Assembly (NCBI RefSeq): GCF_030580675.1
Contig: NZ_JAUQUB010000001.1
Location: 992,001-1,056,000 of the forward strand
DNA length: 64,000 nucleotides
Origin: Antiquaquibacter soli
Lineage (GTDB): Bacteria; Actinomycetota; Actinomycetes; Actinomycetales; Microbacteriaceae
Direction: 5' to 3'
Part shown: positions 1 through 64,000 of the stretch, piece after piece
Position numbering within the stretch: the first letter of the stretch is position 1
Layout: each line of letters begins with the position of its first letter
Position numbers and translations under genes: made by a program
The notes under the pieces: generated by a model
Told to the model about the DNA's origin: nothing
Database searches by the model: none
Seen by the model: the letters and a program-made list of their open reading frames with translations, nothing else

Positions 1-360
1 GACGGGGAGGCCCCCGAGACGGCCATGCGCGAGTTCGCGGCGTGGATCGCGGAGGTCACGCCCGCGGGCGAGCTACCGGTGTTCGTGGGCTTCAACGCCT
101 CCTTCGATTGGATGTTCGTCGCGGACTACTTCGAGCGCTTCCTCGGCCGCAACCCCTTCGGCCACTCCGCTCTCGACATCAAGGCGTATTTCATGGGCAA
201 GACGGGGTCGAGCTGGCAGGAGACGAGCATGAAGCACCTCTCGCCGCGCTATCTCGGCGGGTCTAGGCTGTCCCACAACGCCCTCGGCGACGCTCGCGAT
301 CAGGCCGCCCTGTTCCGCGCGATCCTCGCCGACACGACCGCGATCAGCGACGAGACCTGA
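1..360 (+). CDS. 3'-5' exonuclease, DnaQ/DEDDh type (5'-truncated by window edge)
   Basis: C-terminal part of a DEDD-superfamily 3'-5' exonuclease. The frame is open from base 1, so the real start lies outside the window. Visible are an Exo II-like segment (FVGFNASFDW) and an Exo III-like segment near the C-terminus (HNALGDARDQAALF), with the His and Asp expected of the DEDDh class. The Exo I motif must lie upstream. The next gene starts 15 bp downstream on the same strand, so the two may be co-transcribed. Substrate (RNA, DNA or small oligonucleotide) cannot be told from this fragment. Confidence 0.8.
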   Translation, partial: DGEAPETAMREFAAWIAEVTPAGELPVFVGFNASFDWMFVADYFERFLGRNPFGHSALDIKAYFMGKTGSSWQETSMKHLSPRYLGGSRLSHNALGDARDQAALFRAILADTTAISDET

Positions 361-374
361 GAGGCAGACCGCCC

Positions 375-1718
375 ATGAACGACGCTTCTCCCGCGGGGGC
401 GACGGACGACATCCAGCGCATTGTCGAGTCGGCCCGCCGGCTCGGGGTCGAACTCGACGAGGAGGCCACGACGCAGTGGCTCGCGGCGATCGCGGCCGCG
501 CAGGCCGATGACGACGTCGTGCTCGTCGACGCCGAGAGCGGCACGTTCGGTCACAAGGTCTCGATGCTCGACTTCAGCCCGCGCGACCTCGAGCGGTTCC
601 GGCGCATCGGCGCCATCGTCGAGGTGACAGGTCCCGAGGGGGTCGCCGAGAGCGCGCTCGCCCTGTCCGGCTCGGCCGCTCAGTCGAAGATCCAGAGCTT
701 CCCGGGCGACTGCGACTACTTCCAGCGCCTCAACATCATCGCCCCGACGCGGGACGAGGCGTGCGGCATCCTCGCCCGTCTGATGCGCGAGAAGGTGCTC
801 GCCACTCTCAGCGGCGACACCTATCAGTTCCTCGAGGCGAAGCTCGGCACGTACGAGTTCGACTGCACCGCGCACGGCTGGTCGAACCACGCCGGCAGCC
901 CGATCACGTGGACGGCCGCCGACATCGAGGCGGGACGGCTCGAGGTGGAGAAGGCGGATGGCTCGACGGCGATCCTGCTCTGGGACGAGGTCGCCCGAGA
1001 CCCGGGCTGGTGCAAGCTCGACTGGGTCGTCACCGACCCGGCGCGCAAGCAGCTCTCGAACGCGAGCAACGTCATCGATGTCACCTGGGAGGGGCCGGAC
1101 GGCGAGATCGTGCCGCTCGACGGGTACCTCGACGCGTACTTCCAGGAGGTGTACCTCGACGCCGACTCCGTGCCCGTCTTCGCGAAGGTCGCGAAGTTCG
1201 TCTCGGATGACGCGCTCGACGAGTACGTCGAGAAGCTCGAGGGCGAGGTGCGCAAGTACCTCACCAAGCACCTCAACTACGGCAAGGCCGCCAAGCGCAT
1301 GTACAACGTCTTCCGTCTCTCGGGCCGCCATGTCGATGCGGCCTTCGTGCGCGAGCTCTTCGACGAGCCGGCGACGATCCTCTACCAGGTGTGGTCGCTC
1401 ATCGTGACCCTCCAGAATGCGACGCAGCCGGGGTCGGGCATCCCGATCGACGCGGTCCAGGCCCAGGCCGACGAGCTCATCCTCTCGGTGACGCGCGCAC
1501 TCGAGGGCGACGAGGAGACGGAGATCGTCGCCGCGCTTCTGACATTGCGCCGCACTCTCGACGGCCAGGAGGCGGGTCAGGAGCGCACCGACGCGGTCGA
1601 GGCCGCCCAGGCGCGCGTCGTCAATCTCATCAACACGTTCTTCCGGGACCGGCTCGTGGCCGTGCCCACGATCAAGGAGTACATCGACGGCATGCAGGCC
1701 GGCTACACCGCCGACTGA
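375..1718 (+). CDS. Uncharacterised 447-aa protein with a possible Pol-beta nucleotidyltransferase signature
   Basis: I do not recognise this family. Residues about 94-110 read GS-x11-DCDY, which fits the pattern hG[GS]x(9-13)Dh[DE]h of the DNA-polymerase-beta nucleotidyltransferase superfamily. A third acidic residue expected on a later strand could be one of several Asp/Glu in residues 150-240, but I cannot assign it. The C-terminal half (about 270-430) looks helical and charged. There is no signal peptide or membrane segment, so it is probably cytosolic. It follows the exonuclease gene by 15 bp and converges with the catabolic operon at 1720. The nucleotidyltransferase idea is inference from one motif. 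Confidence 0.75.
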   Translation: MNDASPAGATDDIQRIVESARRLGVELDEEATTQWLAAIAAAQADDDVVLVDAESGTFGHKVSMLDFSPRDLERFRRIGAIVEVTGPEGVAESALALSGSAAQSKIQSFPGDCDYFQRLNIIAPTRDEACGILARLMREKVLATLSGDTYQFLEAKLGTYEFDCTAHGWSNHAGSPITWTAADIEAGRLEVEKADGSTAILLWDEVARDPGWCKLDWVVTDPARKQLSNASNVIDVTWEGPDGEIVPLDGYLDAYFQEVYLDADSVPVFAKVAKFVSDDALDEYVEKLEGEVRKYLTKHLNYGKAAKRMYNVFRLSGRHVDAAFVRELFDEPATILYQVWSLIVTLQNATQPGSGIPIDAVQAQADELILSVTRALEGDEETEIVAALLTLRRTLDGQEAGQERTDAVEAAQARVVNLINTFFRDRLVAVPTIKEYIDGMQAGYTAD

Positions 1719-1719
1719 C

Positions 1720-3075
1720 CTAGACCCGCTCGAAGCCCATCCCGAGGTGGCGGCACATCGCCTCGATCTCGCGGGAGACGTCGCGATCGGTGGCGCACGA
1801 GTGGTGGCCGACTCCGGCGAGGCTCCAGCGACGCCACGCCTCCGTGATGGGGCCGGAGTCGAAGACGAAGGCGGCGTTCGCGGTGCCTGAGGAGTGCGAC
1901 GTGCGCGCCGTGAACCGACCGGTCGCGACGACGGCGCCGAGCGAGCCATCCGGTTTCGAGACGATGCCGACCAGGCTCGCCGGGCCTGGAGCGATGGTGA
2001 ACTCGGCCGAGGCCGTCGCGCGATCGCGGTCGAACCACGGGTTGACGATGAGCCGCGCGCCGTCGACCGTTCCGAACCGGTCGTCATGCTCGCCCGAGTT
2101 CGCGAGGATGGCCTCGCCGCTCACCTCGTCGAGAGCCTCGATCTCGTGATACAGCGTCGGGGCGCCGAGGCTCGCGACCATGAGCATGGCGAGTGCTGTC
2201 GCGACGTCTCCGGTGCAGGTCCACGGCGTCCCTCGAGAGGTGCAGAGGCCGAGCGCGAGGCAGGGGGCCGAGCCGATGCCGAGCCGGAGCGCGGGCACGT
2301 GGCAATTGAGGGTCCCGGCATCCAGGCGGTCGTCGGCGACGAGCGAGTCGAGCGCCGCGGAGTAGGCGAGCGCGCGGTCGACGTCGGGGTCGGTCACGTC
2401 GCCCTCGATCTCGAACCCGGCGAGCGCGCCGCGGGTGGCGGGAGGCCCGATGCGCGAGGCGAGCTCCTCGGCGGTGCGCTCGACGACGGTCACCCCGACC
2501 GCCTCGAGCGTCGCGTTCGGCACGCGGGCCCACTCGTAGCCGGGGATCGGCGTACCGACGACTCCGAGCCGGGATCGCCGCACGGCTCCGGCCGCCGCGG
2601 CGGCGACGACGGCCGGGCCGATCGACCCGCCGTCGGCGATCTCGCCCGCCACGACGTCGAACGGCCGACCGGTGCGCGTCAGGTGGGCCCCGATCATCGG
2701 GATGCCCACGGTCCCGCCGCGCTCGGTGATTCCCGAGTGGGAGAGGTCGGGATGCACACCCGCCCCCTCGTGGGCCGCCCACAGCACGAGGGCCGCTGCC
2801 GGGAACGCGTCGAGTAGCTGGATGACAGCGCCCGGCGCGGAGGCCATGGTGCCGGCGACCACGATCGCGTCGACCTCGGGATCGAGGCGGGACGACAGGG
2901 CGGCGATGTCGTCGCCCGGCTGCACCGTCTCGCTCCACGCGACGTCGACGAACCGTTCGATCGTGGAGACCGCCCGAGCGCCGAGCGCAGCACGATCATC
3001 GGGGAAGCCGGGGCCGACTGCCGACTCCCAGAAGCTCCAGTACGGGTGGATGACCCCCACTCGCCGCTGTGTCAC
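1720..3075 (-). CDS. L-fucose/L-arabinose isomerase-like sugar isomerase family protein
   Basis: A 451-aa protein resembling the FucI/AraA isomerase fold, with an alternating Rossmann-like N-terminal half and a C-terminal beta domain. Recognisable blocks are the N-terminal VGVIHPYWSFW, the central NCHVPALR and the TCTGDVATALAM stretch. Members isomerise aldoses to ketoses with Mn2+, but many homologues in catabolic clusters have unknown activity, and I could not map all metal ligands. The start is GTG at 3075, overlapping the stop of the CoA-transferase gene by 4 bp (GTGA). It is the last gene of the eight-gene minus-strand operon that begins with the ABC binding protein. Confidence 0.7.
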   Translation of the reverse strand: MTQRRVGVIHPYWSFWESAVGPGFPDDRAALGARAVSTIERFVDVAWSETVQPGDDIAALSSRLDPEVDAIVVAGTMASAPGAVIQLLDAFPAAALVLWAAHEGAGVHPDLSHSGITERGGTVGIPMIGAHLTRTGRPFDVVAGEIADGGSIGPAVVAAAAAGAVRRSRLGVVGTPIPGYEWARVPNATLEAVGVTVVERTAEELASRIGPPATRGALAGFEIEGDVTDPDVDRALAYSAALDSLVADDRLDAGTLNCHVPALRLGIGSAPCLALGLCTSRGTPWTCTGDVATALAMLMVASLGAPTLYHEIEALDEVSGEAILANSGEHDDRFGTVDGARLIVNPWFDRDRATASAEFTIAPGPASLVGIVSKPDGSLGAVVATGRFTARTSHSSGTANAAFVFDSGPITEAWRRWSLAGVGHHSCATDRDVSREIEAMCRHLGMGFERV

Positions 3076-4244
3076 GATCGCTCCTCTCCGAGCAGGTCGT
3101 CGGTGTCCGCGCCGAGCGCGGGAATGGGGCCGGGCACGGGGGCGGTGCCATCGAAGAGCAGCGGCAGCCGCGGCAGCGAGAGCGTCGTCCCGTCAGGATT
3201 GACCGCCCGAGGGTCGTCGACGGGCTGGAACAGTCCTCGAGCCGCGAGGTGCGGATCGGCCCGCACCTCGGCGATCGACTGCACGACGCCGGCGGGCTGG
3301 CCGCCGTCCCGGAGAATGCGCGCGGCCTCCTCCTTGGTGAGGTCGGCGGCCCACTCTTCGAGGACGTCGGTCACGAGGTCGGGCATCCGCTCCGCGCGCT
3401 TGAGCACCGTGTCGAGTCGGGGATCCGTCGCGAGCTCGGGCCGACCGATCGCCTCGCAGCAGCGCCGCCACATCTCGTCGGTGGGGATGACGAGCGCGAC
3501 CCAGCCGTCCCTGGCGCGGAAGCTCCCGACCGGGCTGAACCGGTCGCGGCCGCGCGTGGGCACGTCGCCGGTGAATTCGTGCAGCGTGAGTGGCCGCTCG
3601 AGGAACGCCGCTCCGATGTCGTACATGGACGCGTCGATGTGGACTCCGACGCCGGTGCGCTGGCGGCCGACGAGAGCCGCGAGGATGCCCAACGCGGCGT
3701 ACACGCCGCCGAGCAGGTCCATCGTCGCCATCGGAGCCAGCCCGGGGGGCGACTCGGGGCTCTCTCCGAGCATGCTGCTGAGCCCGCTCATCGCCTGGAT
3801 GACGGAATCGAACGCGGGCCACGCCGCGTAGGGGCCGGTCTGTCCGAAGCCGGAGAGCTCGCACACGACGAGTCGAGGGAACCGCTCGCGCACCTCGTCG
3901 CGACCGAGCCCGAACCGCGGCAACGATCCGGGGCGGAGGTTCGAGACGAGAACGTCCGCGGTCTCGAGCAACCGGTCGAGACCGGCCCGCCCCTCGTCGG
4001 TCTTGAGGTCGAGCTCGACCGAGCGCTTCCCGCGGTTGTACGACGCGAACCCCCCGCTGAGAGTGCCCTCGGCGTCCCGGCGGAGGGGGTCGTAACTCCG
4101 CCGGGGGTCGCCCGCACCGGGCGCCTCGACCTTGATGACCTCGGCACCGGCATCCGCGAGCAGACCGGTGCAATAGGGAGCTCCGATGTACTGCTCGAGC
4201 GAGACGACGCGGATGCCCTCGAGGAGCCGGATGGGGTTGCTCAC
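3072..4244 (-). CDS. CaiB/BaiF family (type III) CoA-transferase
   Basis: A 390-aa type III CoA-transferase, which moves CoA from an acyl-CoA donor to a carboxylic acid. The N-terminus LLEGIRVVSLEQYIGAPYC and the catalytic Asp at about residue 176 (PMATMD) are typical, and length is normal for the family. The start chosen is GTG at 4244, whose TGA overlap with the MaoC gene stop indicates coupling. A longer frame upstream only reads through MaoC. Sitting beside a MaoC hydratase and a CitE-type lyase, it resembles the itaconate route (CoA-transferase, hydratase, citramalyl-CoA lyase), but the true substrate may be another C4-C6 acid made from the sugar. Confidence 0.85.
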   Translation of the reverse strand: MSNPIRLLEGIRVVSLEQYIGAPYCTGLLADAGAEVIKVEAPGAGDPRRSYDPLRRDAEGTLSGGFASYNRGKRSVELDLKTDEGRAGLDRLLETADVLVSNLRPGSLPRFGLGRDEVRERFPRLVVCELSGFGQTGPYAAWPAFDSVIQAMSGLSSMLGESPESPPGLAPMATMDLLGGVYAALGILAALVGRQRTGVGVHIDASMYDIGAAFLERPLTLHEFTGDVPTRGRDRFSPVGSFRARDGWVALVIPTDEMWRRCCEAIGRPELATDPRLDTVLKRAERMPDLVTDVLEEWAADLTKEEAARILRDGGQPAGVVQSIAEVRADPHLAARGLFQPVDDPRAVNPDGTTLSLPRLPLLFDGTAPVPGPIPALGADTDDLLGEERS

Positions 4245-5206
4245 GACGGGGCTCCCGAGAGGACGAGCACGGGCCGCCAGTCCAGGACGGCGACGGGCTC
4301 CTGGCCCGGACGATGCGCGGTCACGCCGACTGTCGCGTCGACGATCCGGAAACCGCGCACCTCCAGGACATCGCGGATGCTCGTGCGCACGCTCAGCAGG
4401 TCGTCCTCGAAGACGGGAGCGAGGTGGTCGCACGAGCGCCACCCCGGCACGGACAGCAGGTCGGGGATCGTGCGCGACAGCGATGCCTGGGCCAGGCCGA
4501 TCGTGTGACCGCCGTACACCAGTCGCCGACCGTCGAGTCCCGCTCGGTCGTCGCGGTGGGCGGCCGCCAGGTTGTGGGTGAGGCGCACGAGCTCTCGCGC
4601 TGAGGACACGGTGTCGGAGAGGGGGTCCTCCCACTCGTCGCCGGCGGCGATCGACGCGGTGCCGAGCGGGCTCGACCAGCCCAGGGGGACGGCGTCAGCG
4701 AATCCCGCGAGGGGGCGATCGGCTTCCGCGTCGGGGATACCCGTCGGCTCCAGCCGATCCGGCTCGGCGACGGGGAGCAGCGCGAGCCGCTCGTACTCCG
4801 CGATGACGTCGTCGCCGCGAGTCAGGTGCATCCCGAGGAGGACTTTCGCGCGGTCGCGACCCGACCGGGTCCAGTCGGCGGCGAGCGGCGTGACGACCGT
4901 TCGGAGCGTGTCACCGTGGTGGACGGGCTCGGCGAGCACGACGCCGCGGTACTGGAGGTTCGCGATCACGCGCCGGGTCGCGACCGTCGACTGGCCGATC
5001 GACACCGCGAGCACGAGTGCCGGGTTGACGAGCGGCTCGGCCCGGCCCGTGAGGGCGCGAGCAGCGGTCGCACTGAGGGCGGGCCGCAAGCCGTCCCCCG
5101 TGATCGACGCGTACACCGCGGCGATGCCGGCGTCGATCGTGACGTCCGGTGCTGCGGCGAGCGGGCGGCCGAGCACGAGGTCCTCGGCGAACGGGGGAGC
5201 GGTCAT
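4241..5206 (-). CDS. MaoC-like double hot-dog acyl-CoA hydratase/dehydratase
   Basis: A 321-aa protein built like the double hot-dog MaoC/HTD2 hydratases (mesaconyl- or itaconyl-CoA hydratase type). The N-terminal half carries a degenerate hydratase motif (SITGDGLRPALS, with the usual His not in its normal place) and the second half has THNLAAAHRD. Such enzymes add water across an enoyl-CoA double bond. The ATG at 5206 overlaps the stop of the CitE-like gene (ATGA), which decides the start. Its place between a CoA-transferase and a lyase suggests transferase, hydratase and lyase act in sequence on a CoA thioester. Confidence 0.75.
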   Translation of the reverse strand: MTAPPFAEDLVLGRPLAAAPDVTIDAGIAAVYASITGDGLRPALSATAARALTGRAEPLVNPALVLAVSIGQSTVATRRVIANLQYRGVVLAEPVHHGDTLRTVVTPLAADWTRSGRDRAKVLLGMHLTRGDDVIAEYERLALLPVAEPDRLEPTGIPDAEADRPLAGFADAVPLGWSSPLGTASIAAGDEWEDPLSDTVSSARELVRLTHNLAAAHRDDRAGLDGRRLVYGGHTIGLAQASLSRTIPDLLSVPGWRSCDHLAPVFEDDLLSVRTSIRDVLEVRGFRIVDATVGVTAHRPGQEPVAVLDWRPVLVLSGAPS

Positions 5207-6042
5207 CCCTGCTCTCCTTCCGCCCGGCCGACGAGATCGCGGGCCCAGCGTATCGTCGCGAGGTCTGCCATCCGGCCGTCCTCGTCGCGGTACGCCCCGA
5301 GCCCGTCGCCCGATCGCTCCGCGTGCTGCTCGAGCACCCGCCGGGCGCGCTCGAGCTCGTCGGGGTCGATACCGAACACCTCGTTCACGATCGGGACCTG
5401 CGAGGGGTGGATGCACGCGCGCGAGCCGAACCCGCGGTCTCGCAGGAGCACGCTGCCGGCCCGGAAGGCGGCGGCGTCCCCGAGGCGGTCGTCGACGGGC
5501 GCGACGGGCTGGGGGAGCCGACGGATCGCGGTCTCGAGCACGATCCTCGCGCGGAACGGCACCATCGCCTCCTCCGAGCGGTCGCGCATCCGCAGGTCGG
5601 CGGCCATGTCGACCTCGCCGAGCTGCGTGAGGGCGTCGCCCGGCAGGGGAGGTAGGTTCGGCAGGCCGACGAGTCCCGCCGCGGACTCGATGAGGATGCC
5701 CGGCCGGATGCCCGCAGCACCGAGAGCCGCGACCGCGGTGCCGATCCACTCCCCGGGCTCCGCCTTGGGCAGCCACACCCCGTCGGGATGTGCGGACGCG
5801 ACGGCCTCGATCTCGGCGAGCCCCCGGTCTCCGCCGTTGACGCGCACCCAGCGCTCGGGCCCGGGGGCGGCATCCTCGAGGTACCGCAGCGCCCCCGCGA
5901 GAGCGGCCGCCTTGCGGTCGGGGGCGACCGCGTCCTCGAGGTCGAGGATCACGGCGTCCGCGCCGGAGTCGGGCGCCTTGGCGAGGAACCGCTCGTTGTC
6001 GGCCGGGAGGTAGAGGTGGGATCGCAGCGTACGGGGGGTCAT
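5203..6042 (-). CDS. HpcH/HpaI aldolase, CitE-like (citramalyl/malyl-CoA lyase type)
   Basis: A 279-aa CitE-type lyase. Visible are SHLYLPADN near the N-terminus, LDLEDAV (residues 34-40), the Arg-containing WVRVNG (65-70), the Mg2+-ligand Glu of LIESAAG (about 119) and GEVDMAADL with Asp at about 145. Family members cleave (3-hydroxy)acyl-CoA esters such as citramalyl-CoA or malyl-CoA to acetyl-CoA and a 2-oxo acid. The ATG at 6042 replaces a longer upstream frame that would run into the oxidoreductase gene. It is 4 bp from that gene and overlaps the MaoC start, so it is part of the same operon. Confidence 0.82.
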   Translation of the reverse strand: MTPRTLRSHLYLPADNERFLAKAPDSGADAVILDLEDAVAPDRKAAALAGALRYLEDAAPGPERWVRVNGGDRGLAEIEAVASAHPDGVWLPKAEPGEWIGTAVAALGAAGIRPGILIESAAGLVGLPNLPPLPGDALTQLGEVDMAADLRMRDRSEEAMVPFRARIVLETAIRRLPQPVAPVDDRLGDAAAFRAGSVLLRDRGFGSRACIHPSQVPIVNEVFGIDPDELERARRVLEQHAERSGDGLGAYRDEDGRMADLATIRWARDLVGRAEGEQG

Positions 6043-6046
6043 TCCG

Positions 6047-7105
6047 CTATCCCGCGCGGCGCTCGACCTGACCGGAGGCCGCGCTGCGGTAGGCGATGTC
6101 GAGTGCCTCGACGACGCGGGCTCCGAGCTCGGCGGGCGACTGATTGATGTACTCGCTGCCGCGAGCCGCGGCGAGCACGGTGTCGATGGGGCCGATGCAG
6201 TCGTAGGCGCCCTCACCCGCCGTCAGATCGAGGTGGATCTCCTCCTGGCCCTCCCGGAAGATCCACACCGCCTCGCGCTCGACGTCGACCAGGAACTGGC
6301 CGGTAGACCCGATCGCCCGGACCTCGAGCGCGTGCTTGTTGTCGTTGGCGCCGAGGTGCGCCGAGCCGCCCGAGAGCACGCCGATGCCGCCGCCGTCGTA
6401 GTTGTAGACGATCGCGTCGTGCAGCTCGACGGGAGCGCCGAGGGGGGAGGCCATCGTCGCGAAACCGGATGTCGCTCGGGCCCCGGTGAGCCAGAACGCG
6501 AGACCGAGAGCGTGCGTGAGCTGGGCCTGGCCGTAGCCGCCGCCCGAGAGGCGCGGATCGGTCCACGTGCGCTGCTCCGGCACGGTCTCGGGGGCCGAGC
6601 CGGGGTAGGCGCCGGTGTTCGAGAGGAGCTCGCGTGTCACCGACGACATGTGCACGGTCATGTGCTCGAGCGAGCCGATGCCGGCCTCGTCGAGGATCGC
6701 TTTCGCCCGCTGCACCATCGGCTTGTAGTTCCACCCGAAGGACACGACGAACTCCTTGCCCAGCTGCGCGGCCCTTTCGGTGAGCATCCACGCGCTCTCC
6801 GGGTCGATCGTGACGGGTTTCTCGCACATCACGTGCGCTCCCGACTCGAGCGCGGCGAGGGCGTGCTCCGCGTGGAACCCCGAGGGGCTCGCGACGATCG
6901 CGACGTCGACTCCGGCGTCGAGCACGTCGCGGTAGTCCTCGGATGCGACCTCGAAGCCGTACTGGTCGGCGATCTTCGCGAGCAGCTCCGGTCCCTTGCG
7001 CGCGACGCCGACGAACTCCACGTCGTCGTGCCGGGCGAGGTTGGGCAGGTGCGAGGCGACTGTCCAGCTGCCCGCACCGATGACTCCGACCCTGATTGGT
7101 GCCAT
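6047..7105 (-). CDS. Gfo/Idh/MocA family NAD(P)-dependent oxidoreductase
   Basis: A 352-aa sugar-type dehydrogenase. The N-terminal Rossmann motif is VGVIGAGSW, the EKP signature (MCEKPVT, about residue 95) is present, and the C-terminal alpha/beta domain contains the GGGYGQAQLTHALG block carrying the usual active-site His. Family members oxidise hydroxyl groups of sugars, inositols or sugar derivatives with NAD(P)+. The start is ATG at 7105, about 20 bp after the permease gene. In this operon it may perform one oxidation of the imported compound. The exact substrate is not inferable. Confidence 0.87.
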   Translation of the reverse strand: MAPIRVGVIGAGSWTVASHLPNLARHDDVEFVGVARKGPELLAKIADQYGFEVASEDYRDVLDAGVDVAIVASPSGFHAEHALAALESGAHVMCEKPVTIDPESAWMLTERAAQLGKEFVVSFGWNYKPMVQRAKAILDEAGIGSLEHMTVHMSSVTRELLSNTGAYPGSAPETVPEQRTWTDPRLSGGGYGQAQLTHALGLAFWLTGARATSGFATMASPLGAPVELHDAIVYNYDGGGIGVLSGGSAHLGANDNKHALEVRAIGSTGQFLVDVEREAVWIFREGQEEIHLDLTAGEGAYDCIGPIDTVLAAARGSEYINQSPAELGARVVEALDIAYRSAASGQVERRAG

Positions 7106-7125
7106 GATCCGTCTTTCGTTTCGCG

Positions 7126-8109
7126 TTACTTGTCGGACAGGAAGCGCAGTCGCAGCTGGTCGAACCCGACCGCCGCGAGCAGGAGCACGCCGCGGGCGAC
7201 GTCCTGCCAGAACGAGTCGATGTTCATGAGCGTGAGACCGTTGTTGAGCGTGCCGAGGATGAGGACGCCGAGCACTGTGCCGAGGATCGTTCCCCGGCCG
7301 CCCGCGAGACTCGCGCCGCCGAGGATGACGGCGGTCACGACGGAGAGCTCGAGGCCCATCGCCGCGTTGGGCGAGGCCGCGCCGAGCTGGGAGACGAGGA
7401 TGAGCCCGCCCACCGAGACCGCGAGACCGGAGAGGAGGAATCCGCCGAAGATCATCGTCCGGGTGCGGATGCCCGCGAGCCGGGCCGCGACCGGGTTGGC
7501 GCCGATGGCGTACATCGACCGGCCGAACACCGTGAAGCGCATCACGAGCGCCATGACGACGACGACGGCGACGAGGATGAGCACCGGCACCGGGATGTCG
7601 AGGAACGGGCGCGCATTGCCGAGGTCGCCGAAGCCCGAGAGCAGCAGGGTCTGGCCGCCCGCGATGACCTGTCCGAGCCCCCGGAGGATTGCGAGCGTCG
7701 CGAGGGTCGTGATGAGGGCGTTGATCCCCAGCACGGTCACGGCGAAGCCGTTGACCATGCCGATGACGAGGCCGGCCGCGAGGGCCAGCAGCACGGCGGT
7801 GGGAATGCCCCACTGGGTCGCGCTCCAGGCCATGACGACGCCGATGAACGCTGCGCCGGAGCCCACCGAGAGGTCGAACTGGCCGGCGACGAGCAGGAGC
7901 GTGCCGGGGGCGGCGATGATGCCGATCACCGCGGCGTTCACGAGGATGTTGAGCAGGTTGTTCGGCGTCAGGTAGAACGGCGACTGCGTGGAGAAGAAGA
8001 TCGCCAGGGCGACGAGCACCACCGCGAGGGCGGCCGTATCGGGCAGGCGACGGCGTCGTCGGGCCGGTCGTACCGGCTCGGTGGCGGTCGAGTCGAGCTG
8101 AGTGGTCAC
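7126..8109 (-). CDS. Sugar ABC transporter permease (RbsC family)
   Basis: A 327-aa integral membrane permease with about nine to ten hydrophobic segments and the RbsC/BPD_transp_2 pattern, including the AASPNAAMGLELSVVTAVILGG region. The start is GTG at 8109, one base after the ATPase stop, with an AGGAGG ribosome-binding site 5 nt upstream. The ATG at 8157 would overlap the ATPase gene by 47 bp and is less likely. One permease gene implies a homodimer. It works with the adjacent ATPase and binding protein to import a monosaccharide-type substrate. Confidence 0.9.
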   Translation of the reverse strand: MTTQLDSTATEPVRPARRRRRLPDTAALAVVLVALAIFFSTQSPFYLTPNNLLNILVNAAVIGIIAAPGTLLLVAGQFDLSVGSGAAFIGVVMAWSATQWGIPTAVLLALAAGLVIGMVNGFAVTVLGINALITTLATLAILRGLGQVIAGGQTLLLSGFGDLGNARPFLDIPVPVLILVAVVVVMALVMRFTVFGRSMYAIGANPVAARLAGIRTRTMIFGGFLLSGLAVSVGGLILVSQLGAASPNAAMGLELSVVTAVILGGASLAGGRGTILGTVLGVLILGTLNNGLTLMNIDSFWQDVARGVLLLAAVGFDQLRLRFLSDK

Positions 8110-8110
8110 G

Positions 8111-9604
8111 TCATCCTCCTGCTGCGATGGTGAGGTTCTGGGCGGTGACGTCGTCACCGGCGAATTCTGCTGCCTGGCGGCCGCGCTGCATGACGACCAC
8201 CCGGTCGGCTAGCTGCACCGCCTCTTCGTAGTCGCTCGTCACGACGAGCACCGCCTGGCCTTCGCGCGACAGCGCGCGAATGGCGGAGTAGATCTCCTGG
8301 CGGGCGCCGACGTCGACGCCGCGGGTGGGCTCCACGAGCACGAGGGGGTTCGAGCCGCGCTCGAGCCATCGGGCGAGGAGCACCTTCTGCTGGTTGCCGC
8401 CCGAGAGGTTGGCGATCGCTTGCACGGTCGGGTCGGCCGACTTGATGCCGAGCTTGCCCGACCAGCGGTCGTAGGCCGATCGCTCGCGCCGGGCGAGGAT
8501 CACCCCGAGGGAGGAGAGCCGCGACCATGACGCCGCCGCGAGGTTCTCGACCACGGTGCGGTTCATGAAGGCGCCCTCGCGCTTGCGGTCCGGGGGAAGG
8601 TACCCGACACCGCGGCGGATGGCGTCGACCGGGCTCGACGGGAATCCCTCGACACCGCCGATGCGCAGCTGCCCGCGGGTGGGGCGCCGGATGCCGAAGC
8701 ACGCCTCGGCGACCTGGGTCGTGCCGCTGCCCAGCTTGCCGTAGAGGCAGACGACTTCGCCGGGGCTCACGTCGAGCGACAGGCCGGCGACCTGGTCGTC
8801 GACCTCCAGGTCGCGGATGCTGATCAGGGGCTCGCCGAGGGTCGGTGCCCCGAGGTCGGCGGGTCGGGAGACCTCGCCGATGTCGCGACCCACCATGGCC
8901 TCGACGAGCTCGCGCCGGGTCACGTCCGAGGTTGCGGAGACGAGCGCGACATCGCCGTTGCGCAGCACCTGCACGCGGTCGGCGAGCTCGAACACCTCGT
9001 CGAGCCGGTGGGTGATGTAGACGATGCACACGCCGCGGTCGCGCAGTCGGCGCACCCACTCGAAGAGTCGGTCGACCTCCTGCTGGGAGAGTGCCGCGGT
9101 GGGCTCGTCGAGGATGAGGAGCTGGGCGTCGTCCGCGAGGGCGCGGGCGATCTCGACGATCTGGCGCTCGCCGACGCGAAGGCTGCCGACGGTCGCGCCG
9201 GGGTCGATGTCGACGCCCATCTGGCCGAGCACGTCCTCGGCGCGTCGGCGGAGCCGCGACCACGAGATGACGCCGCCGCGACCCGGCCACCGGCCGAGAC
9301 TGATGTTCTCCGCGACGGTGAGGGCGCCGGCATCCTGGAACTCCTGGTGGATCATCCGGATGCCCAGCCGGCGGGCACTGCGGGGGTTGAGCTCGGCGCT
9401 CTCGGCGCCGTCGACGACGATGGTGCCGCCGTCGGGCGTGTAGTCGCCCGCGAGGATCTTCACCAGTGTCGACTTGCCGGCGCCGTTCTCGCCGAGGAGG
9501 GCGAGGACTTCGCCGCCGACGGCGTCGAGGTTCACCTGGTGGAGAACCTCGACGCCGCCGAACGACTTGGAGATGTCTCGCAGGCTCAGAGTGAGCTGCG
9601 TCAC
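8111..9604 (-). CDS. Sugar ABC transporter ATPase with two nucleotide-binding domains (RbsA/MglA family)
   Basis: A 497-aa fused double ATPase of the carbohydrate uptake (CUT2) type. The first domain has Walker A GENGAGKST near residue 40, signature LRVGERQ and Walker B LLILDEPTAAL. The second has the degenerate Walker A (GKLGSGTTQ) typical of RbsA-like proteins, signature LSGGNQQK and an EPTRGVDVG segment. The GTG at 9604 lies 11 bp after the binding-protein stop. This start fits the family N-terminus, and the 88 extra upstream codons would sit inside the binding-protein gene. Confidence 0.92.
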   Translation of the reverse strand: MTQLTLSLRDISKSFGGVEVLHQVNLDAVGGEVLALLGENGAGKSTLVKILAGDYTPDGGTIVVDGAESAELNPRSARRLGIRMIHQEFQDAGALTVAENISLGRWPGRGGVISWSRLRRRAEDVLGQMGVDIDPGATVGSLRVGERQIVEIARALADDAQLLILDEPTAALSQQEVDRLFEWVRRLRDRGVCIVYITHRLDEVFELADRVQVLRNGDVALVSATSDVTRRELVEAMVGRDIGEVSRPADLGAPTLGEPLISIRDLEVDDQVAGLSLDVSPGEVVCLYGKLGSGTTQVAEACFGIRRPTRGQLRIGGVEGFPSSPVDAIRRGVGYLPPDRKREGAFMNRTVVENLAAASWSRLSSLGVILARRERSAYDRWSGKLGIKSADPTVQAIANLSGGNQQKVLLARWLERGSNPLVLVEPTRGVDVGARQEIYSAIRALSREGQAVLVVTSDYEEAVQLADRVVVMQRGRQAAEFAGDDVTAQNLTIAAGG

Positions 9605-9614
9605 GGGGCTCCTA

Positions 9615-10601
9615 TCAGTAGAACTCGGCGAAGTTCGACGCGTCGATGAAGACGTGCTCGGTGAACACGTTCTCGGGGACGGTCTCGCCGTTGATGAGGC
9701 TGATGATCGACGGGATCGCCAGCTCGCCGTAGCGCTCCGGGAAGTACGCCGTGTCGCCGATCCAGTTCGGGTTGTTCTGGATGTCATCGAACGAGCTCGG
9801 GTCGGCACCCTGCGCCACGCCGTAGACCGCTCCCTCGCGGCCCTGCGCCCGGGCCGCCGCGAAGGCACCGAGGAGCATGTCGTCGTTGAGGCTCACGACC
9901 GCGACGCGCTGCGCGCCGGTGAGGGCGGTGAGGGTGTCGCCGAAGGTCGTGTTGCCGCCGTCGATAGTGCCTCCGCCGTCGACGCTGCGGTACTTCGAGT
10001 CATCCAGGGCGCCGCAGACGGACTCGAAGCCCTCGATCGCACCGCCGGTGCGGTCGAGGTTGACCTGGCCCGCCGCCGGCTGCTCCATCGACACGAAGGC
10101 GTCGTACTCGCAGTCGAAGTTCTCCTGGAAGTAGGTGCCGAGCGCCTCGCCCGCGATGAACCCGGCGGTGTAGTTGTCAGCCCCGACGAAGACCTTCTCG
10201 CACGGGCGCTGGTGGATGTCGATCGCGACCACCGGAACGTCGGGGCCGGCGGCGCAGATGGACTCGGCCGCCGTCTCGTCAACCTGGAAGTTGATGATGC
10301 CGTCGACGCCCTGCGTCTTGAAGTTCTGCGCGCACGCGAGCGCCTTGGCGGCGTCGAGCTGGGAGTCGCAGAACAGGAGCTCGACACCGGCGGCCTCGGC
10401 CTCGGCCTTGATGCTGTCGGAGACGAGCTTCACGAAGGGGACGGAGTCCCCGAGGGAGATGTAGCCGACCTTGAGGCTCGCTCCGTCACCGGCATCGTTG
10501 CCGTTGTCGGTCGAACTGGGGGAACAGCCGGTCAAGACGAGTGCTGTGGCGAGGGCGGCGGCAACGAGAAAGCCGAGGCCCTCCTTTCGCTGTGCACGCA
10601 T
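9615..10601 (-). CDS. Sugar ABC transporter substrate-binding lipoprotein (periplasmic binding protein, RbsB type)
   Basis: A 328-aa secreted lipoprotein: a basic N-terminus, a hydrophobic stretch and a lipobox LTGC with Cys at residue 26, then a Ser/Asp/Gly-rich linker. The mature part is a type I periplasmic binding protein (LKVGYISLGDSVPF at the first strand, and a GVDGIINF block). It should bind the imported sugar outside the membrane. It is the first gene of the operon transcribed toward position 1720. Its promoter and a LacI-type operator lie at 10625-10680. Confidence 0.92.
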   Translation of the reverse strand: MRAQRKEGLGFLVAAALATALVLTGCSPSSTDNGNDAGDGASLKVGYISLGDSVPFVKLVSDSIKAEAEAAGVELLFCDSQLDAAKALACAQNFKTQGVDGIINFQVDETAAESICAAGPDVPVVAIDIHQRPCEKVFVGADNYTAGFIAGEALGTYFQENFDCEYDAFVSMEQPAAGQVNLDRTGGAIEGFESVCGALDDSKYRSVDGGGTIDGGNTTFGDTLTALTGAQRVAVVSLNDDMLLGAFAAARAQGREGAVYGVAQGADPSSFDDIQNNPNWIGDTAYFPERYGELAIPSIISLINGETVPENVFTEHVFIDASNFAEFY

Positions 10602-10624
10602 GAATCGTTCCTCTCTGAACTGAT

Positions 10625-10642
10625 TCTGGAACCCTTTCCAGA
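10625..10642 (-). promoter_or_regulatory. LacI-type operator A, upstream of the ABC transporter operon
   Basis: Perfect 7-4-7 inverted repeat TCTGGAA-CCCT-TTCCAGA, 24 bp upstream of the binding-protein start and 7 bp downstream of the candidate -10 box. It is the best-conserved palindrome of a seven-member set in this island, and its position after the promoter suits repression. Confidence 0.75.
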
Positions 10643-10649
10643 CACCCAG

Positions 10650-10680
10650 AGTCTATGCGCGGTCTTGACGGCTTTGTCAA
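10650..10680 (-). promoter_or_regulatory. Promoter of the ABC transporter/CoA-module operon
   Basis: On the minus strand, a perfect -35 TTGACA (10680-10675) and a -10 TAGACT (10655-10650), spaced 19 bp. Operator A follows. It probably drives the eight genes from 10601 down to 1720. Confidence 0.65.
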
Positions 10681-10741
10681 TAGCGGGGAGCCAATCGATT
10701 CCTCGCGAGACGGGGCGCGCCGCGTCCTTGCGGAGCTCGGG

Positions 10742-10755
10742 TGGAAATGATTCCA
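10742..10755 (+). promoter_or_regulatory. LacI-type operator B, upstream of the mutarotase/regulator genes
   Basis: Inverted repeat TGGAA-ATGA-TTCCA (5-4-5), 66 bp before the RhaM-like start. A possible -10 (CATACT, 10773-10778) would place this operator over the -35 region. As the LacI gene is second in the operon, this site implies autoregulation. Confidence 0.7.
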
Positions 10756-10821
10756 TTCTTGCGCGATTGCACCATACTTGTCACCACCGGTGGCGGCACC
10801 GGACCGATCGAAAGGAACGCA

Positions 10822-11136
10822 ATGGAGCGGGTCTGTTTCAGTTTCGAGCTCTTCGAGGGCGCCGAGGACGAGTACAAGAAGCGCCATGACGAGATCTGGC
10901 CGGAACTCGTGGAGGTGATCCAGTCAGCCGGTCTCAAGAACTACAGCCTCTTCCGGAGAGGCACTCTCGTCATCGGCTACGTCGAAGCCCACCCCGATGC
11001 AGCGACCGCGTTCGCGAAGGTCGGCGAAAGCGAGTACAACTCGAAGTGGTCGGAATGGTTCCGCGACCTCATCGTCAACCAGGCCGACAACCACGGGCAG
11101 ATGCTGCGATTCACCGAGGTGTGGCACCTCGATTAG
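10822..11136 (+). CDS. L-rhamnose mutarotase family protein (RhaM/YiiL type)
   Basis: A 104-aa protein of the RhaM family, which interconverts alpha and beta anomers of deoxyhexoses such as L-rhamnose. It shows the family blocks CFSFELFEGAEDEYKKRHDEIWPEL and NYSLFRRG, and ends FTEVWHLD. The pattern includes the conserved His of RHDEIWPEL. The start is ATG at 10822 with GAAAGGAA upstream. A 27-codon upstream extension covers operator B and is rejected. Close relatives also occur in L-fucose oxidation clusters, so the sugar could be rhamnose, fucose or a relative. First gene of the plus-strand operon with the LacI regulator. Confidence 0.85.
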   Translation: MERVCFSFELFEGAEDEYKKRHDEIWPELVEVIQSAGLKNYSLFRRGTLVIGYVEAHPDAATAFAKVGESEYNSKWSEWFRDLIVNQADNHGQMLRFTEVWHLD

Positions 11137-11180
11137 TCCATCCTGATTCAGGAGCACCGTCAGACAGGGGAGGCAACGAC

Positions 11181-12203
11181 ATGGAAGAACCACGGGCCGT
11201 CACGATTCACGACGTCGCGACGCGCGCGGGGGTCGCCGTCTCCTCGGTGTCCCGGGCGCTGAGCTCCCACCCCGATGTCAGCCCCGCCATGAAGGCGAAG
11301 GTGTTCGCCGCCGCGGAGGAGCTCGGCTACACGCCGGACCCCGGCGCTCAGAGCCTCCGCAGCGGGTTCACGCGGACGATCGGCTTCGTGGTCCGCGACT
11401 TCGCGAACCCGTTCTTCGGCGACATCATCCACGGCGTCGAAGAGGCCCTCAACGACGCGGGCTACACGCTCCTCGTGACGAACAGCAGCGGGGACCCGGG
11501 CCGCGAGGTCGATCGGCTCACCCTGCTGCGGCAGCGCAAGGTCGACGCGCTCCTGCTCTCCTCGATCTCGGAGGCCTCGACGCGCACGAGCAAGGCGGTA
11601 GCGGGCTTCACGCGGCCCGTCGTGCTCATCGACCGCGACCCGCGAAAGCTCAAGGCCGGGAGCGTGCTCCTCGACCACGCCCAGGGGGTGCGGGATGCCA
11701 CGGCCGACCTCATCGCGCTCGGGCACCGCCGCATCGCCATGATCACCGGGTCGACGGCGATTCGACCGACTCGCGAGCGTCTTCGCGGCTACACGGAGGC
11801 GTTCGAGGCGGCGGGCATCCCGATCGACGAGGCGCTGCAGGCGCCCGGTGCCTTCTCGGCGGCCTTTGCGCGAGAGACGACGGAGCGGCTCCTGGCCCTC
11901 CCTCCCGCGGAGCGGCCGACGGCGATCGTCGCCGGCGGCGTGCAGACGACGATCGGGGTCCTGGAGGCCTTCTCGGAGCTCGGCCTGCGCCCCGGCGACG
12001 ACGTCTCGCTCGTCGTGTGCGACGACTTGCCGTGGTTGCGGGTCATGCGCCCGCGCTTGAGCGTCGTCACGCGCGACGCCGAGGAGATGGGTCGTCAGGC
12101 CGCCGGGCTAGCCCTCGAGCTCATCAAGGGCGGGGAGCCCCGGTCGGTGACCCTCCCGACGGCGTACGAGGTCCGCGAGACCTCGCGACCGGTCTCGGTC
12201 TAG
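11181..12203 (+). CDS. LacI family transcriptional regulator of the catabolic island
   Basis: A 340-aa LacI/GalR repressor. The helix-turn-helix covers residues about 8-27 (TIHDVATRAGVAVSSVSRAL), followed by the hinge region (YTPDPGAQSLRSG) and a periplasmic-binding-protein-like effector domain (TIGFVVRDFANPFFGDI onward). ATG 11181 is preceded by GGGGAGG. The gene lies near the middle of the island. Seven palindromes with a LacI-type centre lie at the island promoters, so it most likely represses all of them and releases on binding the sugar or an intermediate. The effector is unknown. Confidence 0.92.
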   Translation: MEEPRAVTIHDVATRAGVAVSSVSRALSSHPDVSPAMKAKVFAAAEELGYTPDPGAQSLRSGFTRTIGFVVRDFANPFFGDIIHGVEEALNDAGYTLLVTNSSGDPGREVDRLTLLRQRKVDALLLSSISEASTRTSKAVAGFTRPVVLIDRDPRKLKAGSVLLDHAQGVRDATADLIALGHRRIAMITGSTAIRPTRERLRGYTEAFEAAGIPIDEALQAPGAFSAAFARETTERLLALPPAERPTAIVAGGVQTTIGVLEAFSELGLRPGDDVSLVVCDDLPWLRVMRPRLSVVTRDAEEMGRQAAGLALELIKGGEPRSVTLPTAYEVRETSRPVSV

Positions 12204-12206
12204 GCA

Positions 12207-13361
12207 GTGCTCGAGACCCCGCTCGACCGCGTCCGCGATCTGGTGCGCGGGGCGGTCGGATTCGAATCCGGGGTCGCCTCGGTCGCCCCGCTGCGCCTGC
12301 CCGAGTGGACACGGAGCCAGCAGTTCGATCCGTGGATCGAGCGCTGGTCGGCGCAATCGCTCGGCGTGCACCTCTCGACGCGGTCGGCGGCCAGCGTGGT
12401 CGAGCTCGACATCGAGGCGACTCGCATCCTCCCGCCCGGGGAGTCGCAATCACTCTTCCCCGCCGCGATCGTGGCCGAAGTCGACGGCGTCGTCGTCGAC
12501 CGGGTCGCCATCGACGAGGGCCCGGTCGTGCGCACGCTCTCCGATCGCACCGCCGAGTTCATCGCCGGCCCGGCCGTCACCGTGCGCCTCGACCTCGGTG
12601 CGGCGGCGGGGGAGCGGGACGTCGTCGTCTGGCTTCCGCACAACGCTCGCGCCGTCATCCACGCGGTCCGCTCCGATGCGCCGCTGGACCCGCCGCGGCT
12701 CACCGGCCGGCGGGTCTGGCTGCACCACGGGAGCTCGGTCAGCCACGGCATCGAGGCCGACGGACCGCTCGGGCCGTGGCCGCAGCAGGCCGCGCGATCG
12801 CTCGGGCTCGACATCGTCGACCTCGCGATCGCGGGCAACGCCCAGCTCGACCCGTTCGTCGCGCGGACCCTCGCCTCGATCCCGGCCGACGTGGTCTCGC
12901 TCAAGCTCGGTGTCAACGTCGTCAACGGCGACACGATGCGGGCGCGGGCGTTCGTGCCGGCGTTGCACGGGTTCCTCGACATCGTGCGCGACGGGCATCC
13001 GGGAATCCCCATCCTCGTGTGCTCGCCGATCGCCTGCCCGGCCATCGAGGAGACTCCCGGACCGACCGCAAAGGGACCGGACGGCCGGTACCGGGGCACC
13101 GACCGCCTGGTCGTGCCGGGCGACGGCACGCTCACGCTGAGCGTCGTGCGGCACCTCGTCCGCTCGGTCGTCGAGGCGCGGGATGACTCGGCGCTCTACT
13201 ACGACGACGGGCTCGAGCTCTTCGGCCTCGACGACGCCGCGCTCCTGTGGGACGGACTGCACCCGGACCAGCGCGGGTACGACCTCATCGCCCGGCGGTT
13301 CGTCGACCGCGCCCGATCCGACACTCCGACGGGCCGCGCGTTCGCCCCGGTGCTGCGCTGA
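12207..13361 (+). CDS. SGNH/GDSL-family esterase with N-terminal beta domain
   Basis: A 384-aa hydrolase. The SGNH blocks are visible: block I LHHGSSVSHG with the catalytic Ser (about residues 172-181), block II AIAGNAQ, block III KLGVNVVNG and block V DGLHPDQRG with the Asp/His pair. The first about 165 residues look like an all-beta domain as in two-domain SGNH carbohydrate esterases. No signal peptide is seen, so it should act inside the cell. The GTG start at 12207 is 4 bp after the LacI gene stop. It could deacylate an esterified sugar, but the substrate is not known. Confidence 0.8.
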   Translation: MLETPLDRVRDLVRGAVGFESGVASVAPLRLPEWTRSQQFDPWIERWSAQSLGVHLSTRSAASVVELDIEATRILPPGESQSLFPAAIVAEVDGVVVDRVAIDEGPVVRTLSDRTAEFIAGPAVTVRLDLGAAAGERDVVVWLPHNARAVIHAVRSDAPLDPPRLTGRRVWLHHGSSVSHGIEADGPLGPWPQQAARSLGLDIVDLAIAGNAQLDPFVARTLASIPADVVSLKLGVNVVNGDTMRARAFVPALHGFLDIVRDGHPGIPILVCSPIACPAIEETPGPTAKGPDGRYRGTDRLVVPGDGTLTLSVVRHLVRSVVEARDDSALYYDDGLELFGLDDAALLWDGLHPDQRGYDLIARRFVDRARSDTPTGRAFAPVLR

Positions 13362-13365
13362 ACGC

Positions 13366-13394
13366 TTGACGGCGCCCCGCCACGACACTACTCT
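13366..13394 (+). promoter_or_regulatory. Promoter upstream of the VOC/SDR genes
   Basis: -35 TTGACG (13366-13371), 17-bp spacer and -10 TACTCT (13389-13394), immediately followed by operator C. It gives the VOC and SDR genes their own regulated promoter inside the plus-strand cluster. Confidence 0.65.
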
Positions 13395-13408
13395 CGGAAA
13401 CGATTCCA
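13395..13408 (+). promoter_or_regulatory. LacI-type operator C
   Basis: CGGAA-ACGA-TTCCA, abutting the -10 box of the VOC/SDR promoter. It matches the seven-site consensus TGGAAwCGwTTCCA with one mismatch. Confidence 0.75.
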
Positions 13409-13434
13409 CCTTTCGACGACGAAACGGAGGGGCA

Positions 13435-13884
13435 GTGCCCGCTGTCACCGGCTTCTTCCACGCGGGAGTCACCGTCCGCGACATGGAGGCCTCGCTGGGC
13501 TTCTATCGCGACGGTCTCGGCCTCGACGTGCACCTCGACCGCGTGCTCGACGCCGACTACCTGCGCACCGTGCTCGCGCTCGACTTCGAGTCCATCCGAG
13601 CGGTGTACTTGACGATACCCGGCGGAGGTTTCGTCGAGCTGCTCGAGTACCGCGGAATCGAGCGCCTCTCGGCCGCCTCGCGCCCCAACGACTTCGGCGC
13701 CGGCCATCTCTGCCTCTACGTCGAGGGCATCGACGAGCTCGTCGAGCGCCTCCGAGCCGTCGGGGGATCGGCCCGCTCCGCGGGAGTTGTCGACATCACG
13801 AGCGGCCCCAACGAGGGGGCCCGCAGCATCTACATGAGAGACCCCGACGGATACCCCGTCGAACTGTTCGAGCGGAAGGCGTGA
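13435..13884 (+). CDS. VOC superfamily (glyoxalase/epimerase-like) metalloprotein
   Basis: A 149-aa vicinal-oxygen-chelate protein. Two beta-alpha-beta-beta-beta modules carry the probable metal ligands: His of FFHAGVTV, Glu of VELLEY, His of GAGHLCLY and Glu of PVELFE. Members include glyoxalases, methylmalonyl-CoA epimerase and ring-cleaving dioxygenases. Here an isomerase or lyase on a sugar-derived intermediate is plausible. GTG 13435 is preceded by GGAGG with close spacing. An 84-codon upstream extension covers operator C and the SGNH gene and is rejected. The next gene starts 2 bp after this stop. Confidence 0.83.
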   Translation: MPAVTGFFHAGVTVRDMEASLGFYRDGLGLDVHLDRVLDADYLRTVLALDFESIRAVYLTIPGGGFVELLEYRGIERLSAASRPNDFGAGHLCLYVEGIDELVERLRAVGGSARSAGVVDITSGPNEGARSIYMRDPDGYPVELFERKA

Positions 13885-13885
13885 C

Positions 13886-14620
13886 ATGACCGGGACAGCC
13901 GTCGTAACGGGCGCGGCGAGCGGCATCGGCCGCGCCGTCGCCTATCGGCTCCAGAGCGAGGGACTCGACGTCATCGCCGTCGACCGGGACCCCGCGGGGC
14001 TCGCGCCGCTCGAGGCCGACGGCATGACCATCCTCGCGGCCGACCTGTCGACCGAGGACGGCCGCGACGCCGTCGTCGCCGCCGGAGAGGGATGCCGCGC
14101 GCTCGTGAACTCCGCAGGCATCAATATCCTCAAGCCCATCCTCGACCTCACGGTCGACGATCTTCAGCGCATCTACCGCGTCAACGTCGACGCGGTCTGG
14201 GATCTCACCTCCCGCATCGGTCGCACGATGCCGTCCGGGGCTGCGATCGTCAATCTGTCGTCGAGCTCGGCGAAGCTCGCCTCGACCGTCGAGGCGGCGG
14301 CCTACGCGTCGTCCAAGGCCGCCGTGCTCTCGATCACCCGGTCCTTCGCCTACGCCTTCGCCCCGAGCAACGTGCGGGTCAACGCGATCTGCCCGGGCAT
14401 CGTCGACACTCCCATGCAGGACAAGGTGCTCGCCGAGGTCGCCGCGTCGCGCGGCATGACCCTCGAGCAGCTCTCCGCGGAACGTGCGAAGTCGGTTCCG
14501 CTCGGCCGTGGCTCGAGCGCCGAGGAGTGCGCGGGCGCGATCTGGTTCCTGCTCTCCGACGAGGCCGGCTACATGACCGGTCAGGCGCTCAACTTCACCG
14601 GCGGCCTCGTGATGTGGTGA
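13886..14620 (+). CDS. SDR family NAD(P)-dependent dehydrogenase (copy 1 of 4)
   Basis: A 244-aa classical short-chain dehydrogenase. It has the cofactor motif TGAASGIG near the N-terminus, NSAGI as the NNAG-like element, and the Ser...Tyr-x3-Lys catalytic set in NLSSSSAKL and YASSKAA. The C-terminus ends FTGGLVMW. It likely oxidises a sugar or 2-keto-3-deoxy-acid hydroxyl with NAD(P)+. It is the last plus-strand gene of the mutarotase side and converges with the phosphotriesterase-like gene 8 bp downstream. It differs clearly from the three SDRs at 17793, 18550 and 21556. Confidence 0.9.
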   Translation: MTGTAVVTGAASGIGRAVAYRLQSEGLDVIAVDRDPAGLAPLEADGMTILAADLSTEDGRDAVVAAGEGCRALVNSAGINILKPILDLTVDDLQRIYRVNVDAVWDLTSRIGRTMPSGAAIVNLSSSSAKLASTVEAAAYASSKAAVLSITRSFAYAFAPSNVRVNAICPGIVDTPMQDKVLAEVAASRGMTLEQLSAERAKSVPLGRGSSAEECAGAIWFLLSDEAGYMTGQALNFTGGLVMW

Positions 14621-14628
14621 TCTCCCGC

Positions 14629-15648
14629 TCAGCCGAGCGAGAGCCACCGCGCGGGGGTGCGCACGAGGAGGCGGTCGAGGTCGTCGTCGGTCGCGCCGTG
14701 CGACCGCAGGACCGGCACGAGGTGCCGGAGGAGGTGGCCGTACCCCCACCCCCCGTACCGGCGCAGCCGGGTGCGCACGCCGATGTCCTGCGAGATCATC
14801 ACCCGGTCGGCGGCCCGGCCGTGCAGCAGCCGGACCGTCTCGGCCATGACCTCGTCATCGCTCGCCGGCCAGCGCCCCGCGCCGAGCAGCGAGTGGTCGA
14901 AGCCGCACAGGTCGAACGAGATGTGCGCGCCCGTCGCGAGCGCCCGCTCGACCTGGCCGGGCCGAGCGAGTGCCGTCGTCATGTGGTTGAGCAGGACGCG
15001 CTCCGGAGCGAGCCCGGTACCGGCCACGACCGCCATCACCCGCTCGGCGGTGTCACTCCAGGGGTGCAGGTGGATGGACAGCGGCAGACCCGTCTCGAGC
15101 GCCGCGCGCGCGGCACCGCGCACGACAGCGAGCTCGCTCGCGGTCGGCGGATCGGAGGTGCCGATCTCGCCGATCATCCCGGGCCGAGGTCCGGAGCGCG
15201 CTGCGTCGGCGACGATCGCCTCGAACGCGGCGCGCTCCTCGTCGCCCGGCGGCAGGTGGGAGCGGTGGGTCGCCTCCAGGTAGTAGCCGGTTCCCATCAC
15301 CACGTGGAGGCCGCTGTCGGTCGACATGCGCTCGAGGGCGCCCGGGTCGCGACCGAGGTCGAGGGGAGTGGCATCCACGACGGCCCCGCCGCCGAGAGCG
15401 GCGAAATCGAGGAGGTCGTCGAGGACCGGCTCGTCCTCCGTGAAGCGGTAGTTGTCGGGATGCGCGCCGGGATTCCACCGGCACTCCGCCGCGATCGCGG
15501 CATCGAACTCGCCGAGGCCCTCGGAGGGGGAGTAGCCGTGCGCGGCGAGCAGCGGGGAGCAGTCCATGCGGATGTGCTCGTGCACGAGGGTCGTGCCGAG
15601 CGCTGCGGCCGGGATGTCGCCGCGCACGGTGCGGACGGTGCCGCTCAC
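14629..15648 (-). CDS. Phosphotriesterase-family amidohydrolase (probable lactonase)
   Basis: A 339-aa binuclear metal hydrolase of the PTE/PHP family. Ligands are recognisable: HxH in LVHEHI (His 23 and 25), the bridging residue as Glu in MIGEIGTS in place of the carboxylated Lys of classical PTE, His in SIHLHP and NHM, and Asp in SQDIG. Several such enzymes hydrolyse sugar lactones. The start is GTG at 15648, overlapping the amidohydrolase stop (GTGA). The long upstream frame is a shadow of that gene. Last gene of the three-gene operon under operator D. Confidence 0.82.
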   Translation of the reverse strand: MSGTVRTVRGDIPAAALGTTLVHEHIRMDCSPLLAAHGYSPSEGLGEFDAAIAAECRWNPGAHPDNYRFTEDEPVLDDLLDFAALGGGAVVDATPLDLGRDPGALERMSTDSGLHVVMGTGYYLEATHRSHLPPGDEERAAFEAIVADAARSGPRPGMIGEIGTSDPPTASELAVVRGAARAALETGLPLSIHLHPWSDTAERVMAVVAGTGLAPERVLLNHMTTALARPGQVERALATGAHISFDLCGFDHSLLGAGRWPASDDEVMAETVRLLHGRAADRVMISQDIGVRTRLRRYGGWGYGHLLRHLVPVLRSHGATDDDLDRLLVRTPARWLSLG

Positions 15649-16532
15649 AGCCGATAGAGCCGGGCGGCGTTCTCGCTCAGGATCTTCGACTGCTCCGAGT
15701 CGGAGAGCTCGGCGATGTACTCGCGGTACAGGTCCATGATGACGTCGTAGCTCGAGTAGAGGCGGTCGACGGGCCAGTTGGAGCCGAGCACGCAGCGATC
15801 GGGTCCGAACGCCTCGACGCACGCGTCCACCCAGCGCCGCAGCGAATCGCGCGTGAACCGGGGATCGGTCATCGCGAGCCCCGAGATCTTGCACGTGACA
15901 TTGGGGGCCGATGCGAGCTCCGTGAGCGATCGCTTCCAGTTCTCGAAGTACTCGTCGTCGCGCGACCTCGGGAAGCCGATGTGCTCGAGCACTACGGAGA
16001 GGTCGGGATGGCGCCGGGCGAGCTCGGTGCCGGCCGGCATGTTCATCCACTCGCAGTCCAGGTCGTAGACGAGGCCGCGCTCGGCGAGGACGCGGAGGGA
16101 TGCCTCGTACACCGGGTTGATCTCACCGGCGGCGAGCATCGGCTCCGCGGCGAAGTCCCGGACTCCCACGAAGTAGGGGGACTCGGCGTGTCCGTCGAGC
16201 TGGGCGATCGCGTGCTCGGTGCCGAGGTCGGCGTGGGCGACGATCGTGAAGGGCACGGGAGCGGATTCGCGCATGCGCGTGAGCCAGCGGGTCTCGTCGA
16301 CGGGGTCGGCGGACCCCAGGGCCGCCTGGACGTGCACGAATCCGCTCACGTCCGCGAAGCGCGACTCGGCGAACACCGACTCGATGGTGTACTTGACCGA
16401 CTTCATCGCGTCGATGTCGCCGAGGATCGGGTGGACGAACTCCTTCTCGAGCCACACCCACTTCATTCCGAGGTCGGGGGTGGCCATGTCCCAGAAGTGG
16501 ACATGGGTGTCGATGATGGGGTGCCGCGTCAT
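15645..16532 (-). CDS. Amidohydrolase family 2 protein (L-fuconolactonase/COG3618-like)
   Basis: A 295-aa TIM-barrel hydrolase with the N-terminal metal motif IDTHVHFWD (His 10 and 12), VLEHIGFPR, a KISGL block and GSNWPVD near the C-terminus carrying the conserved Asp. The COG3618 group includes sugar-acid lactonases such as L-fuconolactonase and 4-sulfomuconolactonase, so lactone ring opening after sugar oxidation fits. ATG 16532 is preceded by GAAAGGA. It lies between an enolase-superfamily dehydratase and a second lactonase-like gene. Confidence 0.85.
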   Translation of the reverse strand: MTRHPIIDTHVHFWDMATPDLGMKWVWLEKEFVHPILGDIDAMKSVKYTIESVFAESRFADVSGFVHVQAALGSADPVDETRWLTRMRESAPVPFTIVAHADLGTEHAIAQLDGHAESPYFVGVRDFAAEPMLAAGEINPVYEASLRVLAERGLVYDLDCEWMNMPAGTELARRHPDLSVVLEHIGFPRSRDDEYFENWKRSLTELASAPNVTCKISGLAMTDPRFTRDSLRRWVDACVEAFGPDRCVLGSNWPVDRLYSSYDVIMDLYREYIAELSDSEQSKILSENAARLYRL

Positions 16533-16561
16533 CGGGGCGTCCTTTCGTCGTTGTCGGTCGA

Positions 16562-17725
16562 TCAGTGGGCCGGGGCCGGCTCCAGGGGAAGCTCGGTGCG
16601 GTAGCGCTCGATGTAGTCGAGGTCCAGCTCCCACCCGAGGCCGGGACCGGTGGGCAGCTGGATGTGCCCGTTCTTGAGTTCGGGCTTGTTCGCGATGATG
16701 TTGTGCCAGATCGGGTCGCGCTGCGGGTGGAAGTACTCGAGGAACGTGCCGTGGGGGATGCTCGCGAGGAGGTGCGAGGCGACCTGGGGCTCCTCGTGGT
16801 GGGCCATCCGCACGTCGTAGACGCTCGCGATCGCTGCCGCCCGGCGCCACTCCGTCGGCCCGCCGGACCACGAGGAGTCGAAGTTGCAGAAGTCGATCGA
16901 TCCGGTCTCCATGAGGTCGCGGCAGCCCGCGGCGGAGAACTCGCTCTGGCCGGCGCACACCGGCACACCGCCCTGCAGCCGCACGTCGCGCATCGCGCGC
17001 CGGTCGTTCTGCCAGACGCACGGCTCCTCGAACCACATGATGTCGCAGTCCTCGACGAGCTGGGCGAACCGGATCGCCTGCGCGGGAGTCCAGCCCTGGT
17101 TCGCGTCGACTGCGAGCTTGAAGTCGGGACCGGCGGCGGCGCGTGCTTCGCGGAAGCGTGCCGCATCCTCCTCGGGGCTCAATCCGCCGATCTTGAACTT
17201 CATGCCGGCGAACTGCGCCTCGACGAGTCCGCTGACTTCCGCGGCGATGTCGGCGTCCTCGGCGTAGTAGCCGCCGATCGTGATGACGGGAACCTCGGTG
17301 CGGTAGCCGCCCCACAGCTTGTGCAGCGGCATGTTCAGCGCCTTGCCCACCGCGTCCCAGATGGCGACGTCGACGCACGCGGTGGCGACGAGGCCGAGGC
17401 GGCGGTCGCGCAGGATGTCCCACGTCGCCGGGCGGGCGAGCTGCCAGCAGCGCTCCGTCGCGAAGGCGTCCTCACCGACGAGGACGGGAGCGATCTCGTT
17501 GAGGATGATCGCATTGATGTCCGCGAGCCCGGCGTCCTCGTCTCCCGCGTAGGCCTCACCGATGATCCCGCTCGCGGTGTGGATGCGAGTGATGATCGTC
17601 GACCGGTGGGTCATGCGGTAGTGGCTGCCCTTGTAGACCCGGTCGAGCGGGACTCGGACGGCGACCGTCTCGATGCGTTCGATCGTGAGGTCGGGCAGGG
17701 AGAGTGCCCCCGAATCCTGCGTCAT
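16562..17725 (-). CDS. Mandelate racemase/enolase superfamily sugar-acid dehydratase (copy 1)
   Basis: A 387-aa enolase-superfamily protein. Key residues are visible: the KxK motif at about 176-178 (MKFKIGG), Mg2+ ligands Asp 207 (VDANQ), Glu 233 (WFEEP) and Glu 262 (AGQSE), Asp 283 and His 309/310 (MAHHEEPQ), as in the mandelate racemase subgroup. The expected reaction is dehydration of a sugar acid to a 2-keto-3-deoxy acid, though epimerisation is possible. It is the first gene of an operon with two lactonase-like genes. Promoter and operator D lie directly upstream. Confidence 0.88.
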   Translation of the reverse strand: MTQDSGALSLPDLTIERIETVAVRVPLDRVYKGSHYRMTHRSTIITRIHTASGIIGEAYAGDEDAGLADINAIILNEIAPVLVGEDAFATERCWQLARPATWDILRDRRLGLVATACVDVAIWDAVGKALNMPLHKLWGGYRTEVPVITIGGYYAEDADIAAEVSGLVEAQFAGMKFKIGGLSPEEDAARFREARAAAGPDFKLAVDANQGWTPAQAIRFAQLVEDCDIMWFEEPCVWQNDRRAMRDVRLQGGVPVCAGQSEFSAAGCRDLMETGSIDFCNFDSSWSGGPTEWRRAAAIASVYDVRMAHHEEPQVASHLLASIPHGTFLEYFHPQRDPIWHNIIANKPELKNGHIQLPTGPGLGWELDLDYIERYRTELPLEPAPAH

Positions 17726-17746
17726 TGCGACTCCTAGTTTCGTTTC

Positions 17747-17760
17747 TGGAAACGTTTTTA
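17747..17760 (-). promoter_or_regulatory. LacI-type operator D
   Basis: One perfect half-site and one degenerate half around a central ACGT (TGGAA-ACGT-TTTTA). It touches the -10 box of the 17725 promoter. It is the weakest palindrome of the seven, but it has the same position relative to the promoter. Confidence 0.65.
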
Positions 17761-17789
17761 TTCTGACCGGCTGAACTCGACGATGTCAA
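17760..17789 (-). promoter_or_regulatory. Promoter of the dehydratase/lactonase operon
   Basis: Minus strand: perfect -35 TTGACA (17789-17784), 18-bp spacer, -10 CAGAAT (17765-17760). Operator D follows immediately. Confidence 0.65.
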
Positions 17790-17792
17790 GAC

Positions 17793-18500
17793 TCAGTGGA
17801 TGAGGAACCCGCCGTTGATGTCCACCACGGCACCGGTGATGAACCCCGAGTGCTCCGAGCAGAGGAAGGCGATGAGGTCCGCGACATCGCGCGGCTGACC
17901 GAGTCGACCCACGGGGATGCGGCCGACGAGGTCGGCGATCCCGCCGACCATGTCCGTCTCGATGAGACTCGGCGCGAGAGCGTTCGAAGTGATCCCGAAC
18001 GGCGCGTACTCCGTCGCGATCGCCTTGGCGAGCGCCATCACGCCCGCCTTCGAGGCGCCGTACGCGGCGGCCGACTTCGTACCGCCGGTGATGCCCGCGC
18101 TCGAGCCCAGGGTCACCACGCGGCCGTAGCCGGCCTCCCGCATGAGGGGGAGCACGGCTTGCGCGACGAGGAACGCTCCCGTGAGATTGACCCCGATGCT
18201 GAGGTTCCACGACTCGAGCGAGGTCTGCTCGAACGGCTCGATGCGGAAGATGCCCGCGGCCTGAACCAGGACGGCCGGCACCCCGAGCTCGGTGTGCACA
18301 CGCTCGACTCCCGCGCGAACGCTGCCGGGGTCGGTGACGTCCATCTGCACGCCGAGGCACCCGGGAACGTCCGGCTCGCGCACGTCGACCACGGCGACGC
18401 GCGCGCCGAGCCCGAGCAGTGTCTCCGCCGTGCGCCGGCCGATCCCGCCCGCGCCACCCGTCACGATCGCGACGCGGCCGTCGAATCCGTCTAGCTCCAC
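17793..18500 (-). CDS. SDR family NAD(P)-dependent dehydrogenase (copy 2 of 4)
   Basis: A 235-aa classical SDR with TGGAGGIG near residue 15, VQAAGI, and the catalytic Ser/Tyr/Lys in TLGSSAGITGG and YGASKAG. It ends DINGGFLIH. GTG 18500 is chosen because a GGAAGGA ribosome-binding site lies about 8 nt upstream. The longer frame has no such site. It is about 50 bp downstream of SDR copy 3 and likely the last gene of the operon that begins at 21483. By family it could be a sugar or 2-keto-3-deoxy-sugar-acid dehydrogenase. Confidence 0.87.
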   Translation of the reverse strand: MELDGFDGRVAIVTGGAGGIGRRTAETLLGLGARVAVVDVREPDVPGCLGVQMDVTDPGSVRAGVERVHTELGVPAVLVQAAGIFRIEPFEQTSLESWNLSIGVNLTGAFLVAQAVLPLMREAGYGRVVTLGSSAGITGGTKSAAAYGASKAGVMALAKAIATEYAPFGITSNALAPSLIETDMVGGIADLVGRIPVGRLGQPRDVADLIAFLCSEHSGFITGAVVDINGGFLIH

Positions 18501-18549
18501 CGCAGGTCCTTCCTTTCTTGTGGTTCCGCCCGCCGTCTTCGGCCGGGCC

Positions 18550-19314
18550 CTAGTACATGAGCTGTCCGCCGGACACGTTGATGATCGACCCGGTGACGAA
18601 CGACGACGCGTCGGAGGCAAGGAAGAGCACCGCGCCCGCGAGCTCGTCGGTTCGGGCGAGCCGCCCGAGCGGGATCATCGACAGGAAGGAGGCCATCGCC
18701 TCCTCGGACATCCCCTCGCGCATCATCGCGGTGTCGACGCCGCCCGGCGCGACCGCGTTGACCCGGATGCCGTGCGGCGCGAGTGATCTCGCGAGGCCCT
18801 TGGTGAGCGTCGCGACGCCGCCCTTGCTCGCGTTGTAGACGACCGAACCGCCGAACCCGCCCGTCCACCAGCCCTGCGACGAGAACGTGACGATGGCACC
18901 CGGGGTATCGGCGTCGCGCAGCGCGCGGCTCGCGGCGCGGGCGAGGAAGAACGTCGCCTTGAGATTGACGTCGAGCTGGGCATCCCAGTCCTCTTCCGTC
19001 ACGTCGTCGATGCTCGAGTTCCGGCGTAGGACGGCGGCGAGGTGGGCGAGCGCCCGGAACGGCGCGAGCTCGTTCGCGGCCGCGAAGACCCCGGCGTGCG
19101 CGTCGAGGTCGAGCAGATCGAGCTCGAGGGCGCGGTGCGGCCCGCCCGGAAGGCCCTCCACGACCGATGCGACCGGCGAGCCGGGAACGTCGACCGCCAC
19201 GACGTGGGAGCCCGCCTCGGCGAACGCCCGGGCGACGGACCGCCCGATCCCGCCGGCCGCGCCCGTCACGACGACGCTGCGTCCCGCGAGTCCCGAATCA
19301 CTTCTCCAGTCCAT
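18550..19314 (-). CDS. SDR family NAD(P)-dependent dehydrogenase (copy 3 of 4)
   Basis: A 254-aa classical SDR. TGAAGGIG sits near residues 18-25, and the catalytic set is in TFSSQGWW and YNASKGG. The C-terminus is NVSGGQLMY. It resembles the copy at 21556 in length, C-terminal ending and the TFSS motif, suggesting these two are paralogues. ATG 19314 lies inside the end of the preceding medium-chain dehydrogenase gene (17-bp overlap), indicating translational coupling. Confidence 0.88.
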   Translation of the reverse strand: MDWRSDSGLAGRSVVVTGAAGGIGRSVARAFAEAGSHVVAVDVPGSPVASVVEGLPGGPHRALELDLLDLDAHAGVFAAANELAPFRALAHLAAVLRRNSSIDDVTEEDWDAQLDVNLKATFFLARAASRALRDADTPGAIVTFSSQGWWTGGFGGSVVYNASKGGVATLTKGLARSLAPHGIRVNAVAPGGVDTAMMREGMSEEAMASFLSMIPLGRLARTDELAGAVLFLASDASSFVTGSIINVSGGQLMY

Positions 19315-20374
19315 GGCTCTCCCCTTCTCTCTCGGTCGTCTCGTCTCCGATGACGAGCACCGTGCGCAGCACCCGGCCGGCCCTCAGGTCGTCGAGCGCC
19401 GCGTCAGCCTCGCGCAGCGGCCGTCTCGACCGGGTCAGATGATCGGTGCGCAGCGCCCCCGCCCGCACGAGGTCGAGCACCTCGGCGATGTCGTCGCGGG
19501 TGAAGCCGCGACTGCCGAGCAGCGCCAGCTCGCGCCAGATGAGCTCGGTGGCGGCGACCGCGAAAGGCTCCTGCGATACCCCGACGAAGACCACTCGCCC
19601 GCCGGGTCCGGCGATGTCGATCGCGAGCCTGTCCATGGCCGGGTTCTCCCCGACGCATTGCAGCACGACATCGATCGGCCCGCCCGCCGCGTCGACGACG
19701 GCGCCCGCACCCGACGCCGAGTCGATCGTGACCGCGGCGCCGAGGTCGCGCGCCTGCTCGAGCTTCGCGGCGCTCCTGCCGACGGCGACGACGTGGGCAC
19801 CGAGGTGCCGGCCGATCTGAACGGCGTTGCTGCCGATGCCGCCGACCCCGACCACGGCGAGCGTCTCGCCGGGCTGCAGGCGGGCGATGCGGGTGAGTGC
19901 GTGCCACGGCGTGGCGAGAGCGTCGGTGGCGACCGCGACGACGGCGGGGTCGAGCTCCGGCTCCACCGGCACGAGCGTGCTCAGCGGCCGAGTCACGTAC
20001 TCGGCGAACGCCCCGTCGACGTCCACGCCCATGCGCCGGATGCCGGGGCCGAGGTTCTCCCGGCCGCGATCCGTCCACGGCTGCTGTGCTCCGTCGATGT
20101 AGTACAGGGCCACCTGGCGGCCCACCCAGCTCTCGTCGCCGGGGTCGCCGACGGCGATCACACGGCCGGCCGCCTCGTGCCCCGGCACGACGGGGAGCTT
20201 GTCGCCGAAGCCGCCCTCCTGGAGGAAGACGTCCGAGCCGCACACGCCGCACGCCTCGACGCGAACGAGTGCCTCACCCGCCGCAGGGGCCCGGACTTCG
20301 AGCTCGACGGGGTCGAGACGCGCACGGTCGGGGCGCATGACGAGGGCGAGGCCGCTCGACGGGAGCGGCGTCAT
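19298..20374 (-). CDS. Zinc-type medium-chain alcohol dehydrogenase without the structural-zinc cysteine cluster
   Basis: A 358-aa MDR dehydrogenase. The catalytic zinc site is seen in ACGVCGSD and GHEAAG, and the Rossmann motif in VVGVGGIGSNAV. The usual four-cysteine structural-zinc lobe after the GHE motif is missing: that stretch (YYIDGAQQPWTDRGRENLGPG) has no Cys. It should oxidise a sugar or polyol hydroxyl with NAD(P)+. ATG 20374 overlaps the stop of the Cys-rich protein gene (ATGA). Second gene of the operon under operator E. Confidence 0.87.
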   Translation of the reverse strand: MTPLPSSGLALVMRPDRARLDPVELEVRAPAAGEALVRVEACGVCGSDVFLQEGGFGDKLPVVPGHEAAGRVIAVGDPGDESWVGRQVALYYIDGAQQPWTDRGRENLGPGIRRMGVDVDGAFAEYVTRPLSTLVPVEPELDPAVVAVATDALATPWHALTRIARLQPGETLAVVGVGGIGSNAVQIGRHLGAHVVAVGRSAAKLEQARDLGAAVTIDSASGAGAVVDAAGGPIDVVLQCVGENPAMDRLAIDIAGPGGRVVFVGVSQEPFAVAATELIWRELALLGSRGFTRDDIAEVLDLVRAGALRTDHLTRSRRPLREADAALDDLRAGRVLRTVLVIGDETTEREGESHGLEK

Positions 20375-21483
20375 CCGGATCCCGGCATGCGGAAGACGGT
20401 CGGGTCGGGCAGGTCCACGGCTCCGTGGGCGCGCGAGCCGAACTCGCTCGGCTTGGTGCGCCCGCTGCGCGTGTACGCCTCCTCGGGGGCGGCGGTCGGG
20501 TCCTTGTACATCGTCCACTTGCACTTCGGGGGAGCGCCGCTGTCGTCCACCGCGCCATACACGGGCGGGTCGACGACGCGAACGGGGTATCCGAAGCGGT
20601 CCATGGGCATGTGCTCCATGAGGATGATGCAGTGCGAGCAGTAGAGGCAGACGCCCTTCTGGTAGTGGTTCCAGTCGCGCTCCTCCTCGGACACGCGCCA
20701 CTCGTAGGGGGGTTCCATGCGGGCCGGGGTCCCCTCGATGGGGTCGCCCCGCAGCGTCCGACCGCCCGATCCGCACGGATCGAACTCGAGCTCGAAGCGG
20801 TCGGCGTACTCGGCGAGCTCGAAGTCGCCGGTGCGCTCCGGGCCGACGAGGTGGCCGCGCATCGCCTCGCACGAGACGTAGAGCAGCGTTTCGAGGCCCT
20901 CGTCCCACGGGTGCTTGTCGATGTCGAACTTTTCGTAGCGCCAGGCGAAGAGCGGCAGCAGCACTCGCTCGTACATCCGAGGGATGGCGTCATCGCCGTA
21001 CCGGGCCGCGGTCTCGCTCATGTAGCAGTAGGTCTTGTCGACGTCGCGATCGTGGGTGCGGCGCCAGACCTCCTTGGCCTCGTCGAGCCGCTCGCGAACG
21101 GAGCTCGCGTCGCGGGCGTCGACGGCGGCGATCACCTCTCCGATGAGGGCGTTGAACCGCTCCCACTCGGCGTGGGTGTCGAACGCACTCCCGTCGGGCA
21201 TCACGGTGAGCTCGTCGAGCCGCGCCCGGATCGCATCGAGGTCGGTCTCGCTCGTGCCTTCGTCGCGGAGGAAGCCCTCCAGGTCGGCGAGCCACTGCCG
21301 GTAGAGCTTCCAGCACACGGCCGCCTCGTCGACGAAGTAGGCGGCGAGATCGCGCGCCCCGTCCCAGTCTCCTGCTTCGCTGCACTCGATGATGCGGCGG
21401 TAGGTCGAGACCTTCTGGTCCTCCCAGCTGCCGAGTCGAACCCGGCGGCCGAGGATGTCAGAGAACCCCATCGTTTCTGTCAT
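20371..21483 (-). CDS. Uncharacterised 370-aa cysteine-containing protein, first gene of a LacI-controlled operon
   Basis: I do not recognise the family with confidence. The first about 170 residues are helical and charged. The second half has FDPCGSGGR, then a CLYCSHC cluster (CxxCxxC) followed by HMPMDRFGYP and a further Cys in PPKCKW. That is suggestive of a metal site or a thiol-active centre. No signal peptide or membrane segment is visible. The FDPCGSGGR element recalls some hydrolase families with a catalytic Cys, but I cannot confirm this. ATG 21483 sits 6 nt after a TAGGGT -10 box. Two dehydrogenases and a third SDR follow in the same operon. Confidence 0.75.
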   Translation of the reverse strand: MTETMGFSDILGRRVRLGSWEDQKVSTYRRIIECSEAGDWDGARDLAAYFVDEAAVCWKLYRQWLADLEGFLRDEGTSETDLDAIRARLDELTVMPDGSAFDTHAEWERFNALIGEVIAAVDARDASSVRERLDEAKEVWRRTHDRDVDKTYCYMSETAARYGDDAIPRMYERVLLPLFAWRYEKFDIDKHPWDEGLETLLYVSCEAMRGHLVGPERTGDFELAEYADRFELEFDPCGSGGRTLRGDPIEGTPARMEPPYEWRVSEEERDWNHYQKGVCLYCSHCIILMEHMPMDRFGYPVRVVDPPVYGAVDDSGAPPKCKWTMYKDPTAAPEEAYTRSGRTKPSEFGSRAHGAVDLPDPTVFRMPGSG

Positions 21484-21489
21484 GGTGCG

Positions 21490-21519
21490 ACCCTAGCGTC
21501 TGGGACCAATTAGCTGCAA
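21490..21519 (-). promoter_or_regulatory. Leaderless-type promoter of the 21483 operon
   Basis: Minus strand: -35 TTGCAG (21519-21514), 18-bp spacer, -10 TAGGGT (21495-21490), then 6 nt to the ATG at 21483. Transcription would begin at or next to the start codon. Operator E lies just upstream of the -35. Confidence 0.6.
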
Positions 21520-21524
21520 TGGGT

Positions 21525-21542
21525 TCTGGAAAGGATTCTAGT
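21525..21542 (-). promoter_or_regulatory. LacI-type operator E
   Basis: TCTGGAA-AGGA-TTCTAGT, a 7-4-7 element with two mismatches from perfect symmetry, lying between the SDR stop at 21556 and the promoter of the 21483 gene. Unlike the other sites it sits upstream of the -35, unless a TAGAAT inside the operator is the true -10. Confidence 0.68.
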
Positions 21543-21555
21543 TTTTCTGCCGAGA

Positions 21556-22317
21556 TCAGTACATGAGCAGGCCGCCGCTGACGTTCACCGTCGCACCGGA
21601 GACGAATGAGGCGTGATCCGAGACAAGGAACACGGCCACCGCCGCCACCTCCTCCGGCGAGCCCATCCGGCCGAGAGGGCACGCCGCCGCCGTCGCCGCC
21701 ATCGTCTCGTCCGTATTGCCGCGGGACTGCATCGGCGTGTCGATCTGACCCGGCGCGATGCAGTTGACGGTGACGCCGGCGGGGCCGAGCGAGCGGGCGA
21801 AACCCCGCGTCAGAGCGACGACGCCTGCCTTCGAGGCGACGTACGCGTCGCTGCCGAGGATGGGGCCGGACTGCCACGCGATCGACGAGAACGTGACGAT
21901 CCGTCCGCCACGCCCCCTCGCCTCGAGCGCCTCGCCCACCGACCGGACGAGGAAGAACGTGCCGCGCAGATTGACCTCGTGCTGGGCATCCCAGCTCTCG
22001 GGCGTCACCGCCGCGACCGGCTCGCGCCGCAGCAGGGCGCCGGCGTGGACGAGCCCGAGGAATCCGTCGTCCGCCGCAGCGCCGACCGCCGTCCCGATCG
22101 CGGCCGGATCCGCGAGGTCGAGGGGCAGGGCACGGTGGCCGTCGCCCGGCAGCGCCGCGAGCACGCCGGCGAGATCGGCGGCGGGATGGTCGGATGCCAC
22201 GACTCTCGCGCCGCTCGCCGCGATCGCCACCGCCACGGCGCGGCCGATGCCGCCGGCCGCGCCGGTGACGAGCACCGAGCGCCCGTCGAGCCCTGCGCCC
22301 AGAGCGGGCCCGGTCAC
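21556..22317 (-). CDS. SDR family NAD(P)-dependent dehydrogenase (copy 4 of 4)
   Basis: A 253-aa classical SDR with TGAAGGIG near residue 20, catalytic residues in TFSSIAWQ and YVASKAG, and the ending NVSGGLLMY. GTG 22317 overlaps the stop of enolase-superfamily copy 2 (GTGA), which decides the start; 291 upstream codons are a shadow of that gene. Last gene of the three-gene operon from 24376. It likely works with the dehydratase before it, for example as a 2-keto-3-deoxy-acid dehydrogenase. Confidence 0.88.
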   Translation of the reverse strand: MTGPALGAGLDGRSVLVTGAAGGIGRAVAVAIAASGARVVASDHPAADLAGVLAALPGDGHRALPLDLADPAAIGTAVGAAADDGFLGLVHAGALLRREPVAAVTPESWDAQHEVNLRGTFFLVRSVGEALEARGRGGRIVTFSSIAWQSGPILGSDAYVASKAGVVALTRGFARSLGPAGVTVNCIAPGQIDTPMQSRGNTDETMAATAAACPLGRMGSPEEVAAVAVFLVSDHASFVSGATVNVSGGLLMY

Positions 22318-23447
22318 GGCAGTCGGTAGTGCTCGAGCACCTCGACAATCGGCTCGACGCCGATCCCGGGCGACGTGGGCACGGCGACGAGGCCGTCCGC
22401 CTGGCGGATGGGCGTGGCCACGAGCTCGTCCTGCATGGGGTTCGGTTCGGGCTTGAGCTCCTGCAGCAGCGTGCGGTCGGTGGAGGCCGAGAGGGCGAGC
22501 GAGACCGCCGTGTTCACGGCGCTCGACCACGCGTGCGAGTTGAACCAGCGGCGCTCGCGCTCGACGAGCGAGATCACCTGCAGCGCTCCGGTGACGCCGC
22601 CGACGCGGCCCACGTCGCAGCCGACGACGTCGACGAGGCCGTCCGCGAGCACCCCCTCGTAGCCGTGCACGTCCCACTCCCGCTCGCCCCCGGCGAAGAG
22701 GCACGTCGTGTGCTGGCGCAGTGTCGTGAGCTCCTCGGAGTGGTCGGGCTCGAACGGCTCCTCGATCCACGTGAGGCCGAACTCCTCGAAGCCCTGCACG
22801 CGGCGGATGGCTTCCTCGAGCGTCCACGTGAGCTTCTTGCCGCGGTCCATCATGATCATCGCGTCCGGGCCCGCCTGCTCGCGCAGCCGCCGCACGAAGT
22901 CGATGTCGCGGTCGACGTCGTAGCCGAGTCGGGCATCCCCGCGCTTGCCCATGCCGATCTTGAAGCCGCGGAACCCCTGCTCGGTCACGAAGCGGCCGTG
23001 CCGCTCGGCCTCGAACTGGAGGTCGGCGTCGAACGCGTGCGTCGATGCGATCGCGGGGATGCTGTCGCGGCGCGCGCCTCCGAGAAGGTCGACGAGGCTC
23101 ACCCCGAGGAGCTTCCCCTTGAGGTCCCACAGCGCGATGTCGACAGCGGAGAGGGCGAAGGAGTAGATGCCGCCGCGGTGCCCGAACCACCAGCCCTCGT
23201 CGACGAGGTCGCGCCAGAGTGCGACGTTGGCGAGCGGGTCCCGGCCGACAAGCAGCTCCCGCATCCCCTCGATGAGTTCGACGGTCGCGCGACTGGCCGC
23301 GGGGAACATGGTGATCGCCTCGCCCCAGCCCTCGGCGCCGTCGCTCGACCGGATGCGCACGAAGACGAGGCAGCGCAGGCCCATCGAGTCGTTCGGCTCG
23401 GGGTACTGGACGGCGAAGGTGTCGATCGACGAGATGGTCGTGCTCAT
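22314..23447 (-). CDS. Mandelate racemase/enolase superfamily sugar-acid dehydratase (copy 2)
   Basis: A 377-aa enolase-superfamily enzyme. Lys 163 (FRGFKIG, only the second Lys of the usual KxK), Asp 201 (MMDRGKK), Glu 229/230 (WIEEP), Glu 255 (AGGERE), Asp 278 and His 305 (NSHAW) fit the mandelate racemase subgroup with a His/Asp dyad. It is only distantly similar to copy 1, so the two probably act on different acids or epimers. ATG 23447 overlaps the stop of the DapB-like gene (ATGA). Confidence 0.87.
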   Translation of the reverse strand: MSTTISSIDTFAVQYPEPNDSMGLRCLVFVRIRSSDGAEGWGEAITMFPAASRATVELIEGMRELLVGRDPLANVALWRDLVDEGWWFGHRGGIYSFALSAVDIALWDLKGKLLGVSLVDLLGGARRDSIPAIASTHAFDADLQFEAERHGRFVTEQGFRGFKIGMGKRGDARLGYDVDRDIDFVRRLREQAGPDAMIMMDRGKKLTWTLEEAIRRVQGFEEFGLTWIEEPFEPDHSEELTTLRQHTTCLFAGGEREWDVHGYEGVLADGLVDVVGCDVGRVGGVTGALQVISLVERERRWFNSHAWSSAVNTAVSLALSASTDRTLLQELKPEPNPMQDELVATPIRQADGLVAVPTSPGIGVEPIVEVLEHYRLP

Positions 23448-24376
23448 GGGGCTCCTTGCGGGACGAGGGCGGGTGCGGGGAAGGCCGGCGGCAGGTCGGC
23501 CACGGTGACCCAACCCGGCCGAGCCGCCACCACGCGGTCGACCGAGTTGGAGATGAGGGCCCGCGAGCCGGCCTGGGAGCCGAGCCCGGGGGAGAGGGAG
23601 CAGTCGAGGTCGCCGTCGCCGACGCGCTCGAGGCGGATGCGGTCGCCGCTCGGGATGCCGTGGGCCGCGAGGTCCACTCGCCCGACGAAGTGGGCGGAGT
23701 ACCACTCGGCGCCGTCGGGACCGCGGGCGATGTAGTGCTGGTCGATGCCGGTCGTCAGCCCGTCGGGGCCCACGACGGGCTCGAGCCTCGCCTCCACGTC
23801 GTCCACCAGCCTGCCCGTCGCCGCCGCGACCACCGCGATCGACTGCGGGAAGCCCGCGTGGCCGAGGATTCGCCCGTCGGCGAGGCGCTCGCGGAACTGC
23901 CGCTCGGTCACGCCGAGTCCGAGTCGACCGGCCACTGCCGGGCCGAAACCGCCGAGCTCGACCCGGCGCTCCACCTCGATCCGCGATACCGCCCCCGCCG
24001 CTCCGAGGAGCGTCAGAACGAGCGCGTCGAAGACGAAGCCGGGGTTGAGCCCGGCTCCGAGGATGCTCACCCCGCGCTCGCGGGCGAGCGAGTCGAGCTC
24101 GTCGGCGAGGCCGGCGTCGACGCTCCACGGGTGGGCGCATTCCTCGGCCGAGACGAGCACGTTCGACCCGGCCCCGACCGCGGCGCGGATAGCGGGGGCG
24201 ACGTCCACGAGCCGCGTCGTCGTCGCGACGATGACGACGTCGGCGCCGCTATCGAGGGCGACGGGGAGGCGGTCGGATCCGACCGGGCCGGTCAGGCGCA
24301 CGTCGGCCCGCACGGAGAGCGCGTCGGCGACGCCTCGACCGAGCTGTCCGTCTCCGGCGATGGCGACGTGGATCAC
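23444..24376 (-). CDS. DapB/2,4-diaminopentanoate-dehydrogenase-like NAD(P)-binding oxidoreductase
   Basis: A 310-aa protein with an N-terminal Rossmann fold (IHVAIAGDGQLGRGVADAL), the strand ending DVVIVATTT, and the motif GAGLNPGFVFD that is characteristic of 2,4-diaminopentanoate dehydrogenase-like proteins in the dihydrodipicolinate-reductase superfamily. The C-terminal domain is alpha/beta. In this cluster it could reduce or oxidise a keto/hydroxy or amino intermediate; the substrate is unknown. It is the first gene of the operon controlled by operator F, divergent from the E1 genes. Confidence 0.75.
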   Translation of the reverse strand: MIHVAIAGDGQLGRGVADALSVRADVRLTGPVGSDRLPVALDSGADVVIVATTTRLVDVAPAIRAAVGAGSNVLVSAEECAHPWSVDAGLADELDSLARERGVSILGAGLNPGFVFDALVLTLLGAAGAVSRIEVERRVELGGFGPAVAGRLGLGVTERQFRERLADGRILGHAGFPQSIAVVAAATGRLVDDVEARLEPVVGPDGLTTGIDQHYIARGPDGAEWYSAHFVGRVDLAAHGIPSGDRIRLERVGDGDLDCSLSPGLGSQAGSRALISNSVDRVVAARPGWVTVADLPPAFPAPALVPQGAP

Positions 24377-24410
24377 GGCGATTGTCCTGTCCGCGGAAGC
24401 AGCGGCGCTC

Positions 24411-24424
24411 CCGAATCGTTTCCA
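24411..24424 (-). promoter_or_regulatory. LacI-type operator F
   Basis: CCGAA-TCGT-TTCCA on the plus strand, 3 bp beyond the -10 of the leftward promoter and 35 bp upstream of the ATG at 24376. The TTCCAGA half is perfect. Confidence 0.72.
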
Positions 24425-24427
24425 GAA

Positions 24428-24457
24428 ACTCTAGGGCGACGCGCCGCCGACGGTCAA
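24428..24457 (-). promoter_or_regulatory. Leftward promoter of the divergent pair
   Basis: Minus strand: -35 TTGACC (24457-24452), 18-bp spacer, -10 TAGAGT (24433-24428). It drives 24376 to 21556. Confidence 0.65.
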
Positions 24458-24462
24458 TGGCG

Positions 24463-24491
24463 TTGACGAGCGAGCGCCTCCGCCCTATTCT
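24463..24491 (+). promoter_or_regulatory. Rightward promoter of the divergent pair
   Basis: -35 TTGACG (24463-24468), 17-bp spacer, -10 TATTCT (24486-24491). The two divergent -35 boxes are only 5 bp apart. It drives the E1 beta, E1 alpha and lipoyl genes. Confidence 0.68.
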
Positions 24492-24504
24492 CGAAACGAT
24501 TCCA
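24491..24504 (+). promoter_or_regulatory. LacI-type operator G
   Basis: TCGAA-ACGA-TTCCA, overlapping the last base of the rightward -10 box. It mirrors operator F about the shared promoter centre. Confidence 0.75.
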
Positions 24505-24525
24505 GGAACGAAGGGACCCAGCGTC

Positions 24526-25545
24526 GTGACCCAGATGCGGTTGAGGCAGGCGATCGTCGCCGCCCTGCAGGACGAGATGCGCTCCGACCCGAGCGTCATG
24601 ATCATGGGCGAGGATGTCGCCGTCGCGGGAGGCCCCTTCAAGACCTCCGAGGGACTTCTCGAGGAGTTCGGGCCGAACCGCGTGCGAGACACGCCCATCT
24701 CCGAGATGGCCTTCACTGGTGCCGGCGTGGGCGCTGCGATCGCCGGGCTCAAGCCCGTCGTCGAGATCATGTTCATGGAGTTCCTGGGCGTCGCCCTCGA
24801 CCAGCTCGTGACCGGCGCCGCGAAGATGCGCTACCTCAGCAAGGGCCAGGTGTCCGTGCCGCTCGTCGTGCGGGCGTCCGTCGGCAGCGGCTCCGGCTTC
24901 GGCTCGCAGCACAGCCAGACCCTCGAGAACTGGGTCACGTCGACGCCGGGCCTCACGGTCGCGACCGTGAGCACCCCGCAGACCGCGTACGGCATCATGC
25001 GCGCCGCCGTCCGCGACCCCGGACCCACGATCGTGCTCGAGCCGCGCGCCCTGTATGCGGTGCGCGGGCCCGTCGAGCGGGGGGAGTCGGGCATCCTGCG
25101 TCTCGGCAAGGCGCTCATCGCCCGGCCCGGCTCCGCACTCACGATCGTCGCGATGGGCCAGACCGTGACGACGAGCCTCGCGGCGGTCGAGCAGTCCGGC
25201 ATCGACGCCGAAGTCATCGATCTGCTCACGCTCGCCCCCTGGGACCGCGAGACGGTGCTCGAGTCGGTCGCCCGCACCGGGCGTCTCGTCGTCGTCGAGG
25301 AGGCGCCGGAGTCCGGCGGGTGGGGGAGCGAGATCGTCGCCGCCGTCACTCGCGAGCTCTTCTCGAGCCTCGCCGCGGCACCGTTCCGCATCACCGCGCC
25401 GAACGCGCCAGTGCCCTATAACCGCGAGCTCGAGGCCCGGTTCCTTCCGCAGCCCTCCGAGATCGCGCGCCAGCTCACCTCCTACCTCGCCACCGACTCC
25501 GTACCCGCCCCCTGGTGGGTCGCCGAAGGGATCCACCATGACTGA
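24526..25545 (+). CDS. TPP-dependent 2-oxo acid/acetoin dehydrogenase E1 beta subunit
   Basis: A 339-aa E1 beta subunit of the pyruvate/acetoin dehydrogenase type. It has the N-terminal LRQAIVAALQDEM, MIMGEDVAVAGGPFKTS, RVRDTPISEMAFTG and PVVEIMFMEF blocks of the pyrimidine-binding domain, and a C-terminal transketolase-like domain (VIDLLTLAPWD). With E1 alpha it decarboxylates or cleaves an oxo compound on thiamine diphosphate. GTG 24526 with AAGGGA upstream is chosen; ATG 24535 is the alternative. Gene order beta-alpha is the reverse of the common alpha-beta order. No complete E2 or E3 gene is nearby. Confidence 0.88.
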   Translation: MTQMRLRQAIVAALQDEMRSDPSVMIMGEDVAVAGGPFKTSEGLLEEFGPNRVRDTPISEMAFTGAGVGAAIAGLKPVVEIMFMEFLGVALDQLVTGAAKMRYLSKGQVSVPLVVRASVGSGSGFGSQHSQTLENWVTSTPGLTVATVSTPQTAYGIMRAAVRDPGPTIVLEPRALYAVRGPVERGESGILRLGKALIARPGSALTIVAMGQTVTTSLAAVEQSGIDAEVIDLLTLAPWDRETVLESVARTGRLVVVEEAPESGGWGSEIVAAVTRELFSSLAAAPFRITAPNAPVPYNRELEARFLPQPSEIARQLTSYLATDSVPAPWWVAEGIHHD

Positions 25546-26563
25546 GGCCACCCTCGCCACCTCGGCCTCCTCCGTCGAGCGCCGCGCCGATCTGCGCGCG
25601 GGCGCCGTGCAGCGGTTCGAGCGGATCGTCGAGATCCGCGGCTTCGAGGAGCGCCTCAACGTGCTCTTCGCGAGCGGCGCGATCCACGGCACTACCCACC
25701 TCGCTCTCGGGCAGGAGGCGCTCGCCGTCGGGCTCGCGACCGAGCTCGAGCCCACCGACCTCGTGACCGGCACCTACCGCGGGCACGCCCTCGCGCTCGC
25801 GCTCGGCATGTCTCCGCGCGCCGTGCTCTCCGAGATCATGGGCAAGGCGGAGGCGCCGACCGGCGGTCTCGGCGGGTCCATGCACCTGTGCGACATGGCC
25901 ATCGGGCTCCTCCCGACGTTCGCGATCGTCGGCGCGGGGCTCCCGGTCTCGGTGGGCGCCGGGCTCGCGTTCCAGTACCGCCAGGAGCGCCACGTCTCGG
26001 TCGCCCTCTTCGGCGACGGCTCGACCAACATCGGCGCATTCCACGAGTCGATGAACCTCGCCGCCATCTGGAAGCTGCCGGTCGTCTTCGTGTGCGACAA
26101 CAACGTCTACGGCGAGTACAGCCGCATCAACCTCACGACGCCGATCGAGGACCTCCACCTCCGCGCCGCGTCGTACGCGATGCCGTCCGCGGTCGTCGAC
26201 GGCATGGATGTCCCGGCGGTCCGCACCGCGGTCGCCGAGGCCGTCGAGCGCGCCCGCTCCGGCGGCGGTCCGACGTTCATCGAGGCCAAGACCTATCGCT
26301 TCGCGGGTCACTCGCGGGCCGACACGGCGCCGTACCGCCCCGCGGGCGAGCTCGAGCACTGGCAGCAGCGGGACCCGGTGCTGCTCGCCCGACGCGCCCT
26401 CGAGGCGGAGGGCATCCTCGACGCAGCGGCGATCGCCGACCTCGAGTCGCGCGTGGGCGCCGCCCTCGACGAGACGATCGAGACCGTTCGCGAGCTACCG
26501 GAGCCGGCGCTCGCCACCATGTTCGACAACATCTGGACCCCCGGAGAAGGAGCAGCACGATGA
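25538..26563 (+). CDS. TPP-dependent 2-oxo acid/acetoin dehydrogenase E1 alpha subunit
   Basis: A 341-aa E1 alpha subunit. The thiamine-diphosphate motif is clear: GDG at residues 159-161 and the closing CDNN at about 186-189. GTYRGHALALALG and GGLGGSMHLCD are family blocks. It overlaps the beta gene by 8 bp and the lipoyl gene by 4 bp, so all three are translationally coupled. Acetoin-type and pyruvate-type E1 cannot be told apart with certainty. Given the island, the substrate may be a sugar-derived 2-oxo acid or diketo compound. Confidence 0.9.
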   Translation: MTEATLATSASSVERRADLRAGAVQRFERIVEIRGFEERLNVLFASGAIHGTTHLALGQEALAVGLATELEPTDLVTGTYRGHALALALGMSPRAVLSEIMGKAEAPTGGLGGSMHLCDMAIGLLPTFAIVGAGLPVSVGAGLAFQYRQERHVSVALFGDGSTNIGAFHESMNLAAIWKLPVVFVCDNNVYGEYSRINLTTPIEDLHLRAASYAMPSAVVDGMDVPAVRTAVAEAVERARSGGGPTFIEAKTYRFAGHSRADTAPYRPAGELEHWQQRDPVLLARRALEAEGILDAAAIADLESRVGAALDETIETVRELPEPALATMFDNIWTPGEGAAR

Positions 26564-26802
26564 GCGAGTCGCGAGTGACCATGCCGCGCGTGTCCGAGAC
26601 GATCGACGAGTTCTACGTCGTCGAGTGGCTTGTCGCGGAGGGCGAGCCCGTCGCCGCCGAGCAGGTGCTGCTGCGGGTCGAGACCGACAAGGCGATCGTC
26701 GATGTGCCGAGCACGGTCGCGGGCACGCTCGTGAGCCAGCTGGTCGCCGTCGACGCCGAGGTCACGACCGGCTCCGACGTCGCTGTGATCGAGACGACGT
26801 AG
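26560..26802 (+). CDS. Free-standing lipoyl (biotinyl/lipoyl-attachment) domain protein
   Basis: An 80-aa protein that consists of a single lipoyl domain. The attachment Lys is at about residue 44 in VETDKAIVDVP, the exact place it has in E2 lipoyl domains. There is no subunit-binding or acyltransferase domain; the gene stops right after the domain. ATG 26560 overlaps the E1 alpha stop (ATGA). It probably carries the acyl group from the E1 pair to an E2/E3 encoded elsewhere, or to an unconventional acceptor. Confidence 0.85.
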   Translation: MSESRVTMPRVSETIDEFYVVEWLVAEGEPVAAEQVLLRVETDKAIVDVPSTVAGTLVSQLVAVDAEVTTGSDVAVIETT

Positions 26803-26805
26803 CAG

Positions 26806-27768
26806 CTAGACGACCGGGAACAGCTCTCCGACCGGTACGCCACCGCCGAGCACGGGCTCGGTGACGGCGAGTCGCACGCGCTCGGCATCGGCCGGATGCA
26901 CGGTGCCGTACTGCGCGAGGAGGGACAGCGCGACGGGGGCGAGCGGCCGCTGAGAGCCGTCGAGAACGCGGATCGCGACGGCGGTGCCGTCCTCCTCGCC
27001 CGCGACGAACACGCCCTCGGCACCGCTCTTCGCCACGATCCCCAGCTCCTCGATCACCGTGCGCACCGTGCGGTTGTCGAGCGCCCACGGGAATCGGCGG
27101 ATCGCCTCCGCGAGCCGCGCGCTGTCGTCGTCGGCCCCGCGCACGACCCGGCCTATCCCTCGCGCGAGGCCGCGCAGCGTCACGGCGTGAACGGGCGCGC
27201 CGCAGCCGTCGACGCCGGTGTGCAGCACCGTCTCGCCGGTGAAGTCCTCGACCGTGCGCCGGATGAGCAGTTGCAGTGGATGCCCGGGGTCGAGGTAGTC
27301 CTCCGTGCTCCAGCCGTTCACCGAGCACGCGAGAAGGAACGCGGCGTGCTTCCCCGAGCAGCCCATGAAGACGCGCTCGGGCCTGTCGGCCGCGCGGCGG
27401 GCGGCCGGATCCGACGGCCAGTCGGCGGGGCACTGCAGGGCGCTCTCGGTCAGGCCCGCTCGGTCCAGGATGCTCCGCACGACGCGCACGTGCTCGGAGG
27501 TGCCGACGTGGCTCGCCGCCGACAGCACGAGCTCCTCGTCCTCGAGGCGAGCGCCCGCCCGCCGGACGGCGACCGCCTGCATGAGCTTGAGAGTCGATCG
27601 GGGGTAGAGCAGCGCGTCGATGTCGCCGTGCTCGGCGAGCACTTCGCCACCGGGGTCGAGAACGACGGCGGCGCCGCTGTGGCTCGACTCCCGCAGTCCC
27701 GATCGCTCGACGACGGCGAGCTCCACGGCCCCGGCGGGCCGCAGCTCCCCGGAAAGACCTCGCGTCAC
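26806..27768 (-). CDS. Type II asparaginase (Asparaginase_II, Rhizobium etli AII-like)
   Basis: A 320-aa member of the asparaginase II family that is unrelated to the E. coli enzymes. The catalytic pair Ser 58/Lys 61 (RSTLK) and the zinc-site Cys 137, Lys 140 (CSGKH) and Cys 189 (DGCGAP) match those described for the R. etli enzyme. It should hydrolyse L-asparagine or a similar amide. GTG 27768 overlaps the aminotransferase stop (GTGA). The operon with gabT suggests amino-acid nitrogen use and is separate from the LacI regulon. It converges on the lipoyl gene 4 bp away. Confidence 0.85.
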   Translation of the reverse strand: MTRGLSGELRPAGAVELAVVERSGLRESSHSGAAVVLDPGGEVLAEHGDIDALLYPRSTLKLMQAVAVRRAGARLEDEELVLSAASHVGTSEHVRVVRSILDRAGLTESALQCPADWPSDPAARRAADRPERVFMGCSGKHAAFLLACSVNGWSTEDYLDPGHPLQLLIRRTVEDFTGETVLHTGVDGCGAPVHAVTLRGLARGIGRVVRGADDDSARLAEAIRRFPWALDNRTVRTVIEELGIVAKSGAEGVFVAGEEDGTAVAIRVLDGSQRPLAPVALSLLAQYGTVHPADAERVRLAVTEPVLGGGVPVGELFPVV

Positions 27769-29108
27769 AGAGCGGCGAACGCCTCGTCGATGACGCCGAG
27801 GGCGTCGGCGAGCAGCTCGTCGCTGATCGCGAGGCTCGGCAGGAAGCGCAGCACGTTGCCGTAGGTGCCCGCCGTCAGCAGCAGCACGCCCTTCTGGGCG
27901 GCGAACGCCGCGATCGAGGTCACCGCGGCCGCGTTCGGCTCGTGCGTTCCCGGCTGGACGAGCTCGATCGCGATCATCGCGCCGATGCCGCGCACGTCGC
28001 CGATCACCGGGTACTTCGACTGGAGCTCGGTCAGTCCCGCCGTGAGGACCGACTCGATGCGCTTGCCCTCGGCGAGGAGTCCGTTCGACTCGATCTGGTC
28101 GAAGACCGCGATCGCCGCGGCGCACGAGACCGGGTTGCCGCCGAAGGTGCCGCCGAGGCCGCCGGGCTGCGAGGCATCCATGATCTCGGCGCGACCGGTG
28201 ACCGCGGCGAGCGGCAGCCCGCCCGCGATGCCCTTCGCGCTCAGCACGAGGTCCGGCACCCAGCCGAAGTGCTCGGCCGCGAAGTAGGCGCCGGTTCGGG
28301 CCATCCCCGCCTGGATCTCGTCGGCGATCATGACGACGCCGTTAGCGGTGCACCACTCCTGCAGCGCCGGCAGGTAGCCGTCCGCCGGCACCATGAAGCC
28401 CCCCTCGCCCTGGATGGGCTCGACGACGAGGCACGCGAGGTCCGCGGCCCCGACCGTCTTCTCGAGGTAGGAGATCGTGCGCTTCGCGGCCTCCGCCCCC
28501 GACAGTCCGTCGTGGAACGGGTAGGAGCTCGGCGCGCGGTAGACGTCGCCCGCGAGCGGTCCGTAGCCGGTCGCGTAGGGAGCGGCCTTGAAGTTCATGG
28601 CCATTGTGAGGTTCGTGCGGCCGTGGTACGCGTGGTCGAGCACCGCGACGCCGTTGCGACCGGTGTACTTGCGTGCGATCTTGACGCCGTTCTCAACCGC
28701 CTCGGCGCCCGAGTTGACGAGCACGGAGCGCTTCTCGAAGTCGCCGGGCGTGTGCTCCGCGAGGAGCTCGGCGACGCGAACGTAGCCCTCGTAGGGCGTG
28801 ATGGTGAAGAGCGTGTGGGTGAGCTCGGCGACCTGCTCCTGCACGGCGGCGACGACGGCGTCGTCCGTGTGGCCGATGGTCGTGACCCCGATGCCGGCGC
28901 CGAGATCGATGAACTGGTTGCCGTCGACGTCCACGAGGATCGCGCCGTGCGCTCGCTCGATGTACACGGGCAGCGCGGCGGTGACACCGGGCGGGACGAC
29001 CTTGAGGCGACGCTCGTGGATGGCCTGGGACTTCGGGCCCGGGATGGCCGTGACCACCCGTCGTTCCTGGGGCACGGACGCTGCGGTGGTCTCGAGGGTG
29101 TCAGTCAT
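27765..29108 (-). CDS. gabT: Class III aminotransferase, 4-aminobutyrate transaminase-like
   Basis: A 447-aa PLP-dependent class III (omega) aminotransferase. It shows the blocks DGNQFIDLGAGIGVTTIGH, LVNSGAEAVENGVKIAR, ACLVVEPIQGEGG and IADEIQAGMARTG, and the PLP Lys in LSAKGIAGG (about residue 288). 4-aminobutyrate is the best guess, giving succinate semialdehyde, though related omega-amino acids are possible. ATG 29108 is preceded by a TAAACT -10-like box. Divergent from the OsmC-like gene. Confidence 0.87.
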   Translation of the reverse strand: MTDTLETTAASVPQERRVVTAIPGPKSQAIHERRLKVVPPGVTAALPVYIERAHGAILVDVDGNQFIDLGAGIGVTTIGHTDDAVVAAVQEQVAELTHTLFTITPYEGYVRVAELLAEHTPGDFEKRSVLVNSGAEAVENGVKIARKYTGRNGVAVLDHAYHGRTNLTMAMNFKAAPYATGYGPLAGDVYRAPSSYPFHDGLSGAEAAKRTISYLEKTVGAADLACLVVEPIQGEGGFMVPADGYLPALQEWCTANGVVMIADEIQAGMARTGAYFAAEHFGWVPDLVLSAKGIAGGLPLAAVTGRAEIMDASQPGGLGGTFGGNPVSCAAAIAVFDQIESNGLLAEGKRIESVLTAGLTELQSKYPVIGDVRGIGAMIAIELVQPGTHEPNAAAVTSIAAFAAQKGVLLLTAGTYGNVLRFLPSLAISDELLADALGVIDEAFAAL

Positions 29109-29118
29109 AATGAAGCCC

Positions 29119-29124
29119 AGTTTA
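29119..29124 (-). promoter_or_regulatory. -10 box upstream of gabT
   Basis: TAAACT on the minus strand, 10 nt before the gabT ATG, which leaves an untranslated leader of only a few bases. No clear -35 is seen. Confidence 0.4.
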
Positions 29125-29157
29125 TTCGCCTTCGGGCCCGACCGAGAGGGCGGCGAC

Positions 29158-29631
29158 GTGAGATCGGACCACGAGTACCGCATTGGCGTGGAGTGGACCG
29201 GCAATCGCGGGTCGGGCACGGCGGGCGCTCGGGCGTTCGGGCGCGATACCGTCATCACGGCGGAGGGCGTGCCGGGCATCCTGGCGTCCGCGGACCGCCC
29301 CTTCCACGGGGACGCGGACCGCTGGAATCCGGAGCTCCTCCTTCTCGCCTCGCTCGCCCAGTGCCACCTGCTGAGCTACCTCTATGTCGCGACGAGGGAG
29401 GGCGTCGTCGTGGAGTCCTACCGCGACGCTCCGACCGCGACGCTCGAGACATCGCCCGACGGCTCGGGGCACATCACCGGCGCGACGCTGCGTCCCGTCG
29501 TGCGGATCTCCGCGGGCGACCCGGATGCCGCGCTCGCGCTCCACGAGGCCGCGGGCCGCTTGTGCTTCATCGCCGCATCGGTGGCGTTCCCCATCGCGCA
29601 CGAACCCGTGATCGAGGTCATTGAGAGCTGA
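29158..29631 (+). CDS. OsmC-family protein
   Basis: A 157-aa OsmC/Ohr-fold protein: HEYRIGVEWTGN at the start and the helix LLLASLAQCHLLSYLYVA, which holds the first redox Cys. The second Cys sits in AAGRLCFIAAS. Members are thiol peroxidases acting on organic hydroperoxides, but many OsmC-like proteins are uncharacterised. GTG 29158 has GAGAGGG 8 nt upstream. An in-frame ATG at 29110 would add 16 residues and overlap the gabT promoter. Divergently arranged with gabT. Confidence 0.8.
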   Translation: MRSDHEYRIGVEWTGNRGSGTAGARAFGRDTVITAEGVPGILASADRPFHGDADRWNPELLLLASLAQCHLLSYLYVATREGVVVESYRDAPTATLETSPDGSGHITGATLRPVVRISAGDPDAALALHEAAGRLCFIAASVAFPIAHEPVIEVIES

Positions 29632-29716
29632 CGCTCACGCTACCCCCAGCCGGAGTAGGGAAAGATGGGGGAGACATTCCGCACCCGCCCCCAGCGACAC
29701 CGACGAAAGGCTCCTC

Positions 29717-30679
29717 GTGCGCGCAGCATTGCCCCTCTTCCTCTCCGCCGGACTGGTGGTGAGCCTCGCCGCATGCTCGCCGGCGACGACGACGGATGCC
29801 TCGGGCTGCACGCCCGCGCCGTCCGGCTCGAGCTCGAGCGGGGTGAAGGCCTCGGGCGACTTCGGCTCCAAGCCGGACGTGGATGTGCCCTTCCCGACGT
29901 CCGTGGACTCCACACAGCGCAGCGTGCTCATCCCGGGCGACGGCGAAACCGTCGAGAACGGCGACACCGTCGAGATCGAGTTCACTCTCTTCAACGGTGA
30001 GACAGGGGTGGAGCTGTCGTCCACGGAGTACGCGGGAACCCCGACCGAGTTCCCCGTCGACGAGGCCCAGCTCCTGCCGGGCATCGTCAAGACGCTCGAG
30101 TGCTCCACGGTCGGGTCGCGAGTCGTCGGCGTCATCCCGGCGATCGACTCGTTCGGCGACGCGGGCTCCGAGCAGCTCGGGGTCGCCGCCGGAGAGGACA
30201 TCGTCTTCGTCGCCGACATCATCGCGATCGCCCCGCCGGTCGAGCCGGCCCTGCCGCGCGCCGACGGCGAGGACCAGCCGCCCACGGAGGGCTTCCCCAC
30301 GGTAGTGCTCGACGCCGATGGCCGCCCGACGATCACGATCCCGCCGACGGCGCCGCCGACGGACCTGCAGATCGCCGTGCTCAAGAAGGGCGATGGCGCG
30401 GTCGTCGCCGACGGCGACGACGTCACGGTGCACTACGTGGGCATGAACTGGAACACGGGCGTCGTGTTCGACGAGAGCTGGGCCCGCGGCGAGCCCGCGA
30501 CGTTCAACACCGCCCAAGTGATCGAGGGCTTCACGAAGGCGCTCGTCGGCCAGACCGTCGGCTCGCAGGTCATCGTCATCATCCCGCCGGACTACGGCTA
30601 CGGCGCGGCGGGCAGCGGGGACAAGATCGGCGGCACCGACACGATCGTGTTCGTGATCGACATCCTCGGCATCGCCTAG
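29717..30679 (+). CDS. FKBP-type peptidyl-prolyl isomerase lipoprotein with two FKBP domains
   Basis: A 320-aa secreted lipoprotein: GTG start at 29717 with GAAAGG 6 nt upstream, hydrophobic signal and lipobox SLAAC near residue 19, then a Ser/Gly linker. Two FKBP-like domains follow: residues about 60-175, degenerate ([10 protein letters not shown]), and about 215-320, canonical ([20 protein letters not shown] and IPPDYGYG). It likely folds exported proteins at the cell surface. It is followed 8 bp later by dxr on the same strand. Confidence 0.87.
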
Positions 30680-30686
30680 GCCCTCC

Positions 30687-31772
30687 GTGCGCGACGTCAT
30701 CATCCTCGGGTCCACCGGGTCGATCGGCGTCCAGGCGCTGGACGTGATCGCCGCGAACCCCGACCGCTTCCGGGTGGTCGGGCTCGCGGCGGGCTCGAAC
30801 CGGGCGGCGGTCGCCGAGCAGGCGGCCGCATTCCGGGTCGAGCACACCGCGTTCGGTGCGGAGGAGTCCGCCGCGCTCGTCCGCGACGTTCGCGCGGACG
30901 TCGTGCTCAACGGGATCACGGGGTCGGTCGGCCTCGGCCCCACCCTCGCCGCGCTCGAGTCGGGAGCGACCCTCGCCCTCGCCAACAAGGAGAGCCTCAT
31001 CGTCGGCGGGGAGCTCGTGACCGCCGCCGCCGCGCCTGGTCAGATCGTTCCGGTCGACTCCGAGCACTCGGCGATCGCGCAGGCACTGCGGTCGGGGACG
31101 CCCGAGGAGGTCCGGCGGCTCGTCCTCACGGCGTCCGGCGGCCCGTTCCGCGGAAGGTCGCGGGACTCGCTCGCCTCGGTCACCCCTCGGGAGGCGCTCG
31201 CCCACCCGACGTGGGACATGGGCCTCGTCGTGACGACCAACTCCTCCACGCTCGTCAACAAGGGGCTCGAAGTCATCGAGGCGCACTTGTTGTTCGACGT
31301 CCCCTACGACCGCATCGACGTGACGGTGCACCCCCAGTCGATCGTGCACTCGATGGTCGAGTTCGTCGACGGGTCGACGATCGCCCAGGCGAGCCCGCCC
31401 GACATGCGGCTGCCGATCTCGCTCGGCCTCGACTGGCCGAACCGCGTCGCCGGAGTCGGCGCGCCCCTCGACTGGTCCACGGCGAGTCAGTGGACCTTCG
31501 AGCCCCTCGACGAGGCGGCCTTCCCCGCCGTCGCCCTCGCCAAGCGAGTGGGGGAGGCGGGCGGCACCTACCCCGCGGTGTTCAACGCCGCGAACGAGCA
31601 GGCCGTGCTCGCCTTCCACGAGGGCAGGGTCGGCTACCTCGGCATCCTCGACACCGTCGAGCGAGTCGTCGACTCGCACGACGGCGGCGAGCTGACGCTC
31701 GAGGGGGTGCTCGAGGCGGAGCGGTGGGCCCGCCGGGCAGCGGACAGCCTGTTGTCAGCGAGCGCCGGATAG
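30687..31772 (+). CDS. dxr: 1-deoxy-D-xylulose 5-phosphate reductoisomerase
   Basis: A 361-aa DXR that converts DXP to MEP with NADPH in the non-mevalonate isoprenoid pathway. Visible are the NADPH motif GSTGSIG at the N-terminus, [12 protein letters not shown], the metal-ligand DSEHSAI and the flexible-loop region TWDMG. Start is GTG 30687. Length is slightly short but usual for actinobacteria. With rseP and ispG it forms the common actinobacterial dxr-rseP-ispG cluster. Its TAG stop lies inside the -10 box of rseP. Confidence 0.95.
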
Positions 31773-31775
31773 TCT
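31770..31775 (+). promoter_or_regulatory. Leaderless -10 box of rseP, overlapping the dxr stop codon
   Basis: TAGTCT, 7 nt before the GTG of rseP. The TAG stop of dxr forms its first three bases. Confidence 0.55.
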
Positions 31776-31782
31776 GACCGCC

Positions 31783-33111
31783 GTGGACACCGTTCTGCTC
31801 TACATCCTGGGCATCCTGATCATCCTCGTGGGCCTGGCGATCTCGATCGGTCTGCACGAGGTCGGCCACCTGCTGCCGGCGAAGAAGTTCGGCGTGCGGG
31901 TCAGCCAGTACATGATCGGCTTCGGGCCGACGCTCTTCTCCTGGCGACGCGGCGAGACCGAGTACGGCATCAAGGCGCTTCCGCTCGGCGGCTACATCTC
32001 CATGGCCGGGATGTTCCCTCCCACCCGCCCCGGAGGCCGGTCCCGCACCGCCACTACGGGCCTCTTCGACACGCTCGTGCAGGATGCCCGCTCGGCGAGC
32101 GCCGAGACCCTCGTCGACGTGGACGAGAGCCGGGCGTTCTACCGACTGCCGGTGCTCAAGCGCATCGTCATCATGCTCGGTGGTCCGACGATGAACCTTC
32201 TGCTCGGCATCCTGTTCTACGCGATCGTGCTCTGCGGGTTCGGCCTGCCCCAGCTCTCGACGACGATCGGCAGCGTCAACGAGTGCGTCATCCCCGCGAC
32301 GAGCGAGAACCAGGAGTGCGGAGCGGATGACCCGGCCGCGCCCGGCCTCGAGGCGGGCCTCGAGCCCGGAGACCGCATCGTCTCCATGAACGGCACCGCG
32401 ATCGAGTCGTGGGATCAGGCCACGCAGATCATCCGGGAGTCCCCGGGCGAGCAGCTCGCGATCGTCGTGGACAGGAACGGCAGCGAGGTGTCGCTGACGG
32501 CGACTCCGCTGCTTTCGGAGCGCTACGCGCTCGACGAGAACGGGGCGATCGCCGAGGACGAGAACGGCGACCCCATCACGCAAGAGGTCGGCTTCCTGGG
32601 GATCGGAGCAGCCCTCGAGAACGTGCGGCAACCGGTGACTGCCGTGCTGCCCGCCGTCGGCGACAATATCGCGCGCGTGGTCGGCATCGTGATCACCCTC
32701 CCTCAGCGTCTCATCGACGTCGCGGAGGCCGCCTTCGGCCCCGAGGAGCGCGACCCGAACGGCCCGATCGGGGTCGTGGGCATCGGCCGGATCGCGGGGG
32801 AGATCACGAGCCTCAACTCGATCGCGGTCGCGGACCGCGCGGCATCCCTCATCCAGATCCTCGCGTCGCTCAACGTCGCCCTCTTCGTCTTCAACCTCAT
32901 CCCGCTCATGCCGCTCGACGGCGGGCACGTCGCGGGGGCGGTCTGGGAGGCCATCCGGCGCGGTGTCGCCAAGCTGCGCGGAAAGCCCGATCCCGGGCCG
33001 GTGGATGCGGCGCGGTTCATCCCGATCACGCTCGCCGTCTCGGTGGTGCTGGGCGCGATGACGCTCCTGCTGATCTACGCGGACATCGTCAAGCCGATCT
33101 CCATCCTCTAA
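31783..33111 (+). CDS. rseP: Site-2 metalloprotease, RseP/M50 family
   Basis: A 442-aa intramembrane zinc protease. The zinc motif HEVGH is at residues 25-29 in the first membrane helix, a PDZ domain lies in the extracytoplasmic loop (about 175-270), and the LDGGH motif giving the third ligand is near residue 380. It cleaves membrane-bound anti-sigma factors and signal-peptide remnants. GTG 31783 directly follows the -10 box, suggesting a leaderless mRNA in addition to read-through from dxr. Confidence 0.93.
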   Translation: MDTVLLYILGILIILVGLAISIGLHEVGHLLPAKKFGVRVSQYMIGFGPTLFSWRRGETEYGIKALPLGGYISMAGMFPPTRPGGRSRTATTGLFDTLVQDARSASAETLVDVDESRAFYRLPVLKRIVIMLGGPTMNLLLGILFYAIVLCGFGLPQLSTTIGSVNECVIPATSENQECGADDPAAPGLEAGLEPGDRIVSMNGTAIESWDQATQIIRESPGEQLAIVVDRNGSEVSLTATPLLSERYALDENGAIAEDENGDPITQEVGFLGIGAALENVRQPVTAVLPAVGDNIARVVGIVITLPQRLIDVAEAAFGPEERDPNGPIGVVGIGRIAGEITSLNSIAVADRAASLIQILASLNVALFVFNLIPLMPLDGGHVAGAVWEAIRRGVAKLRGKPDPGPVDAARFIPITLAVSVVLGAMTLLLIYADIVKPISIL

Positions 33112-33115
33112 GCCG

Positions 33116-33121
33116 TAGGCT
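33116..33121 (+). promoter_or_regulatory. Leaderless -10 box of ispG
   Basis: TAGGCT, 6 nt before the GTG at 33128 and 4 bp after the rseP stop. Confidence 0.5.
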
Positions 33122-33127
33122 GGTGGG

Positions 33128-34276
33128 GTGCCAGCAGTCAATCTCGGTATGCCGAAGGTCCCCGAAACCTTGAGCCCCCGCCGCAAGACCCGCCAGATCC
33201 ACGTCGGCAAGGTCGGCGTCGGCAGCGACTTCCCGGTGAGCGTCCAGTCCATGACGACGACGCAGACGACCAACATCAACGCGACACTCCAGCAGATCGC
33301 CGAGCTCACGGCCACCGGGTGCGACATCGTGCGCGTCGCGGTGCCGCACCAGGACGACGCCGACGCGCTCAAGATCATCGCGGCGAAGAGCCAGATCCCG
33401 GTGATCGCCGACATCCACTTCCAGCCGCGCTACGTATTCACCGCGATCGACGCCGGCGTCGGTGCCGTGCGCGTCAACCCGGGCAACATCAAGAAGTTCG
33501 ACGACCAGGTGGGGGCGATCGCGGCGGCGGCCAAGGCGGCCGGCGTGAGCATCCGCATCGGCGTCAACGCGGGATCGCTCGAGCCGAGCCTCCTGCAGAA
33601 GTACGGGAAGGCGACGCCCGAGGCGCTCGTCGAGAGCGCCGTGTGGGAGGCGAGCCTCTTCGAGGAGCACGACTTCCACGACTTCAAGATCTCGGTCAAG
33701 CACAACGACCCGATCGTCATGGTCAAGGCGTACCGACTCCTCGCCGAGCAGGGCGATTGGCCGCTTCACCTCGGCGTCACGGAGGCCGGCCCGGAGTTCC
33801 AGGGCACGATCAAGTCGGCCACCGCCTTCGGCATCCTGCTGTCGGAGGGGATCGGCGACACGATCCGCGTCTCGCTCTCGGCGCCTCCCGCGCAGGAGGT
33901 GAAGGTGGGCCTGCAGATCCTGCAGTCGCTCAACCTCCGCGAGCGCAAGCTCGAGATCGTCTCCTGCCCGAGCTGCGGTCGTGCCCAGGTGGATGTCTAC
34001 ACCCTCGCGAACGACGTGACCGCGGGCCTCGAGGGCATGACCGTGCCCCTTCGCGTCGCCGTCATGGGCTGTGTCGTCAACGGCCCGGGGGAGGCGCGCG
34101 AAGCCGACCTGGGCGTGGCGAGCGGCAACGGAAAGGGCCAGATCTTCGTCAAGGGCGAGGTCATCAAGACCGTGCCCGAGGCCGACATCGTGGCGACCCT
34201 CATCGAGGAGGCCAACCGGCTCGCCGCCGAGATGCCGGCCGGCGCAGTGGGATCGCCGCAGGTCGTCACTAGCTGA
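33128..34276 (+). CDS. ispG: 4-hydroxy-3-methylbut-2-en-1-yl diphosphate synthase (flavodoxin/ferredoxin)
   Basis: A 382-aa IspG, the 4Fe-4S enzyme that converts MEcPP to HMBPP in the MEP pathway. It has [10 protein letters not shown], the barrel motif [11 protein letters not shown] and VRVNPGNI, and the C-terminal cluster ligands in SCPSCGRAQ plus [11 protein letters not shown]. The GTG start at 33128 is close to a TAGGCT box. Third gene of the dxr-rseP-ispG cluster. Confidence 0.95.
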
Positions 34277-34298
34277 TTTTGCGCCCCGTGAAAAGAGG

Positions 34299-34328
34299 GT
34301 GAACAGATCAGTATTGAATGAGTATCAT
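34299..34328 (+). promoter_or_regulatory. Possible promoter of the SipW cluster
   Basis: In an AT-richer patch, a -10 TATCAT (34323-34328) with a weak -35 GTGAAC (34299-34304), spacing 18. It would give a leader of about 95 nt before the ATG at 34429. The 152-bp gap holds nothing else I can identify. Confidence 0.35.
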
Positions 34329-34428
34329 GATGGCAACGACGAAGACGTCGTAGTCGCTGGGCCTGGATCCGTAGCCTGCCACGCGAGTAGCAGGGTTGAC
34401 GCAGTGACCAACTTGTGGGGAGTTGGGC

Positions 34429-35070
34429 ATGGCTGGAAACCGCAGGAGAACAACTGGATATCGGGCGCAGAAGGTCGCCGCGATCGCGGCTTTCGGGATC
34501 GTCCTCCTGTCGGGCGCTGGCGTCGCATCGCTCGCCGCCTGGACCGACACGGAGTGGGTTCAGGGCGGTGTCGGAACCGACCCGGGCATCTCGACGAGCG
34601 TGTTCCGCATCCAGCAGAACACGACCACGGGCTCGACCGGCTGGGTCGACGAGCCTGACTCGCCCGGTGGCGTCATCGCGTTCGTCGACGCGAGCGGACT
34701 GACCCCCGGCGACACGGCGTACGGCTTCGTCCGCCTCCGGACGGTGGATGACTCGCTCGCCGGCACCGTCACCCTCAACGAATCGGCGCTCGCGGGCGCG
34801 AACTCGCTGTACGGCGCCCTGCGCTACGGCGCGGGCATCGTCGCCTCGACGGCGGAGTGCTCAGCGGCCCAGTTCGGCGCCGGAGACGACGGGCTCGTGC
34901 CCTTCGATACAGCCCTGTCGGCCGATGTCGCGCCGACGTTCTCGATCGCCGCGGATTCGAGCGCCGAGCGCATCGTGTGCTTCGCGGTCACCCTTCCCGC
35001 CGGGTCGCCGTCGACCCTGCAGGGCCTCACCACGACCCCCGAGTGGTACTTCGAGGCCGAATCGAGCTAG
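34429..35070 (+). CDS. Exported protein with a SipW-type signal peptide
   Basis: A 213-aa protein with a basic N-terminus (RRRTTGYRAQK), a hydrophobic segment (VAAIAAFGIVLLSGAGVASLAA) and then WTDTEW, the usual W-x-D-x-E environment after the cleavage site of SipW/TasA-type signals. The rest looks like a small beta-sandwich. It has the layout of the alternate-signal exported proteins seen with SipW peptidases. ATG 34429 (GGGGAG upstream) is preferred; TTG 34423 is in frame. The peptidase gene follows 5 bp later. Confidence 0.8.
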   Translation: MAGNRRRTTGYRAQKVAAIAAFGIVLLSGAGVASLAAWTDTEWVQGGVGTDPGISTSVFRIQQNTTTGSTGWVDEPDSPGGVIAFVDASGLTPGDTAYGFVRLRTVDDSLAGTVTLNESALAGANSLYGALRYGAGIVASTAECSAAQFGAGDDGLVPFDTALSADVAPTFSIAADSSAERIVCFAVTLPAGSPSTLQGLTTTPEWYFEAESS

Positions 35071-35075
35071 CGGCG

Positions 35076-35639
35076 ATGACCGCCACAGTCTCCCGCCCCC
35101 GCCACCGAACTGTCGTGAAACGGATCCACGACAGCTCGGGAAGCGGGGGCGGGGGTTCACCCCTCGCCACCACGCGGGCCGCCCTCGTGGTGGTGCTCGG
35201 CGTGGTGGGGCTCGCGTGCCTCGTGCTCGCGGCGCTGCCCCTCCTCGGCTTCCGGCTCATCGTGCTCACGACGGGCTCGATGTCACCGGGGCTCCCGGCG
35301 GGCTCGCTCGTCGTCGCCCGCGACGCCCCCGCCTCGGAGATCGCCATCGGCGACATCGTCACCGTGTACCGGGATTCCGCTCCGCCCGTGACCCACCGGG
35401 TGATCGCCCTCGAGCCGGTGTCGACGGGTTCGTCCGCTCGCACCGTCACGATGCAGGGCGATGGCAACTCCAGCCCGGATCCCGAGCCGTACGTCGTCGA
35501 CCGGGTGGGCATCGCCGCGCTTGCCGTGCCGTGGGGCGGTCAGCTCGTCTTCGCGATGCGCTCGCCGTGGGTCATCGTCGGGGCGTCGATCGCGATCGGC
35601 CTGCTCGTGCTCTGGACCTGGTGGCCGAAGCAGGAGTAG
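35076..35639 (+). CDS. SipW-type (ER/archaeal-like) signal peptidase I
   Basis: A 187-aa signal peptidase with an N-terminal and a C-terminal transmembrane helix (about 35-60 and 160-182). The catalytic Ser is in TTGSMSPGLPAGSLV. The bacterial Lys general base is replaced by His in VTHRVIALEP, the mark of the SipW/SEC11 class. It probably processes the three neighbouring exported proteins. ATG 35076 follows the previous stop by 5 bp. Confidence 0.88.
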   Translation: MTATVSRPRHRTVVKRIHDSSGSGGGGSPLATTRAALVVVLGVVGLACLVLAALPLLGFRLIVLTTGSMSPGLPAGSLVVARDAPASEIAIGDIVTVYRDSAPPVTHRVIALEPVSTGSSARTVTMQGDGNSSPDPEPYVVDRVGIAALAVPWGGQLVFAMRSPWVIVGASIAIGLLVLWTWWPKQE

Positions 35640-35643
35640 TCAG

Positions 35644-36312
35644 ATGCGGCGGGGGAGGACGGCTGCTGCCGCCGGGTACGCCGCAGGCGGCCTTCTCGTC
35701 GTGCTCGGAGCGCTCGGGGTCTCCGCTGGCGCGGCGGCGGACGCCCACATCGACGACGGTGCTCCGGGGATGCTCTCGCTCCAGGCATCCGACCTGCCCG
35801 AGTGGTCGCAGCAGATGCAGCCCGGCGACTCCGTGCTCTGGCCGATCTCCGCGATGCTCGAGGTGTCAGGGCCGGGGGAGCTCTCCGTGGAGGTGCGTCA
35901 TTCGGGCTCTCTCGCTGACGATCCCCAGGGCCTCCGGTTGACGCTGCGCGAGTGCGGGAGCGAGTGGATCGCCGATGAATGCCCGACGGGTGCGGTAACG
36001 GTCGTCGAGGGCCGTTTCGCCGACATCGAGAGCGGCTCCGTGGTCGACCTCGGGGAGATCGAACCAGGGGGCGGCCCGTTCTTCCTCGCCGAGCTGTCTA
36101 TACCGGACACGATGCCGGTCGAGCTGCAGGGCGCCGAGGCCACGATCGCGCTCGGGTTCACCGCCTCCGGAGATACGGCGACCGTCACGGTGCCCGGGGG
36201 GCTGCCGAACACCGGCGCGAACCGACTGGCGCCGCTCGCGATCGGTGCGGGCGTGGTGCTCGTCGGCCTGAGCCTCGCTCGTCATCGCGTCCTCCGGCGG
36301 GAGGCACGGTGA
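35644..36312 (+). CDS. LPxTG-anchored surface protein
   Basis: A 222-aa secreted protein: N-terminal signal with basic residues and a hydrophobic stretch ending AGAAADAHID, a beta-rich middle part, and a C-terminal sorting signal LPNTGAN (about residue 190), hydrophobic helix and basic tail RHRVLRREAR. It should be linked to the cell wall by a sortase. No sortase gene is in this window. It lies 4 bp after the SipW peptidase and overlaps the next gene by one base. Its biological role is unknown. Confidence 0.82.
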   Translation: MRRGRTAAAAGYAAGGLLVVLGALGVSAGAAADAHIDDGAPGMLSLQASDLPEWSQQMQPGDSVLWPISAMLEVSGPGELSVEVRHSGSLADDPQGLRLTLRECGSEWIADECPTGAVTVVEGRFADIESGSVVDLGEIEPGGGPFFLAELSIPDTMPVELQGAEATIALGFTASGDTATVTVPGGLPNTGANRLAPLAIGAGVVLVGLSLARHRVLRREAR

Positions 36313-38102
36313 TGAGGGCGGATCGGGCGTGGTTCGGCGCGACGATGGCGGCTCTGGGCGCCCTCGTCCTGCCCCTCCTCGCCACTCCATCGGCAGCGTC
36401 GTGGCACGACCGGGAGTTCGATCGCGGTTCGCTGGCCTCGGCGTCGTGCTCGACGGGGCACGTCTCGAGCGCGAGCGGCCAGGTGCTGAGCGGGAGCATC
36501 CTCTCGACGACGCTGTCGTCCATCGCGTCGGTGAACGGCGCCACCGCATCGAGTCCCGGCTCGGGTGCCGCGGTGTCGTCGGCCAACCCGCTGTCGGTGT
36601 CGGCGCTCGGCTCCATCAACACTCAGCTCGGGGGAGTCCTCGCCCTCGACACCGGGGCGCAGGCCGGAGTGCTGCAGCAGTTCGCCGAGGCCCGTCCCAC
36701 GGGGTACTCCGCCGGGTCCGCGGGAGGCGTGAGCGACTCCGGCGCGATCTCGCTCGTCGCCCCGGCGGCGGGCGGCACCGTGCCGCGCTTCGCGACCGTC
36801 CAGCTGGGCTCCGTGCTCAATCAGCTCGTGGGCGGCGGTCTCGGCGGCGGAATCAGCGGGCTCTCGGATGCCCGGCTCACGATCGGGGCCCTCGCGAGCT
36901 ACGCCACGCTCGACGGCTGCGCCGCCGACTGGTCGGGCTCGGTGTACTCCGCCCTCGTGCGGCAGTACCTCGTCGCCGGGCTCGGTGCGACCCTCACGTC
37001 GCCCCGGGTGTCGAGCATCGTCACGACGACGAACTCGGGTGCCGCCTCGATCCGGTCGTCGGTCGCGGCGGTCGCGGGTCAGAGCGGGCTGATCAACTCC
37101 ATCTCCACCGCGACGCTCAGCGCGCTGTCGTCGACTCTGTCCGGCTTCGTCGTCGGCACTCCGACGACGACGCTCGCGCTCGACATCTCCCTGTCGGGGC
37201 TCGCAACGAACCTCGCCACGCCGATCAGCGACGCCGGGGGGATCGCCTCGATCGATCTCGGTGCCGGAACCGTCACCGTGGATCTGGCCCGACTGCTCGG
37301 TCCCGCCTACCAGAACTCGGTCGGACTGAACGGGCTCGCGCCGAACACGCAGCTCCTGCTGAACTCGACGGCGATGTCGGCTCTCACGACGGCGGTGAGC
37401 AGCGCGCTCACGTCGTGGATCACGGGAGTGAGTACGACGGTGAACACGGCGGCGGGCATCCTCGATGTCGATCTGAAGGTGGTCCTCCCGATCTCGGTGG
37501 CAGTCGCGGCTCTCGGGATCACGGTGCCGGTCGGCACCGTCACGGTCTCTGCGAGCCACGTTCGGCTCGACCAGCTCATCGCGGGGACCGCACCGATCTC
37601 GGTGACGACCCAGTTGTCGCCGCCGAGCTGCGCCGGCATCACCGGCGGCATCATCTGCGGCGTCGTGAATCCGCTGTTGACCGGGCTCACGTCAGCGGTG
37701 TCCAGCCTCTCTCTGAACGGCACGTTCGGGCCGGTCGTGGGCGGCCTGATCAGAACGGCGGTGACCCCGGTACCCGGGCTCTCGGCGCTCGTGACCGCGC
37801 TCACCTCTGACGCCAACGCGCTCGCCTCCTTCCTCTCCACCGCGCTGTCCGCCCTGTTCGGACCGAGCGCGCTGGTCTCCCTCGTCGTCAACGCTCAGAA
37901 CTCGCCCGATCCGGCGCAGGCGAGCTCGCCCGCGGGCACCCCGCCGGGCTGGAGCGGTGTCGCCGCGCCGTCGACCCGCCCGTACCGCACCGGGCAGTAC
38001 TCGGTCGCCGCTCTGCGCCTGGTGACGCTCGGGGTCACCTCCGGCGGTGTCGCGATCGACCTCGCTCGCTCCACGGTGGGGTCAAACGGCCCCGTGGGCT
38101 AG
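36312..38102 (+). CDS. Choice-of-anchor G-like large surface protein, Ser/Thr/Ala-rich
   Basis: A 596-aa secreted protein. The signal segment ([19 protein letters not shown]) is followed by WHDREFDRG, again a Trp-Asp pattern as after SipW-type cleavage. The body is extremely rich in Ser, Thr, Ala, Gly and Val with repeated short beta/helix segments ([16 protein letters not shown]), typical of the actinobacterial choice-of-anchor G proteins. No LPxTG motif is visible at its end. ATG 36312 shares one base with the preceding stop (TGATG). Likely a matrix or surface-coat component. Confidence 0.75.
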
Positions 38103-38105
38103 AAG

Positions 38106-38111
38106 TAGCAT
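38106..38111 (+). promoter_or_regulatory. Leaderless -10 box of proS
   Basis: TAGCAT, 7 nt before GTG 38119 and 3 bp after the preceding stop. It supports the GTG over the ATG at 38110, which lies inside the box. Confidence 0.5.
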
Positions 38112-38118
38112 GGAGGCC

Positions 38119-39885
38119 GTGTCCACACGCCTCTCCCAGCTCTTCGTCCGCACCCTTCGCGAGGACCCGGTCGACGCCGAGGTCGCGAGCCACAAGCTGC
38201 TCGTGCGCGCCGGCTACATCCGCCGCCAGGCCCCCGGCATCTTCGCGTGGCTGCCTCTCGGACTCAAGGTCCGGCGCAAGATCGAGGGGATCATCCGCGA
38301 GGAGCTCGAGGCGTTCGGCGCCCAGGAGGTGCACTTCCCGGCGCTTCTTCCGCGCGAGCCCTACGAGCTCACCGGCCGATGGACCGAGTACGGTGACGCG
38401 CTGTTCCGGCTCAAGGACCGCAAGGATGCCGACTACCTGCTCGCCCCGACCCACGAGGAGGTCTTCACGCTCCTCGTGAAGGACCTCTACTCGAGCTACA
38501 AGGACCTGCCGCTGTCGATCTATCAGATCCAGGACAAGTACCGCGACGAGGCCCGGCCCCGCGCCGGGCTGCTGCGCGGTCGCGAGTTCTCGATGAAGGA
38601 CAGCTACTCGTTCGACTACACCGACGAGGGACTGGATGCCTCGTACCAGGCCCACCGAGACGCCTACGAGCGGATCTTCCAGCGCCTCGGACTCGAGTAC
38701 GCCATCGTCAAGGCGGACGCCGGTGCGATGGGCGGGTCCAAGAGCGAGGAGTTCCTCCACCCGACGCCGATCGGCGAGGACACGTTCGTGCGCAGCGCCG
38801 GCGGCTACGCGGCCAATGTCGAGGCCTTCCGCACGCTGCCGCCCGCGCCGCTGCCGATCGACGGGCTTCCCACGGCGATCGTCCACGACTCCCCGAACAC
38901 GCCGACGATCCAGACCCTCGTGGACCTGTCGAACGCCCAGTTCCCGCGCGAGGACCGGCCGTGGGAGGCCGGTGACACGCTCAAGAACGTCGTGCTCGCC
39001 CTCACCCACCTCGACGGGTCGCGCGAGCTCGTCATCGTCGGGATCCCCGGCGACCGCGACGTGGACATGAAGCGCGCCGAGGTCGCCTTCGCGCCCGCCG
39101 AGGTGGAGGCGGCGACCGAAGCCGACTTCGCGAAGCACCCCGGTCTCGTGAAGGGCTACATCGGCCCCGGGTTCGCCGAGGCGCCGGTGCTCGGCGAGAC
39201 GTCGGCGACGGGCATCCGGTACTTCCTCGATCCGCGGGTCGTCGACGGCACCTCGTGGGTGACGGGCGCCAACCAGCACGAGAAGCACGTCTACGGCCTC
39301 GTCGCGGGCCGCGACTTCGTCGCTGACGGCGTCGTCGAGATCGCCGACGTCCGTGCCGGCGACGAGGCCCCGGATGGCTCCGGCCCCGTCGAACTCGCGC
39401 GCGGCATGGAGATCGGTCACGTGTTCCAGCTCGGCCGCAAGTACGCGGAGGCGCTCGGCCTCAAGGTGCTCGACGAGAACGGGAAGCTCGTGACCGTGAC
39501 GATGGGCTCCTATGGCATCGGCGTCACGCGCATCATGGCGGTCATCGCCGAGACGAACAACGACGGCAAGGGGCTCATCTGGCCCAAGAACGTCGCGCCC
39601 TTCGACGTCCACGTGATCGCGGCGGGCCGTGAGGAGGTCGTCTTCGCGACGGCCGAGGCGCTCGTCGACTCGCTCGAGGAGAGCGGCTTCGACGTGCTCT
39701 TCGACGACCGGCCCAAGGTCTCGCCGGGCGTGAAGTTCGGCGATGCCGAACTGCTCGGGGTGCCGCTCATCGTCATCGTGGGCCGGGATGCCGCCGAGGG
39801 CCGCGTCGAGCTGTGGAACCGCGCGACGGGCGAGCGGTCGAGCGTGGGTCTCGACGAGGTGGGGGCGGCGCTGCTCGCGCAGTAG
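38119..39885 (+). CDS. proS: Prolyl-tRNA synthetase (ProS, bacterial type with editing domain)
   Basis: A 588-aa class II synthetase that charges tRNA-Pro. Motif 1 region ([20 protein letters not shown]), motif 2 ([27 protein letters not shown]) and motif 3 ([14 protein letters not shown]) are clear, with an INS-type editing insertion between motifs 2 and 3 (about 220-400). GTG 38119 is favoured because homologues begin near [18 protein letters not shown] 38110 adds three residues. Confidence 0.95.
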
Positions 39886-39886
39886 G

Positions 39887-40711
39887 TCAGTCGGCGAGCC
39901 CGAGGTCGTCGCCGAACTCGGTGCGGATGCGCTCGCGGATCGCGACCAGGTCGGGCTCATTCCAGAAGAACGCGAGTTTCTGGGCGGCGACGCTGTCGCC
40001 CTCGGGCTCGTCCTCGAGCACGAAGGTCATGAACGACTCCGCGATGTCCTCGACGACGTTCGTGGCGGCGTAGTCGCTCACGAAGTCCTCCTCGTGCTCG
40101 AGGTAGAAATCCCACGCGGCGTCCGCGTCGTCGTTGTCCGCGTCGGGTGCGGCGTCGCCGTAGGGCGACCAGAAGCGCTCCTCGAACGCGACGAGGAGCG
40201 AGTCGGGCTCCGGGCATCCCTCGCTCAGCTGGAAGGTCTCGCACGTCGAGGTCTGCTCGCCGATCTGCGTCGTGTCGAGGGTGATGATGTGGGCGTACTC
40301 GTGGATCAGGGTCGCGATGAGCTGCTGGCTGTCCGAGCTCGTCGCGAGGTTCGCCGCGAGCACCCAGTAGTCGGGGTCGTCGGTCTGGTACACGTAGGCG
40401 AGCGTGTCGCTGTCGGGCGCGTCCCCGGCCCGGTACTCGGCCATCACCTCCGCGGCGAAATCGAGCGTCGCCACGCGCACGAAGGTCTCCCAGACCTCCG
40501 CGGTGAGCCCGTCGGCTTCGGGGTCGAGCGAGCCGTCGTCGAGCACCGTGTACACCTCGACGGTGCCGAAGTCGTCGTCCTCCTCGACGATCGACCGTCC
40601 CTCGCCGGCGTGGAGGGAGGGGGACTCCGTGATGAGCGCGATCGCGACGGCCCCTCCGCCGACGAGCAGGAAGAGCACGGCGGCGACGGCGATGGCGATT
40701 CGGGTGCGCAT
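39887..40711 (-). CDS. Secreted HExxH-motif protein (putative zinc metallopeptidase)
   Basis: A 274-aa protein with an N-terminal membrane or signal segment (IAIAVAAVLFLLVGGGAVAIAL) and a zinc-metallopeptidase motif HEYAH at about residues 137-141 (ATLIHEYAHIITLD). A downstream AESFMTF could supply a Glu ligand as in gluzincins. The protein is very acidic (Asp/Glu-rich). Function is not known beyond the motif. ATG 40711 is 6 nt after a TACGCT -10 box. It converges with proS one base away and is divergent from nusA. Confidence 0.75.
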   Translation of the reverse strand: MRTRIAIAVAAVLFLLVGGGAVAIALITESPSLHAGEGRSIVEEDDDFGTVEVYTVLDDGSLDPEADGLTAEVWETFVRVATLDFAAEVMAEYRAGDAPDSDTLAYVYQTDDPDYWVLAANLATSSDSQQLIATLIHEYAHIITLDTTQIGEQTSTCETFQLSEGCPEPDSLLVAFEERFWSPYGDAAPDADNDDADAAWDFYLEHEEDFVSDYAATNVVEDIAESFMTFVLEDEPEGDSVAAQKLAFFWNEPDLVAIRERIRTEFGDDLGLAD

Positions 40712-40717
40712 GTGCCT

Positions 40718-40723
40718 AGCGTA
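40718..40723 (-). promoter_or_regulatory. Leaderless -10 box of the HExxH gene
   Basis: TACGCT on the minus strand, 6 nt before ATG 40711. Confidence 0.45.
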
Positions 40724-40771
40724 GGGGCGCGACGACCGCGAGACGCAGGGATGCCCGAGCCGGCCCTCCGG

Positions 40772-40777
40772 TAGACT
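40772..40777 (+). promoter_or_regulatory. -10 box of the nusA operon
   Basis: TAGACT, about 41 nt upstream of the nusA GTG. It implies a short leader, unlike the leaderless promoters nearby. No strong -35 is seen. Confidence 0.4.
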
Positions 40778-40818
40778 GTGCGGGTACTGCCCACACCTGA
40801 ATACTGCGGAGGCCCTCG

Positions 40819-41799
40819 GTGGACATTGACCTGAGCGTGCTGCGCCTCATGGAGCGCGAGCGCGAGATCCCCTTCGAGGAACTCGTCCAGATCATCGAGC
40901 AGGCCATCCTCACGGCCTACCTCAAGCACGTCGGCGAGACGGAGGCCAGCGGTGCGCGCGTCGTTCTCGACCGCAAGACCGGGCACGTGAGCGTGTGGGT
41001 GCCGGAGCTCGACGACGAGGGCGCGGTCATCGGCGAGGCCGAGGACAGCCCGAGCGACTTCGGCCGGATCGCCGCGTTCGCGGCGAAGCAGGTCATCAAC
41101 CAGCGCTTGCGCGACATCGCGGACGACCAGGTGCTCGGGGAGTTCAAGAGCCGGGAGGGCGACATCGTCGCCGGAATCATCCAGCAGGGGCCGAACCCCC
41201 GCATGATCCACGTCGACCTCGGTACCGTCGAGGCGATCCTGCCGCCCGAGGAGCAGGTGCCGGGCGAGGAGTACGCCCACGGCTCGCGCATCCGCGTCTA
41301 CGTCACGTCCGTCAGCAAGGGGCTCAAGGGACCGCAGGTGACCGTGAGCCGCACCCATCCCGCTCTCGTGCGCAAGCTCTTCGCCCTCGAGGTTCCCGAG
41401 ATCGCGAGCGGCATCGTCGAGATCACGTCACTGGCCCGAGAGGCCGGGCACCGCACGAAGATGGCGGTCCGCGCCACCGAGCCCGGGGTCAACGCCAAGG
41501 GGGCGTGCATCGGCGAGCTCGGGCAGCGCGTGCGGGCTGTGACCGCGGAGCTCAACAACGAGAAGATCGACATCGTCGACTACTCCGACAACCTCGCGAC
41601 CTTCGTGGCGAACGCCCTCTCGCCCGCCAAGGTGTCGAGCTCGTTCGTCATCGACGAGTCCACGAAGGCCGTCCGCGCTCTCGTGCCCGACTACCAGTTG
41701 TCGCTCGCGATCGGCAAGGAGGGGCAGAACGCGCGCCTCGCCGCGAAGCTCACGGGCGCCCGCATCGACATCCAGCCCGACAGCATCCTCGAGGGCTAG
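40819..41799 (+). CDS. nusA: Transcription termination/antitermination factor NusA
   Basis: A 326-aa NusA: N-terminal RNA-polymerase-binding domain ([26 protein letters not shown]), S1 domain (about 110-180) and two KH domains with [10 protein letters not shown] and [12 protein letters not shown]. It modulates pausing, termination and antitermination. The length matches other actinobacterial NusA, which lack the C-terminal repeats. GTG 40819. It is followed by ylxR, infB and rbfA in the normal order, but rimP, usually just upstream, is absent here. Confidence 0.95.
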
Positions 41800-41828
41800 G
41801 CCCGATCGGGAGCTGCCGAAGGGGTAAG

Positions 41829-42104
41829 ATGGTTCCTGCACGAACGTGCCTCGGCTGCCGTTCTCGCGATGACCGGTCCGCTCTACTGCGGGTCGTGGAG
41901 CGCGAGGGACGAGTGGTCCCGGATCCGTCCGGGAGCCTCGCCGGCAGGGGAGCGTGGGTGCACCCCACTGCGGAGTGCGTCGATGCCGCCTCGAAGCGCC
42001 GGGCCTGGTCCCGCGCGCTGAGGTCGGCGGCGGCTCTCGACGCGGAGCTCGTGAGTGCAGCAGTCGATTGCCCGTCGGGCCATCCGGAAGAACAGGCTGA
42101 TTGA
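41829..42104 (+). CDS. ylxR: YlxR family protein (RNase P-binding RnpM homologue)
   Basis: A 91-aa protein of the YlxR family with RTCLGCRSRDDRSALLRVV near the N-terminus (Cys 7 and 10) and GRGAWVHPTAECVDAA. In Bacillus the homologue (RnpM) modulates RNase P. ATG 41829 has an AGGGG ribosome-binding site. Part of the nusA-infB operon. Confidence 0.87.
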   Translation: MVPARTCLGCRSRDDRSALLRVVEREGRVVPDPSGSLAGRGAWVHPTAECVDAASKRRAWSRALRSAAALDAELVSAAVDCPSGHPEEQAD

Positions 42105-42152
42105 CCTATGGACAACTAATGAGCGGCTCGAAATGAGACCCGTCCACTAATC

Positions 42153-42186
42153 GCCTGCCCCTGTCCTGGGCGCAGGCTCAGACAGG
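42153..42186 (+). promoter_or_regulatory. Hairpin and alternative pairing in the infB leader
   Basis: GCCTGCCCC (42153-42161) can pair with GGGCGCAGGC (42168-42177) with one bulge. In an alternative fold CCTGTC (42160-42165) pairs with GACAGG (42181-42186), which covers the infB ribosome-binding site. A translational switch is only inferred from these complementarities. Confidence 0.3.
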
Positions 42187-42192
42187 AGAAAT

Positions 42193-44880
42193 GTGGCTAA
42201 CCCACGCGTGCACGAGATCGCTTCCGAGCTCGGCATCGAATCGAAGATCGTCCTTGAGAAGCTCAAGGAGATGGGCGAGTTCGTCAAGGGACCGTCCTCC
42301 AGCATCGCCCCGCCCGTCGCGCGGCGAGTGAAGGCCTCCCTCGAGGCCGACGGCATCAAGCCGGCCCCGGCCGCCGCGAAGCCGGCCGCCGCGCCGAAGG
42401 CGCCCAAGCCCGCCGCGCCCAAGCCGGCTCCCGCCGACGAGGTCGTCGAGGATGCGCCCGCCGCCCCCGCGCCGGCAGCGCCCCTCACGGTCGCCGAGCG
42501 CCAGGCTCAGGCCGAGGCGGCCGCGGCCGCGACCCCCGCGCCCTCCGACGCGCCGCGCCCGAGCGCCATCCCGCGCCCCGGCATCCCGCGCCCCGGCAAC
42601 AACCCGTTCTCGTCGAACCAGGGCATGCCGCGCCCCGGCGGTCCGCGCCCCGGCAACAACCCGTTCTCGTCGAACCAGGGCATGGCGCGTCCCGGCCAGC
42701 CCGGTCCGCGCCCGCAGGCTCCTCGCCCCGGCAGCCCGCGTCCCGGCAACTTCCAGCAGCGCCCCGGTGGTCCGGGCGGCAACTTCCAGCAGCGTCCCGG
42801 CGGCCCGCGCCCCGCGGGCGCCGGCGGCGGCTTCCGCCCCGGTGGAGCAGGTGGCGCCGGGGGCAACAACTTCGGCCCGAACCGTCCCCCGGCAGGCGGC
42901 GGCGGTCGTGGTCGCGGTCCGGGCGGCGGCACGGCTGGCGCGTTCGGCCGTGGCGGCGGCAAGTCCAAGGCCCGCAAGTCGAAGCGGACGAAGCGCGCCG
43001 AGTTCGAGATGCGGGAGGCTCCGTCGCTCGGCGGCGTGACCGTTCCCCGCGGTGACGGCACCACGGTCATCCGGCTCCGTCGAGGCGCGTCGATCACCGA
43101 CCTCGCCGACAAGATCGAGACGCTGACCAACATCACCGTCCAGCCCGGCAGCCTCGTGACCGCGCTCTTCCACCTCGGTGAGATGGCGACGGCGACCGAG
43201 TCCCTCGACGAGGCGACGTTCACGATCCTCGGCGAGGAGTTCGGCTACCGCATCCAGGTCGTCTCCCCGGAGGACGAGGACAAGGAGCTCCTCGCGGGCT
43301 TCGACCTCGACCTCGAGCAGGAGCTCGAGGACGAGACCGACGAGGACCTCGAGATCCGTCCCCCCGTCGTGACCGTCATGGGTCACGTCGACCACGGTAA
43401 GACGAAGCTGCTCGACGCGATCCGCCAGGCGAACGTCGTCGCGGGTGAGGCCGGCGGCATCACCCAGCACATCGGTGCCTACCAGGTCTGGACGGAGCAC
43501 GAGGGCATCGAGCGTGCCATCACCTTCATCGACACCCCGGGTCACGAGGCGTTCACCGCCATGCGTGCCCGCGGCGCCCAGGTCACCGACCTCGCCATCC
43601 TCGTGGTCGCGGCCGACGACGGCATCATGCCGCAGACGGTGGAGGCGCTCAACCACGCCCAGGCGGCCGGTGTGCCGATCGTCGTCGCAGTCAACAAGGT
43701 CGACAAGGAGGGGGCCAACCCCGCCAAGGTGCGCCAGCAGCTCACCGAGTTCGGCCTCGTCGCCGAGGAGTACGGCGGCGACACGATGTTCGTGGATGTC
43801 TCGGCCCTCAACAAGCTCGGCATCGACGACCTGCTCGACGCGGTGCTCCTCACCGCGGACGCCGGTCTCGACCTGCGCTCGAACCCCAACAAGGACGCGC
43901 GCGGCGTCGCCATCGAGGCGAAGCTCGACAAGGGGCGCGGCGCCGTGGCGACCGTGCTCATCCAGTCGGGAACGCTGCGCGTCGGCGACGCGATCGTCGC
44001 GGGAACGGCCTACGGCCGCGTCCGCGCGATGATGGACGAGAACGGCGACCCGGTCGAGGAGGCCTACCCCTCGCGTCCCGTGCAGGTGCAGGGTCTGTCG
44101 ACCGTGCCTCGCGCCGGCGACACGTTCATCGTGACCGAGGAGGACCGCACGGCCCGCCAGATCGCGGAGAAGCGCGAGGCCGTCGAGCGCAACGCCCAGC
44201 TGGCCAAGGCCCGCAAGCGCATCTCGCTCGAGGACTTCACGCGCTCGCTCGCCGAGGGCAAGGTCGACTCGCTCAACCTCATCATCAAGGGTGACGTCTC
44301 CGGTGCCGTCGAGGCGCTCGAGGAGGCGCTGCTCAAGATCGAGGTCGACGACAGCGTCCAGCTGCGCATCCTGCACCGCGGCGTCGGTGCGGTCACGGAG
44401 TCCGACGTGGACCTCGCGACGATCGACAACGCGATCGTCATCGGCTTCAACGTCCGCCCGGACGTCAAGGCCCGCGAGCGCGCCGCGCGCGAGGGGATCG
44501 ACATCCGGTTCTACTCGGTCATCTACTCGGCGCTCGAGGACATCGAGAACTCGCTCAAGGGCATGCTCAAGCCGGAGTACGAGGAGGTCCAGTCGGGCCT
44601 CGCGGAGATCCGGGAGATCTTCCGCTCGTCGAAGGTCGGCAACATCGCCGGTGTGCTGGTGCGCTCGGGCACGATCACGAGGAATGCGAAGGCGCGCGTC
44701 ATCCGCGATGGCGTCGTCGTCGGCGACAACCTGGCGATCGACTCGCTGCGCCGCTTCAAGGACGACGTGACCGAGGTCCGCGAGGGCTTCGAGTGCGGAA
44801 TCGGCCTCGGCAAGTTCAACGACATCCAGATCGGCGACGAGATCGAGACCATCGAGATGAAGGAGAAGCCCCGCGTCTGA
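42193..44880 (+). CDS. infB: Translation initiation factor IF-2
   Basis: An 895-aa IF-2. An N-terminal IF2_N domain ([24 protein letters not shown]) is followed by a low-complexity Ala/Pro/Gly/Arg-rich linker (about 57-285) with an exact repeated block. The GTPase domain starts with GHVDHGKTK at residue 397, with DTPGHEAF and NKVDKEG. Domains II-IV complete the protein. GTG 42193 has AGGAG upstream; the overlapping ATG at 42191 is out of frame. It positions initiator tRNA on the ribosome. Confidence 0.96.
42586..42684 (+). repeat. In-frame tandem repeat in infB linker
   Basis: Two copies of a 42-bp block (42586-42627 and 42643-42684, offset 57 bp) encode [14 protein letters not shown] twice. 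The multiple-of-three spacing keeps the frame, so length variation here would be tolerated. Confidence 0.8.
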
Positions 44881-44906
44881 CGCGAGGCTCGCGGGCTGGA
44901 GGACGC

Positions 44907-45350
44907 ATGGCTGACGCAGCACGGGCGGCGAAGATGGCCGACCGGATCAAGGTCATCGTGGCGAAGACCCTCGAGCGCGGGATCAAAGATCCCCGCCTCG
45001 GGTTCGTCACGATCACCGATGTCCGCGTCACCGGCGACCTCCAGCACGCGACCGTCTTCTACACGGTGTACGGCTCCGACGAGGAGCGCGCCGACACGGC
45101 AGCGGCCCTCAAGTCGGCGACGGGGATGCTGCGCAGCGAGGTCGGCAAGAACCTCACCGCGCGGCTCACCCCGTCGCTCGAGTTCGTGGCCGACGCCATT
45201 CCCGAGAACGCGCGGATCATCGACTCGCTCCTGAGCGAAGCGGCCGCGCGCGACGCGGAGGTGGAGTCGCTCGCGCGCTCGGCGACCTATGCCGGTGACG
45301 AGGACCCGTACGTCAAGCCGCGGGTGATCGACGACGAGGACGAGGACTGA
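44907..45350 (+). CDS. rbfA: Ribosome-binding factor A
   Basis: A 147-aa RbfA, a KH-type factor for maturation of the 30S subunit. The core reads [22 protein letters not shown] and [16 protein letters not shown], and the acidic tail is typical. ATG 44907 has GGAGG upstream. Last gene of the nusA operon. Confidence 0.93.
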
Positions 45351-45366
45351 GCGTCAACGCCACGGC

Positions 45367-45657
45367 TCAGCCGAGCATCCTGATCAGCAGCATGAACCAG
45401 ATCGGGTTGATCAGGATGCTCACCACGAGCACCGCGATGGCCCCGCCCTTCGGTCGCGCCCGCGCCACCCACCAGATCGCCGCCGCAGTCGTCACCGCGC
45501 CGACGATCGCCTCGGCGAGGAAGAACCGGTAGACCCGGTCCCCCGACTCGTACGTGAAGCCGGCGAAGGCGAACCCGGCGAGGACGATCATCGCGGGGAG
45601 GCCGACGAGGGCGATCGTGCGGGGGACCAGGGTTCCGCGAGCGGGAGCATCCGTCAT
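45367..45657 (-). CDS. Small membrane protein, three predicted helices
   Basis: A 96-aa protein with about three hydrophobic helices (TIALVGLPAMIVLAGFAFAGF, FLAEAIVGAVTTAAAIWWVA and GAIAVLVVSILINPIWFML). No functional motif is seen. ATG 45657 is exactly 7 nt after a TAGGCT box. Convergent with rbfA 17 bp away. Confidence 0.7.
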   Translation of the reverse strand: MTDAPARGTLVPRTIALVGLPAMIVLAGFAFAGFTYESGDRVYRFFLAEAIVGAVTTAAAIWWVARARPKGGAIAVLVVSILINPIWFMLLIRMLG

Positions 45658-45664
45658 GGCGGCG

Positions 45665-45670
45665 AGCCTA
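45665..45670 (-). promoter_or_regulatory. Leaderless -10 box of the 45657 gene
   Basis: TAGGCT on the minus strand, 7 nt before ATG 45657. Confidence 0.5.
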
Positions 45671-45680
45671 GCGCCCGGCG

Positions 45681-46145
45681 CTACACGCCGCGCGGTTCGA
45701 GCGCGGTGCGGATCCGGTCGTCGAGGTACGCCTCGAGCGGAACGTCCGCGTCGGGGAGTCGTAGCACCGGGACGCCATCGCGGTCGACCACGCTGTCGCC
45801 GAGTGCGGGACGATAGCCGTGGTTCACCGACTCCCCGGGGGCGAACGGACCGCGGGCGGCGGCGCGCTGCAGCTCGCGGCGCGCCGCCTCGGCGGGGCTT
45901 TTGTTCGCCGCGAAGTCCTTCGGAACGATCGCGCGGGTCACCGTGCCGGTGGAGTACAGGGCGCCGTCGCGGCTGACGAGAAGGGCGCCGAGCCGCCAGG
46001 CCCGGCCCTTCGCGGTGAAGCGAGGCCCCCGAACGACCGGGCCGATGCGCTTCGCGGGTCGGAGCACGGCGAGCGCCTCGTCCGGAACGCCGCCGGACTC
46101 GAGTCGCTCCACGGCGCGCTGGAGCATCCTCTCCAGCGCGCTCAC
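45681..46145 (-). CDS. Conserved hypothetical protein coupled to the Nei/Fpg gene
   Basis: A 154-aa cytosolic protein I do not recognise. It has a helical N-terminus (LERMLQRAVERLESG) and a mixed core with GRAWRLGALLVSRDGALYSTG. GTG 46145 overlaps the stop of the Nei/Fpg gene (GTGA), so the two are translated together. Nearly 390 codons of upstream open frame are a shadow of that gene. A link to base-excision repair is only suggested by the coupling. Confidence 0.65.
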   Translation of the reverse strand: MSALERMLQRAVERLESGGVPDEALAVLRPAKRIGPVVRGPRFTAKGRAWRLGALLVSRDGALYSTGTVTRAIVPKDFAANKSPAEAARRELQRAAARGPFAPGESVNHGYRPALGDSVVDRDGVPVLRLPDADVPLEAYLDDRIRTALEPRGV

Positions 46146-47023
46146 TTGAGGAGCCTCGAGAGCACTCGGTCTGCGAGCGGCTTGCCGCCCGTCTGGCACG
46201 TCGGGCAGTACTGCAGCGACGAATCGGAGTAGGTGACCTGTCGAATCGTGTCGCCGCACACGGGGCATGCCTCTCCCGTGCGGCCGTGGACCCGCAGGTT
46301 GGTCTTCTTCTCCGCCTTGAGCTCCGAGGCGGCGAGTCCGTCGGCGCGGTCGATCGCCGCCTGCAGGGTCTCGTGGATCGCGTCGTAGAGCCGGGCAGAC
46401 TCCTCCTCGGCCATGTCGGCCGGCTTGAACGGGGACATCCTGGCCACGTGCAGGATCTCGTCGGAGTAGGCGTTGCCGATGCCGGCGATGAGCGCCTGAT
46501 TGCGCAGTACCCCCTTGATCTGCGACCGGCCGGCGGCGGCCAGGATGGCGCGGAACGCCTCCACGGTGAACCGTGGTGAGAGGGGGTCGGGGCCGAGCGT
46601 CCGCACGCGATCCACGTCCATCGGCGAGCGCACCACGTGGATGGCGAGGCTCTTCTTCGTCCCTGCCTCGGTGAGGTCGAAGCCGCTGCCCGTCGATACG
46701 GCCGAGTCGTCGTCGGCGAGCACGAGCCGCGCGGCGAGCGGGCCGCGGTTCGGCCGGCCGGAGGACTGCGGCGCCGACTCCCGCCAGCGCAGCCAGCCGG
46801 CTCGAGCGAGGTGGATGAGCACGTGGAGGTCGCCGATCTCGAGGTCGAGGTACTTGCCGTGCCGGTCGACCCCGCGCACGACCTGCCCCTCGAGGGCGGA
46901 GACCGGCGGGTCGAAGGTCTTGAGGGCCGAGAACGCCACGATCTCGAGCCGCTTCACCGTGCGACCGATGAGCCGCGCGCGCAAGTCGGTGACGAGGGCG
47001 TGGACTTCGGGCAGCTCGGGCAC
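46142..47023 (-). CDS. Fpg/Nei family DNA glycosylase
   Basis: A 293-aa formamidopyrimidine/endonuclease VIII family enzyme. It begins PELPEV (Pro 2/Glu 3 catalytic), has the helix-two-turn-helix LRNQALIAGIGNAYSDEI and a zinc finger at the C-terminus (CPVCG ... CPTCQ). It removes oxidised bases and nicks at the abasic site. Fpg and Nei subtype cannot be settled by eye. The GTG at 47023 faces a divergent gene 39 bp away with a weak CACACT -10 box. Confidence 0.92.
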   Translation of the reverse strand: MPELPEVHALVTDLRARLIGRTVKRLEIVAFSALKTFDPPVSALEGQVVRGVDRHGKYLDLEIGDLHVLIHLARAGWLRWRESAPQSSGRPNRGPLAARLVLADDDSAVSTGSGFDLTEAGTKKSLAIHVVRSPMDVDRVRTLGPDPLSPRFTVEAFRAILAAAGRSQIKGVLRNQALIAGIGNAYSDEILHVARMSPFKPADMAEEESARLYDAIHETLQAAIDRADGLAASELKAEKKTNLRVHGRTGEACPVCGDTIRQVTYSDSSLQYCPTCQTGGKPLADRVLSRLLK

Positions 47024-47029
47024 GACTCC

Positions 47030-47035
47030 AGTGTG
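47030..47035 (-). promoter_or_regulatory. Weak leaderless -10 box of the Fpg/Nei gene
   Basis: CACACT on the minus strand, 6 nt before GTG 47023. It matches TANNNT at the second and last positions only. Confidence 0.3.
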
Positions 47036-47049
47036 CGCCAGTCGGATGA

Positions 47050-47055
47050 CAGAAT
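47050..47055 (+). promoter_or_regulatory. Leaderless -10 box of the 47062 gene
   Basis: CAGAAT, 6 nt before GTG 47062. Confidence 0.4.
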
Positions 47056-47061
47056 GCCAGC

Positions 47062-47724
47062 GTGAGCAGACTGCGAGTGCACAACCTGGCCATCTCCCTC
47101 GACGGATTCGCGACGGGGGAGGGCCAATCGCTCGAGGCGCCGTTCGGGCACGCCGACGGCCGACTCATGGAGTGGTTCTTCCCGACCCGCACGTTCGTGT
47201 CGATGTCGGGGCACGAGTCCGAAGCGGTCGGGACGGGCACGACCGGTCTCGACGACGAGTTCGCCTCTCGCTGGGGCCACGGGATCGGCGCGGAGATCAT
47301 GGGGCGCAACAAGTTCGGGCCCCAGCGCGGCCCGTGGCAGGATCACGAGTGGGAGGGCTGGTGGGGTCCGGAGCCCCCGTTCCACTCGCCCGTCGTCGTG
47401 CTCACCCATCACGAGCGGCCCGACCTCGTGCTCGGGGACACGACGTTCTTCTTCCGCTCCCTGACTCCGGCGGACGCGCTCGCCCTCGCGACCGAGCTCG
47501 CCGGCGGCCTCGATGTGCGGCTCGGGGGTGGACCGACGGTCGTGCGCGAGTTCTTGGAGGCCGACCTCGTCGACCACCTGCACCTCGTTGTCGTCCCGAT
47601 CGTCCTCGGCCGGGGCGAGCGGCTCTGGGACGGGCTCGAGGGCCTCGAGGAGCGCTTCGACATCGAGTCGACCGCGTCCCCCTCCGGGGTCGTTCACGTC
47701 GTGCTGTCGCGCAGGCCCCGCTAG
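47062..47724 (+). CDS. RibD C-terminal/dihydrofolate reductase-like protein
   Basis: A 220-aa protein with the DHFR-like RibD_C fold: VHNLAISLDGFATG at the start, AEIMGRNKFG and the nucleotide-binding DVRLGGGPTVVREFLEADLVDHL, ending with PIVLGRGERLWDGL. These proteins are NADPH-dependent reductases of uncertain substrate. It overlaps MutY convergently by 4 bp. Confidence 0.82.
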   Translation: MSRLRVHNLAISLDGFATGEGQSLEAPFGHADGRLMEWFFPTRTFVSMSGHESEAVGTGTTGLDDEFASRWGHGIGAEIMGRNKFGPQRGPWQDHEWEGWWGPEPPFHSPVVVLTHHERPDLVLGDTTFFFRSLTPADALALATELAGGLDVRLGGGPTVVREFLEADLVDHLHLVVVPIVLGRGERLWDGLEGLEERFDIESTASPSGVVHVVLSRRPR

Positions 47725-48584
47725 GGCAGCTCGAATCCGTCGTCCCCCGCAACGACGAGGCCGTCGGCGATCAGTCCCGCGAGAGCGCGGTCGCGCTGCG
47801 CGGCATCCGGCCACAGCTGCTCGATCTCGAGAGCGGTGACGGGGATGTCGCTGCCCCTCAGCTCCGCCATGATGAGGCCGCGCACCTGGCGGTCGCTGCC
47901 CTCGAACCTCTTCTGCGCTGCCGCTTTCGGTCCCTCGTACGGCGGGTACCCCGCGGCGCGCCACGCGCACGAGTCCACGAGCGGGCACGCGTCGCAGCGC
48001 GGTGCGCGCGCCGTGCAGACCACCGCCCCGAGCTCCATGACGGCCGCGTTCGTCAGCTGGGCGGCGGCCGGGTCGATCGGCAGCACGGCTTCCATCGCCG
48101 CGAGATCGCGCCGGGTCGACGGCGGACCGGCCTCACCCCGCCCTGCCACGGCGCGAGCGAGCACTCGCCGCACGTTCGTGTCGACGACGGGGTGCCGCAT
48201 CCCGTAGGCGAACGACGCGACCGCGCGAGCCGTGTAGTCGCCGATCCCGGGGAGGGTCAGGAGGTCGCCGACGTCGGAGGGCACCACGTTGCCGTGGCGC
48301 TCGGCGATCACCGTCGCGGCCGCGTGGAGGTTGAGCGCGCGGCGCGGGTAGCCGAGCCGCTCCCACGCGCGAACGGCGTCGCCGGGGGGAGAGGCGGCGA
48401 GGTCGGCGGGGGTCGGCCAGCGCTCGAGCCACTGCTCCAGTCGCGGGATGACGCGCACCACGGGCGTCTGCTGGAGCATGATCTCGCTCACGAGGATGCC
48501 CCACGCTCCGAACCCCTCGCGGCGCCACGGGAGGTCGCGCCGGTTCTGCAGGAACCAGGCGCCGACGGCCTCAGCGATGCTCAC
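47721..48584 (-). CDS. mutY: A/G-specific adenine glycosylase
   Basis: A 287-aa MutY. Visible are SEIMLQQTPV with the catalytic Glu, the HhH motif LTLPGIGDYTA, VVDTNVRRVL with the catalytic Asp, and the 4Fe-4S loop CTARAPRCDACPLVDSC. It removes adenine mispaired with 8-oxoguanine. It is shorter than E. coli MutY (350 aa), as the C-terminal MutT-like domain is reduced to a small tail, usual in actinobacteria. GTG 48584. Confidence 0.9.
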   Translation of the reverse strand: MSIAEAVGAWFLQNRRDLPWRREGFGAWGILVSEIMLQQTPVVRVIPRLEQWLERWPTPADLAASPPGDAVRAWERLGYPRRALNLHAAATVIAERHGNVVPSDVGDLLTLPGIGDYTARAVASFAYGMRHPVVDTNVRRVLARAVAGRGEAGPPSTRRDLAAMEAVLPIDPAAAQLTNAAVMELGAVVCTARAPRCDACPLVDSCAWRAAGYPPYEGPKAAAQKRFEGSDRQVRGLIMAELRGSDIPVTALEIEQLWPDAAQRDRALAGLIADGLVVAGDDGFELP

Positions 48585-48590
48585 CGCACC

Positions 48591-48596
48591 ACCCTA
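48591..48596 (-). promoter_or_regulatory. Leaderless -10 box of mutY, overlapping a divergent -10
   Basis: TAGGGT on the minus strand, 6 nt before the mutY GTG. Its first two bases lie within the divergent TAAACT box. Confidence 0.5.
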
Positions 48597-48600
48597 AACT
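48595..48600 (+). promoter_or_regulatory. Leaderless -10 box of the 48608 gene
   Basis: TAAACT, 7 nt before ATG 48608. It shares the dinucleotide 48595-48596 with the mutY -10, so the two polymerases would exclude each other. Confidence 0.5.
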
Positions 48601-48607
48601 GGGCGCT

Positions 48608-49267
48608 ATGCCGCACTGGACTGCCGAGAGGCGCGCCGCCTTCGACGCGCTCGCCGACGAATTCCTCGCCAATTACGGCAAGGGCCGCACCCTCCTCGCC
48701 GTGGACGGCATCGACGGGGCCGGCAAGCGCCCGTTCGCGGATGCCCTGGCCGAGCGACTGGGTCGCGGCGGGCACGCGGTGTTCCGGGCATCCGTCGACC
48801 GCTTCCACCGACCGCGCGCGGAGCGCTACGCCCGCGGCGTGGACTCGGCCGAGGGCTACTACTACGACTCCTTCGACTACGAGCTGTTCCGTCGCGTGCT
48901 CATCGAGCCGTTCCGGCTGGGCGGCAGCGCGGGCTTCGTCACCGCGGCGTTCGACGTGGAGCGCGACGTGCCGATCGAGATGCAGTGGCAGACGGGCCCG
49001 CAGGACGCGACCCTCGTCGTCGACGGCGCCTTCCTCAACCGGCCCGAGTTGCGCGGCCTCTGGAACTACTCGATCTGGCTCGAGGCCGACGCCGACGCGG
49101 CGTGGGCCCGGCTGCTCGAGCTCGACGGCCCCGCGGGGCAGAGCCCGCGCTATCCCGGTGGACAGAAGCTCTACCTCGCCGAGGCGAACCCCCGGGCGCG
49201 CGCGACGGCGATCGTCGACAACTCCGACCCGGAGCTCCCGGTCAGGGTGTTCGCCGACTCCTGCTGA
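48608..49267 (+). CDS. P-loop kinase of the uridine-kinase type with an altered Walker A
   Basis: A 219-aa nucleoside/nucleotide-kinase-like P-loop protein. The Walker A reads GIDGAGKR (residues 34-41): the Ser/Thr that normally follows Lys and binds Mg2+ is Arg. FRASVDRFHRPRAERYARG resembles the substrate-binding part of uridine kinases. If the substitution is real, nucleotide hydrolysis may be reduced or lost. A one-codon sequencing change cannot be excluded. Convergent overlap of 26 bp with the ketopantoate reductase-like gene. Confidence 0.78.
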   Translation: MPHWTAERRAAFDALADEFLANYGKGRTLLAVDGIDGAGKRPFADALAERLGRGGHAVFRASVDRFHRPRAERYARGVDSAEGYYYDSFDYELFRRVLIEPFRLGGSAGFVTAAFDVERDVPIEMQWQTGPQDATLVVDGAFLNRPELRGLWNYSIWLEADADAAWARLLELDGPAGQSPRYPGGQKLYLAEANPRARATAIVDNSDPELPVRVFADSC

Positions 49268-50240
49268 CCACCTCGTCGGGGGTGAAGAATCGCCCCGACT
49301 CCTCGACCTCGTGCACGAGCTGCACGAGCAGCGCATTCACGGGTGCCGGTCGTCCGAGCGCCTCCGCGGCGCGGACCACGGCCCCATTGAGGTGATCGAT
49401 CTCGGTCGCCTGCCCGCGCCGGATGCTCTGCAGCGTCGATCCCGGATTCGGCACTCGGCCCATGCGTCGTGCCATGAGCCGCGGCAGCACCTCTCCCGCC
49501 CACAGCGGCGCGATGGAGAACCACCACAGCGCTCGGCGGCCGAGACCCTGGAGCTTCTCGAAGCGCACGCGCGAGGCGCGGCCCACGCGCACCGCCTCGC
49601 GGATGCTCGCCGTCATCAGTCGACGCAAGCCGCGGTGGGCCACGACCTCCTGGACGCTGAGACCGGTGATCGCGGGCAGCGCGTTGACCTGGTTGATGAT
49701 GAGCTTGGTCCACTGGGCGCCGGCGAAGTTGGTGAGGACGACCATCGGCATCACCTCGCCGAGGATGCGTGCGACGTACCGGGCGGGCACGTCGTCGTCG
49801 CCGAGCACCCCCACGTAGGTCGGCCCCGGCGTCGTGACGCTCACCTCGCCGGGGGAGAGATAGCTCGCCGCGAAGGTCGCGAGGCCGCCGACGATGTCGG
49901 AGCGCGGCGATGCGGCCGCCGCAGCCGCCACCCCGTCGAGGCCGTTCTGGACGACGAGCACCGGGATTCCGCGCAACAGCCGGATGTTCTCGCGGATGGC
50001 GGCGGGCGCGTCCTGCGCCTTCGTGGCGACCACGGCGAGCTCGGGGGCGCGCGTCAGCACGTCGCCCGCCTCGACGACGGCGACGTGCTCGCCCCAACCG
50101 CCGGAGAGCCGGAGGCCCGACTCGCCGATCGCCTCGAGGTGCGCACCCCGAGCGGTGACCTCGACGTCGTGGCCGGCACGGTCGAGCAGTGCGGCGATGA
50201 CGCCGCCGACCGCTCCCGCACCGATGACGCCTACCCGCAT
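49242..50240 (-). CDS. Ketopantoate reductase family protein (ApbA/PanE)
   Basis: A 332-aa NADPH-dependent reductase of the PanE family: MRVGVIGAGAVGGVIAALL at the N-terminus, AVVATKAQDAPAAI, VVQNGLDG, and the catalytic Lys/Asn in QWTKLIINQVNALPAITG. It may reduce 2-dehydropantoate in pantothenate synthesis, but paralogues are common. ATG 50240 is 7 nt after a TAGGAT box. Confidence 0.85.
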   Translation of the reverse strand: MRVGVIGAGAVGGVIAALLDRAGHDVEVTARGAHLEAIGESGLRLSGGWGEHVAVVEAGDVLTRAPELAVVATKAQDAPAAIRENIRLLRGIPVLVVQNGLDGVAAAAAASPRSDIVGGLATFAASYLSPGEVSVTTPGPTYVGVLGDDDVPARYVARILGEVMPMVVLTNFAGAQWTKLIINQVNALPAITGLSVQEVVAHRGLRRLMTASIREAVRVGRASRVRFEKLQGLGRRALWWFSIAPLWAGEVLPRLMARRMGRVPNPGSTLQSIRRGQATEIDHLNGAVVRAAEALGRPAPVNALLVQLVHEVEESGRFFTPDEVVSRSRRTP

Positions 50241-50247
50241 GCCACTG

Positions 50248-50253
50248 ATCCTA
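50248..50253 (-). promoter_or_regulatory. Leaderless -10 box of the PanE-like gene
   Basis: TAGGAT on the minus strand, 7 nt before ATG 50240. The identical hexamer serves the divergent truB 27 bp away. Confidence 0.5.
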
Positions 50254-50279
50254 CTGACCGGCGGGAGCGGGCCGCCGAG

Positions 50280-50285
50280 TAGGAT
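50280..50285 (+). promoter_or_regulatory. Leaderless -10 box of truB
   Basis: TAGGAT, 7 nt before ATG 50293. Confidence 0.5.
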
Positions 50286-50292
50286 CGGTGGC

Positions 50293-51222
50293 ATGGAGGC
50301 CGGGCGGGATCGAGCGCAGGCCGCCGCCCACACGCCGCCCTCGGGCATCCTGCTCGTCGACAAGCCGGGCGGGATCACGAGCCACGACGTGGTGTCGCGG
50401 GCCCGCCGTGCCCTCGGCACGCGCAAGGTCGGGCACGCCGGAACCCTCGACCCGATGGCGACGGGATTGCTCATCCTCGGTGTCGGGGCATCCACCCGCC
50501 TGCTGACCTGGATCGTGGGCGCCGACAAGACCTACGAGGCGACCATCCGGTTGGGCGCCGCGTCGAGCACCGACGACGCCGAGGGGCAGCTCGGGCCCGA
50601 GGCATCCGCGACGGCGCTCGGCGAGGCCACGGACGAGCGCATCAGCGCGGGCGTCGCCGCGCTCACGGGAGAGCTGCTCCAGCGCCCGAGCTCGGTGAGC
50701 GCGATCAAGGTCGACGGCAAGCGCGCCTATGCGCGGGTGCGCGAGGGCGAGGATGTCGTGCTCGAGCCCCGGTCGGTCACGGTCTCGAGGTTCGAGGTCC
50801 TCGGAATCGAGCGCGGGTCCCGCGCGACCGACGTGCGCGCCGTCGTCGAGTGCTCGTCAGGCACGTACATCCGCGCGCTCGCCCGCGACCTCGGCGAGGC
50901 ACTCGGCGTGGGCGGCCACCTCACCGCGCTGCGCCGCACCCGGATCGGCCCGTTCGAGGTGGCGGGAGCCGTGCGGCTGGAGGACGACCTGCCCGCCGCC
51001 CTGATGGATGCCGCGGCCGCAGCATCCCGATTGTTCCCCGTCGTCGTCCTCGACGCCGACCAGACTCGCGACCTCGCCCACGGCAAGCGAGTGCGGATCG
51101 ACGCCGCGGACGGGGCGCCCGTCGGCGCGCTCAGCCCCGACGGCCGCCTCCTCGGGCTCGTCGACCTGTCGGGAGGCGTCGCCCGCGTCCTCGTCAACTT
51201 CCCACCGGAGGCCTCGTCATGA
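50293..51222 (+). CDS. truB: tRNA pseudouridine(55) synthase
   Basis: A 309-aa TruB, which makes pseudouridine at position 55 of the T-loop. GILLVDKPGGITSHDVV and the catalytic Asp 53 in HAGTLDPMATG are clear. A C-terminal PUA-like part (DLAHGKRVRI) follows. ATG 50293 with a TAGGAT box. A membrane-protein gene overlaps its stop (ATGA), then ribF comes two genes later, as is common in actinobacteria. Confidence 0.94.
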   Translation: MEAGRDRAQAAAHTPPSGILLVDKPGGITSHDVVSRARRALGTRKVGHAGTLDPMATGLLILGVGASTRLLTWIVGADKTYEATIRLGAASSTDDAEGQLGPEASATALGEATDERISAGVAALTGELLQRPSSVSAIKVDGKRAYARVREGEDVVLEPRSVTVSRFEVLGIERGSRATDVRAVVECSSGTYIRALARDLGEALGVGGHLTALRRTRIGPFEVAGAVRLEDDLPAALMDAAAAASRLFPVVVLDADQTRDLAHGKRVRIDAADGAPVGALSPDGRLLGLVDLSGGVARVLVNFPPEASS

Positions 51223-51587
51223 TCGAGTGGTTCACCGTCGTCCAGCTCGTCGTCGCGATCGCCGCGGGGCTGCTCTGTCTCGCCCTCGGGCTCGCGGGGC
51301 GCTCGCCCAACGACCTCGTGGTGGCCGCAGCCGCGCTCGTCGAGCTTCTGCTGGTCGCCCAGATCGTCGTCGCGATCGCCGCGCCGGCCGCGGGCAACGT
51401 ACCGTCGGGGAGCGGTCTCGAGTTCTGGATCTATCTCGTGTCGGCCGCGCTGCTCCCGCCGGCGGCAGTGTTCTGGGGACTCATCGATCGAGGACGGTGG
51501 AGCACCGTCGTCATCGGGGTGGCGTGCCTCGCGATCGCCGTCATGCTGTACCGGATGAACGCGATCTGGTTCGTCCAGGGCGTCTAG
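51219..51587 (+). CDS. Small membrane protein between truB and ribF (four helices)
   Basis: A 122-aa protein with about four hydrophobic helices and no known motif. ATG 51219 overlaps the truB stop (ATGA), which fixes the start and argues for coupling to truB. Role unknown. Confidence 0.72.
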   Translation: MIEWFTVVQLVVAIAAGLLCLALGLAGRSPNDLVVAAAALVELLLVAQIVVAIAAPAAGNVPSGSGLEFWIYLVSAALLPPAAVFWGLIDRGRWSTVVIGVACLAIAVMLYRMNAIWFVQGV

Positions 51588-51619
51588 CGGGGCTCGACGG
51601 ATGCCCGCCCCCACGTCAG

Positions 51620-51625
51620 TAGAGT
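51620..51625 (+). promoter_or_regulatory. Leaderless -10 box of the 51634 gene
   Basis: TAGAGT, 8 nt before ATG 51634. It favours that ATG over the earlier in-frame ATGs at 51601 and 51628. Confidence 0.45.
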
Positions 51626-51633
51626 TGATGCCG

Positions 51634-52044
51634 ATGTCCCAGCAATCATCCCGGGCGGTCGGAGTAGGCCGCGTGCTCATCGCCGTGTACGCGGTGCTCG
51701 CCCTCGCTGCCACCGCGCGCTCCCTCTTCCAGATCGCGACGAAGTTCGACGAGGCGCCCGTCGCCTACTCGCTCTCGCTCCTCGCCGGCGTCGTCTACAT
51801 CGTCGCGACCGTCGCCCTCCTCGGTCGGGGCCGCGCCTGGTACTTCGTGGCCTGGGCCGCGATCGTGCTCGAGCTCGCCGGAGTGCTCGTGGTGGGGCTC
51901 CTGAGCCTCCTCGTTCCTGCGCTGTTCGCCCACCCCGCGGTGTGGTCGTACTTCGGCATCGGCTACCTCTTCATCCCGCTCGTTCTCCCCGTGCTCGGCA
52001 TCCTCTGGCTGCGCCGCACTCGGGCCGACGTCGAGGCGGCGTGA
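51634..52044 (+). CDS. Small membrane protein upstream of ribF
   Basis: A 136-aa protein with about four transmembrane helices (VLIAVYAVLALAATA, LLAGVVYIVATVALL, VAWAAIVLELAGVLVVGLL and LFIPLVLPVLGILWL) and a short Arg-rich tail. No function can be assigned. ATG 51634 is chosen by the -10 box; ATG 51601 would add 11 residues. The stop shares a base with the ribF start (TGATG). Confidence 0.7.
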   Translation: MSQQSSRAVGVGRVLIAVYAVLALAATARSLFQIATKFDEAPVAYSLSLLAGVVYIVATVALLGRGRAWYFVAWAAIVLELAGVLVVGLLSLLVPALFAHPAVWSYFGIGYLFIPLVLPVLGILWLRRTRADVEAA

Positions 52045-52994
52045 TGGAGTTCTGGACCGACGCCTCCCTCGTCCCCGCCGACTTCGGTCCGAGCGCCGTC
52101 ACCGTCGGCAAGTTCGACGGGGTGCACGCCGGTCATCGCGCGGTCATCGACCGGCTCGTGGCCGTCGCGGACGAGCGCGGGCTCGTCCCGACCGTCGTCA
52201 CGTTCGACCGCAACCCTCTCAGCGTCGTCCGCCCGGAGGCCTGCCCCGACCCGCTCGTGAGCAACGAGCAGAAGCGCGAGCTCCTCGAGGAGGCCGGGGT
52301 CGGAGCGACGCTCATGGTGACCTTCGACGAGGAGTTCCGCTCCATGGCGCCGGAGGACTTCGTCTCGGGCATCCTCGTCGGAGCGCTCCACGCGACCGCC
52401 GTCCTCGTGGGGGCGGACTTCCGGTTCGGCGCGCGCGGGGCGGGCGACGTCGCCCTCCTGCGCGCGATGGCTGCCGAGTCCGGCTTCGAGGTGATCGAGA
52501 TCGACGACGTCGCGTCCTCCGGCGACCGCCGGGTGTCCTCCACGTGGATCCGCGAGCTGCTCTCCGCGGGGGATGTCCGCACCGCCGCCGAACTGCTCGG
52601 CGAGCTCCCGGCCATCCGCGCCGAGGTCGTGCACGGCGCCCAGCGCGGCCGTACCCTCGGGTACCCGACCGCGAACCTGTCGCCGACCGTCGAGGGCTTC
52701 ATCCCCGCCGACGGCGTGTACGCGTCGTGGCTCGTCGTCGACGGCGTGCCCTACGGCGCCGCGGTGTCCATCGGCAACAACCCGACCTTCGAGGGAGTCC
52801 CGGAGAAGCAGGTCGAGGCGCACGCGTTCGACCAGGCGTTCGACCTGTACGGCCGCACCGTCGAGGTGCGGTTCGTCGAGTTCATCCGCGGAATGCGCAA
52901 GTTCGGCGGCGCGGACGAGCTCGCCGCGCAGATGCGGCGGGACGAGCTGCGGATCCGCGACATCCTGGGCCTGCCGCCCCGGGCCGGCGAGTGA
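52044..52994 (+). CDS. ribF: Bifunctional riboflavin kinase/FAD synthetase
   Basis: A 316-aa RibF. The N-terminal FMN adenylyltransferase domain has KFDGVHAGHRAVI (nucleotidyltransferase HxGH-like motif) and the STWIRELL segment. The C-terminal riboflavin kinase domain has GRTLGYPTANL and the EAHAFDQAFDLYGRTVEVRF stretch. It converts riboflavin to FMN and FAD. Typical length. It overlaps the previous stop by one base and the transporter start by 4 bp. Confidence 0.94.
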   Translation: MEFWTDASLVPADFGPSAVTVGKFDGVHAGHRAVIDRLVAVADERGLVPTVVTFDRNPLSVVRPEACPDPLVSNEQKRELLEEAGVGATLMVTFDEEFRSMAPEDFVSGILVGALHATAVLVGADFRFGARGAGDVALLRAMAAESGFEVIEIDDVASSGDRRVSSTWIRELLSAGDVRTAAELLGELPAIRAEVVHGAQRGRTLGYPTANLSPTVEGFIPADGVYASWLVVDGVPYGAAVSIGNNPTFEGVPEKQVEAHAFDQAFDLYGRTVEVRFVEFIRGMRKFGGADELAAQMRRDELRIRDILGLPPRAGE

Positions 52995-54235
52995 CCGCAG
53001 TTCTGGCGACCCGGCCGCTGTGGGCCGGGCGCTCGATGGTGCTGCTGGGCATCCTGCTGCTCGCGGCCAACCTCAGGACCGCGGTCGTCGCGTTCTCGCC
53101 CATCGTCTCCTTCGTCGACGACGACATCCCGCTCGACGTGGTCGGGCTCGGTGTTCTCGGGATGCTCCCGCCCATCGCGTTCGCCGCGTCCGGCATCGTC
53201 GCGCCCTGGGTGGCCCGCCGCATCGGTCTCGAGCTGTCGATCGCGGTCGCGTGCGCGGCGATGGTCGCGGGCCCGCTCGTGCGCGCCGTCGCGGGCGACT
53301 ACGCGGTTCTCCTCGCGGGCACCGTTCTGGCCCTCGCGGGAATGGGCTTCGGCAACATCCTGCTGCCGCCCGCCGTCAAGAAGTACTTCCCCGACCGCAT
53401 CGGGCTCGTCACGTCGTCATACGCGACGCTCATGGCCCTGAGCACCGCGATCCCGCCGCTCATCGCGGCCCCCGTCGCCGGTACCGCGGGCTGGCGTGCG
53501 TCCCTCGCGCTGTGGGGCGTGATCGCGGCGGGCGCTCTCGTGCCGTGGATCGTGGTGTGGCTCCAGTCCGTCGCCCACGCGCGACGCATCCGGGAGTCGG
53601 GCGACGTCCTTGCGGTTCGGGGTCGTTTCGAGGGGCGCATCTGGCGCTCCCGCGTCGCGTGGGCGATCACCCTCGCCTTCGCGATCCCCGGGTTCAACGT
53701 CTACGCGATGTTCGCCTGGCTGCCCGAGCTGCTTCGTGACACCGCGGGCGTCGACGAGGTTCAGGCGGGCGCGCTCCTCGGACTGTTCGGACTCATGGGC
53801 CTGCCGGCGTCTCTTCTCGTTCCCATCCTCGCGTCCCGGTTGCGCAACGTCTCCGTCATCATCTACGCGGGACTGCTGTTCTTCCTCGGCGGATACGCCG
53901 GGCTGCTGCTGGCTCCCGCGGCGGCCCCGTGGCTCTGGGTGGCGCTCGCGGGCAGCGGGCCGCTCATGTTCCAGCTGTGCCTGGCCCTCATCAACCTGCG
54001 CACTCGCTCGCCCGAGGCGTCCGTCGCCCTGAGCGGATTCGTTCAGAGCATCGGCTACAGCGCGGCGGCGTTCGGTCCCCTCGTCGTCGCGCTCCTGCAC
54101 GACGTGAGCGGCGGGGGCTGGACGGTGCCGCTGCTGCTGCTCGCCGGGTCCACGCTGCTGTCGATCGTGTCCGCGGTGACCCTCGCTCGCCCGCGGTTCG
54201 TCGAAGACGACCTCGAGGGCGCGAGCGACGGCTAG
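52991..54235 (+). CDS. MFS transporter of the CynX/NimT family
   Basis: A 414-aa major facilitator with about twelve hydrophobic segments. LLLAANLRTAVVAFSPIVSF at the start, GNILLPPAVKKYFP and MALSTAIPPLIAAPVA resemble the CynX/NimT cyanate and nitroimidazole transporter family. Substrate unknown. GTG 52991 overlaps the ribF stop (GTGA). Ends in a 4-bp convergent overlap with the ROK kinase gene. Confidence 0.85.
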   Translation: MTAVLATRPLWAGRSMVLLGILLLAANLRTAVVAFSPIVSFVDDDIPLDVVGLGVLGMLPPIAFAASGIVAPWVARRIGLELSIAVACAAMVAGPLVRAVAGDYAVLLAGTVLALAGMGFGNILLPPAVKKYFPDRIGLVTSSYATLMALSTAIPPLIAAPVAGTAGWRASLALWGVIAAGALVPWIVVWLQSVAHARRIRESGDVLAVRGRFEGRIWRSRVAWAITLAFAIPGFNVYAMFAWLPELLRDTAGVDEVQAGALLGLFGLMGLPASLLVPILASRLRNVSVIIYAGLLFFLGGYAGLLLAPAAAPWLWVALAGSGPLMFQLCLALINLRTRSPEASVALSGFVQSIGYSAAAFGPLVVALLHDVSGGGWTVPLLLLAGSTLLSIVSAVTLARPRFVEDDLEGASDG

Positions 54236-55161
54236 GAGCGGTACCCGGCGCGGTGGATGAGCGCCGCCGCGCCGACGAGCGGTCCCTCGCCCGAGAGGCC
54301 GGACGGGACGACGCGGACCTTCGCGACGAACGGGAAGGGCGCTCTCTTCGCGATCGCCTCCCGGACGATGTCGAAGAGGTCGGGGGTGACGTGCGAGAAC
54401 CCACCGCCGATCGCGACGACATCGAGGTCGACGAGCGCCGTGGCCGACGCGATGGCCTGGCCGATCGCAGTGCCCGAGCGGCGAACCGCGGCGATGGCGA
54501 TCGGGTCGCCGGCCGCGTACGACGCTGCGAGGTCCTCGCCCGACTCGCCGGACCAGCCCTGGCGCTGCGCCCAGCGGGTCGTGTGCGGTCCCGAGGCGAT
54601 CGCCTCGACGCAGCCGGTGCCGCCGCACAGGCAGGGGTCGTCGAACCCGCCGACCTCGACGTGGCCGATGTGGCCCGCGTTCCCCGTCGGACCGGCGACC
54701 GCGCGGCCGCCGAGGATGAGGCCGCCGCCGATCCCGGTCGAGACGACCATGCCCATGAGGTTGTCCTCGCCGGGCGCGGCGCCGATCCAGTGCTCGGCGA
54801 GCGTGATGCACTCGCCGTCCATCCGCAGTACGGCCGGCACACCGGGCACGAGTCGTTCGGCGAGCGCCTTTAGCGGGTAGTCCCGCCAGGCCGGGAGGTT
54901 GAGCGGCGAGACGAGCCCCTCTGCGACGGTGATCGGGCCGGCGGAGCCGATGCCGACGCCGATGACCTCGTCGCCCTCGGGCAGGGCGCCGAGCGCCTGC
55001 TGGATGACGGACACCGCGCTCGTCTCGAGCTGCTGCGAGCTCGAGCGCCCGCCGGTCGGTGCACGGAAGCGCGAGCCGGGCAGCAGTCGCCCCTCCGCGT
55101 CGACGAGGGCGGATTCGATCTTCGTGCCGCCGAGGTCGACGGCGAGGACCCACGCGGTCAC
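54232..55161 (-). CDS. ROK family sugar kinase
   Basis: A 309-aa ROK kinase. The N-terminal phosphate motif AVDLGGTKIESAL, STGIGGGLILGG and the ROK zinc site (GHIGHVEV His and CLCGGTGC Cys cluster) are present. No DNA-binding domain precedes it, so it is a kinase (glucose or N-acetylhexosamine type), not a NagC/XylR repressor. GTG 55161 overlaps the stop of the upstream membrane protein gene (GTGA). Confidence 0.87.
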   Translation of the reverse strand: MTAWVLAVDLGGTKIESALVDAEGRLLPGSRFRAPTGGRSSSQQLETSAVSVIQQALGALPEGDEVIGVGIGSAGPITVAEGLVSPLNLPAWRDYPLKALAERLVPGVPAVLRMDGECITLAEHWIGAAPGEDNLMGMVVSTGIGGGLILGGRAVAGPTGNAGHIGHVEVGGFDDPCLCGGTGCVEAIASGPHTTRWAQRQGWSGESGEDLAASYAAGDPIAIAAVRRSGTAIGQAIASATALVDLDVVAIGGGFSHVTPDLFDIVREAIAKRAPFPFVAKVRVVPSGLSGEGPLVGAAALIHRAGYRS

Positions 55162-55538
55162 GGGGCGATCATCCCGGCGATCCACGACCCGATCCAGGTC
55201 GCGACGATCATGATGACGATGGCGCCGACCGGCCAGTAGAACGTGTACCGACGGCGGATCAGGTTGACGATGACGAAGCCGACGGCGAGGAAGGTCGCGA
55301 GTACGGCGATCACGATCATGCCGATGGTCACGATGCCGAGCACCGTGCCGTTGCACGTGATGCCCTCGAAGGGCCCCGAGCCGCACTCGGCGGTGAGCCC
55401 CTGGTAGGCGGTCGCCGTCGTGATGACCACGAGAGCGAGGGATGCTGCGAAGAACAGCAGCAGGATGCTCGCAACGATGTCGATGACCACGAGCGCCACG
55501 GGGCGCGGGGTTCGGGGTGAAGAGGCCGCACTCGTCAT
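55158..55538 (-). CDS. Small membrane protein upstream of the ROK kinase
   Basis: A 126-aa protein with about four hydrophobic helices and two Cys (AECGSGPFEGITCNG) in an extracytoplasmic loop, which could form a disulfide. Function unknown. ATG 55538 is 6 nt after a TAAGCT box. It overlaps the ROK gene start by 4 bp. Confidence 0.72.
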   Translation of the reverse strand: MTSAASSPRTPRPVALVVIDIVASILLLFFAASLALVVITTATAYQGLTAECGSGPFEGITCNGTVLGIVTIGMIVIAVLATFLAVGFVIVNLIRRRYTFYWPVGAIVIMIVATWIGSWIAGMIAP

Positions 55539-55544
55539 CCCGCC

Positions 55545-55550
55545 AGCTTA
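55545..55550 (-). promoter_or_regulatory. Leaderless -10 box of the 55538 gene
   Basis: TAAGCT on the minus strand, 6 nt before ATG 55538. Confidence 0.45.
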
Positions 55551-55654
55551 GGGCGCGAGGACCTCGGCCACGTCCCCGCAGGAGGCGACACCGACACACC
55601 GGGATGCGCGGGTGTGCACCGAGGAACTCCGAAGTGCGCATGTGAGCAGAGACA

Positions 55655-55684
55655 TTGGTGTGACGACCTACGACTCGTTATGGT
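55655..55684 (+). promoter_or_regulatory. Candidate promoter of the nucleoside operon
   Basis: -35 TTGGTG (55655-55660), 18-bp spacer, -10 TATGGT (55679-55684). A short palindrome ACGACTCGT (55670-55678) lies against the -10 and could be part of a GntR operator, which is speculative. The gap 55539-55722 holds no gene I can support. Confidence 0.45.
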
Positions 55685-55722
55685 CGCAGCACTTGTTCGT
55701 TTCGCACTTCAGGTGGTCAACG

Positions 55723-56646
55723 GTGATCGCGGTAATCGGTGGGTTCGGCGTCGGCCTGACCATGCGGCTCGATCGTTCGCCGAGCGCGGGCGAGACCGTC
55801 AGCGGGGGCATCCTGAGCGCCGGCCCCGGCGGCAAGGGCTCCAACCAGGCCATCGGGATCAGCCGCCTCGGGCACACTGCGGCCCTGCTCACGGCGGTCG
55901 GACCGGACGCCGCCGCCGCCGACGCCCGCGCGCTGTGGGCGGCGGAATCGGTGGATGCCCGCGGGGTCGTCACCGCCGCATCCGCGACGATGACGGGGTT
56001 CATCCTCGTCGATTCGGGCGGGGAGAACCGGATCGCGATCGCGCCTGGCGCCCTTGACGAGCTCACGGCTGAGCACGTCGATTCGTTCCGGGACACCATC
56101 GCCGCCGCAGACCTGCTCGTCGTCTCGCTCGAGATCCCGCACGGGGTTGCGATCGCCGCCCTCGGGGTAGCGCGCGCCTCAGGCACCCGGTCCGTGCTCA
56201 ATCCCGCCCCCGCGGGAGATTTCGCGGCCCCGCCGCGGGTGGCCGACGTCCTCACCCCCAACTCGACCGAGGCGCGTGTACTGCTGGGCCTCTCCGCAGA
56301 CGACGACTCCGACGACGAGGAGCTCGCCCGGAGTCTTGCCGCTCGGTTCGAGTGCGACGTCGTCCTCACCCTCGGCTCGCGCGGTGCACTCGTCGTCGAG
56401 ACGGGCCGCCTCCAGCGCGTCCCCGCCGTCCTGCCTCGAGCGATCGTCGACACGACGGGCGCGGGCGACGCGTTCACCGCCGCGCTCGCCGTCGCGCTCG
56501 TCGAGGGAGCCGACCTCGCCGATGCGGCGCGCTGGGCGGCCGAGGCCGGGGCGCACGCGGTGTCCGTGGCGGAGGTCGTCCCGGCCCTTCCCCGTCGGTC
56601 CGACCTCGGACCGATTCCCCGCACGACCGAGAGAGAGACCGAGTGA
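55723..56646 (+). CDS. PfkB family carbohydrate kinase (ribokinase-like)
   Basis: A 307-aa PfkB kinase: GPGGKGSNQAIGISRLG near the N-terminus and the catalytic DTTGAGDAFTAAL (about residue 250). It most likely phosphorylates ribose, deoxyribose or a nucleoside. GTG 55723 with AGGTGG upstream is chosen; an in-frame GTG at 55612 gives 37 extra residues across the promoter. First gene of the island with deoC, a nucleoside hydrolase and an ECF transporter. Confidence 0.87.
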   Translation: MIAVIGGFGVGLTMRLDRSPSAGETVSGGILSAGPGGKGSNQAIGISRLGHTAALLTAVGPDAAAADARALWAAESVDARGVVTAASATMTGFILVDSGGENRIAIAPGALDELTAEHVDSFRDTIAAADLLVVSLEIPHGVAIAALGVARASGTRSVLNPAPAGDFAAPPRVADVLTPNSTEARVLLGLSADDDSDDEELARSLAARFECDVVLTLGSRGALVVETGRLQRVPAVLPRAIVDTTGAGDAFTAALAVALVEGADLADAARWAAEAGAHAVSVAEVVPALPRRSDLGPIPRTTERETE

Positions 56647-57329
56647 GCGCACCCGTTGCGACGTCCATCGCGCGCTACATCCAGCACACCCTGATCGAGG
56701 CGGACGCGACGCGCGATCGGATGATCCGGCACGCGCGCGAGTGCGTGGAGTGGGGGTTCAGCGCCGCCATGGTGCCCGGCTCCTGGGTGCCTCTCGTGTC
56801 GAGCGAGCTTCGGGGCACCGGCGTGCTCGTGGCCTCCGCGCTCGACTTCCCGATCGTCGGGACGATGACGTCAGCCGGCAAGGCCGCCGAGGCCGCGGAG
56901 CTCGTCCGGCTCGGGGCCGAGCAGATCGATATCGGCGTGCAGATCGGGTGGCTCAAGAGCGGGATGCACGCCGAGTTCCGCGAGGACATCGCGGGGGTGG
57001 TGAGGGCCGCCGGTGTGCCGATCAAGGTGATGCTCGAGCTCCCGCTGCTGACCCCTGAGGAGCGCGAGGCGGCGGTGGACCTCTCCCTCGAGGCGGGCGC
57101 TGCCTATCTCAAGAACGCGAGCAGCGGCGCGATCGAGACCGCGTCGCCGGAGAGCGTGTCGTGGCTCGTGGAGCGCGCTGCCGGCCGCGCGCTCGTCAAG
57201 GCCTCCGGCTCGATCAAGTCCCTCGCTCAGGTGCTCTCGCTCATCGAGGCCGGCGCCTCCCTCGTCGGCTCGAGCGCGGGCATCGCGATCGTCACCGACG
57301 CCGCCGACTCGAACACCACCAGCTACTGA
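56643..57329 (+). CDS. deoC: Deoxyribose-phosphate aldolase (DeoC/LacD family)
   Basis: A 228-aa class I aldolase. The Schiff-base Lys 157 is in AGAAYLKNASSGA, the proton-relay Lys 186 in ALVKASGSIK, and IGWLKSG matches a family block. It cleaves 2-deoxyribose 5-phosphate to glyceraldehyde 3-phosphate and acetaldehyde. GTG 56643 overlaps the kinase stop (GTGA). Its place after the kinase supports use of (deoxy)nucleoside sugars. Confidence 0.85.
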   Translation: MSAPVATSIARYIQHTLIEADATRDRMIRHARECVEWGFSAAMVPGSWVPLVSSELRGTGVLVASALDFPIVGTMTSAGKAAEAAELVRLGAEQIDIGVQIGWLKSGMHAEFREDIAGVVRAAGVPIKVMLELPLLTPEEREAAVDLSLEAGAAYLKNASSGAIETASPESVSWLVERAAGRALVKASGSIKSLAQVLSLIEAGASLVGSSAGIAIVTDAADSNTTSY

Positions 57330-57350
57330 CCCCGGAAGGACCGCTCCCGA

Positions 57351-58304
57351 ATGACCACCCGCCTCATCATCGACTGCGATACCGGATCCGATGATGCCGT
57401 CGCGATCATGGCCGCCGCTCTGCACCCCGATCTCGAGCTCGTGGCGGTGACGACGGTCAACGGCAACGTGCCGCTCGTCAACACCACCGAGAACTCGCTG
57501 CGCGTCCTCGACCATGTCGGAGCCGATGTGCCGGTGTACGCGGGCGCTCCCCGGCCCATCGTCCGCCCCGACTTCCCGATTCCGCGCCACATCCTCAACG
57601 GCAACAATCCGGAGTTCCAGAAGCTCGACCTCGACTTCCCGCCGTCGCGCACTCCCGTCCGGGAGGGCAACGCTGTCCAGTTCCTCATCGACACCTACCT
57701 CGACGATGCCAATTCCGACGTCGTGCTCGTCGCGGTCGGCCCGCTCACGAACGTCGCTCTCGCGCTCGCGGCAGAGCCGCGCCTCGCCGAGCGCATCCCG
57801 CGACTGGTCATCATGGGCGGATCGATCGGCTGGGGCAACGTGACGGCGGCCGCGGAGTTCAACTTCTGGGTGGACCCCGAGGCGGCGGAGGCGGTACTGA
57901 GCGCGGGCATCCGTGATGTCCTGATCCTCCCGCTGGATGCGACGCACGCCGCTCCGCTGAGCCTGGCCGATTGCGACGCGCTCGACGCCATCGGCTCGCC
58001 CGGGGCCACCGGAACGAGCATGCTCGTGCGCCACCGCATCGGCTTCTACCCCGACGCCCCGGACGCCGAGAAGCTGACCGCGCCCGTGCACGACGCCTTG
58101 TGCGTGGCCGTGCTCGTGCACCCCGACGTGGTCTCCGACGTGGGCGACTACGCCGTCCACGTGGAGACAACGGGGGAGCGCACGCTCGGCGCGATGCTCG
58201 CCGACGACCGCGGCTGGTCGACCGATCGGCGCAACGCACGAGTAGCGAAGTGCGCGGATGCGCACATCTTCATGCGATTCCTCACAGATGCGTTCACGCC
58301 TTGA
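57351..58304 (+). CDS. Nucleoside hydrolase (inosine-uridine preferring type)
   Basis: A 317-aa IUNH-family hydrolase with the N-terminal Ca2+ motif DCDTGSDDA (residues 8-16), VGPLTNVALAL, IMGGS and the C-terminal VHDALCVAVL with the closing Asp. It splits nucleosides into base and ribose. ATG 57351 is 22 bp after deoC. Next is the GntR gene. Confidence 0.9.
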   Translation: MTTRLIIDCDTGSDDAVAIMAAALHPDLELVAVTTVNGNVPLVNTTENSLRVLDHVGADVPVYAGAPRPIVRPDFPIPRHILNGNNPEFQKLDLDFPPSRTPVREGNAVQFLIDTYLDDANSDVVLVAVGPLTNVALALAAEPRLAERIPRLVIMGGSIGWGNVTAAAEFNFWVDPEAAEAVLSAGIRDVLILPLDATHAAPLSLADCDALDAIGSPGATGTSMLVRHRIGFYPDAPDAEKLTAPVHDALCVAVLVHPDVVSDVGDYAVHVETTGERTLGAMLADDRGWSTDRRNARVAKCADAHIFMRFLTDAFTP

Positions 58305-58366
58305 CCGGATGATCGCGCCCCCGCCAACCTGTCCCTGATCCGTACTCCTCCACGAATGAAGGCTCA

Positions 58367-59176
58367 ATGCTGAGAGTTCAGTCGGTCGCTCAAGAGCTCG
58401 AGCGGCGCGTCGTCGACGGCGTCTACGCCGAGGGCAGCCGCCTGCCGGCGGAGCCCGAGCTCGCGACCGAGTTCGCTGTGAGCCGCACGACGATTCGGGG
58501 AGCGGTCGCGGACCTGCAGGCGCGGGGACTCGTCAGCAGGGAGCAGGGTCGCGGCACGTTCGTCCGGGGCACCGGCCGGGTGAGCGTGAGCATGACGCTC
58601 GAGACCAACCTGTCGATCTCGACCGTCATCCGGGAGTCCGGGCGCGAGCCCGGCACGACCGGGCTGAGCGTTCACCGGGAGCTTGCTCCCGCGGCCGTGC
58701 TCGCGGCCCTGCGCCTGCCCGCAGGGTCGCACTGCATCGTCGTGCGCCGCACGCGCACCGCCGACGGCGTCGCCGTGACCGACAGCATCGACCACCTCCT
58801 CGAGGTCCCCAGCCTCCCGACCGACCCGGGCTCCTACGAGCAGTCGGTGTACGAGCTCCTCGAAGAGGTTCACCGCCGTCCAGTCTCGAGCGGCACGGCC
58901 ATGATCCAGGCCGCCACGGCCGAGCTGCCCACCGCCGAGCGCCTCGGCGTTCCGGTGGGCCACCCCATCCTCGTGCTCTCCCAAGTGCACGACCTCGACG
59001 GCGGCATCCCCGTCATGTACTCGATCGTGTCGATCCGCAGCGACGTCATGAACCTGTACGTGCACCGGGGCAGCTCCGCCGCCGATCCGCTCCACGAGAG
59101 CACCGCCCGACAGCCGTCCGATCAGGACGCGCCCCAGTCCTCACCCGTCCCGGCAGTGTCGCCGGGCATCCAGTAA
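58367..59176 (+). CDS. GntR/HutC family transcriptional regulator
   Basis: A 269-aa regulator: N-terminal winged helix (LPAEPELATEFAVSRTTIRGAV and SREQGRGTFV) followed by a UTRA ligand domain to about residue 235 and a Ser/Pro-rich tail. It probably senses a nucleoside or sugar and controls this island. ATG 58367. Its operator could not be defined from repeated motifs. Confidence 0.9.
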   Translation: MLRVQSVAQELERRVVDGVYAEGSRLPAEPELATEFAVSRTTIRGAVADLQARGLVSREQGRGTFVRGTGRVSVSMTLETNLSISTVIRESGREPGTTGLSVHRELAPAAVLAALRLPAGSHCIVVRRTRTADGVAVTDSIDHLLEVPSLPTDPGSYEQSVYELLEEVHRRPVSSGTAMIQAATAELPTAERLGVPVGHPILVLSQVHDLDGGIPVMYSIVSIRSDVMNLYVHRGSSAADPLHESTARQPSDQDAPQSSPVPAVSPGIQ

Positions 59177-59198
59177 CACCATCCGAAAGGCACTACGC

Positions 59199-59918
59199 AT
59201 GACTACAGCTCCCGTCGCGTCCGCTCCGAAGAAGGGCAGCCGACTCAACCGCAACAACATTCCGACGACGCTCATCGTCACGCTCATCCCCGTGTGCGTG
59301 GCCCTGAACATCGTCGGCGGCTACATCGCCTCCGCCCTGCGACTGCCCGTCTACCTCGACATGATCGGAACCGCCATCTCGGCGATCGTGCTCGGCCCGT
59401 GGTGGGGCGCGCTCGTCGGCGTTCTCACGAACGGCGGCTCAGCGCTCATCAGCGGCCCGGTCAGCCTGCCCTTCGCGCTCGTCAACATCGTGGGCGCGCT
59501 GATCTGGGGCTACGGCGTGCGTTCGTGGAAGCTCGGCCGCACGATCCCGCGGTTCTTCCTGCTCAACGTCATCGTCGCGGTCGCGTGCACCATCGTCGCG
59601 GCGCCGATCATTGTGCTCGTGTTCGGCGGTGCGACCGGCAACGGCGCTGACGCGCTGACGGGCACGTTCCTCGCCGTCGGGCAGAACCTCGTGGGGTCGG
59701 TGTTCTCGTCGAACATCCTGACCTCGCTCGCCGACAAGATCATCGGCGGCTTCGTCGCCCTCGCCATCATCGAGGCGCTACCGAAGTCGCTGACCGCCGA
59801 TATCGACATCGTCAAGGCGACGCCCCTCAAGGGCATCCTGCTCGCCGTCGCCGGTGTGGTGGTCGGCGTGCTGATCATCGTCGTGTTCCTCGCCATCAAC
59901 GCGGGCGCCTCCGCCTGA
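59199..59918 (+). CDS. ECF transporter S component (substrate-specific membrane subunit)
   Basis: A 239-aa membrane protein with about six helices and the S-component style PVYLDMIGTAISAIVLGPWWGALVGVLTNGGSALI. It follows the GntR gene and precedes ATPases and the T subunit. It should bind the imported compound. Context (kinase, deoC, nucleoside hydrolase, phosphorylases) suggests a nucleoside. That is inference. Confidence 0.82.
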   Translation: MTTAPVASAPKKGSRLNRNNIPTTLIVTLIPVCVALNIVGGYIASALRLPVYLDMIGTAISAIVLGPWWGALVGVLTNGGSALISGPVSLPFALVNIVGALIWGYGVRSWKLGRTIPRFFLLNVIVAVACTIVAAPIIVLVFGGATGNGADALTGTFLAVGQNLVGSVFSSNILTSLADKIIGGFVALAIIEALPKSLTADIDIVKATPLKGILLAVAGVVVGVLIIVVFLAINAGASA

Positions 59919-59930
59919 TCGACACCAGTT

Positions 59931-59961
59931 CCCGGGGCGCTGCGCCAGGCGGCGCCCCGGG
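59931..59961 (+). promoter_or_regulatory. Strong hairpin between the S component and ATPase genes
   Basis: Perfect 10-bp inverted repeat CCCGGGGCGC (59931-59940) and GCGCCCCGGG (59952-59961) with an 11-nt loop, but no T-run. It may limit read-through or stabilise the S-component mRNA. Confidence 0.6.
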
Positions 59962-59978
59962 TCCCCGAAAGAGACCTC

Positions 59979-60845
59979 ATGCCTGAACCCATCATCGCGT
60001 TCGACGCGGTCACCTACACCTACGCGGGCACCGACGAGCCCGCCCTCCACGAGATCTCCTTCGAGATCCAGCCCGGCGAGTACGTCGCCATCCTCGGTCT
60101 CAACGGGGCCGGGAAGACCACCCTGGGCCTGTGCGTCAACGGCGTCATCCCTACCATGCTCGGCGGCGAGCTGGAGGGCACCGTCACGGTCGGCGGCCTC
60201 GACGTCTCCGAGTACCCGGTCCGTGAGATGTCCAAGCTCGTCGGCGTCGTCTTCGACAACCCCGAGTTCCAGATGAGCCAGATGTCGGTGGCGGAGGAGG
60301 TCGCGCTGGGCCTCGAGAACGCGGGCGTGCCTTACGAGGAGATGAAGCGGATCATCCCCGATACCCTCGAGCTCGTCGGACTGGCCGGCTTCGAAGAGCG
60401 CTCGCCGCTCGGCCTCTCCGGCGGGCAGCAGCAGCGCCTGGCCATCGCAGCCGTGCTCGCGATGAAGCCGCAGATCCTCATCATGGACGAGCCCACATCG
60501 AACCTCGACCCGATCGGCAAGCAAGAGGTGTTCGACATGGCCGCCCGACTCAACAGCGAGCGGGGGATGACCGTCATCGTCATCGAGCACGAAGTCGAGG
60601 TCATGGCGCGCTACGCGGACCGCGTGATCGTCCTCGACGGCGGTCGCGTCATCATGAACGGCACGCCGCAGGAGATCTTCAGCCGCGTCGAGGAGCTCGC
60701 CGCACTGAAGCTGCGGGTCCCCGAGGCCGCCGAGCTCGCGACGATCCTCCGCACCGAATACGGCGACTGGGACGGACCGGTGCCCATCACGACCGAGCCG
60801 GCCGTCGCCGCCGTCAACGACCTCCTGGGAGCCACCCGTGACTGA
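59979..60845 (+). CDS. ECF transporter ATPase A1
   Basis: A 288-aa ABC ATPase of the ECF class: Walker A GLNGAGKTTLG, Q-loop DNPEFQMSQMS, full signature LSGGQQQR and Walker B ILIMDEPTSNLD. It pairs with the second ATPase, and the T subunit couples them to the S component. ATG 59979 follows the hairpin by 17 bp. It overlaps the next ATPase by 8 bp. Confidence 0.92.
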   Translation: MPEPIIAFDAVTYTYAGTDEPALHEISFEIQPGEYVAILGLNGAGKTTLGLCVNGVIPTMLGGELEGTVTVGGLDVSEYPVREMSKLVGVVFDNPEFQMSQMSVAEEVALGLENAGVPYEEMKRIIPDTLELVGLAGFEERSPLGLSGGQQQRLAIAAVLAMKPQILIMDEPTSNLDPIGKQEVFDMAARLNSERGMTVIVIEHEVEVMARYADRVIVLDGGRVIMNGTPQEIFSRVEELAALKLRVPEAAELATILRTEYGDWDGPVPITTEPAVAAVNDLLGATRD

Positions 60846-61722
60846 CGCCACCCCGTCCGCCCTGAGCCCGCTCGCGATCGACGTCCGCGGAGCGCGCTAC
60901 GTCTACCCGACCGGCAACGTGACCGCCCTCGGCGGGGTCGACCTGCAGGTGAAGCCCGGCGAGATCATCGGCATCATCGGCCAGAACGGCTCCGGCAAGA
61001 CCACCCTGACGAAGCTGCTCAACGGACTGCTCAAGCCGACCGCGGGCACCGTCATCGTCGACGGAGTGGACACGGCGAAGAAGTCGGTCCAGGAGATGGC
61101 GCCTCATGTGGGCTACGTCTTCCAGAACCCCAACCACCAGCTCTTCGCCCGTACCGTCCAGATGGAGCTCGAGTTCGGTCCGCGCAACATCGGCCTGAGC
61201 GAGGAGGAGATCGCGGTCCGCGTGGCCGAGGCGGTCGAGTTCTTCGGGCTGCAGGACTACATCGAGGAGCACCCGTATCGCGTGAGCTTCCCGATCCGCA
61301 AGCTCGTGGGCATCGCCTCCATCGTCGCCATGCGCCCGCCGATCCTGATCCTCGACGAGCCGTCGACCGGTCAGGACCACAACACCACCCACGTGATCAA
61401 CGGACTGATGCGTCGGCTGCGCGACCAGGGGACCACCGTGGTGTGCGTCTCGCACGACATGCCGCTGCTCGCGGACGTCGTCGAGCGCGTGATCGTCATG
61501 AAGAGCACGGAGATCATCGCCGACGCGAGCCCCCGTGAGGTGTTCGCCGACAAGACCCTCATGGCGCGCACGAATCTTCAGGCACCTCAGGTGACCGAGA
61601 TCGCCCTCCAGACGGTCGTACCGCTCGGCGGACCCGTCGCACTCACCCCGGCCGAGCTGGCCGCCGACATCGCGATGCGGACCGGTCGCCCGGCCGCCGC
61701 CCGCACCGACGCCGTCGGCTGA
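60838..61722 (+). CDS. ECF transporter ATPase A2 with a non-canonical signature motif
   Basis: A 294-aa ABC ATPase: Walker A GQNGSGKTTLT, Q-loop QNPNHQLFARTVQ and Walker B ILILDEPSTGQD. The LSGGQ signature is missing: the stretch YRVSFPIRKLVGIAS takes its place. In a heterodimer with A1, one of the two composite ATP sites would therefore be degenerate. The start is GTG 60838 inside the end of A1. Confidence 0.9.
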   Translation: MTDATPSALSPLAIDVRGARYVYPTGNVTALGGVDLQVKPGEIIGIIGQNGSGKTTLTKLLNGLLKPTAGTVIVDGVDTAKKSVQEMAPHVGYVFQNPNHQLFARTVQMELEFGPRNIGLSEEEIAVRVAEAVEFFGLQDYIEEHPYRVSFPIRKLVGIASIVAMRPPILILDEPSTGQDHNTTHVINGLMRRLRDQGTTVVCVSHDMPLLADVVERVIVMKSTEIIADASPREVFADKTLMARTNLQAPQVTEIALQTVVPLGGPVALTPAELAADIAMRTGRPAAARTDAVG

Positions 61723-61740
61723 CCCTAGAGGACCTCAACC

Positions 61741-62634
61741 ATGTCAATGCAAGCCGCGCTGCCCGTGGCGATGATCCCGGGCAACTCGATCATCCACCGC
61801 ATCAACCCGATCGCCAAGCTCGTCTGGGTCGTCGGATACGTGGTGCTCGCGTTCTCCACGCAGAACATCGTCGTCCTGTACTCGATGGCGCTCTTCGCCC
61901 TGCTGCTCGCTCCGATCGCCGGCATCACGAAGCCGCTGCTCAAGGGCGCCCTCATCCTCGTGCCGGTCGGATCGTCCCTGCTAGCGCTGCAGATCATCGC
62001 GCCGGCGGTCGAGCGACCGTGGACGCCCGTCGGCGAGATCGGACCGCTCACCCTCTACGGGGACGGGATCTACTACGGCTTCGTGCTGCTCGGTCGGATC
62101 GTGGCATCCCTGCTCCTCGCGCTCGTCATGGTGATGACGACGCACCCGAGCGACCTGTTCACGTCGTTGTCGAAGCTCAAGGTGCCGTACACCCTGAACT
62201 TCATGCTCGCGATGACCCTCCAGCTCATCCCGGTGTTCCAGCGCGAGGTGGGCATCATCATGAGCGCTCAGAAGTCGCGGGGAATGAAGGGCAAGGGCTT
62301 CTCCGCCGTGCTCCCGAGCTTCGTGCCGGTGTTCGTCGGCGCGATCGAGAGGGTGCAGCAGTTGTCCATCTCGCTCGAGTCGCGCGGGTTCGGCTCCAAC
62401 GGCATCAAGACGAGCTACCGGCAGGTCCGGGGCCGCCCGAGCGACTGGGTGATCGGGATCGTCGGCGCCCTCGCCCTCGGCGGGCTCTCGGCCTACTCGA
62501 TCTGGCGGGGCACGTGGAACATCTCCTCCGACATCGTGTTCTCGCCCCTGTTCGTGGTCGTCACCTTCGTGATCTCCGCGACCCTCTTCTTCGGCGTCGT
62601 GCTCTTCGCCGTGTTCCTCTCCCTCAAGAAGTAG
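61741..62634 (+). CDS. ECF transporter T component (EcfT)
   Basis: A 297-aa membrane protein with about five to seven helices and the two cytoplasmic coupling-helix motifs with Arg-Gly pairs: QKSRGMKGKG and LESRGFGSNG. It couples the ATPases to the S subunit. ATG 61741 is 18 bp after A2. Confidence 0.9.
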   Translation: MSMQAALPVAMIPGNSIIHRINPIAKLVWVVGYVVLAFSTQNIVVLYSMALFALLLAPIAGITKPLLKGALILVPVGSSLLALQIIAPAVERPWTPVGEIGPLTLYGDGIYYGFVLLGRIVASLLLALVMVMTTHPSDLFTSLSKLKVPYTLNFMLAMTLQLIPVFQREVGIIMSAQKSRGMKGKGFSAVLPSFVPVFVGAIERVQQLSISLESRGFGSNGIKTSYRQVRGRPSDWVIGIVGALALGGLSAYSIWRGTWNISSDIVFSPLFVVVTFVISATLFFGVVLFAVFLSLKK

Positions 62635-62674
62635 TCCGGCTGCGCCGGCCCATCAAGAAAGCGATCCGTCTCCC

Positions 62675-63460
62675 ATGTCCTCCAGCCTCCCCACCGACCG
62701 CCAGCACCACATCCAGGTGGCCGAGGGCGAAGTCGGCAAGTACGTCTTCCTCCCCGGCGACCCCGGCCGCTGCGAGCCCATCGCCCAACTGTTCGACGAC
62801 CCCGTGCTCGTGGCGAAGAACCGCGAGTACGAGACGTGGACCGGGTACCTCGACGGCGAGAAGGTCTCCGTGACGTCGACGGGGATCGGATGCCCGTCCG
62901 CCGCCATCGCCATGGAGGAGCTCGTCAAGGTCGGCGCGGACACGTTCATCCGGGTGGGCACGTCGGGGAGCATGCAGCCGAGCATCCCCCCGGGCGACCT
63001 GGGCGTGATCAGCGGCGCGATCCGCGACGAGGGCACGTCGAGCCACTACCTGCCGATCGAGTTCCCCGCGGTGGCGGACATCGACGTCACGCGAGCGCTG
63101 GCGATCGGGGCGCGCAGCCTCGGCGCGAACGTGCACGTGGGAATCTCCCAGTCGAAGGACTCCTTCTACGGCCAGCACGAGCCGGGCCGGATGCCCGTGG
63201 CCAAGCGCCTCCAGGACCGCTGGTCGGCGTGGATGGCCGGCGGGGCGATCTGCTCCGAGATGGAGGCCGCCGCGCTCTACATCGTCGCGGCGACCCTGGG
63301 CGTGCGCGCGGGCGGAATCATGATGATCATGGGCCACTGGGACCAGTCGCCCATGACCGACGAGGAGATCTCCCGCGGTTCGCTCGACAACCTGCTGCCG
63401 CAGGCGGTGGCCGGCCTTCGCGAGCTCATCGCCCAGGACCGTGCGGCGGGTCGCGCGTGA
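62675..63460 (+). CDS. Nucleoside phosphorylase (uridine phosphorylase-like), tandem copy 1
   Basis: A 261-aa PNP_UDP_1-family phosphorylase. [13 protein letters not shown] is the phosphate-binding start, [20 protein letters not shown] and [12 protein letters not shown] follow, and [11 protein letters not shown] carries the ribose-binding Glu/Met. It breaks nucleosides to base and pentose 1-phosphate. It is followed without a gap by a second, similar gene. Confidence 0.9.
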
Positions 63461-64000
63461 GCGCCGTGGAGGGGGGCGTCCAGTACCACCTGCAGCTGCG
63501 CCCCGGAGACGTGGGCCGGTACGTGCTGCTTCCGGGCGACCCCGGCCGCTGCGAGCCGATCGCCGCGCTCTTCGACTCGCCGGCGCACGTCGCGTCGCAC
63601 CGCGAGTACACGACGTGGACGGGAACGCTCGACGGTGAGAAGGTCAGCGTCGTCTCCACGGGGATCGGATGCCCGTCCGCGGCGATCGCGGTGGAGGAGC
63701 TCCTCAGGCTGGGCGCCGACACCTTCATCCGCGTGGGCACGTCGGGCGCCATCCAGCCGGGGACCCCGTCGGGCCAGCTCGCGATCGTGAGCGCGGCGAT
63801 CCGTGACGAGGGCACCTCGAGCCACTACCTGCCGATCGAGTTCCCGGCGATCGCCGACCCCGGCGTGGTCGACGCGCTCGTGGAGGCGGCCCGGACCGTG
63901 GGCGCGTCGTACCGCGTGGGCGTCTCGCAGTCGAAGGATTCGTTCTACGGCGAGGTCGAGCCCGAACGCATGCCGATGGCCGAGCACCTGCAGGACCGCT
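63457..64000 (+). CDS. Nucleoside phosphorylase (uridine phosphorylase-like), tandem copy 2 (3'-truncated by window edge)
   Basis: N-terminal 181 residues of a second uridine-phosphorylase-like protein; the gene runs past the window end. It has [30 protein letters not shown] and [11 protein letters not shown] and is clearly similar to copy 1. GTG 63457 overlaps its stop (GTGA). Tandem duplication followed by divergence is likely, perhaps for different nucleosides. Confidence 0.88.

Follow-up and report, generated by a model that had tools for sequence, protein, structure and literature searches.

Does one LacI-type regulator encoded within a large sugar-utilisation cluster of Antiquaquibacter soli control all of it? 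The question is raised by seven similar palindromes in the window (the whole stretch of 64,000 nucleotides analysed here, to which all positions refer), which a first-pass annotation had read as LacI-type operators of a 25-kb regulon with the common form TGGAAwCGwTTCCA. We put at roughly 0.87 the probability that the palindromes are operators of the in-cluster LacI repressor, here called P0001, and that it controls the whole 25-gene cluster, with binding, repression and inducer all putative.

Seven predicted operators and the units they head

All seven palindromes were found as 14-bp cores in the window; the starts first given as 10625 and 21525 belong to slightly longer palindromes, whose outer ends they mark and whose cores begin at 10627 and 21527. 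The common form stands for imperfect palindromes, as three sites depart from it by one mismatch and four by two, and fails as an exact fit, which none of the seven provides. The central CG is present in four sites and replaced by CC/GG at 10627, TG/CA at 10742 and GG/CC at 21527. Both the inexact fit and the three deviating centres count against the LacI-operator model. In keeping with LacI-type operators, the sites are even palindromes, all intergenic, and six have a readable promoter. One site lies at the head of each of seven predicted transcription units, each presumably yielding one transcript, and together these hold 25 genes (1720-26563). The sites span 13.9 kb and the units headed by them about 24.8 kb, so that the 25-kb figure suits the units.

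The first predicted operator, O1 (10627-10640, minus strand, TGGAAAGGGTTCCA), heads the transporter/CoA-module unit, whose genes all lie on the minus strand. These encode the sugar-binding protein of an ABC transporter (9615-10601; PF13407), its ATPase (8111-9601, start approximate) and its permease (7126-8157, conserved in the close genomes), followed by a Gfo/Idh/MocA oxidoreductase (6047-7102, start approximate; PF01408). The CoA module includes a CitE/HpcH-type C-C lyase (5203-6063, start approximate; PF03328, with NF038242 below cut-off), which matches CitE and malyl-CoA lyases in the PDB, and a double-hotdog MaoC-type hydratase (4241-5206; PDB 2bi0 at 4e-44, PF01575 just below cut-off), which also matches beta-methylmalyl-CoA dehydratase (PDB 8hgn, 2e-12). 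A family III CoA-transferase follows (3072-4226, start approximate; PF02515), for which the best NCBIfam match is succinyl-CoA:mesaconate CoA-transferase at 238 bits against a cut-off of 700. The last gene (1720-3075) encodes a distant sulfoquinovose/arabinose-isomerase-like protein (weak NF048012), which shares 37-66% identity with eight relatives and 32% with one more.

On the plus strand, O2 (10742-10755, TGGAAATGATTCCA) precedes rhaM-lacI-SGNH and is a candidate autoregulatory site. This unit encodes a RhaM-type sugar mutarotase (10822-11136; PF05336 at 1.1e-21, TIGR02625 below cut-off), P0001 (11181-12203) and an SGNH/GDSL hydrolase (12207-13361; PF13472). Also on the plus strand, O3 (13395-13408, CGGAAACGATTCCA) heads genes for a glyoxalase/VOC-fold protein (13435-13884; PF00903) and a short-chain dehydrogenase (13886-14620; PF13561). 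The minus-strand site O4 (17747-17760, TAAAAACGTTTCCA) heads a minus-strand unit of three genes: an enolase-superfamily protein, presumed to be an acid-sugar dehydratase (16562-17725; PF13378/PF02746, PDB 3msy/4h83/3no1 at about 2e-159), an L-fuconolactonase-like amidohydrolase-2 (15645-16562; PF04909, NF052480 at 124 bits against a cut-off of 400, PDB 4dlf at 6e-18) and a lactonase-like hydrolase of the phosphotriesterase family (14629-15612, conserved extent, start approximate; PF02126).

O5 (21527-21540, minus strand, TAGAATCCTTTCCA) heads the minus-strand genes for P0002 (20371-21483), a zinc alcohol dehydrogenase family protein (19298-20332, start approximate; PF08240/PF00107) and two short-chain dehydrogenases (18550-19314; and 17793-18485, conserved extent, start approximate). 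O6 (24411-24424, minus strand, TGGAAACGATTCGG) heads, on the same strand, genes for an oxidoreductase resembling 2,4-diaminopentanoate dehydrogenase (23444-24376; PF19328, NF040740 below cut-off, PDB 6g1m at 8e-41), a second enolase-superfamily protein and presumed acid-sugar dehydratase (22314-23447; PF13378, galactonate dehydratase PDB 5olc at 8e-42) and a short-chain dehydrogenase (21556-22293, start approximate). Finally, O7 (24491-24504, plus strand, TCGAAACGATTCCA) heads the plus-strand pair for the beta (24526-25545; PF02779/PF02780) and alpha (25538-26563; PF00676) subunits of a thiamine-dependent E1 enzyme.

Conservation in two related genomes

We searched 299 genomes, drawn from a larger group, for orthologues of P0001 and P0002. 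The other 298 gave no match to P0001 at 1e-60 (up to seven candidates scored per genome) or to P0002 at 1e-20 (up to six), and the close comparison therefore rests on two related MAGs found by another route. As the first-pass annotation had proposed, orthologous clusters were compared: all 25 genes recur in both MAGs in the same order at 55-86% identity (84-86% for the LacI protein), and all seven sites recur at orthologous promoters, at locus L043 in one and at L044/L089 in the other. The sites are thus conserved together with their regulator, as in a local LacI regulon.

Across the three genomes, identity extends to 85 of 98 columns within the operators, against 279 of 656 in the flanks (Fisher p 3e-17). 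O5 and O7 are identical at 14/14 positions in all three genomes and O3, O4 and O6 at 13/14, while O1 is identical at 14/14 in L043 and L089. For O2 the multiple alignment gives 4/14 identical columns, owing to misplacement; ungapped pairs of its core are identical at 11-13 of 14 positions (12 for L043, 13 for L044). The deviating centres at 10627, 10742 and 21527 all recur in both MAGs. In addition, a second binding-protein gene in the L089 genome has its own operator match, an eighth site: the site at L044:20846 belongs to this duplicated gene, and the counterpart of 10627 is L089:3280.

Promoters and the mode of control

The first-pass annotation had placed a promoter beside or over six of the seven sites, and we agree, counting 10742 by eye and with 21527 as the exception. 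Five sites lie at a -10 box: O1 is 9 bp downstream of TTGACA-19-TAGACT, O3 directly 3' of TTGACG-17-TACTCT, O4 over the -10 of TTGACA-18-CAGAAT, O6 after TTGACC-18-TAGAGT and O7 over the end of TTGACG-17-TATTCT. O2 covers the likely -35 region of rhaM-lacI-SGNH, with a CATACT box 17 bp downstream that, read by eye, is conserved in L043 and L044. No -35 box is readable beside O5, which counts against the LacI-operator model. A strict promoter scan of 9600-26600 returned only four promoter-like pairs, against 0.4 expected in shuffles; three are in the direction of transcription at 17747, 24411 and 24491, and the fourth overlaps 10742 on the opposite strand.

These positions suggest how control may work. 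A P0001 dimer would occupy each operator, at or just behind the -10 box in five cases and over the likely -35 in one, and would hold all seven units off, its own rhaM-lacI-SGNH unit included. A sugar or early intermediate imported via the ABC transporter of the cluster would bind the sugar-binding domain of P0001, and the ligand-bound protein would release the DNA, switching on the 25-gene cluster together. A 6-deoxyhexose, or a sugar or sugar acid related to it, is the probable inducer, and P0001 would act by repression rather than activation. It is rather unlikely that P0001 instead activates, or represses some units only, with some palindromes (21527, for example) serving as distal or looping sites. 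Such an arrangement would suit both the lack of a readable -35 at 21527 and the position of 10742 upstream of its -10, but the five operators at or just after the -10 are placed as steric repression would have them, and 21527 itself is unchanged in three genomes.

The candidate regulator and the distribution of its sites

P0001 (340 aa) has the composition of the LacI/GalR family, an N-terminal HTH (PF00356, 9.6e-16, residues 8-53) followed by a periplasmic-binding-protein-like effector domain of the Peripla_BP_3 type (PF13377, 1e-29, residues 176-335), both above curated cut-offs. The first-pass annotation counted a single LacI-type regulator in the island, and P0001 has the only LacI HTH match in the whole window. 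The genome has 30 such matches, and the other 29 all lack the recognition helix of P0001, VAVSSVSRAL. One of these, L033, shares the first two recognition residues (V and S), which counts against the model.

Beyond the seven sites, the window holds no further match to TGGAAwCGwTTCCA at ≤3 mismatches; this count, 7 against 2.51 expected, was reached in 1 of 100 shuffles and is weak evidence. At ≤2 mismatches the result is strong, with 7 observed in 9600-26600 against 0.027 expected and a maximum of 1 in 150 shuffles. In the 3.22-Mb genome, all three places at ≤1 mismatch are island sites, as are 7 of the 14 at ≤2 mismatches, where a reversed-pattern control gave one. At ≤3 mismatches there are 84 places against 39 for the control, so weaker matches are largely noise. 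The first-pass annotation would have been refuted by a motif no commoner here than elsewhere, and half of the places at ≤2 mismatches in the genome are the seven. Of the seven places outside the island, three have the HTH of another lacI gene (L029, L032 or L036) at a distance of about 200 bp or less.

A second possibility, which we regard as improbable, is that the sites are LacI-type operators bound, some or all, by another LacI protein (a global CcpA-like regulator, or L033), alone or with P0001. The 30 LacI HTH matches, the V and S of L033 and the outside places near three lacI genes, which suggest that related motifs are in use, speak for it. Against this, a global regulator would be expected to have dispersed sites, whereas half of those at ≤2 mismatches fall within 14 kb; no site at ≤3 mismatches lies near L033 among the matches listed, which on contig C1 extend past that gene; and in two other genomes P0001 and the seven sites have been inherited together. 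Sites of a global regulator would lie chromosome-wide at many pathways, a pattern that we did not find, and a global LacI/CcpA-type site set is ruled out by the clustering in the genome count. P0001 is the best candidate for the regulator of the seven sites, and its putative binding to them, proposed on sequence grounds, is strengthened by this co-inheritance, by the site before the lacI unit and by the unmatched recognition helix. That the sites arose by chance, as palindromes in AT-richer intergenic DNA to which the eye gave too much weight, has the weakly unusual window count in its favour and is excluded, to a vanishingly small residual probability, by the shuffles, by the counts at ≤2 mismatches in island and genome and by conservation in two other genomes.

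Distant relatives and the P0002 family

Among 11 LacI relatives examined, the best-scoring of 37 matches, 10 have the helix in the form VA[VLMI]SSVSR[AV]L, the two close orthologues among them. Of nine distant LacI loci, three have a site at ≤2 mismatches (L090, L093 and L096), that at L093:4983 lying inside a gene match and possibly a coding coincidence; L064, L070, L091, L092, L094 and L095 have none at this threshold. Distant LacI relatives retain the recognition helix, yet only for the three close clusters is conservation of the exact operator shown.

P0002 (370 aa) belongs to a conserved family without annotation. Searches with it gave nothing in Pfam at 1e-5 (family members have only isolated hits at E 0.02-1) or in NCBIfam at 1e-15, and sequence matches in the PDB reached E 0.15 at best. 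The protein carries a conserved C279/C282/H284/C285 cluster, a possible metal site. An AF2 model (pLDDT 88.8) gave no Foldseek match in the PDB at E 0.001, the best being E 0.34. There are 15 relatives, with Chloroflexota MAGs among the hosts. Of 13 more distant P0002 loci, six carry the motif at ≤2 mismatches (L045, L046, L047, L051, L053 and L056) and seven lack it at that threshold; the match at L053:10811 lies inside the P0002 gene and may be a coding coincidence. Relatives with 26-32% identity also occur on four Rhodococcus plasmids; on the two examined, their neighbours are SDR and glutamine-synthetase-family genes.

What the proposed regulon delimits

The seven predicted operators mark off, independently, a metabolic unit of 25 genes, a large sugar-breakdown pathway, and all 25 genes, P0002 included, can thereby be placed in a single pathway with a single inducer. 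The type of control is ordinary and textbook; the pathway that it delimits and the P0002 family are less so. No description of the cluster appeared in titles or abstract openings among the matches listed from the open-licence PMC literature. Tentatively, and taken whole at somewhat short of even odds, the regulon may delimit a non-phosphorylative route, so far undescribed, for breaking down a deoxy or modified sugar. Such a pathway would include hydrolysis of a lactone, two dehydration steps and one that depends on thiamine; it would end with transfer of CoA, a MaoC hydration and a CitE-type cleavage that yields central acyl-CoA and keto-acid products. It would require a new protein family, P0002, without a recognised fold relative; its genes and the LacI clade would have moved between actinobacterial, chloroflexotal and acidimicrobial lineages.

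Comparison with known systems

The cluster is very probably a real, conserved and unusually large local LacI regulon. In the parts of the LacI survey drawn on here (PMC4052901), local sugar regulons have an even, usually CG-centred palindrome upstream of catabolic and transport units, and the regulator gene lies in the cluster with a site before its own unit, all as found here; over three quarters of local regulators are autoregulated, and 49 + 29 of 1303 regulators have non-CG or degenerate operator centres. One operon is controlled in 31% and two in 38%, unlike the seven units and about 25 genes here. The same source defines a global regulon as more than 15 genes in at least 7 operons, a size that this regulon reaches, though it is confined to one cluster.

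The Actinomycetales RhaR L-rhamnose regulon, as outlined in PMC3870299, likewise has a LacI-type regulator in an actinobacterium, and the RhaM-type mutarotase gene is a further likeness. The co-regulated isomerase, kinase and aldolase genes of that regulon were not found: no rhamnose isomerase, rhamnulose kinase or RhaD/RhaE aldolase was named among the 25 proteins (Pfam; NCBIfam in part, at a limit of 1e-15). Unlike RhaR, the cluster has enolase-superfamily proteins, lactonase-like hydrolases and a CoA-lyase module. The short-chain dehydrogenases, fuconolactonase-like hydrolase and enolase-superfamily proteins recall the non-phosphorylative L-fucose/L-rhamnose pathways, as far as these are set out in the portions used of PMC3870299 and PMC10444878, the latter noting enolase-superfamily dehydratases paired with dehydrogenases in SAR202 bacteria. 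Relatives of P0002 in Chloroflexota MAGs are a further likeness. The enzyme families of these pathways are present, but the NCBIfam equivalog matches listed for the proteins fall below cut-off. Unlike those pathways as described there, the cluster combines two enolase-superfamily and two lactonase-like proteins with an E1 alpha/beta pair, a CoA-transferase/MaoC/CitE module and the P0002 family.

Seven palindromes concentrated in one gene cluster

The first-pass annotation had described seven palindromes of the form TGGAAwCGwTTCCA, and a search of the 64-kb window allowing three mismatches returned exactly those seven, with 14-bp cores starting at 10627, 10742, 13395, 17747, 21527, 24411 and 24491. 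None is perfect: three carry one mismatch, four carry two, and the central CG is missing from three. At three mismatches the window count is weakly unusual (7 against 2.51 expected; 7 reached in 1 of 100 shuffles). Within 9600-26600, the seven sites with at most two mismatches compare with 0.027 expected and a maximum of one in 150 dinucleotide-preserving shuffles, a clustering far outside chance.

We also scanned the whole genome (3.22 Mb, 14 contigs, window included). All three places with at most one mismatch lie inside the cluster. At up to two mismatches there were 14 places against one for the reversed pattern, and seven of the 14 are the cluster sites. A motif equally common elsewhere had been named as the outcome that would speak against a regulon, and the scan did not show it. 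Since 84 places were found at three mismatches compared with 39 for the control, matches at that level are in large part noise. Three of the seven off-cluster places at two mismatches (C1:344976, C10:99899 and C11:67343 of genome G000) are within about 200 bp of the helix-turn-helix (HTH) region of another lacI gene (L029, L032 and L036). These palindromes fit related LacI operators belonging to those genes, and are possibly autoregulatory operators of related specificity.

Transcription units and gene content

Gene calls and family scans gave seven transcription units with one site ahead of each, totalling 25 genes and about 24.8 kb, although several gene starts are approximate. Each unit is predicted to be a single transcript, from the order of its genes, their shared strand and gaps that are short or overlap. 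Unit 1 (10601 to 1720, minus) encodes a sugar-binding protein, ABC ATPase, permease, Gfo/Idh/MocA oxidoreductase, CitE-type lyase, MaoC-type hydratase, family III CoA-transferase and isomerase-like protein. Unit 2 (10822 to 13361, plus) encodes a RhaM-type mutarotase, the LacI-family regulator P0001 and an SGNH hydrolase, and unit 3 (13435 to 14620, plus) a VOC protein and an SDR. An enolase-superfamily protein, a fuconolactonase-like amidohydrolase and a PTE-family hydrolase make up unit 4 (17725 to 14629, minus); unit 5 (21483 to 17793, minus) begins with P0002, followed by a zinc ADH and two SDRs. Unit 6 (24376 to 21556, minus) includes a diaminopentanoate-dehydrogenase-like protein, a second enolase-superfamily protein and an SDR. 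Unit 7 (24526 to 26563, plus) is a thiamine-dependent E1 beta/alpha pair preceded by the same operator motif, and the scanned proteins neighbouring it included none named as E2 or E3. Convergent with the cluster end is a 447-aa protein (375-1718, plus), without a match in Pfam or NCBIfam scans; a 76% identical homologue occupies the same place in a related genome (L089:12246-13562).

P0002, a 370-aa protein (20371-21483, minus), served as the query by which distant clusters were found. Searches of Pfam (1e-5) and NCBIfam (1e-15) gave no match, and PDB sequences yielded nothing better than E 0.15, profile included. Its structure is confidently predicted (pLDDT 88.8), and the best Foldseek match in the PDB reached E 0.34, with none at the 0.001 limit. 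Many residues are invariant across the family (relatives at L043-L057), and its conserved CxxC-x-H-C stretch suggests metal binding. Distant relatives (about 30% identity) on Rhodococcus plasmids (L097, L098) adjoin a pair of glutamine-synthetase-family genes together with SDRs and a DUF1116 gene, so the family is not confined to gene sets of the present kind.

Conservation in related clusters

Among 299 genomes searched in the bacterial family, including at least five of the same genus and with few candidates scored per genome, the other 298 held no counterpart of P0001 (1e-60) or P0002 (1e-20). A P0002 scan of genome contigs found 15 loci, including close clusters in two actinobacterial MAGs labelled Actinomycetota bacterium (L043, continued in L088) and Salinibacterium sp. 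(L044, continued in L089). Both keep all 25 genes in order at 55-86% identity, with LacI at 84-86%. Comparison of orthologous clusters had been proposed as a check, and all seven sites recur at orthologous promoters in both MAGs; in the genome of L044, the counterpart of the transporter-unit site is L089:3280. Across spans from 60 bp upstream to the start codon, the upstream part of which can include neighbouring-gene ends, 85 of 98 operator columns were identical in the three genomes compared with 279 of 656 others (Fisher p 3e-17). Ten of the 13 non-identical operator columns belong to 10742, which was misplaced by the aligner and agrees at 11-13 of 14 positions ungapped. The unusual centres of 10627, 10742 and 21527 are likewise conserved.

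In the Salinibacterium-labelled genome the sugar-binding-protein gene is duplicated, and the second copy has an eighth operator to itself (L089:2024-4311), which suggests how a new gene joined the regulon.

The candidate regulator

Across the genome there are 30 LacI HTH matches, and the window contains a single one (P0001, 11181-12203, plus). Its recognition helix, VAVSSVSRAL, occurs in none of the other 29; in L033 the first two positions likewise have V and S, and among the matches listed no site with up to three mismatches lies in its surroundings. The genomes in which 12 of the 15 P0002 loci lie gave 37 LacI matches, of which we examined the 11 with the highest scores. All except L070 keep VA[VLMI]SSVSR[AV]L, and the nine other than the close orthologues show about 40-47% identity. 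The related lacI adjoins homologous E1 alpha/beta, amidohydrolase and transporter genes in L092, E1 and amidohydrolase genes in L095, enolase-superfamily genes in L093 and L096, and an isomerase-like gene in L090; E1 genes lie near it in L094, and L064 has no homologous cluster genes within its 4 kb. With several distant relatives beside homologous genes, LacI proteins of this clade are broadly tied to such gene sets. Three of these nine loci have the motif (up to two mismatches): L090, L096 and L093, in the last of which it falls within a gene match. The other six lack it, and conservation of the exact predicted operator is seen only among the three close clusters. Co-conservation of sites and LacI in related clusters supports the proposal that one LacI-type protein controls all seven sites, with binding itself predicted.

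Promoter geometry and putative mechanism

In five units (10627, 13395, 17747, 24411 and 24491), a -10-like box lies 17-19 bp beyond TTGAC(A/G/C), with its end anywhere from 9 bp short of the operator to 1 bp within it, and this geometry is also found in both related genomes; at 10627 a second, weaker -10 reading ends 11 bp before the operator. A scripted search gave no good -35/-10 pair for the position of the 10742 operator. By eye, a CATACT box that is also present in both relatives stands 17 bp downstream of this operator, which places the operator over the expected -35 region. The 21527 operator has no good visible -35 and holds TAGAAT; this operator is identical across the three genomes. 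A strict scan found four promoter pairs against 0.4 expected, three in the right direction (17747, 24411 and 24491) and one that overlaps 10742 but runs on the opposite strand.

The mechanism is most likely classical LacI repression, in which a LacI dimer would block RNA polymerase at the seven promoters, including that of its own unit, and would be freed from the operators by a sugar or an intermediate. The probable effector is the sugar that is imported, or else an acid or lactone formed early in the pathway. Judged by protein families, the mutarotase, fuconolactonase-like hydrolase and pair of enolase-superfamily proteins suggest a substrate resembling a 6-deoxyhexose. The CoA-transferase III, MaoC-type double-hotdog hydratase and CitE-type lyase are consecutive within the sugar-transporter unit (3072-6216, minus), a row that suggests a sugar pathway ending in CoA-thioester cleavage. 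This trio resembles mesaconate- or methylmalyl-type CoA chemistry, but NCBIfam equivalog matches to the three proteins all fall under their cut-offs.

Comparison with known systems

For SAR202 bacteria, a non-phosphorylative breakdown of fucose and rhamnose has been proposed from large numbers of enzymes in the classes found here, and those sugars enhanced growth (PMC10444878). The LacI-type RhaR of Actinomycetales (PMC3870299) is a neighbouring idea, and no isomerase, kinase or aldolase of the rhamnose pathway was named among the scanned cluster proteins. Seven operons and about 25 genes reach the size in the definition of a 'global' regulon in a LacI-family survey (PMC4052901), yet all lie in one cluster. 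The seven-operon cluster fits the local sugar regulons described in the same survey. The regulation is of a known type, and interest would come from the pathway that the seven sites delimit.
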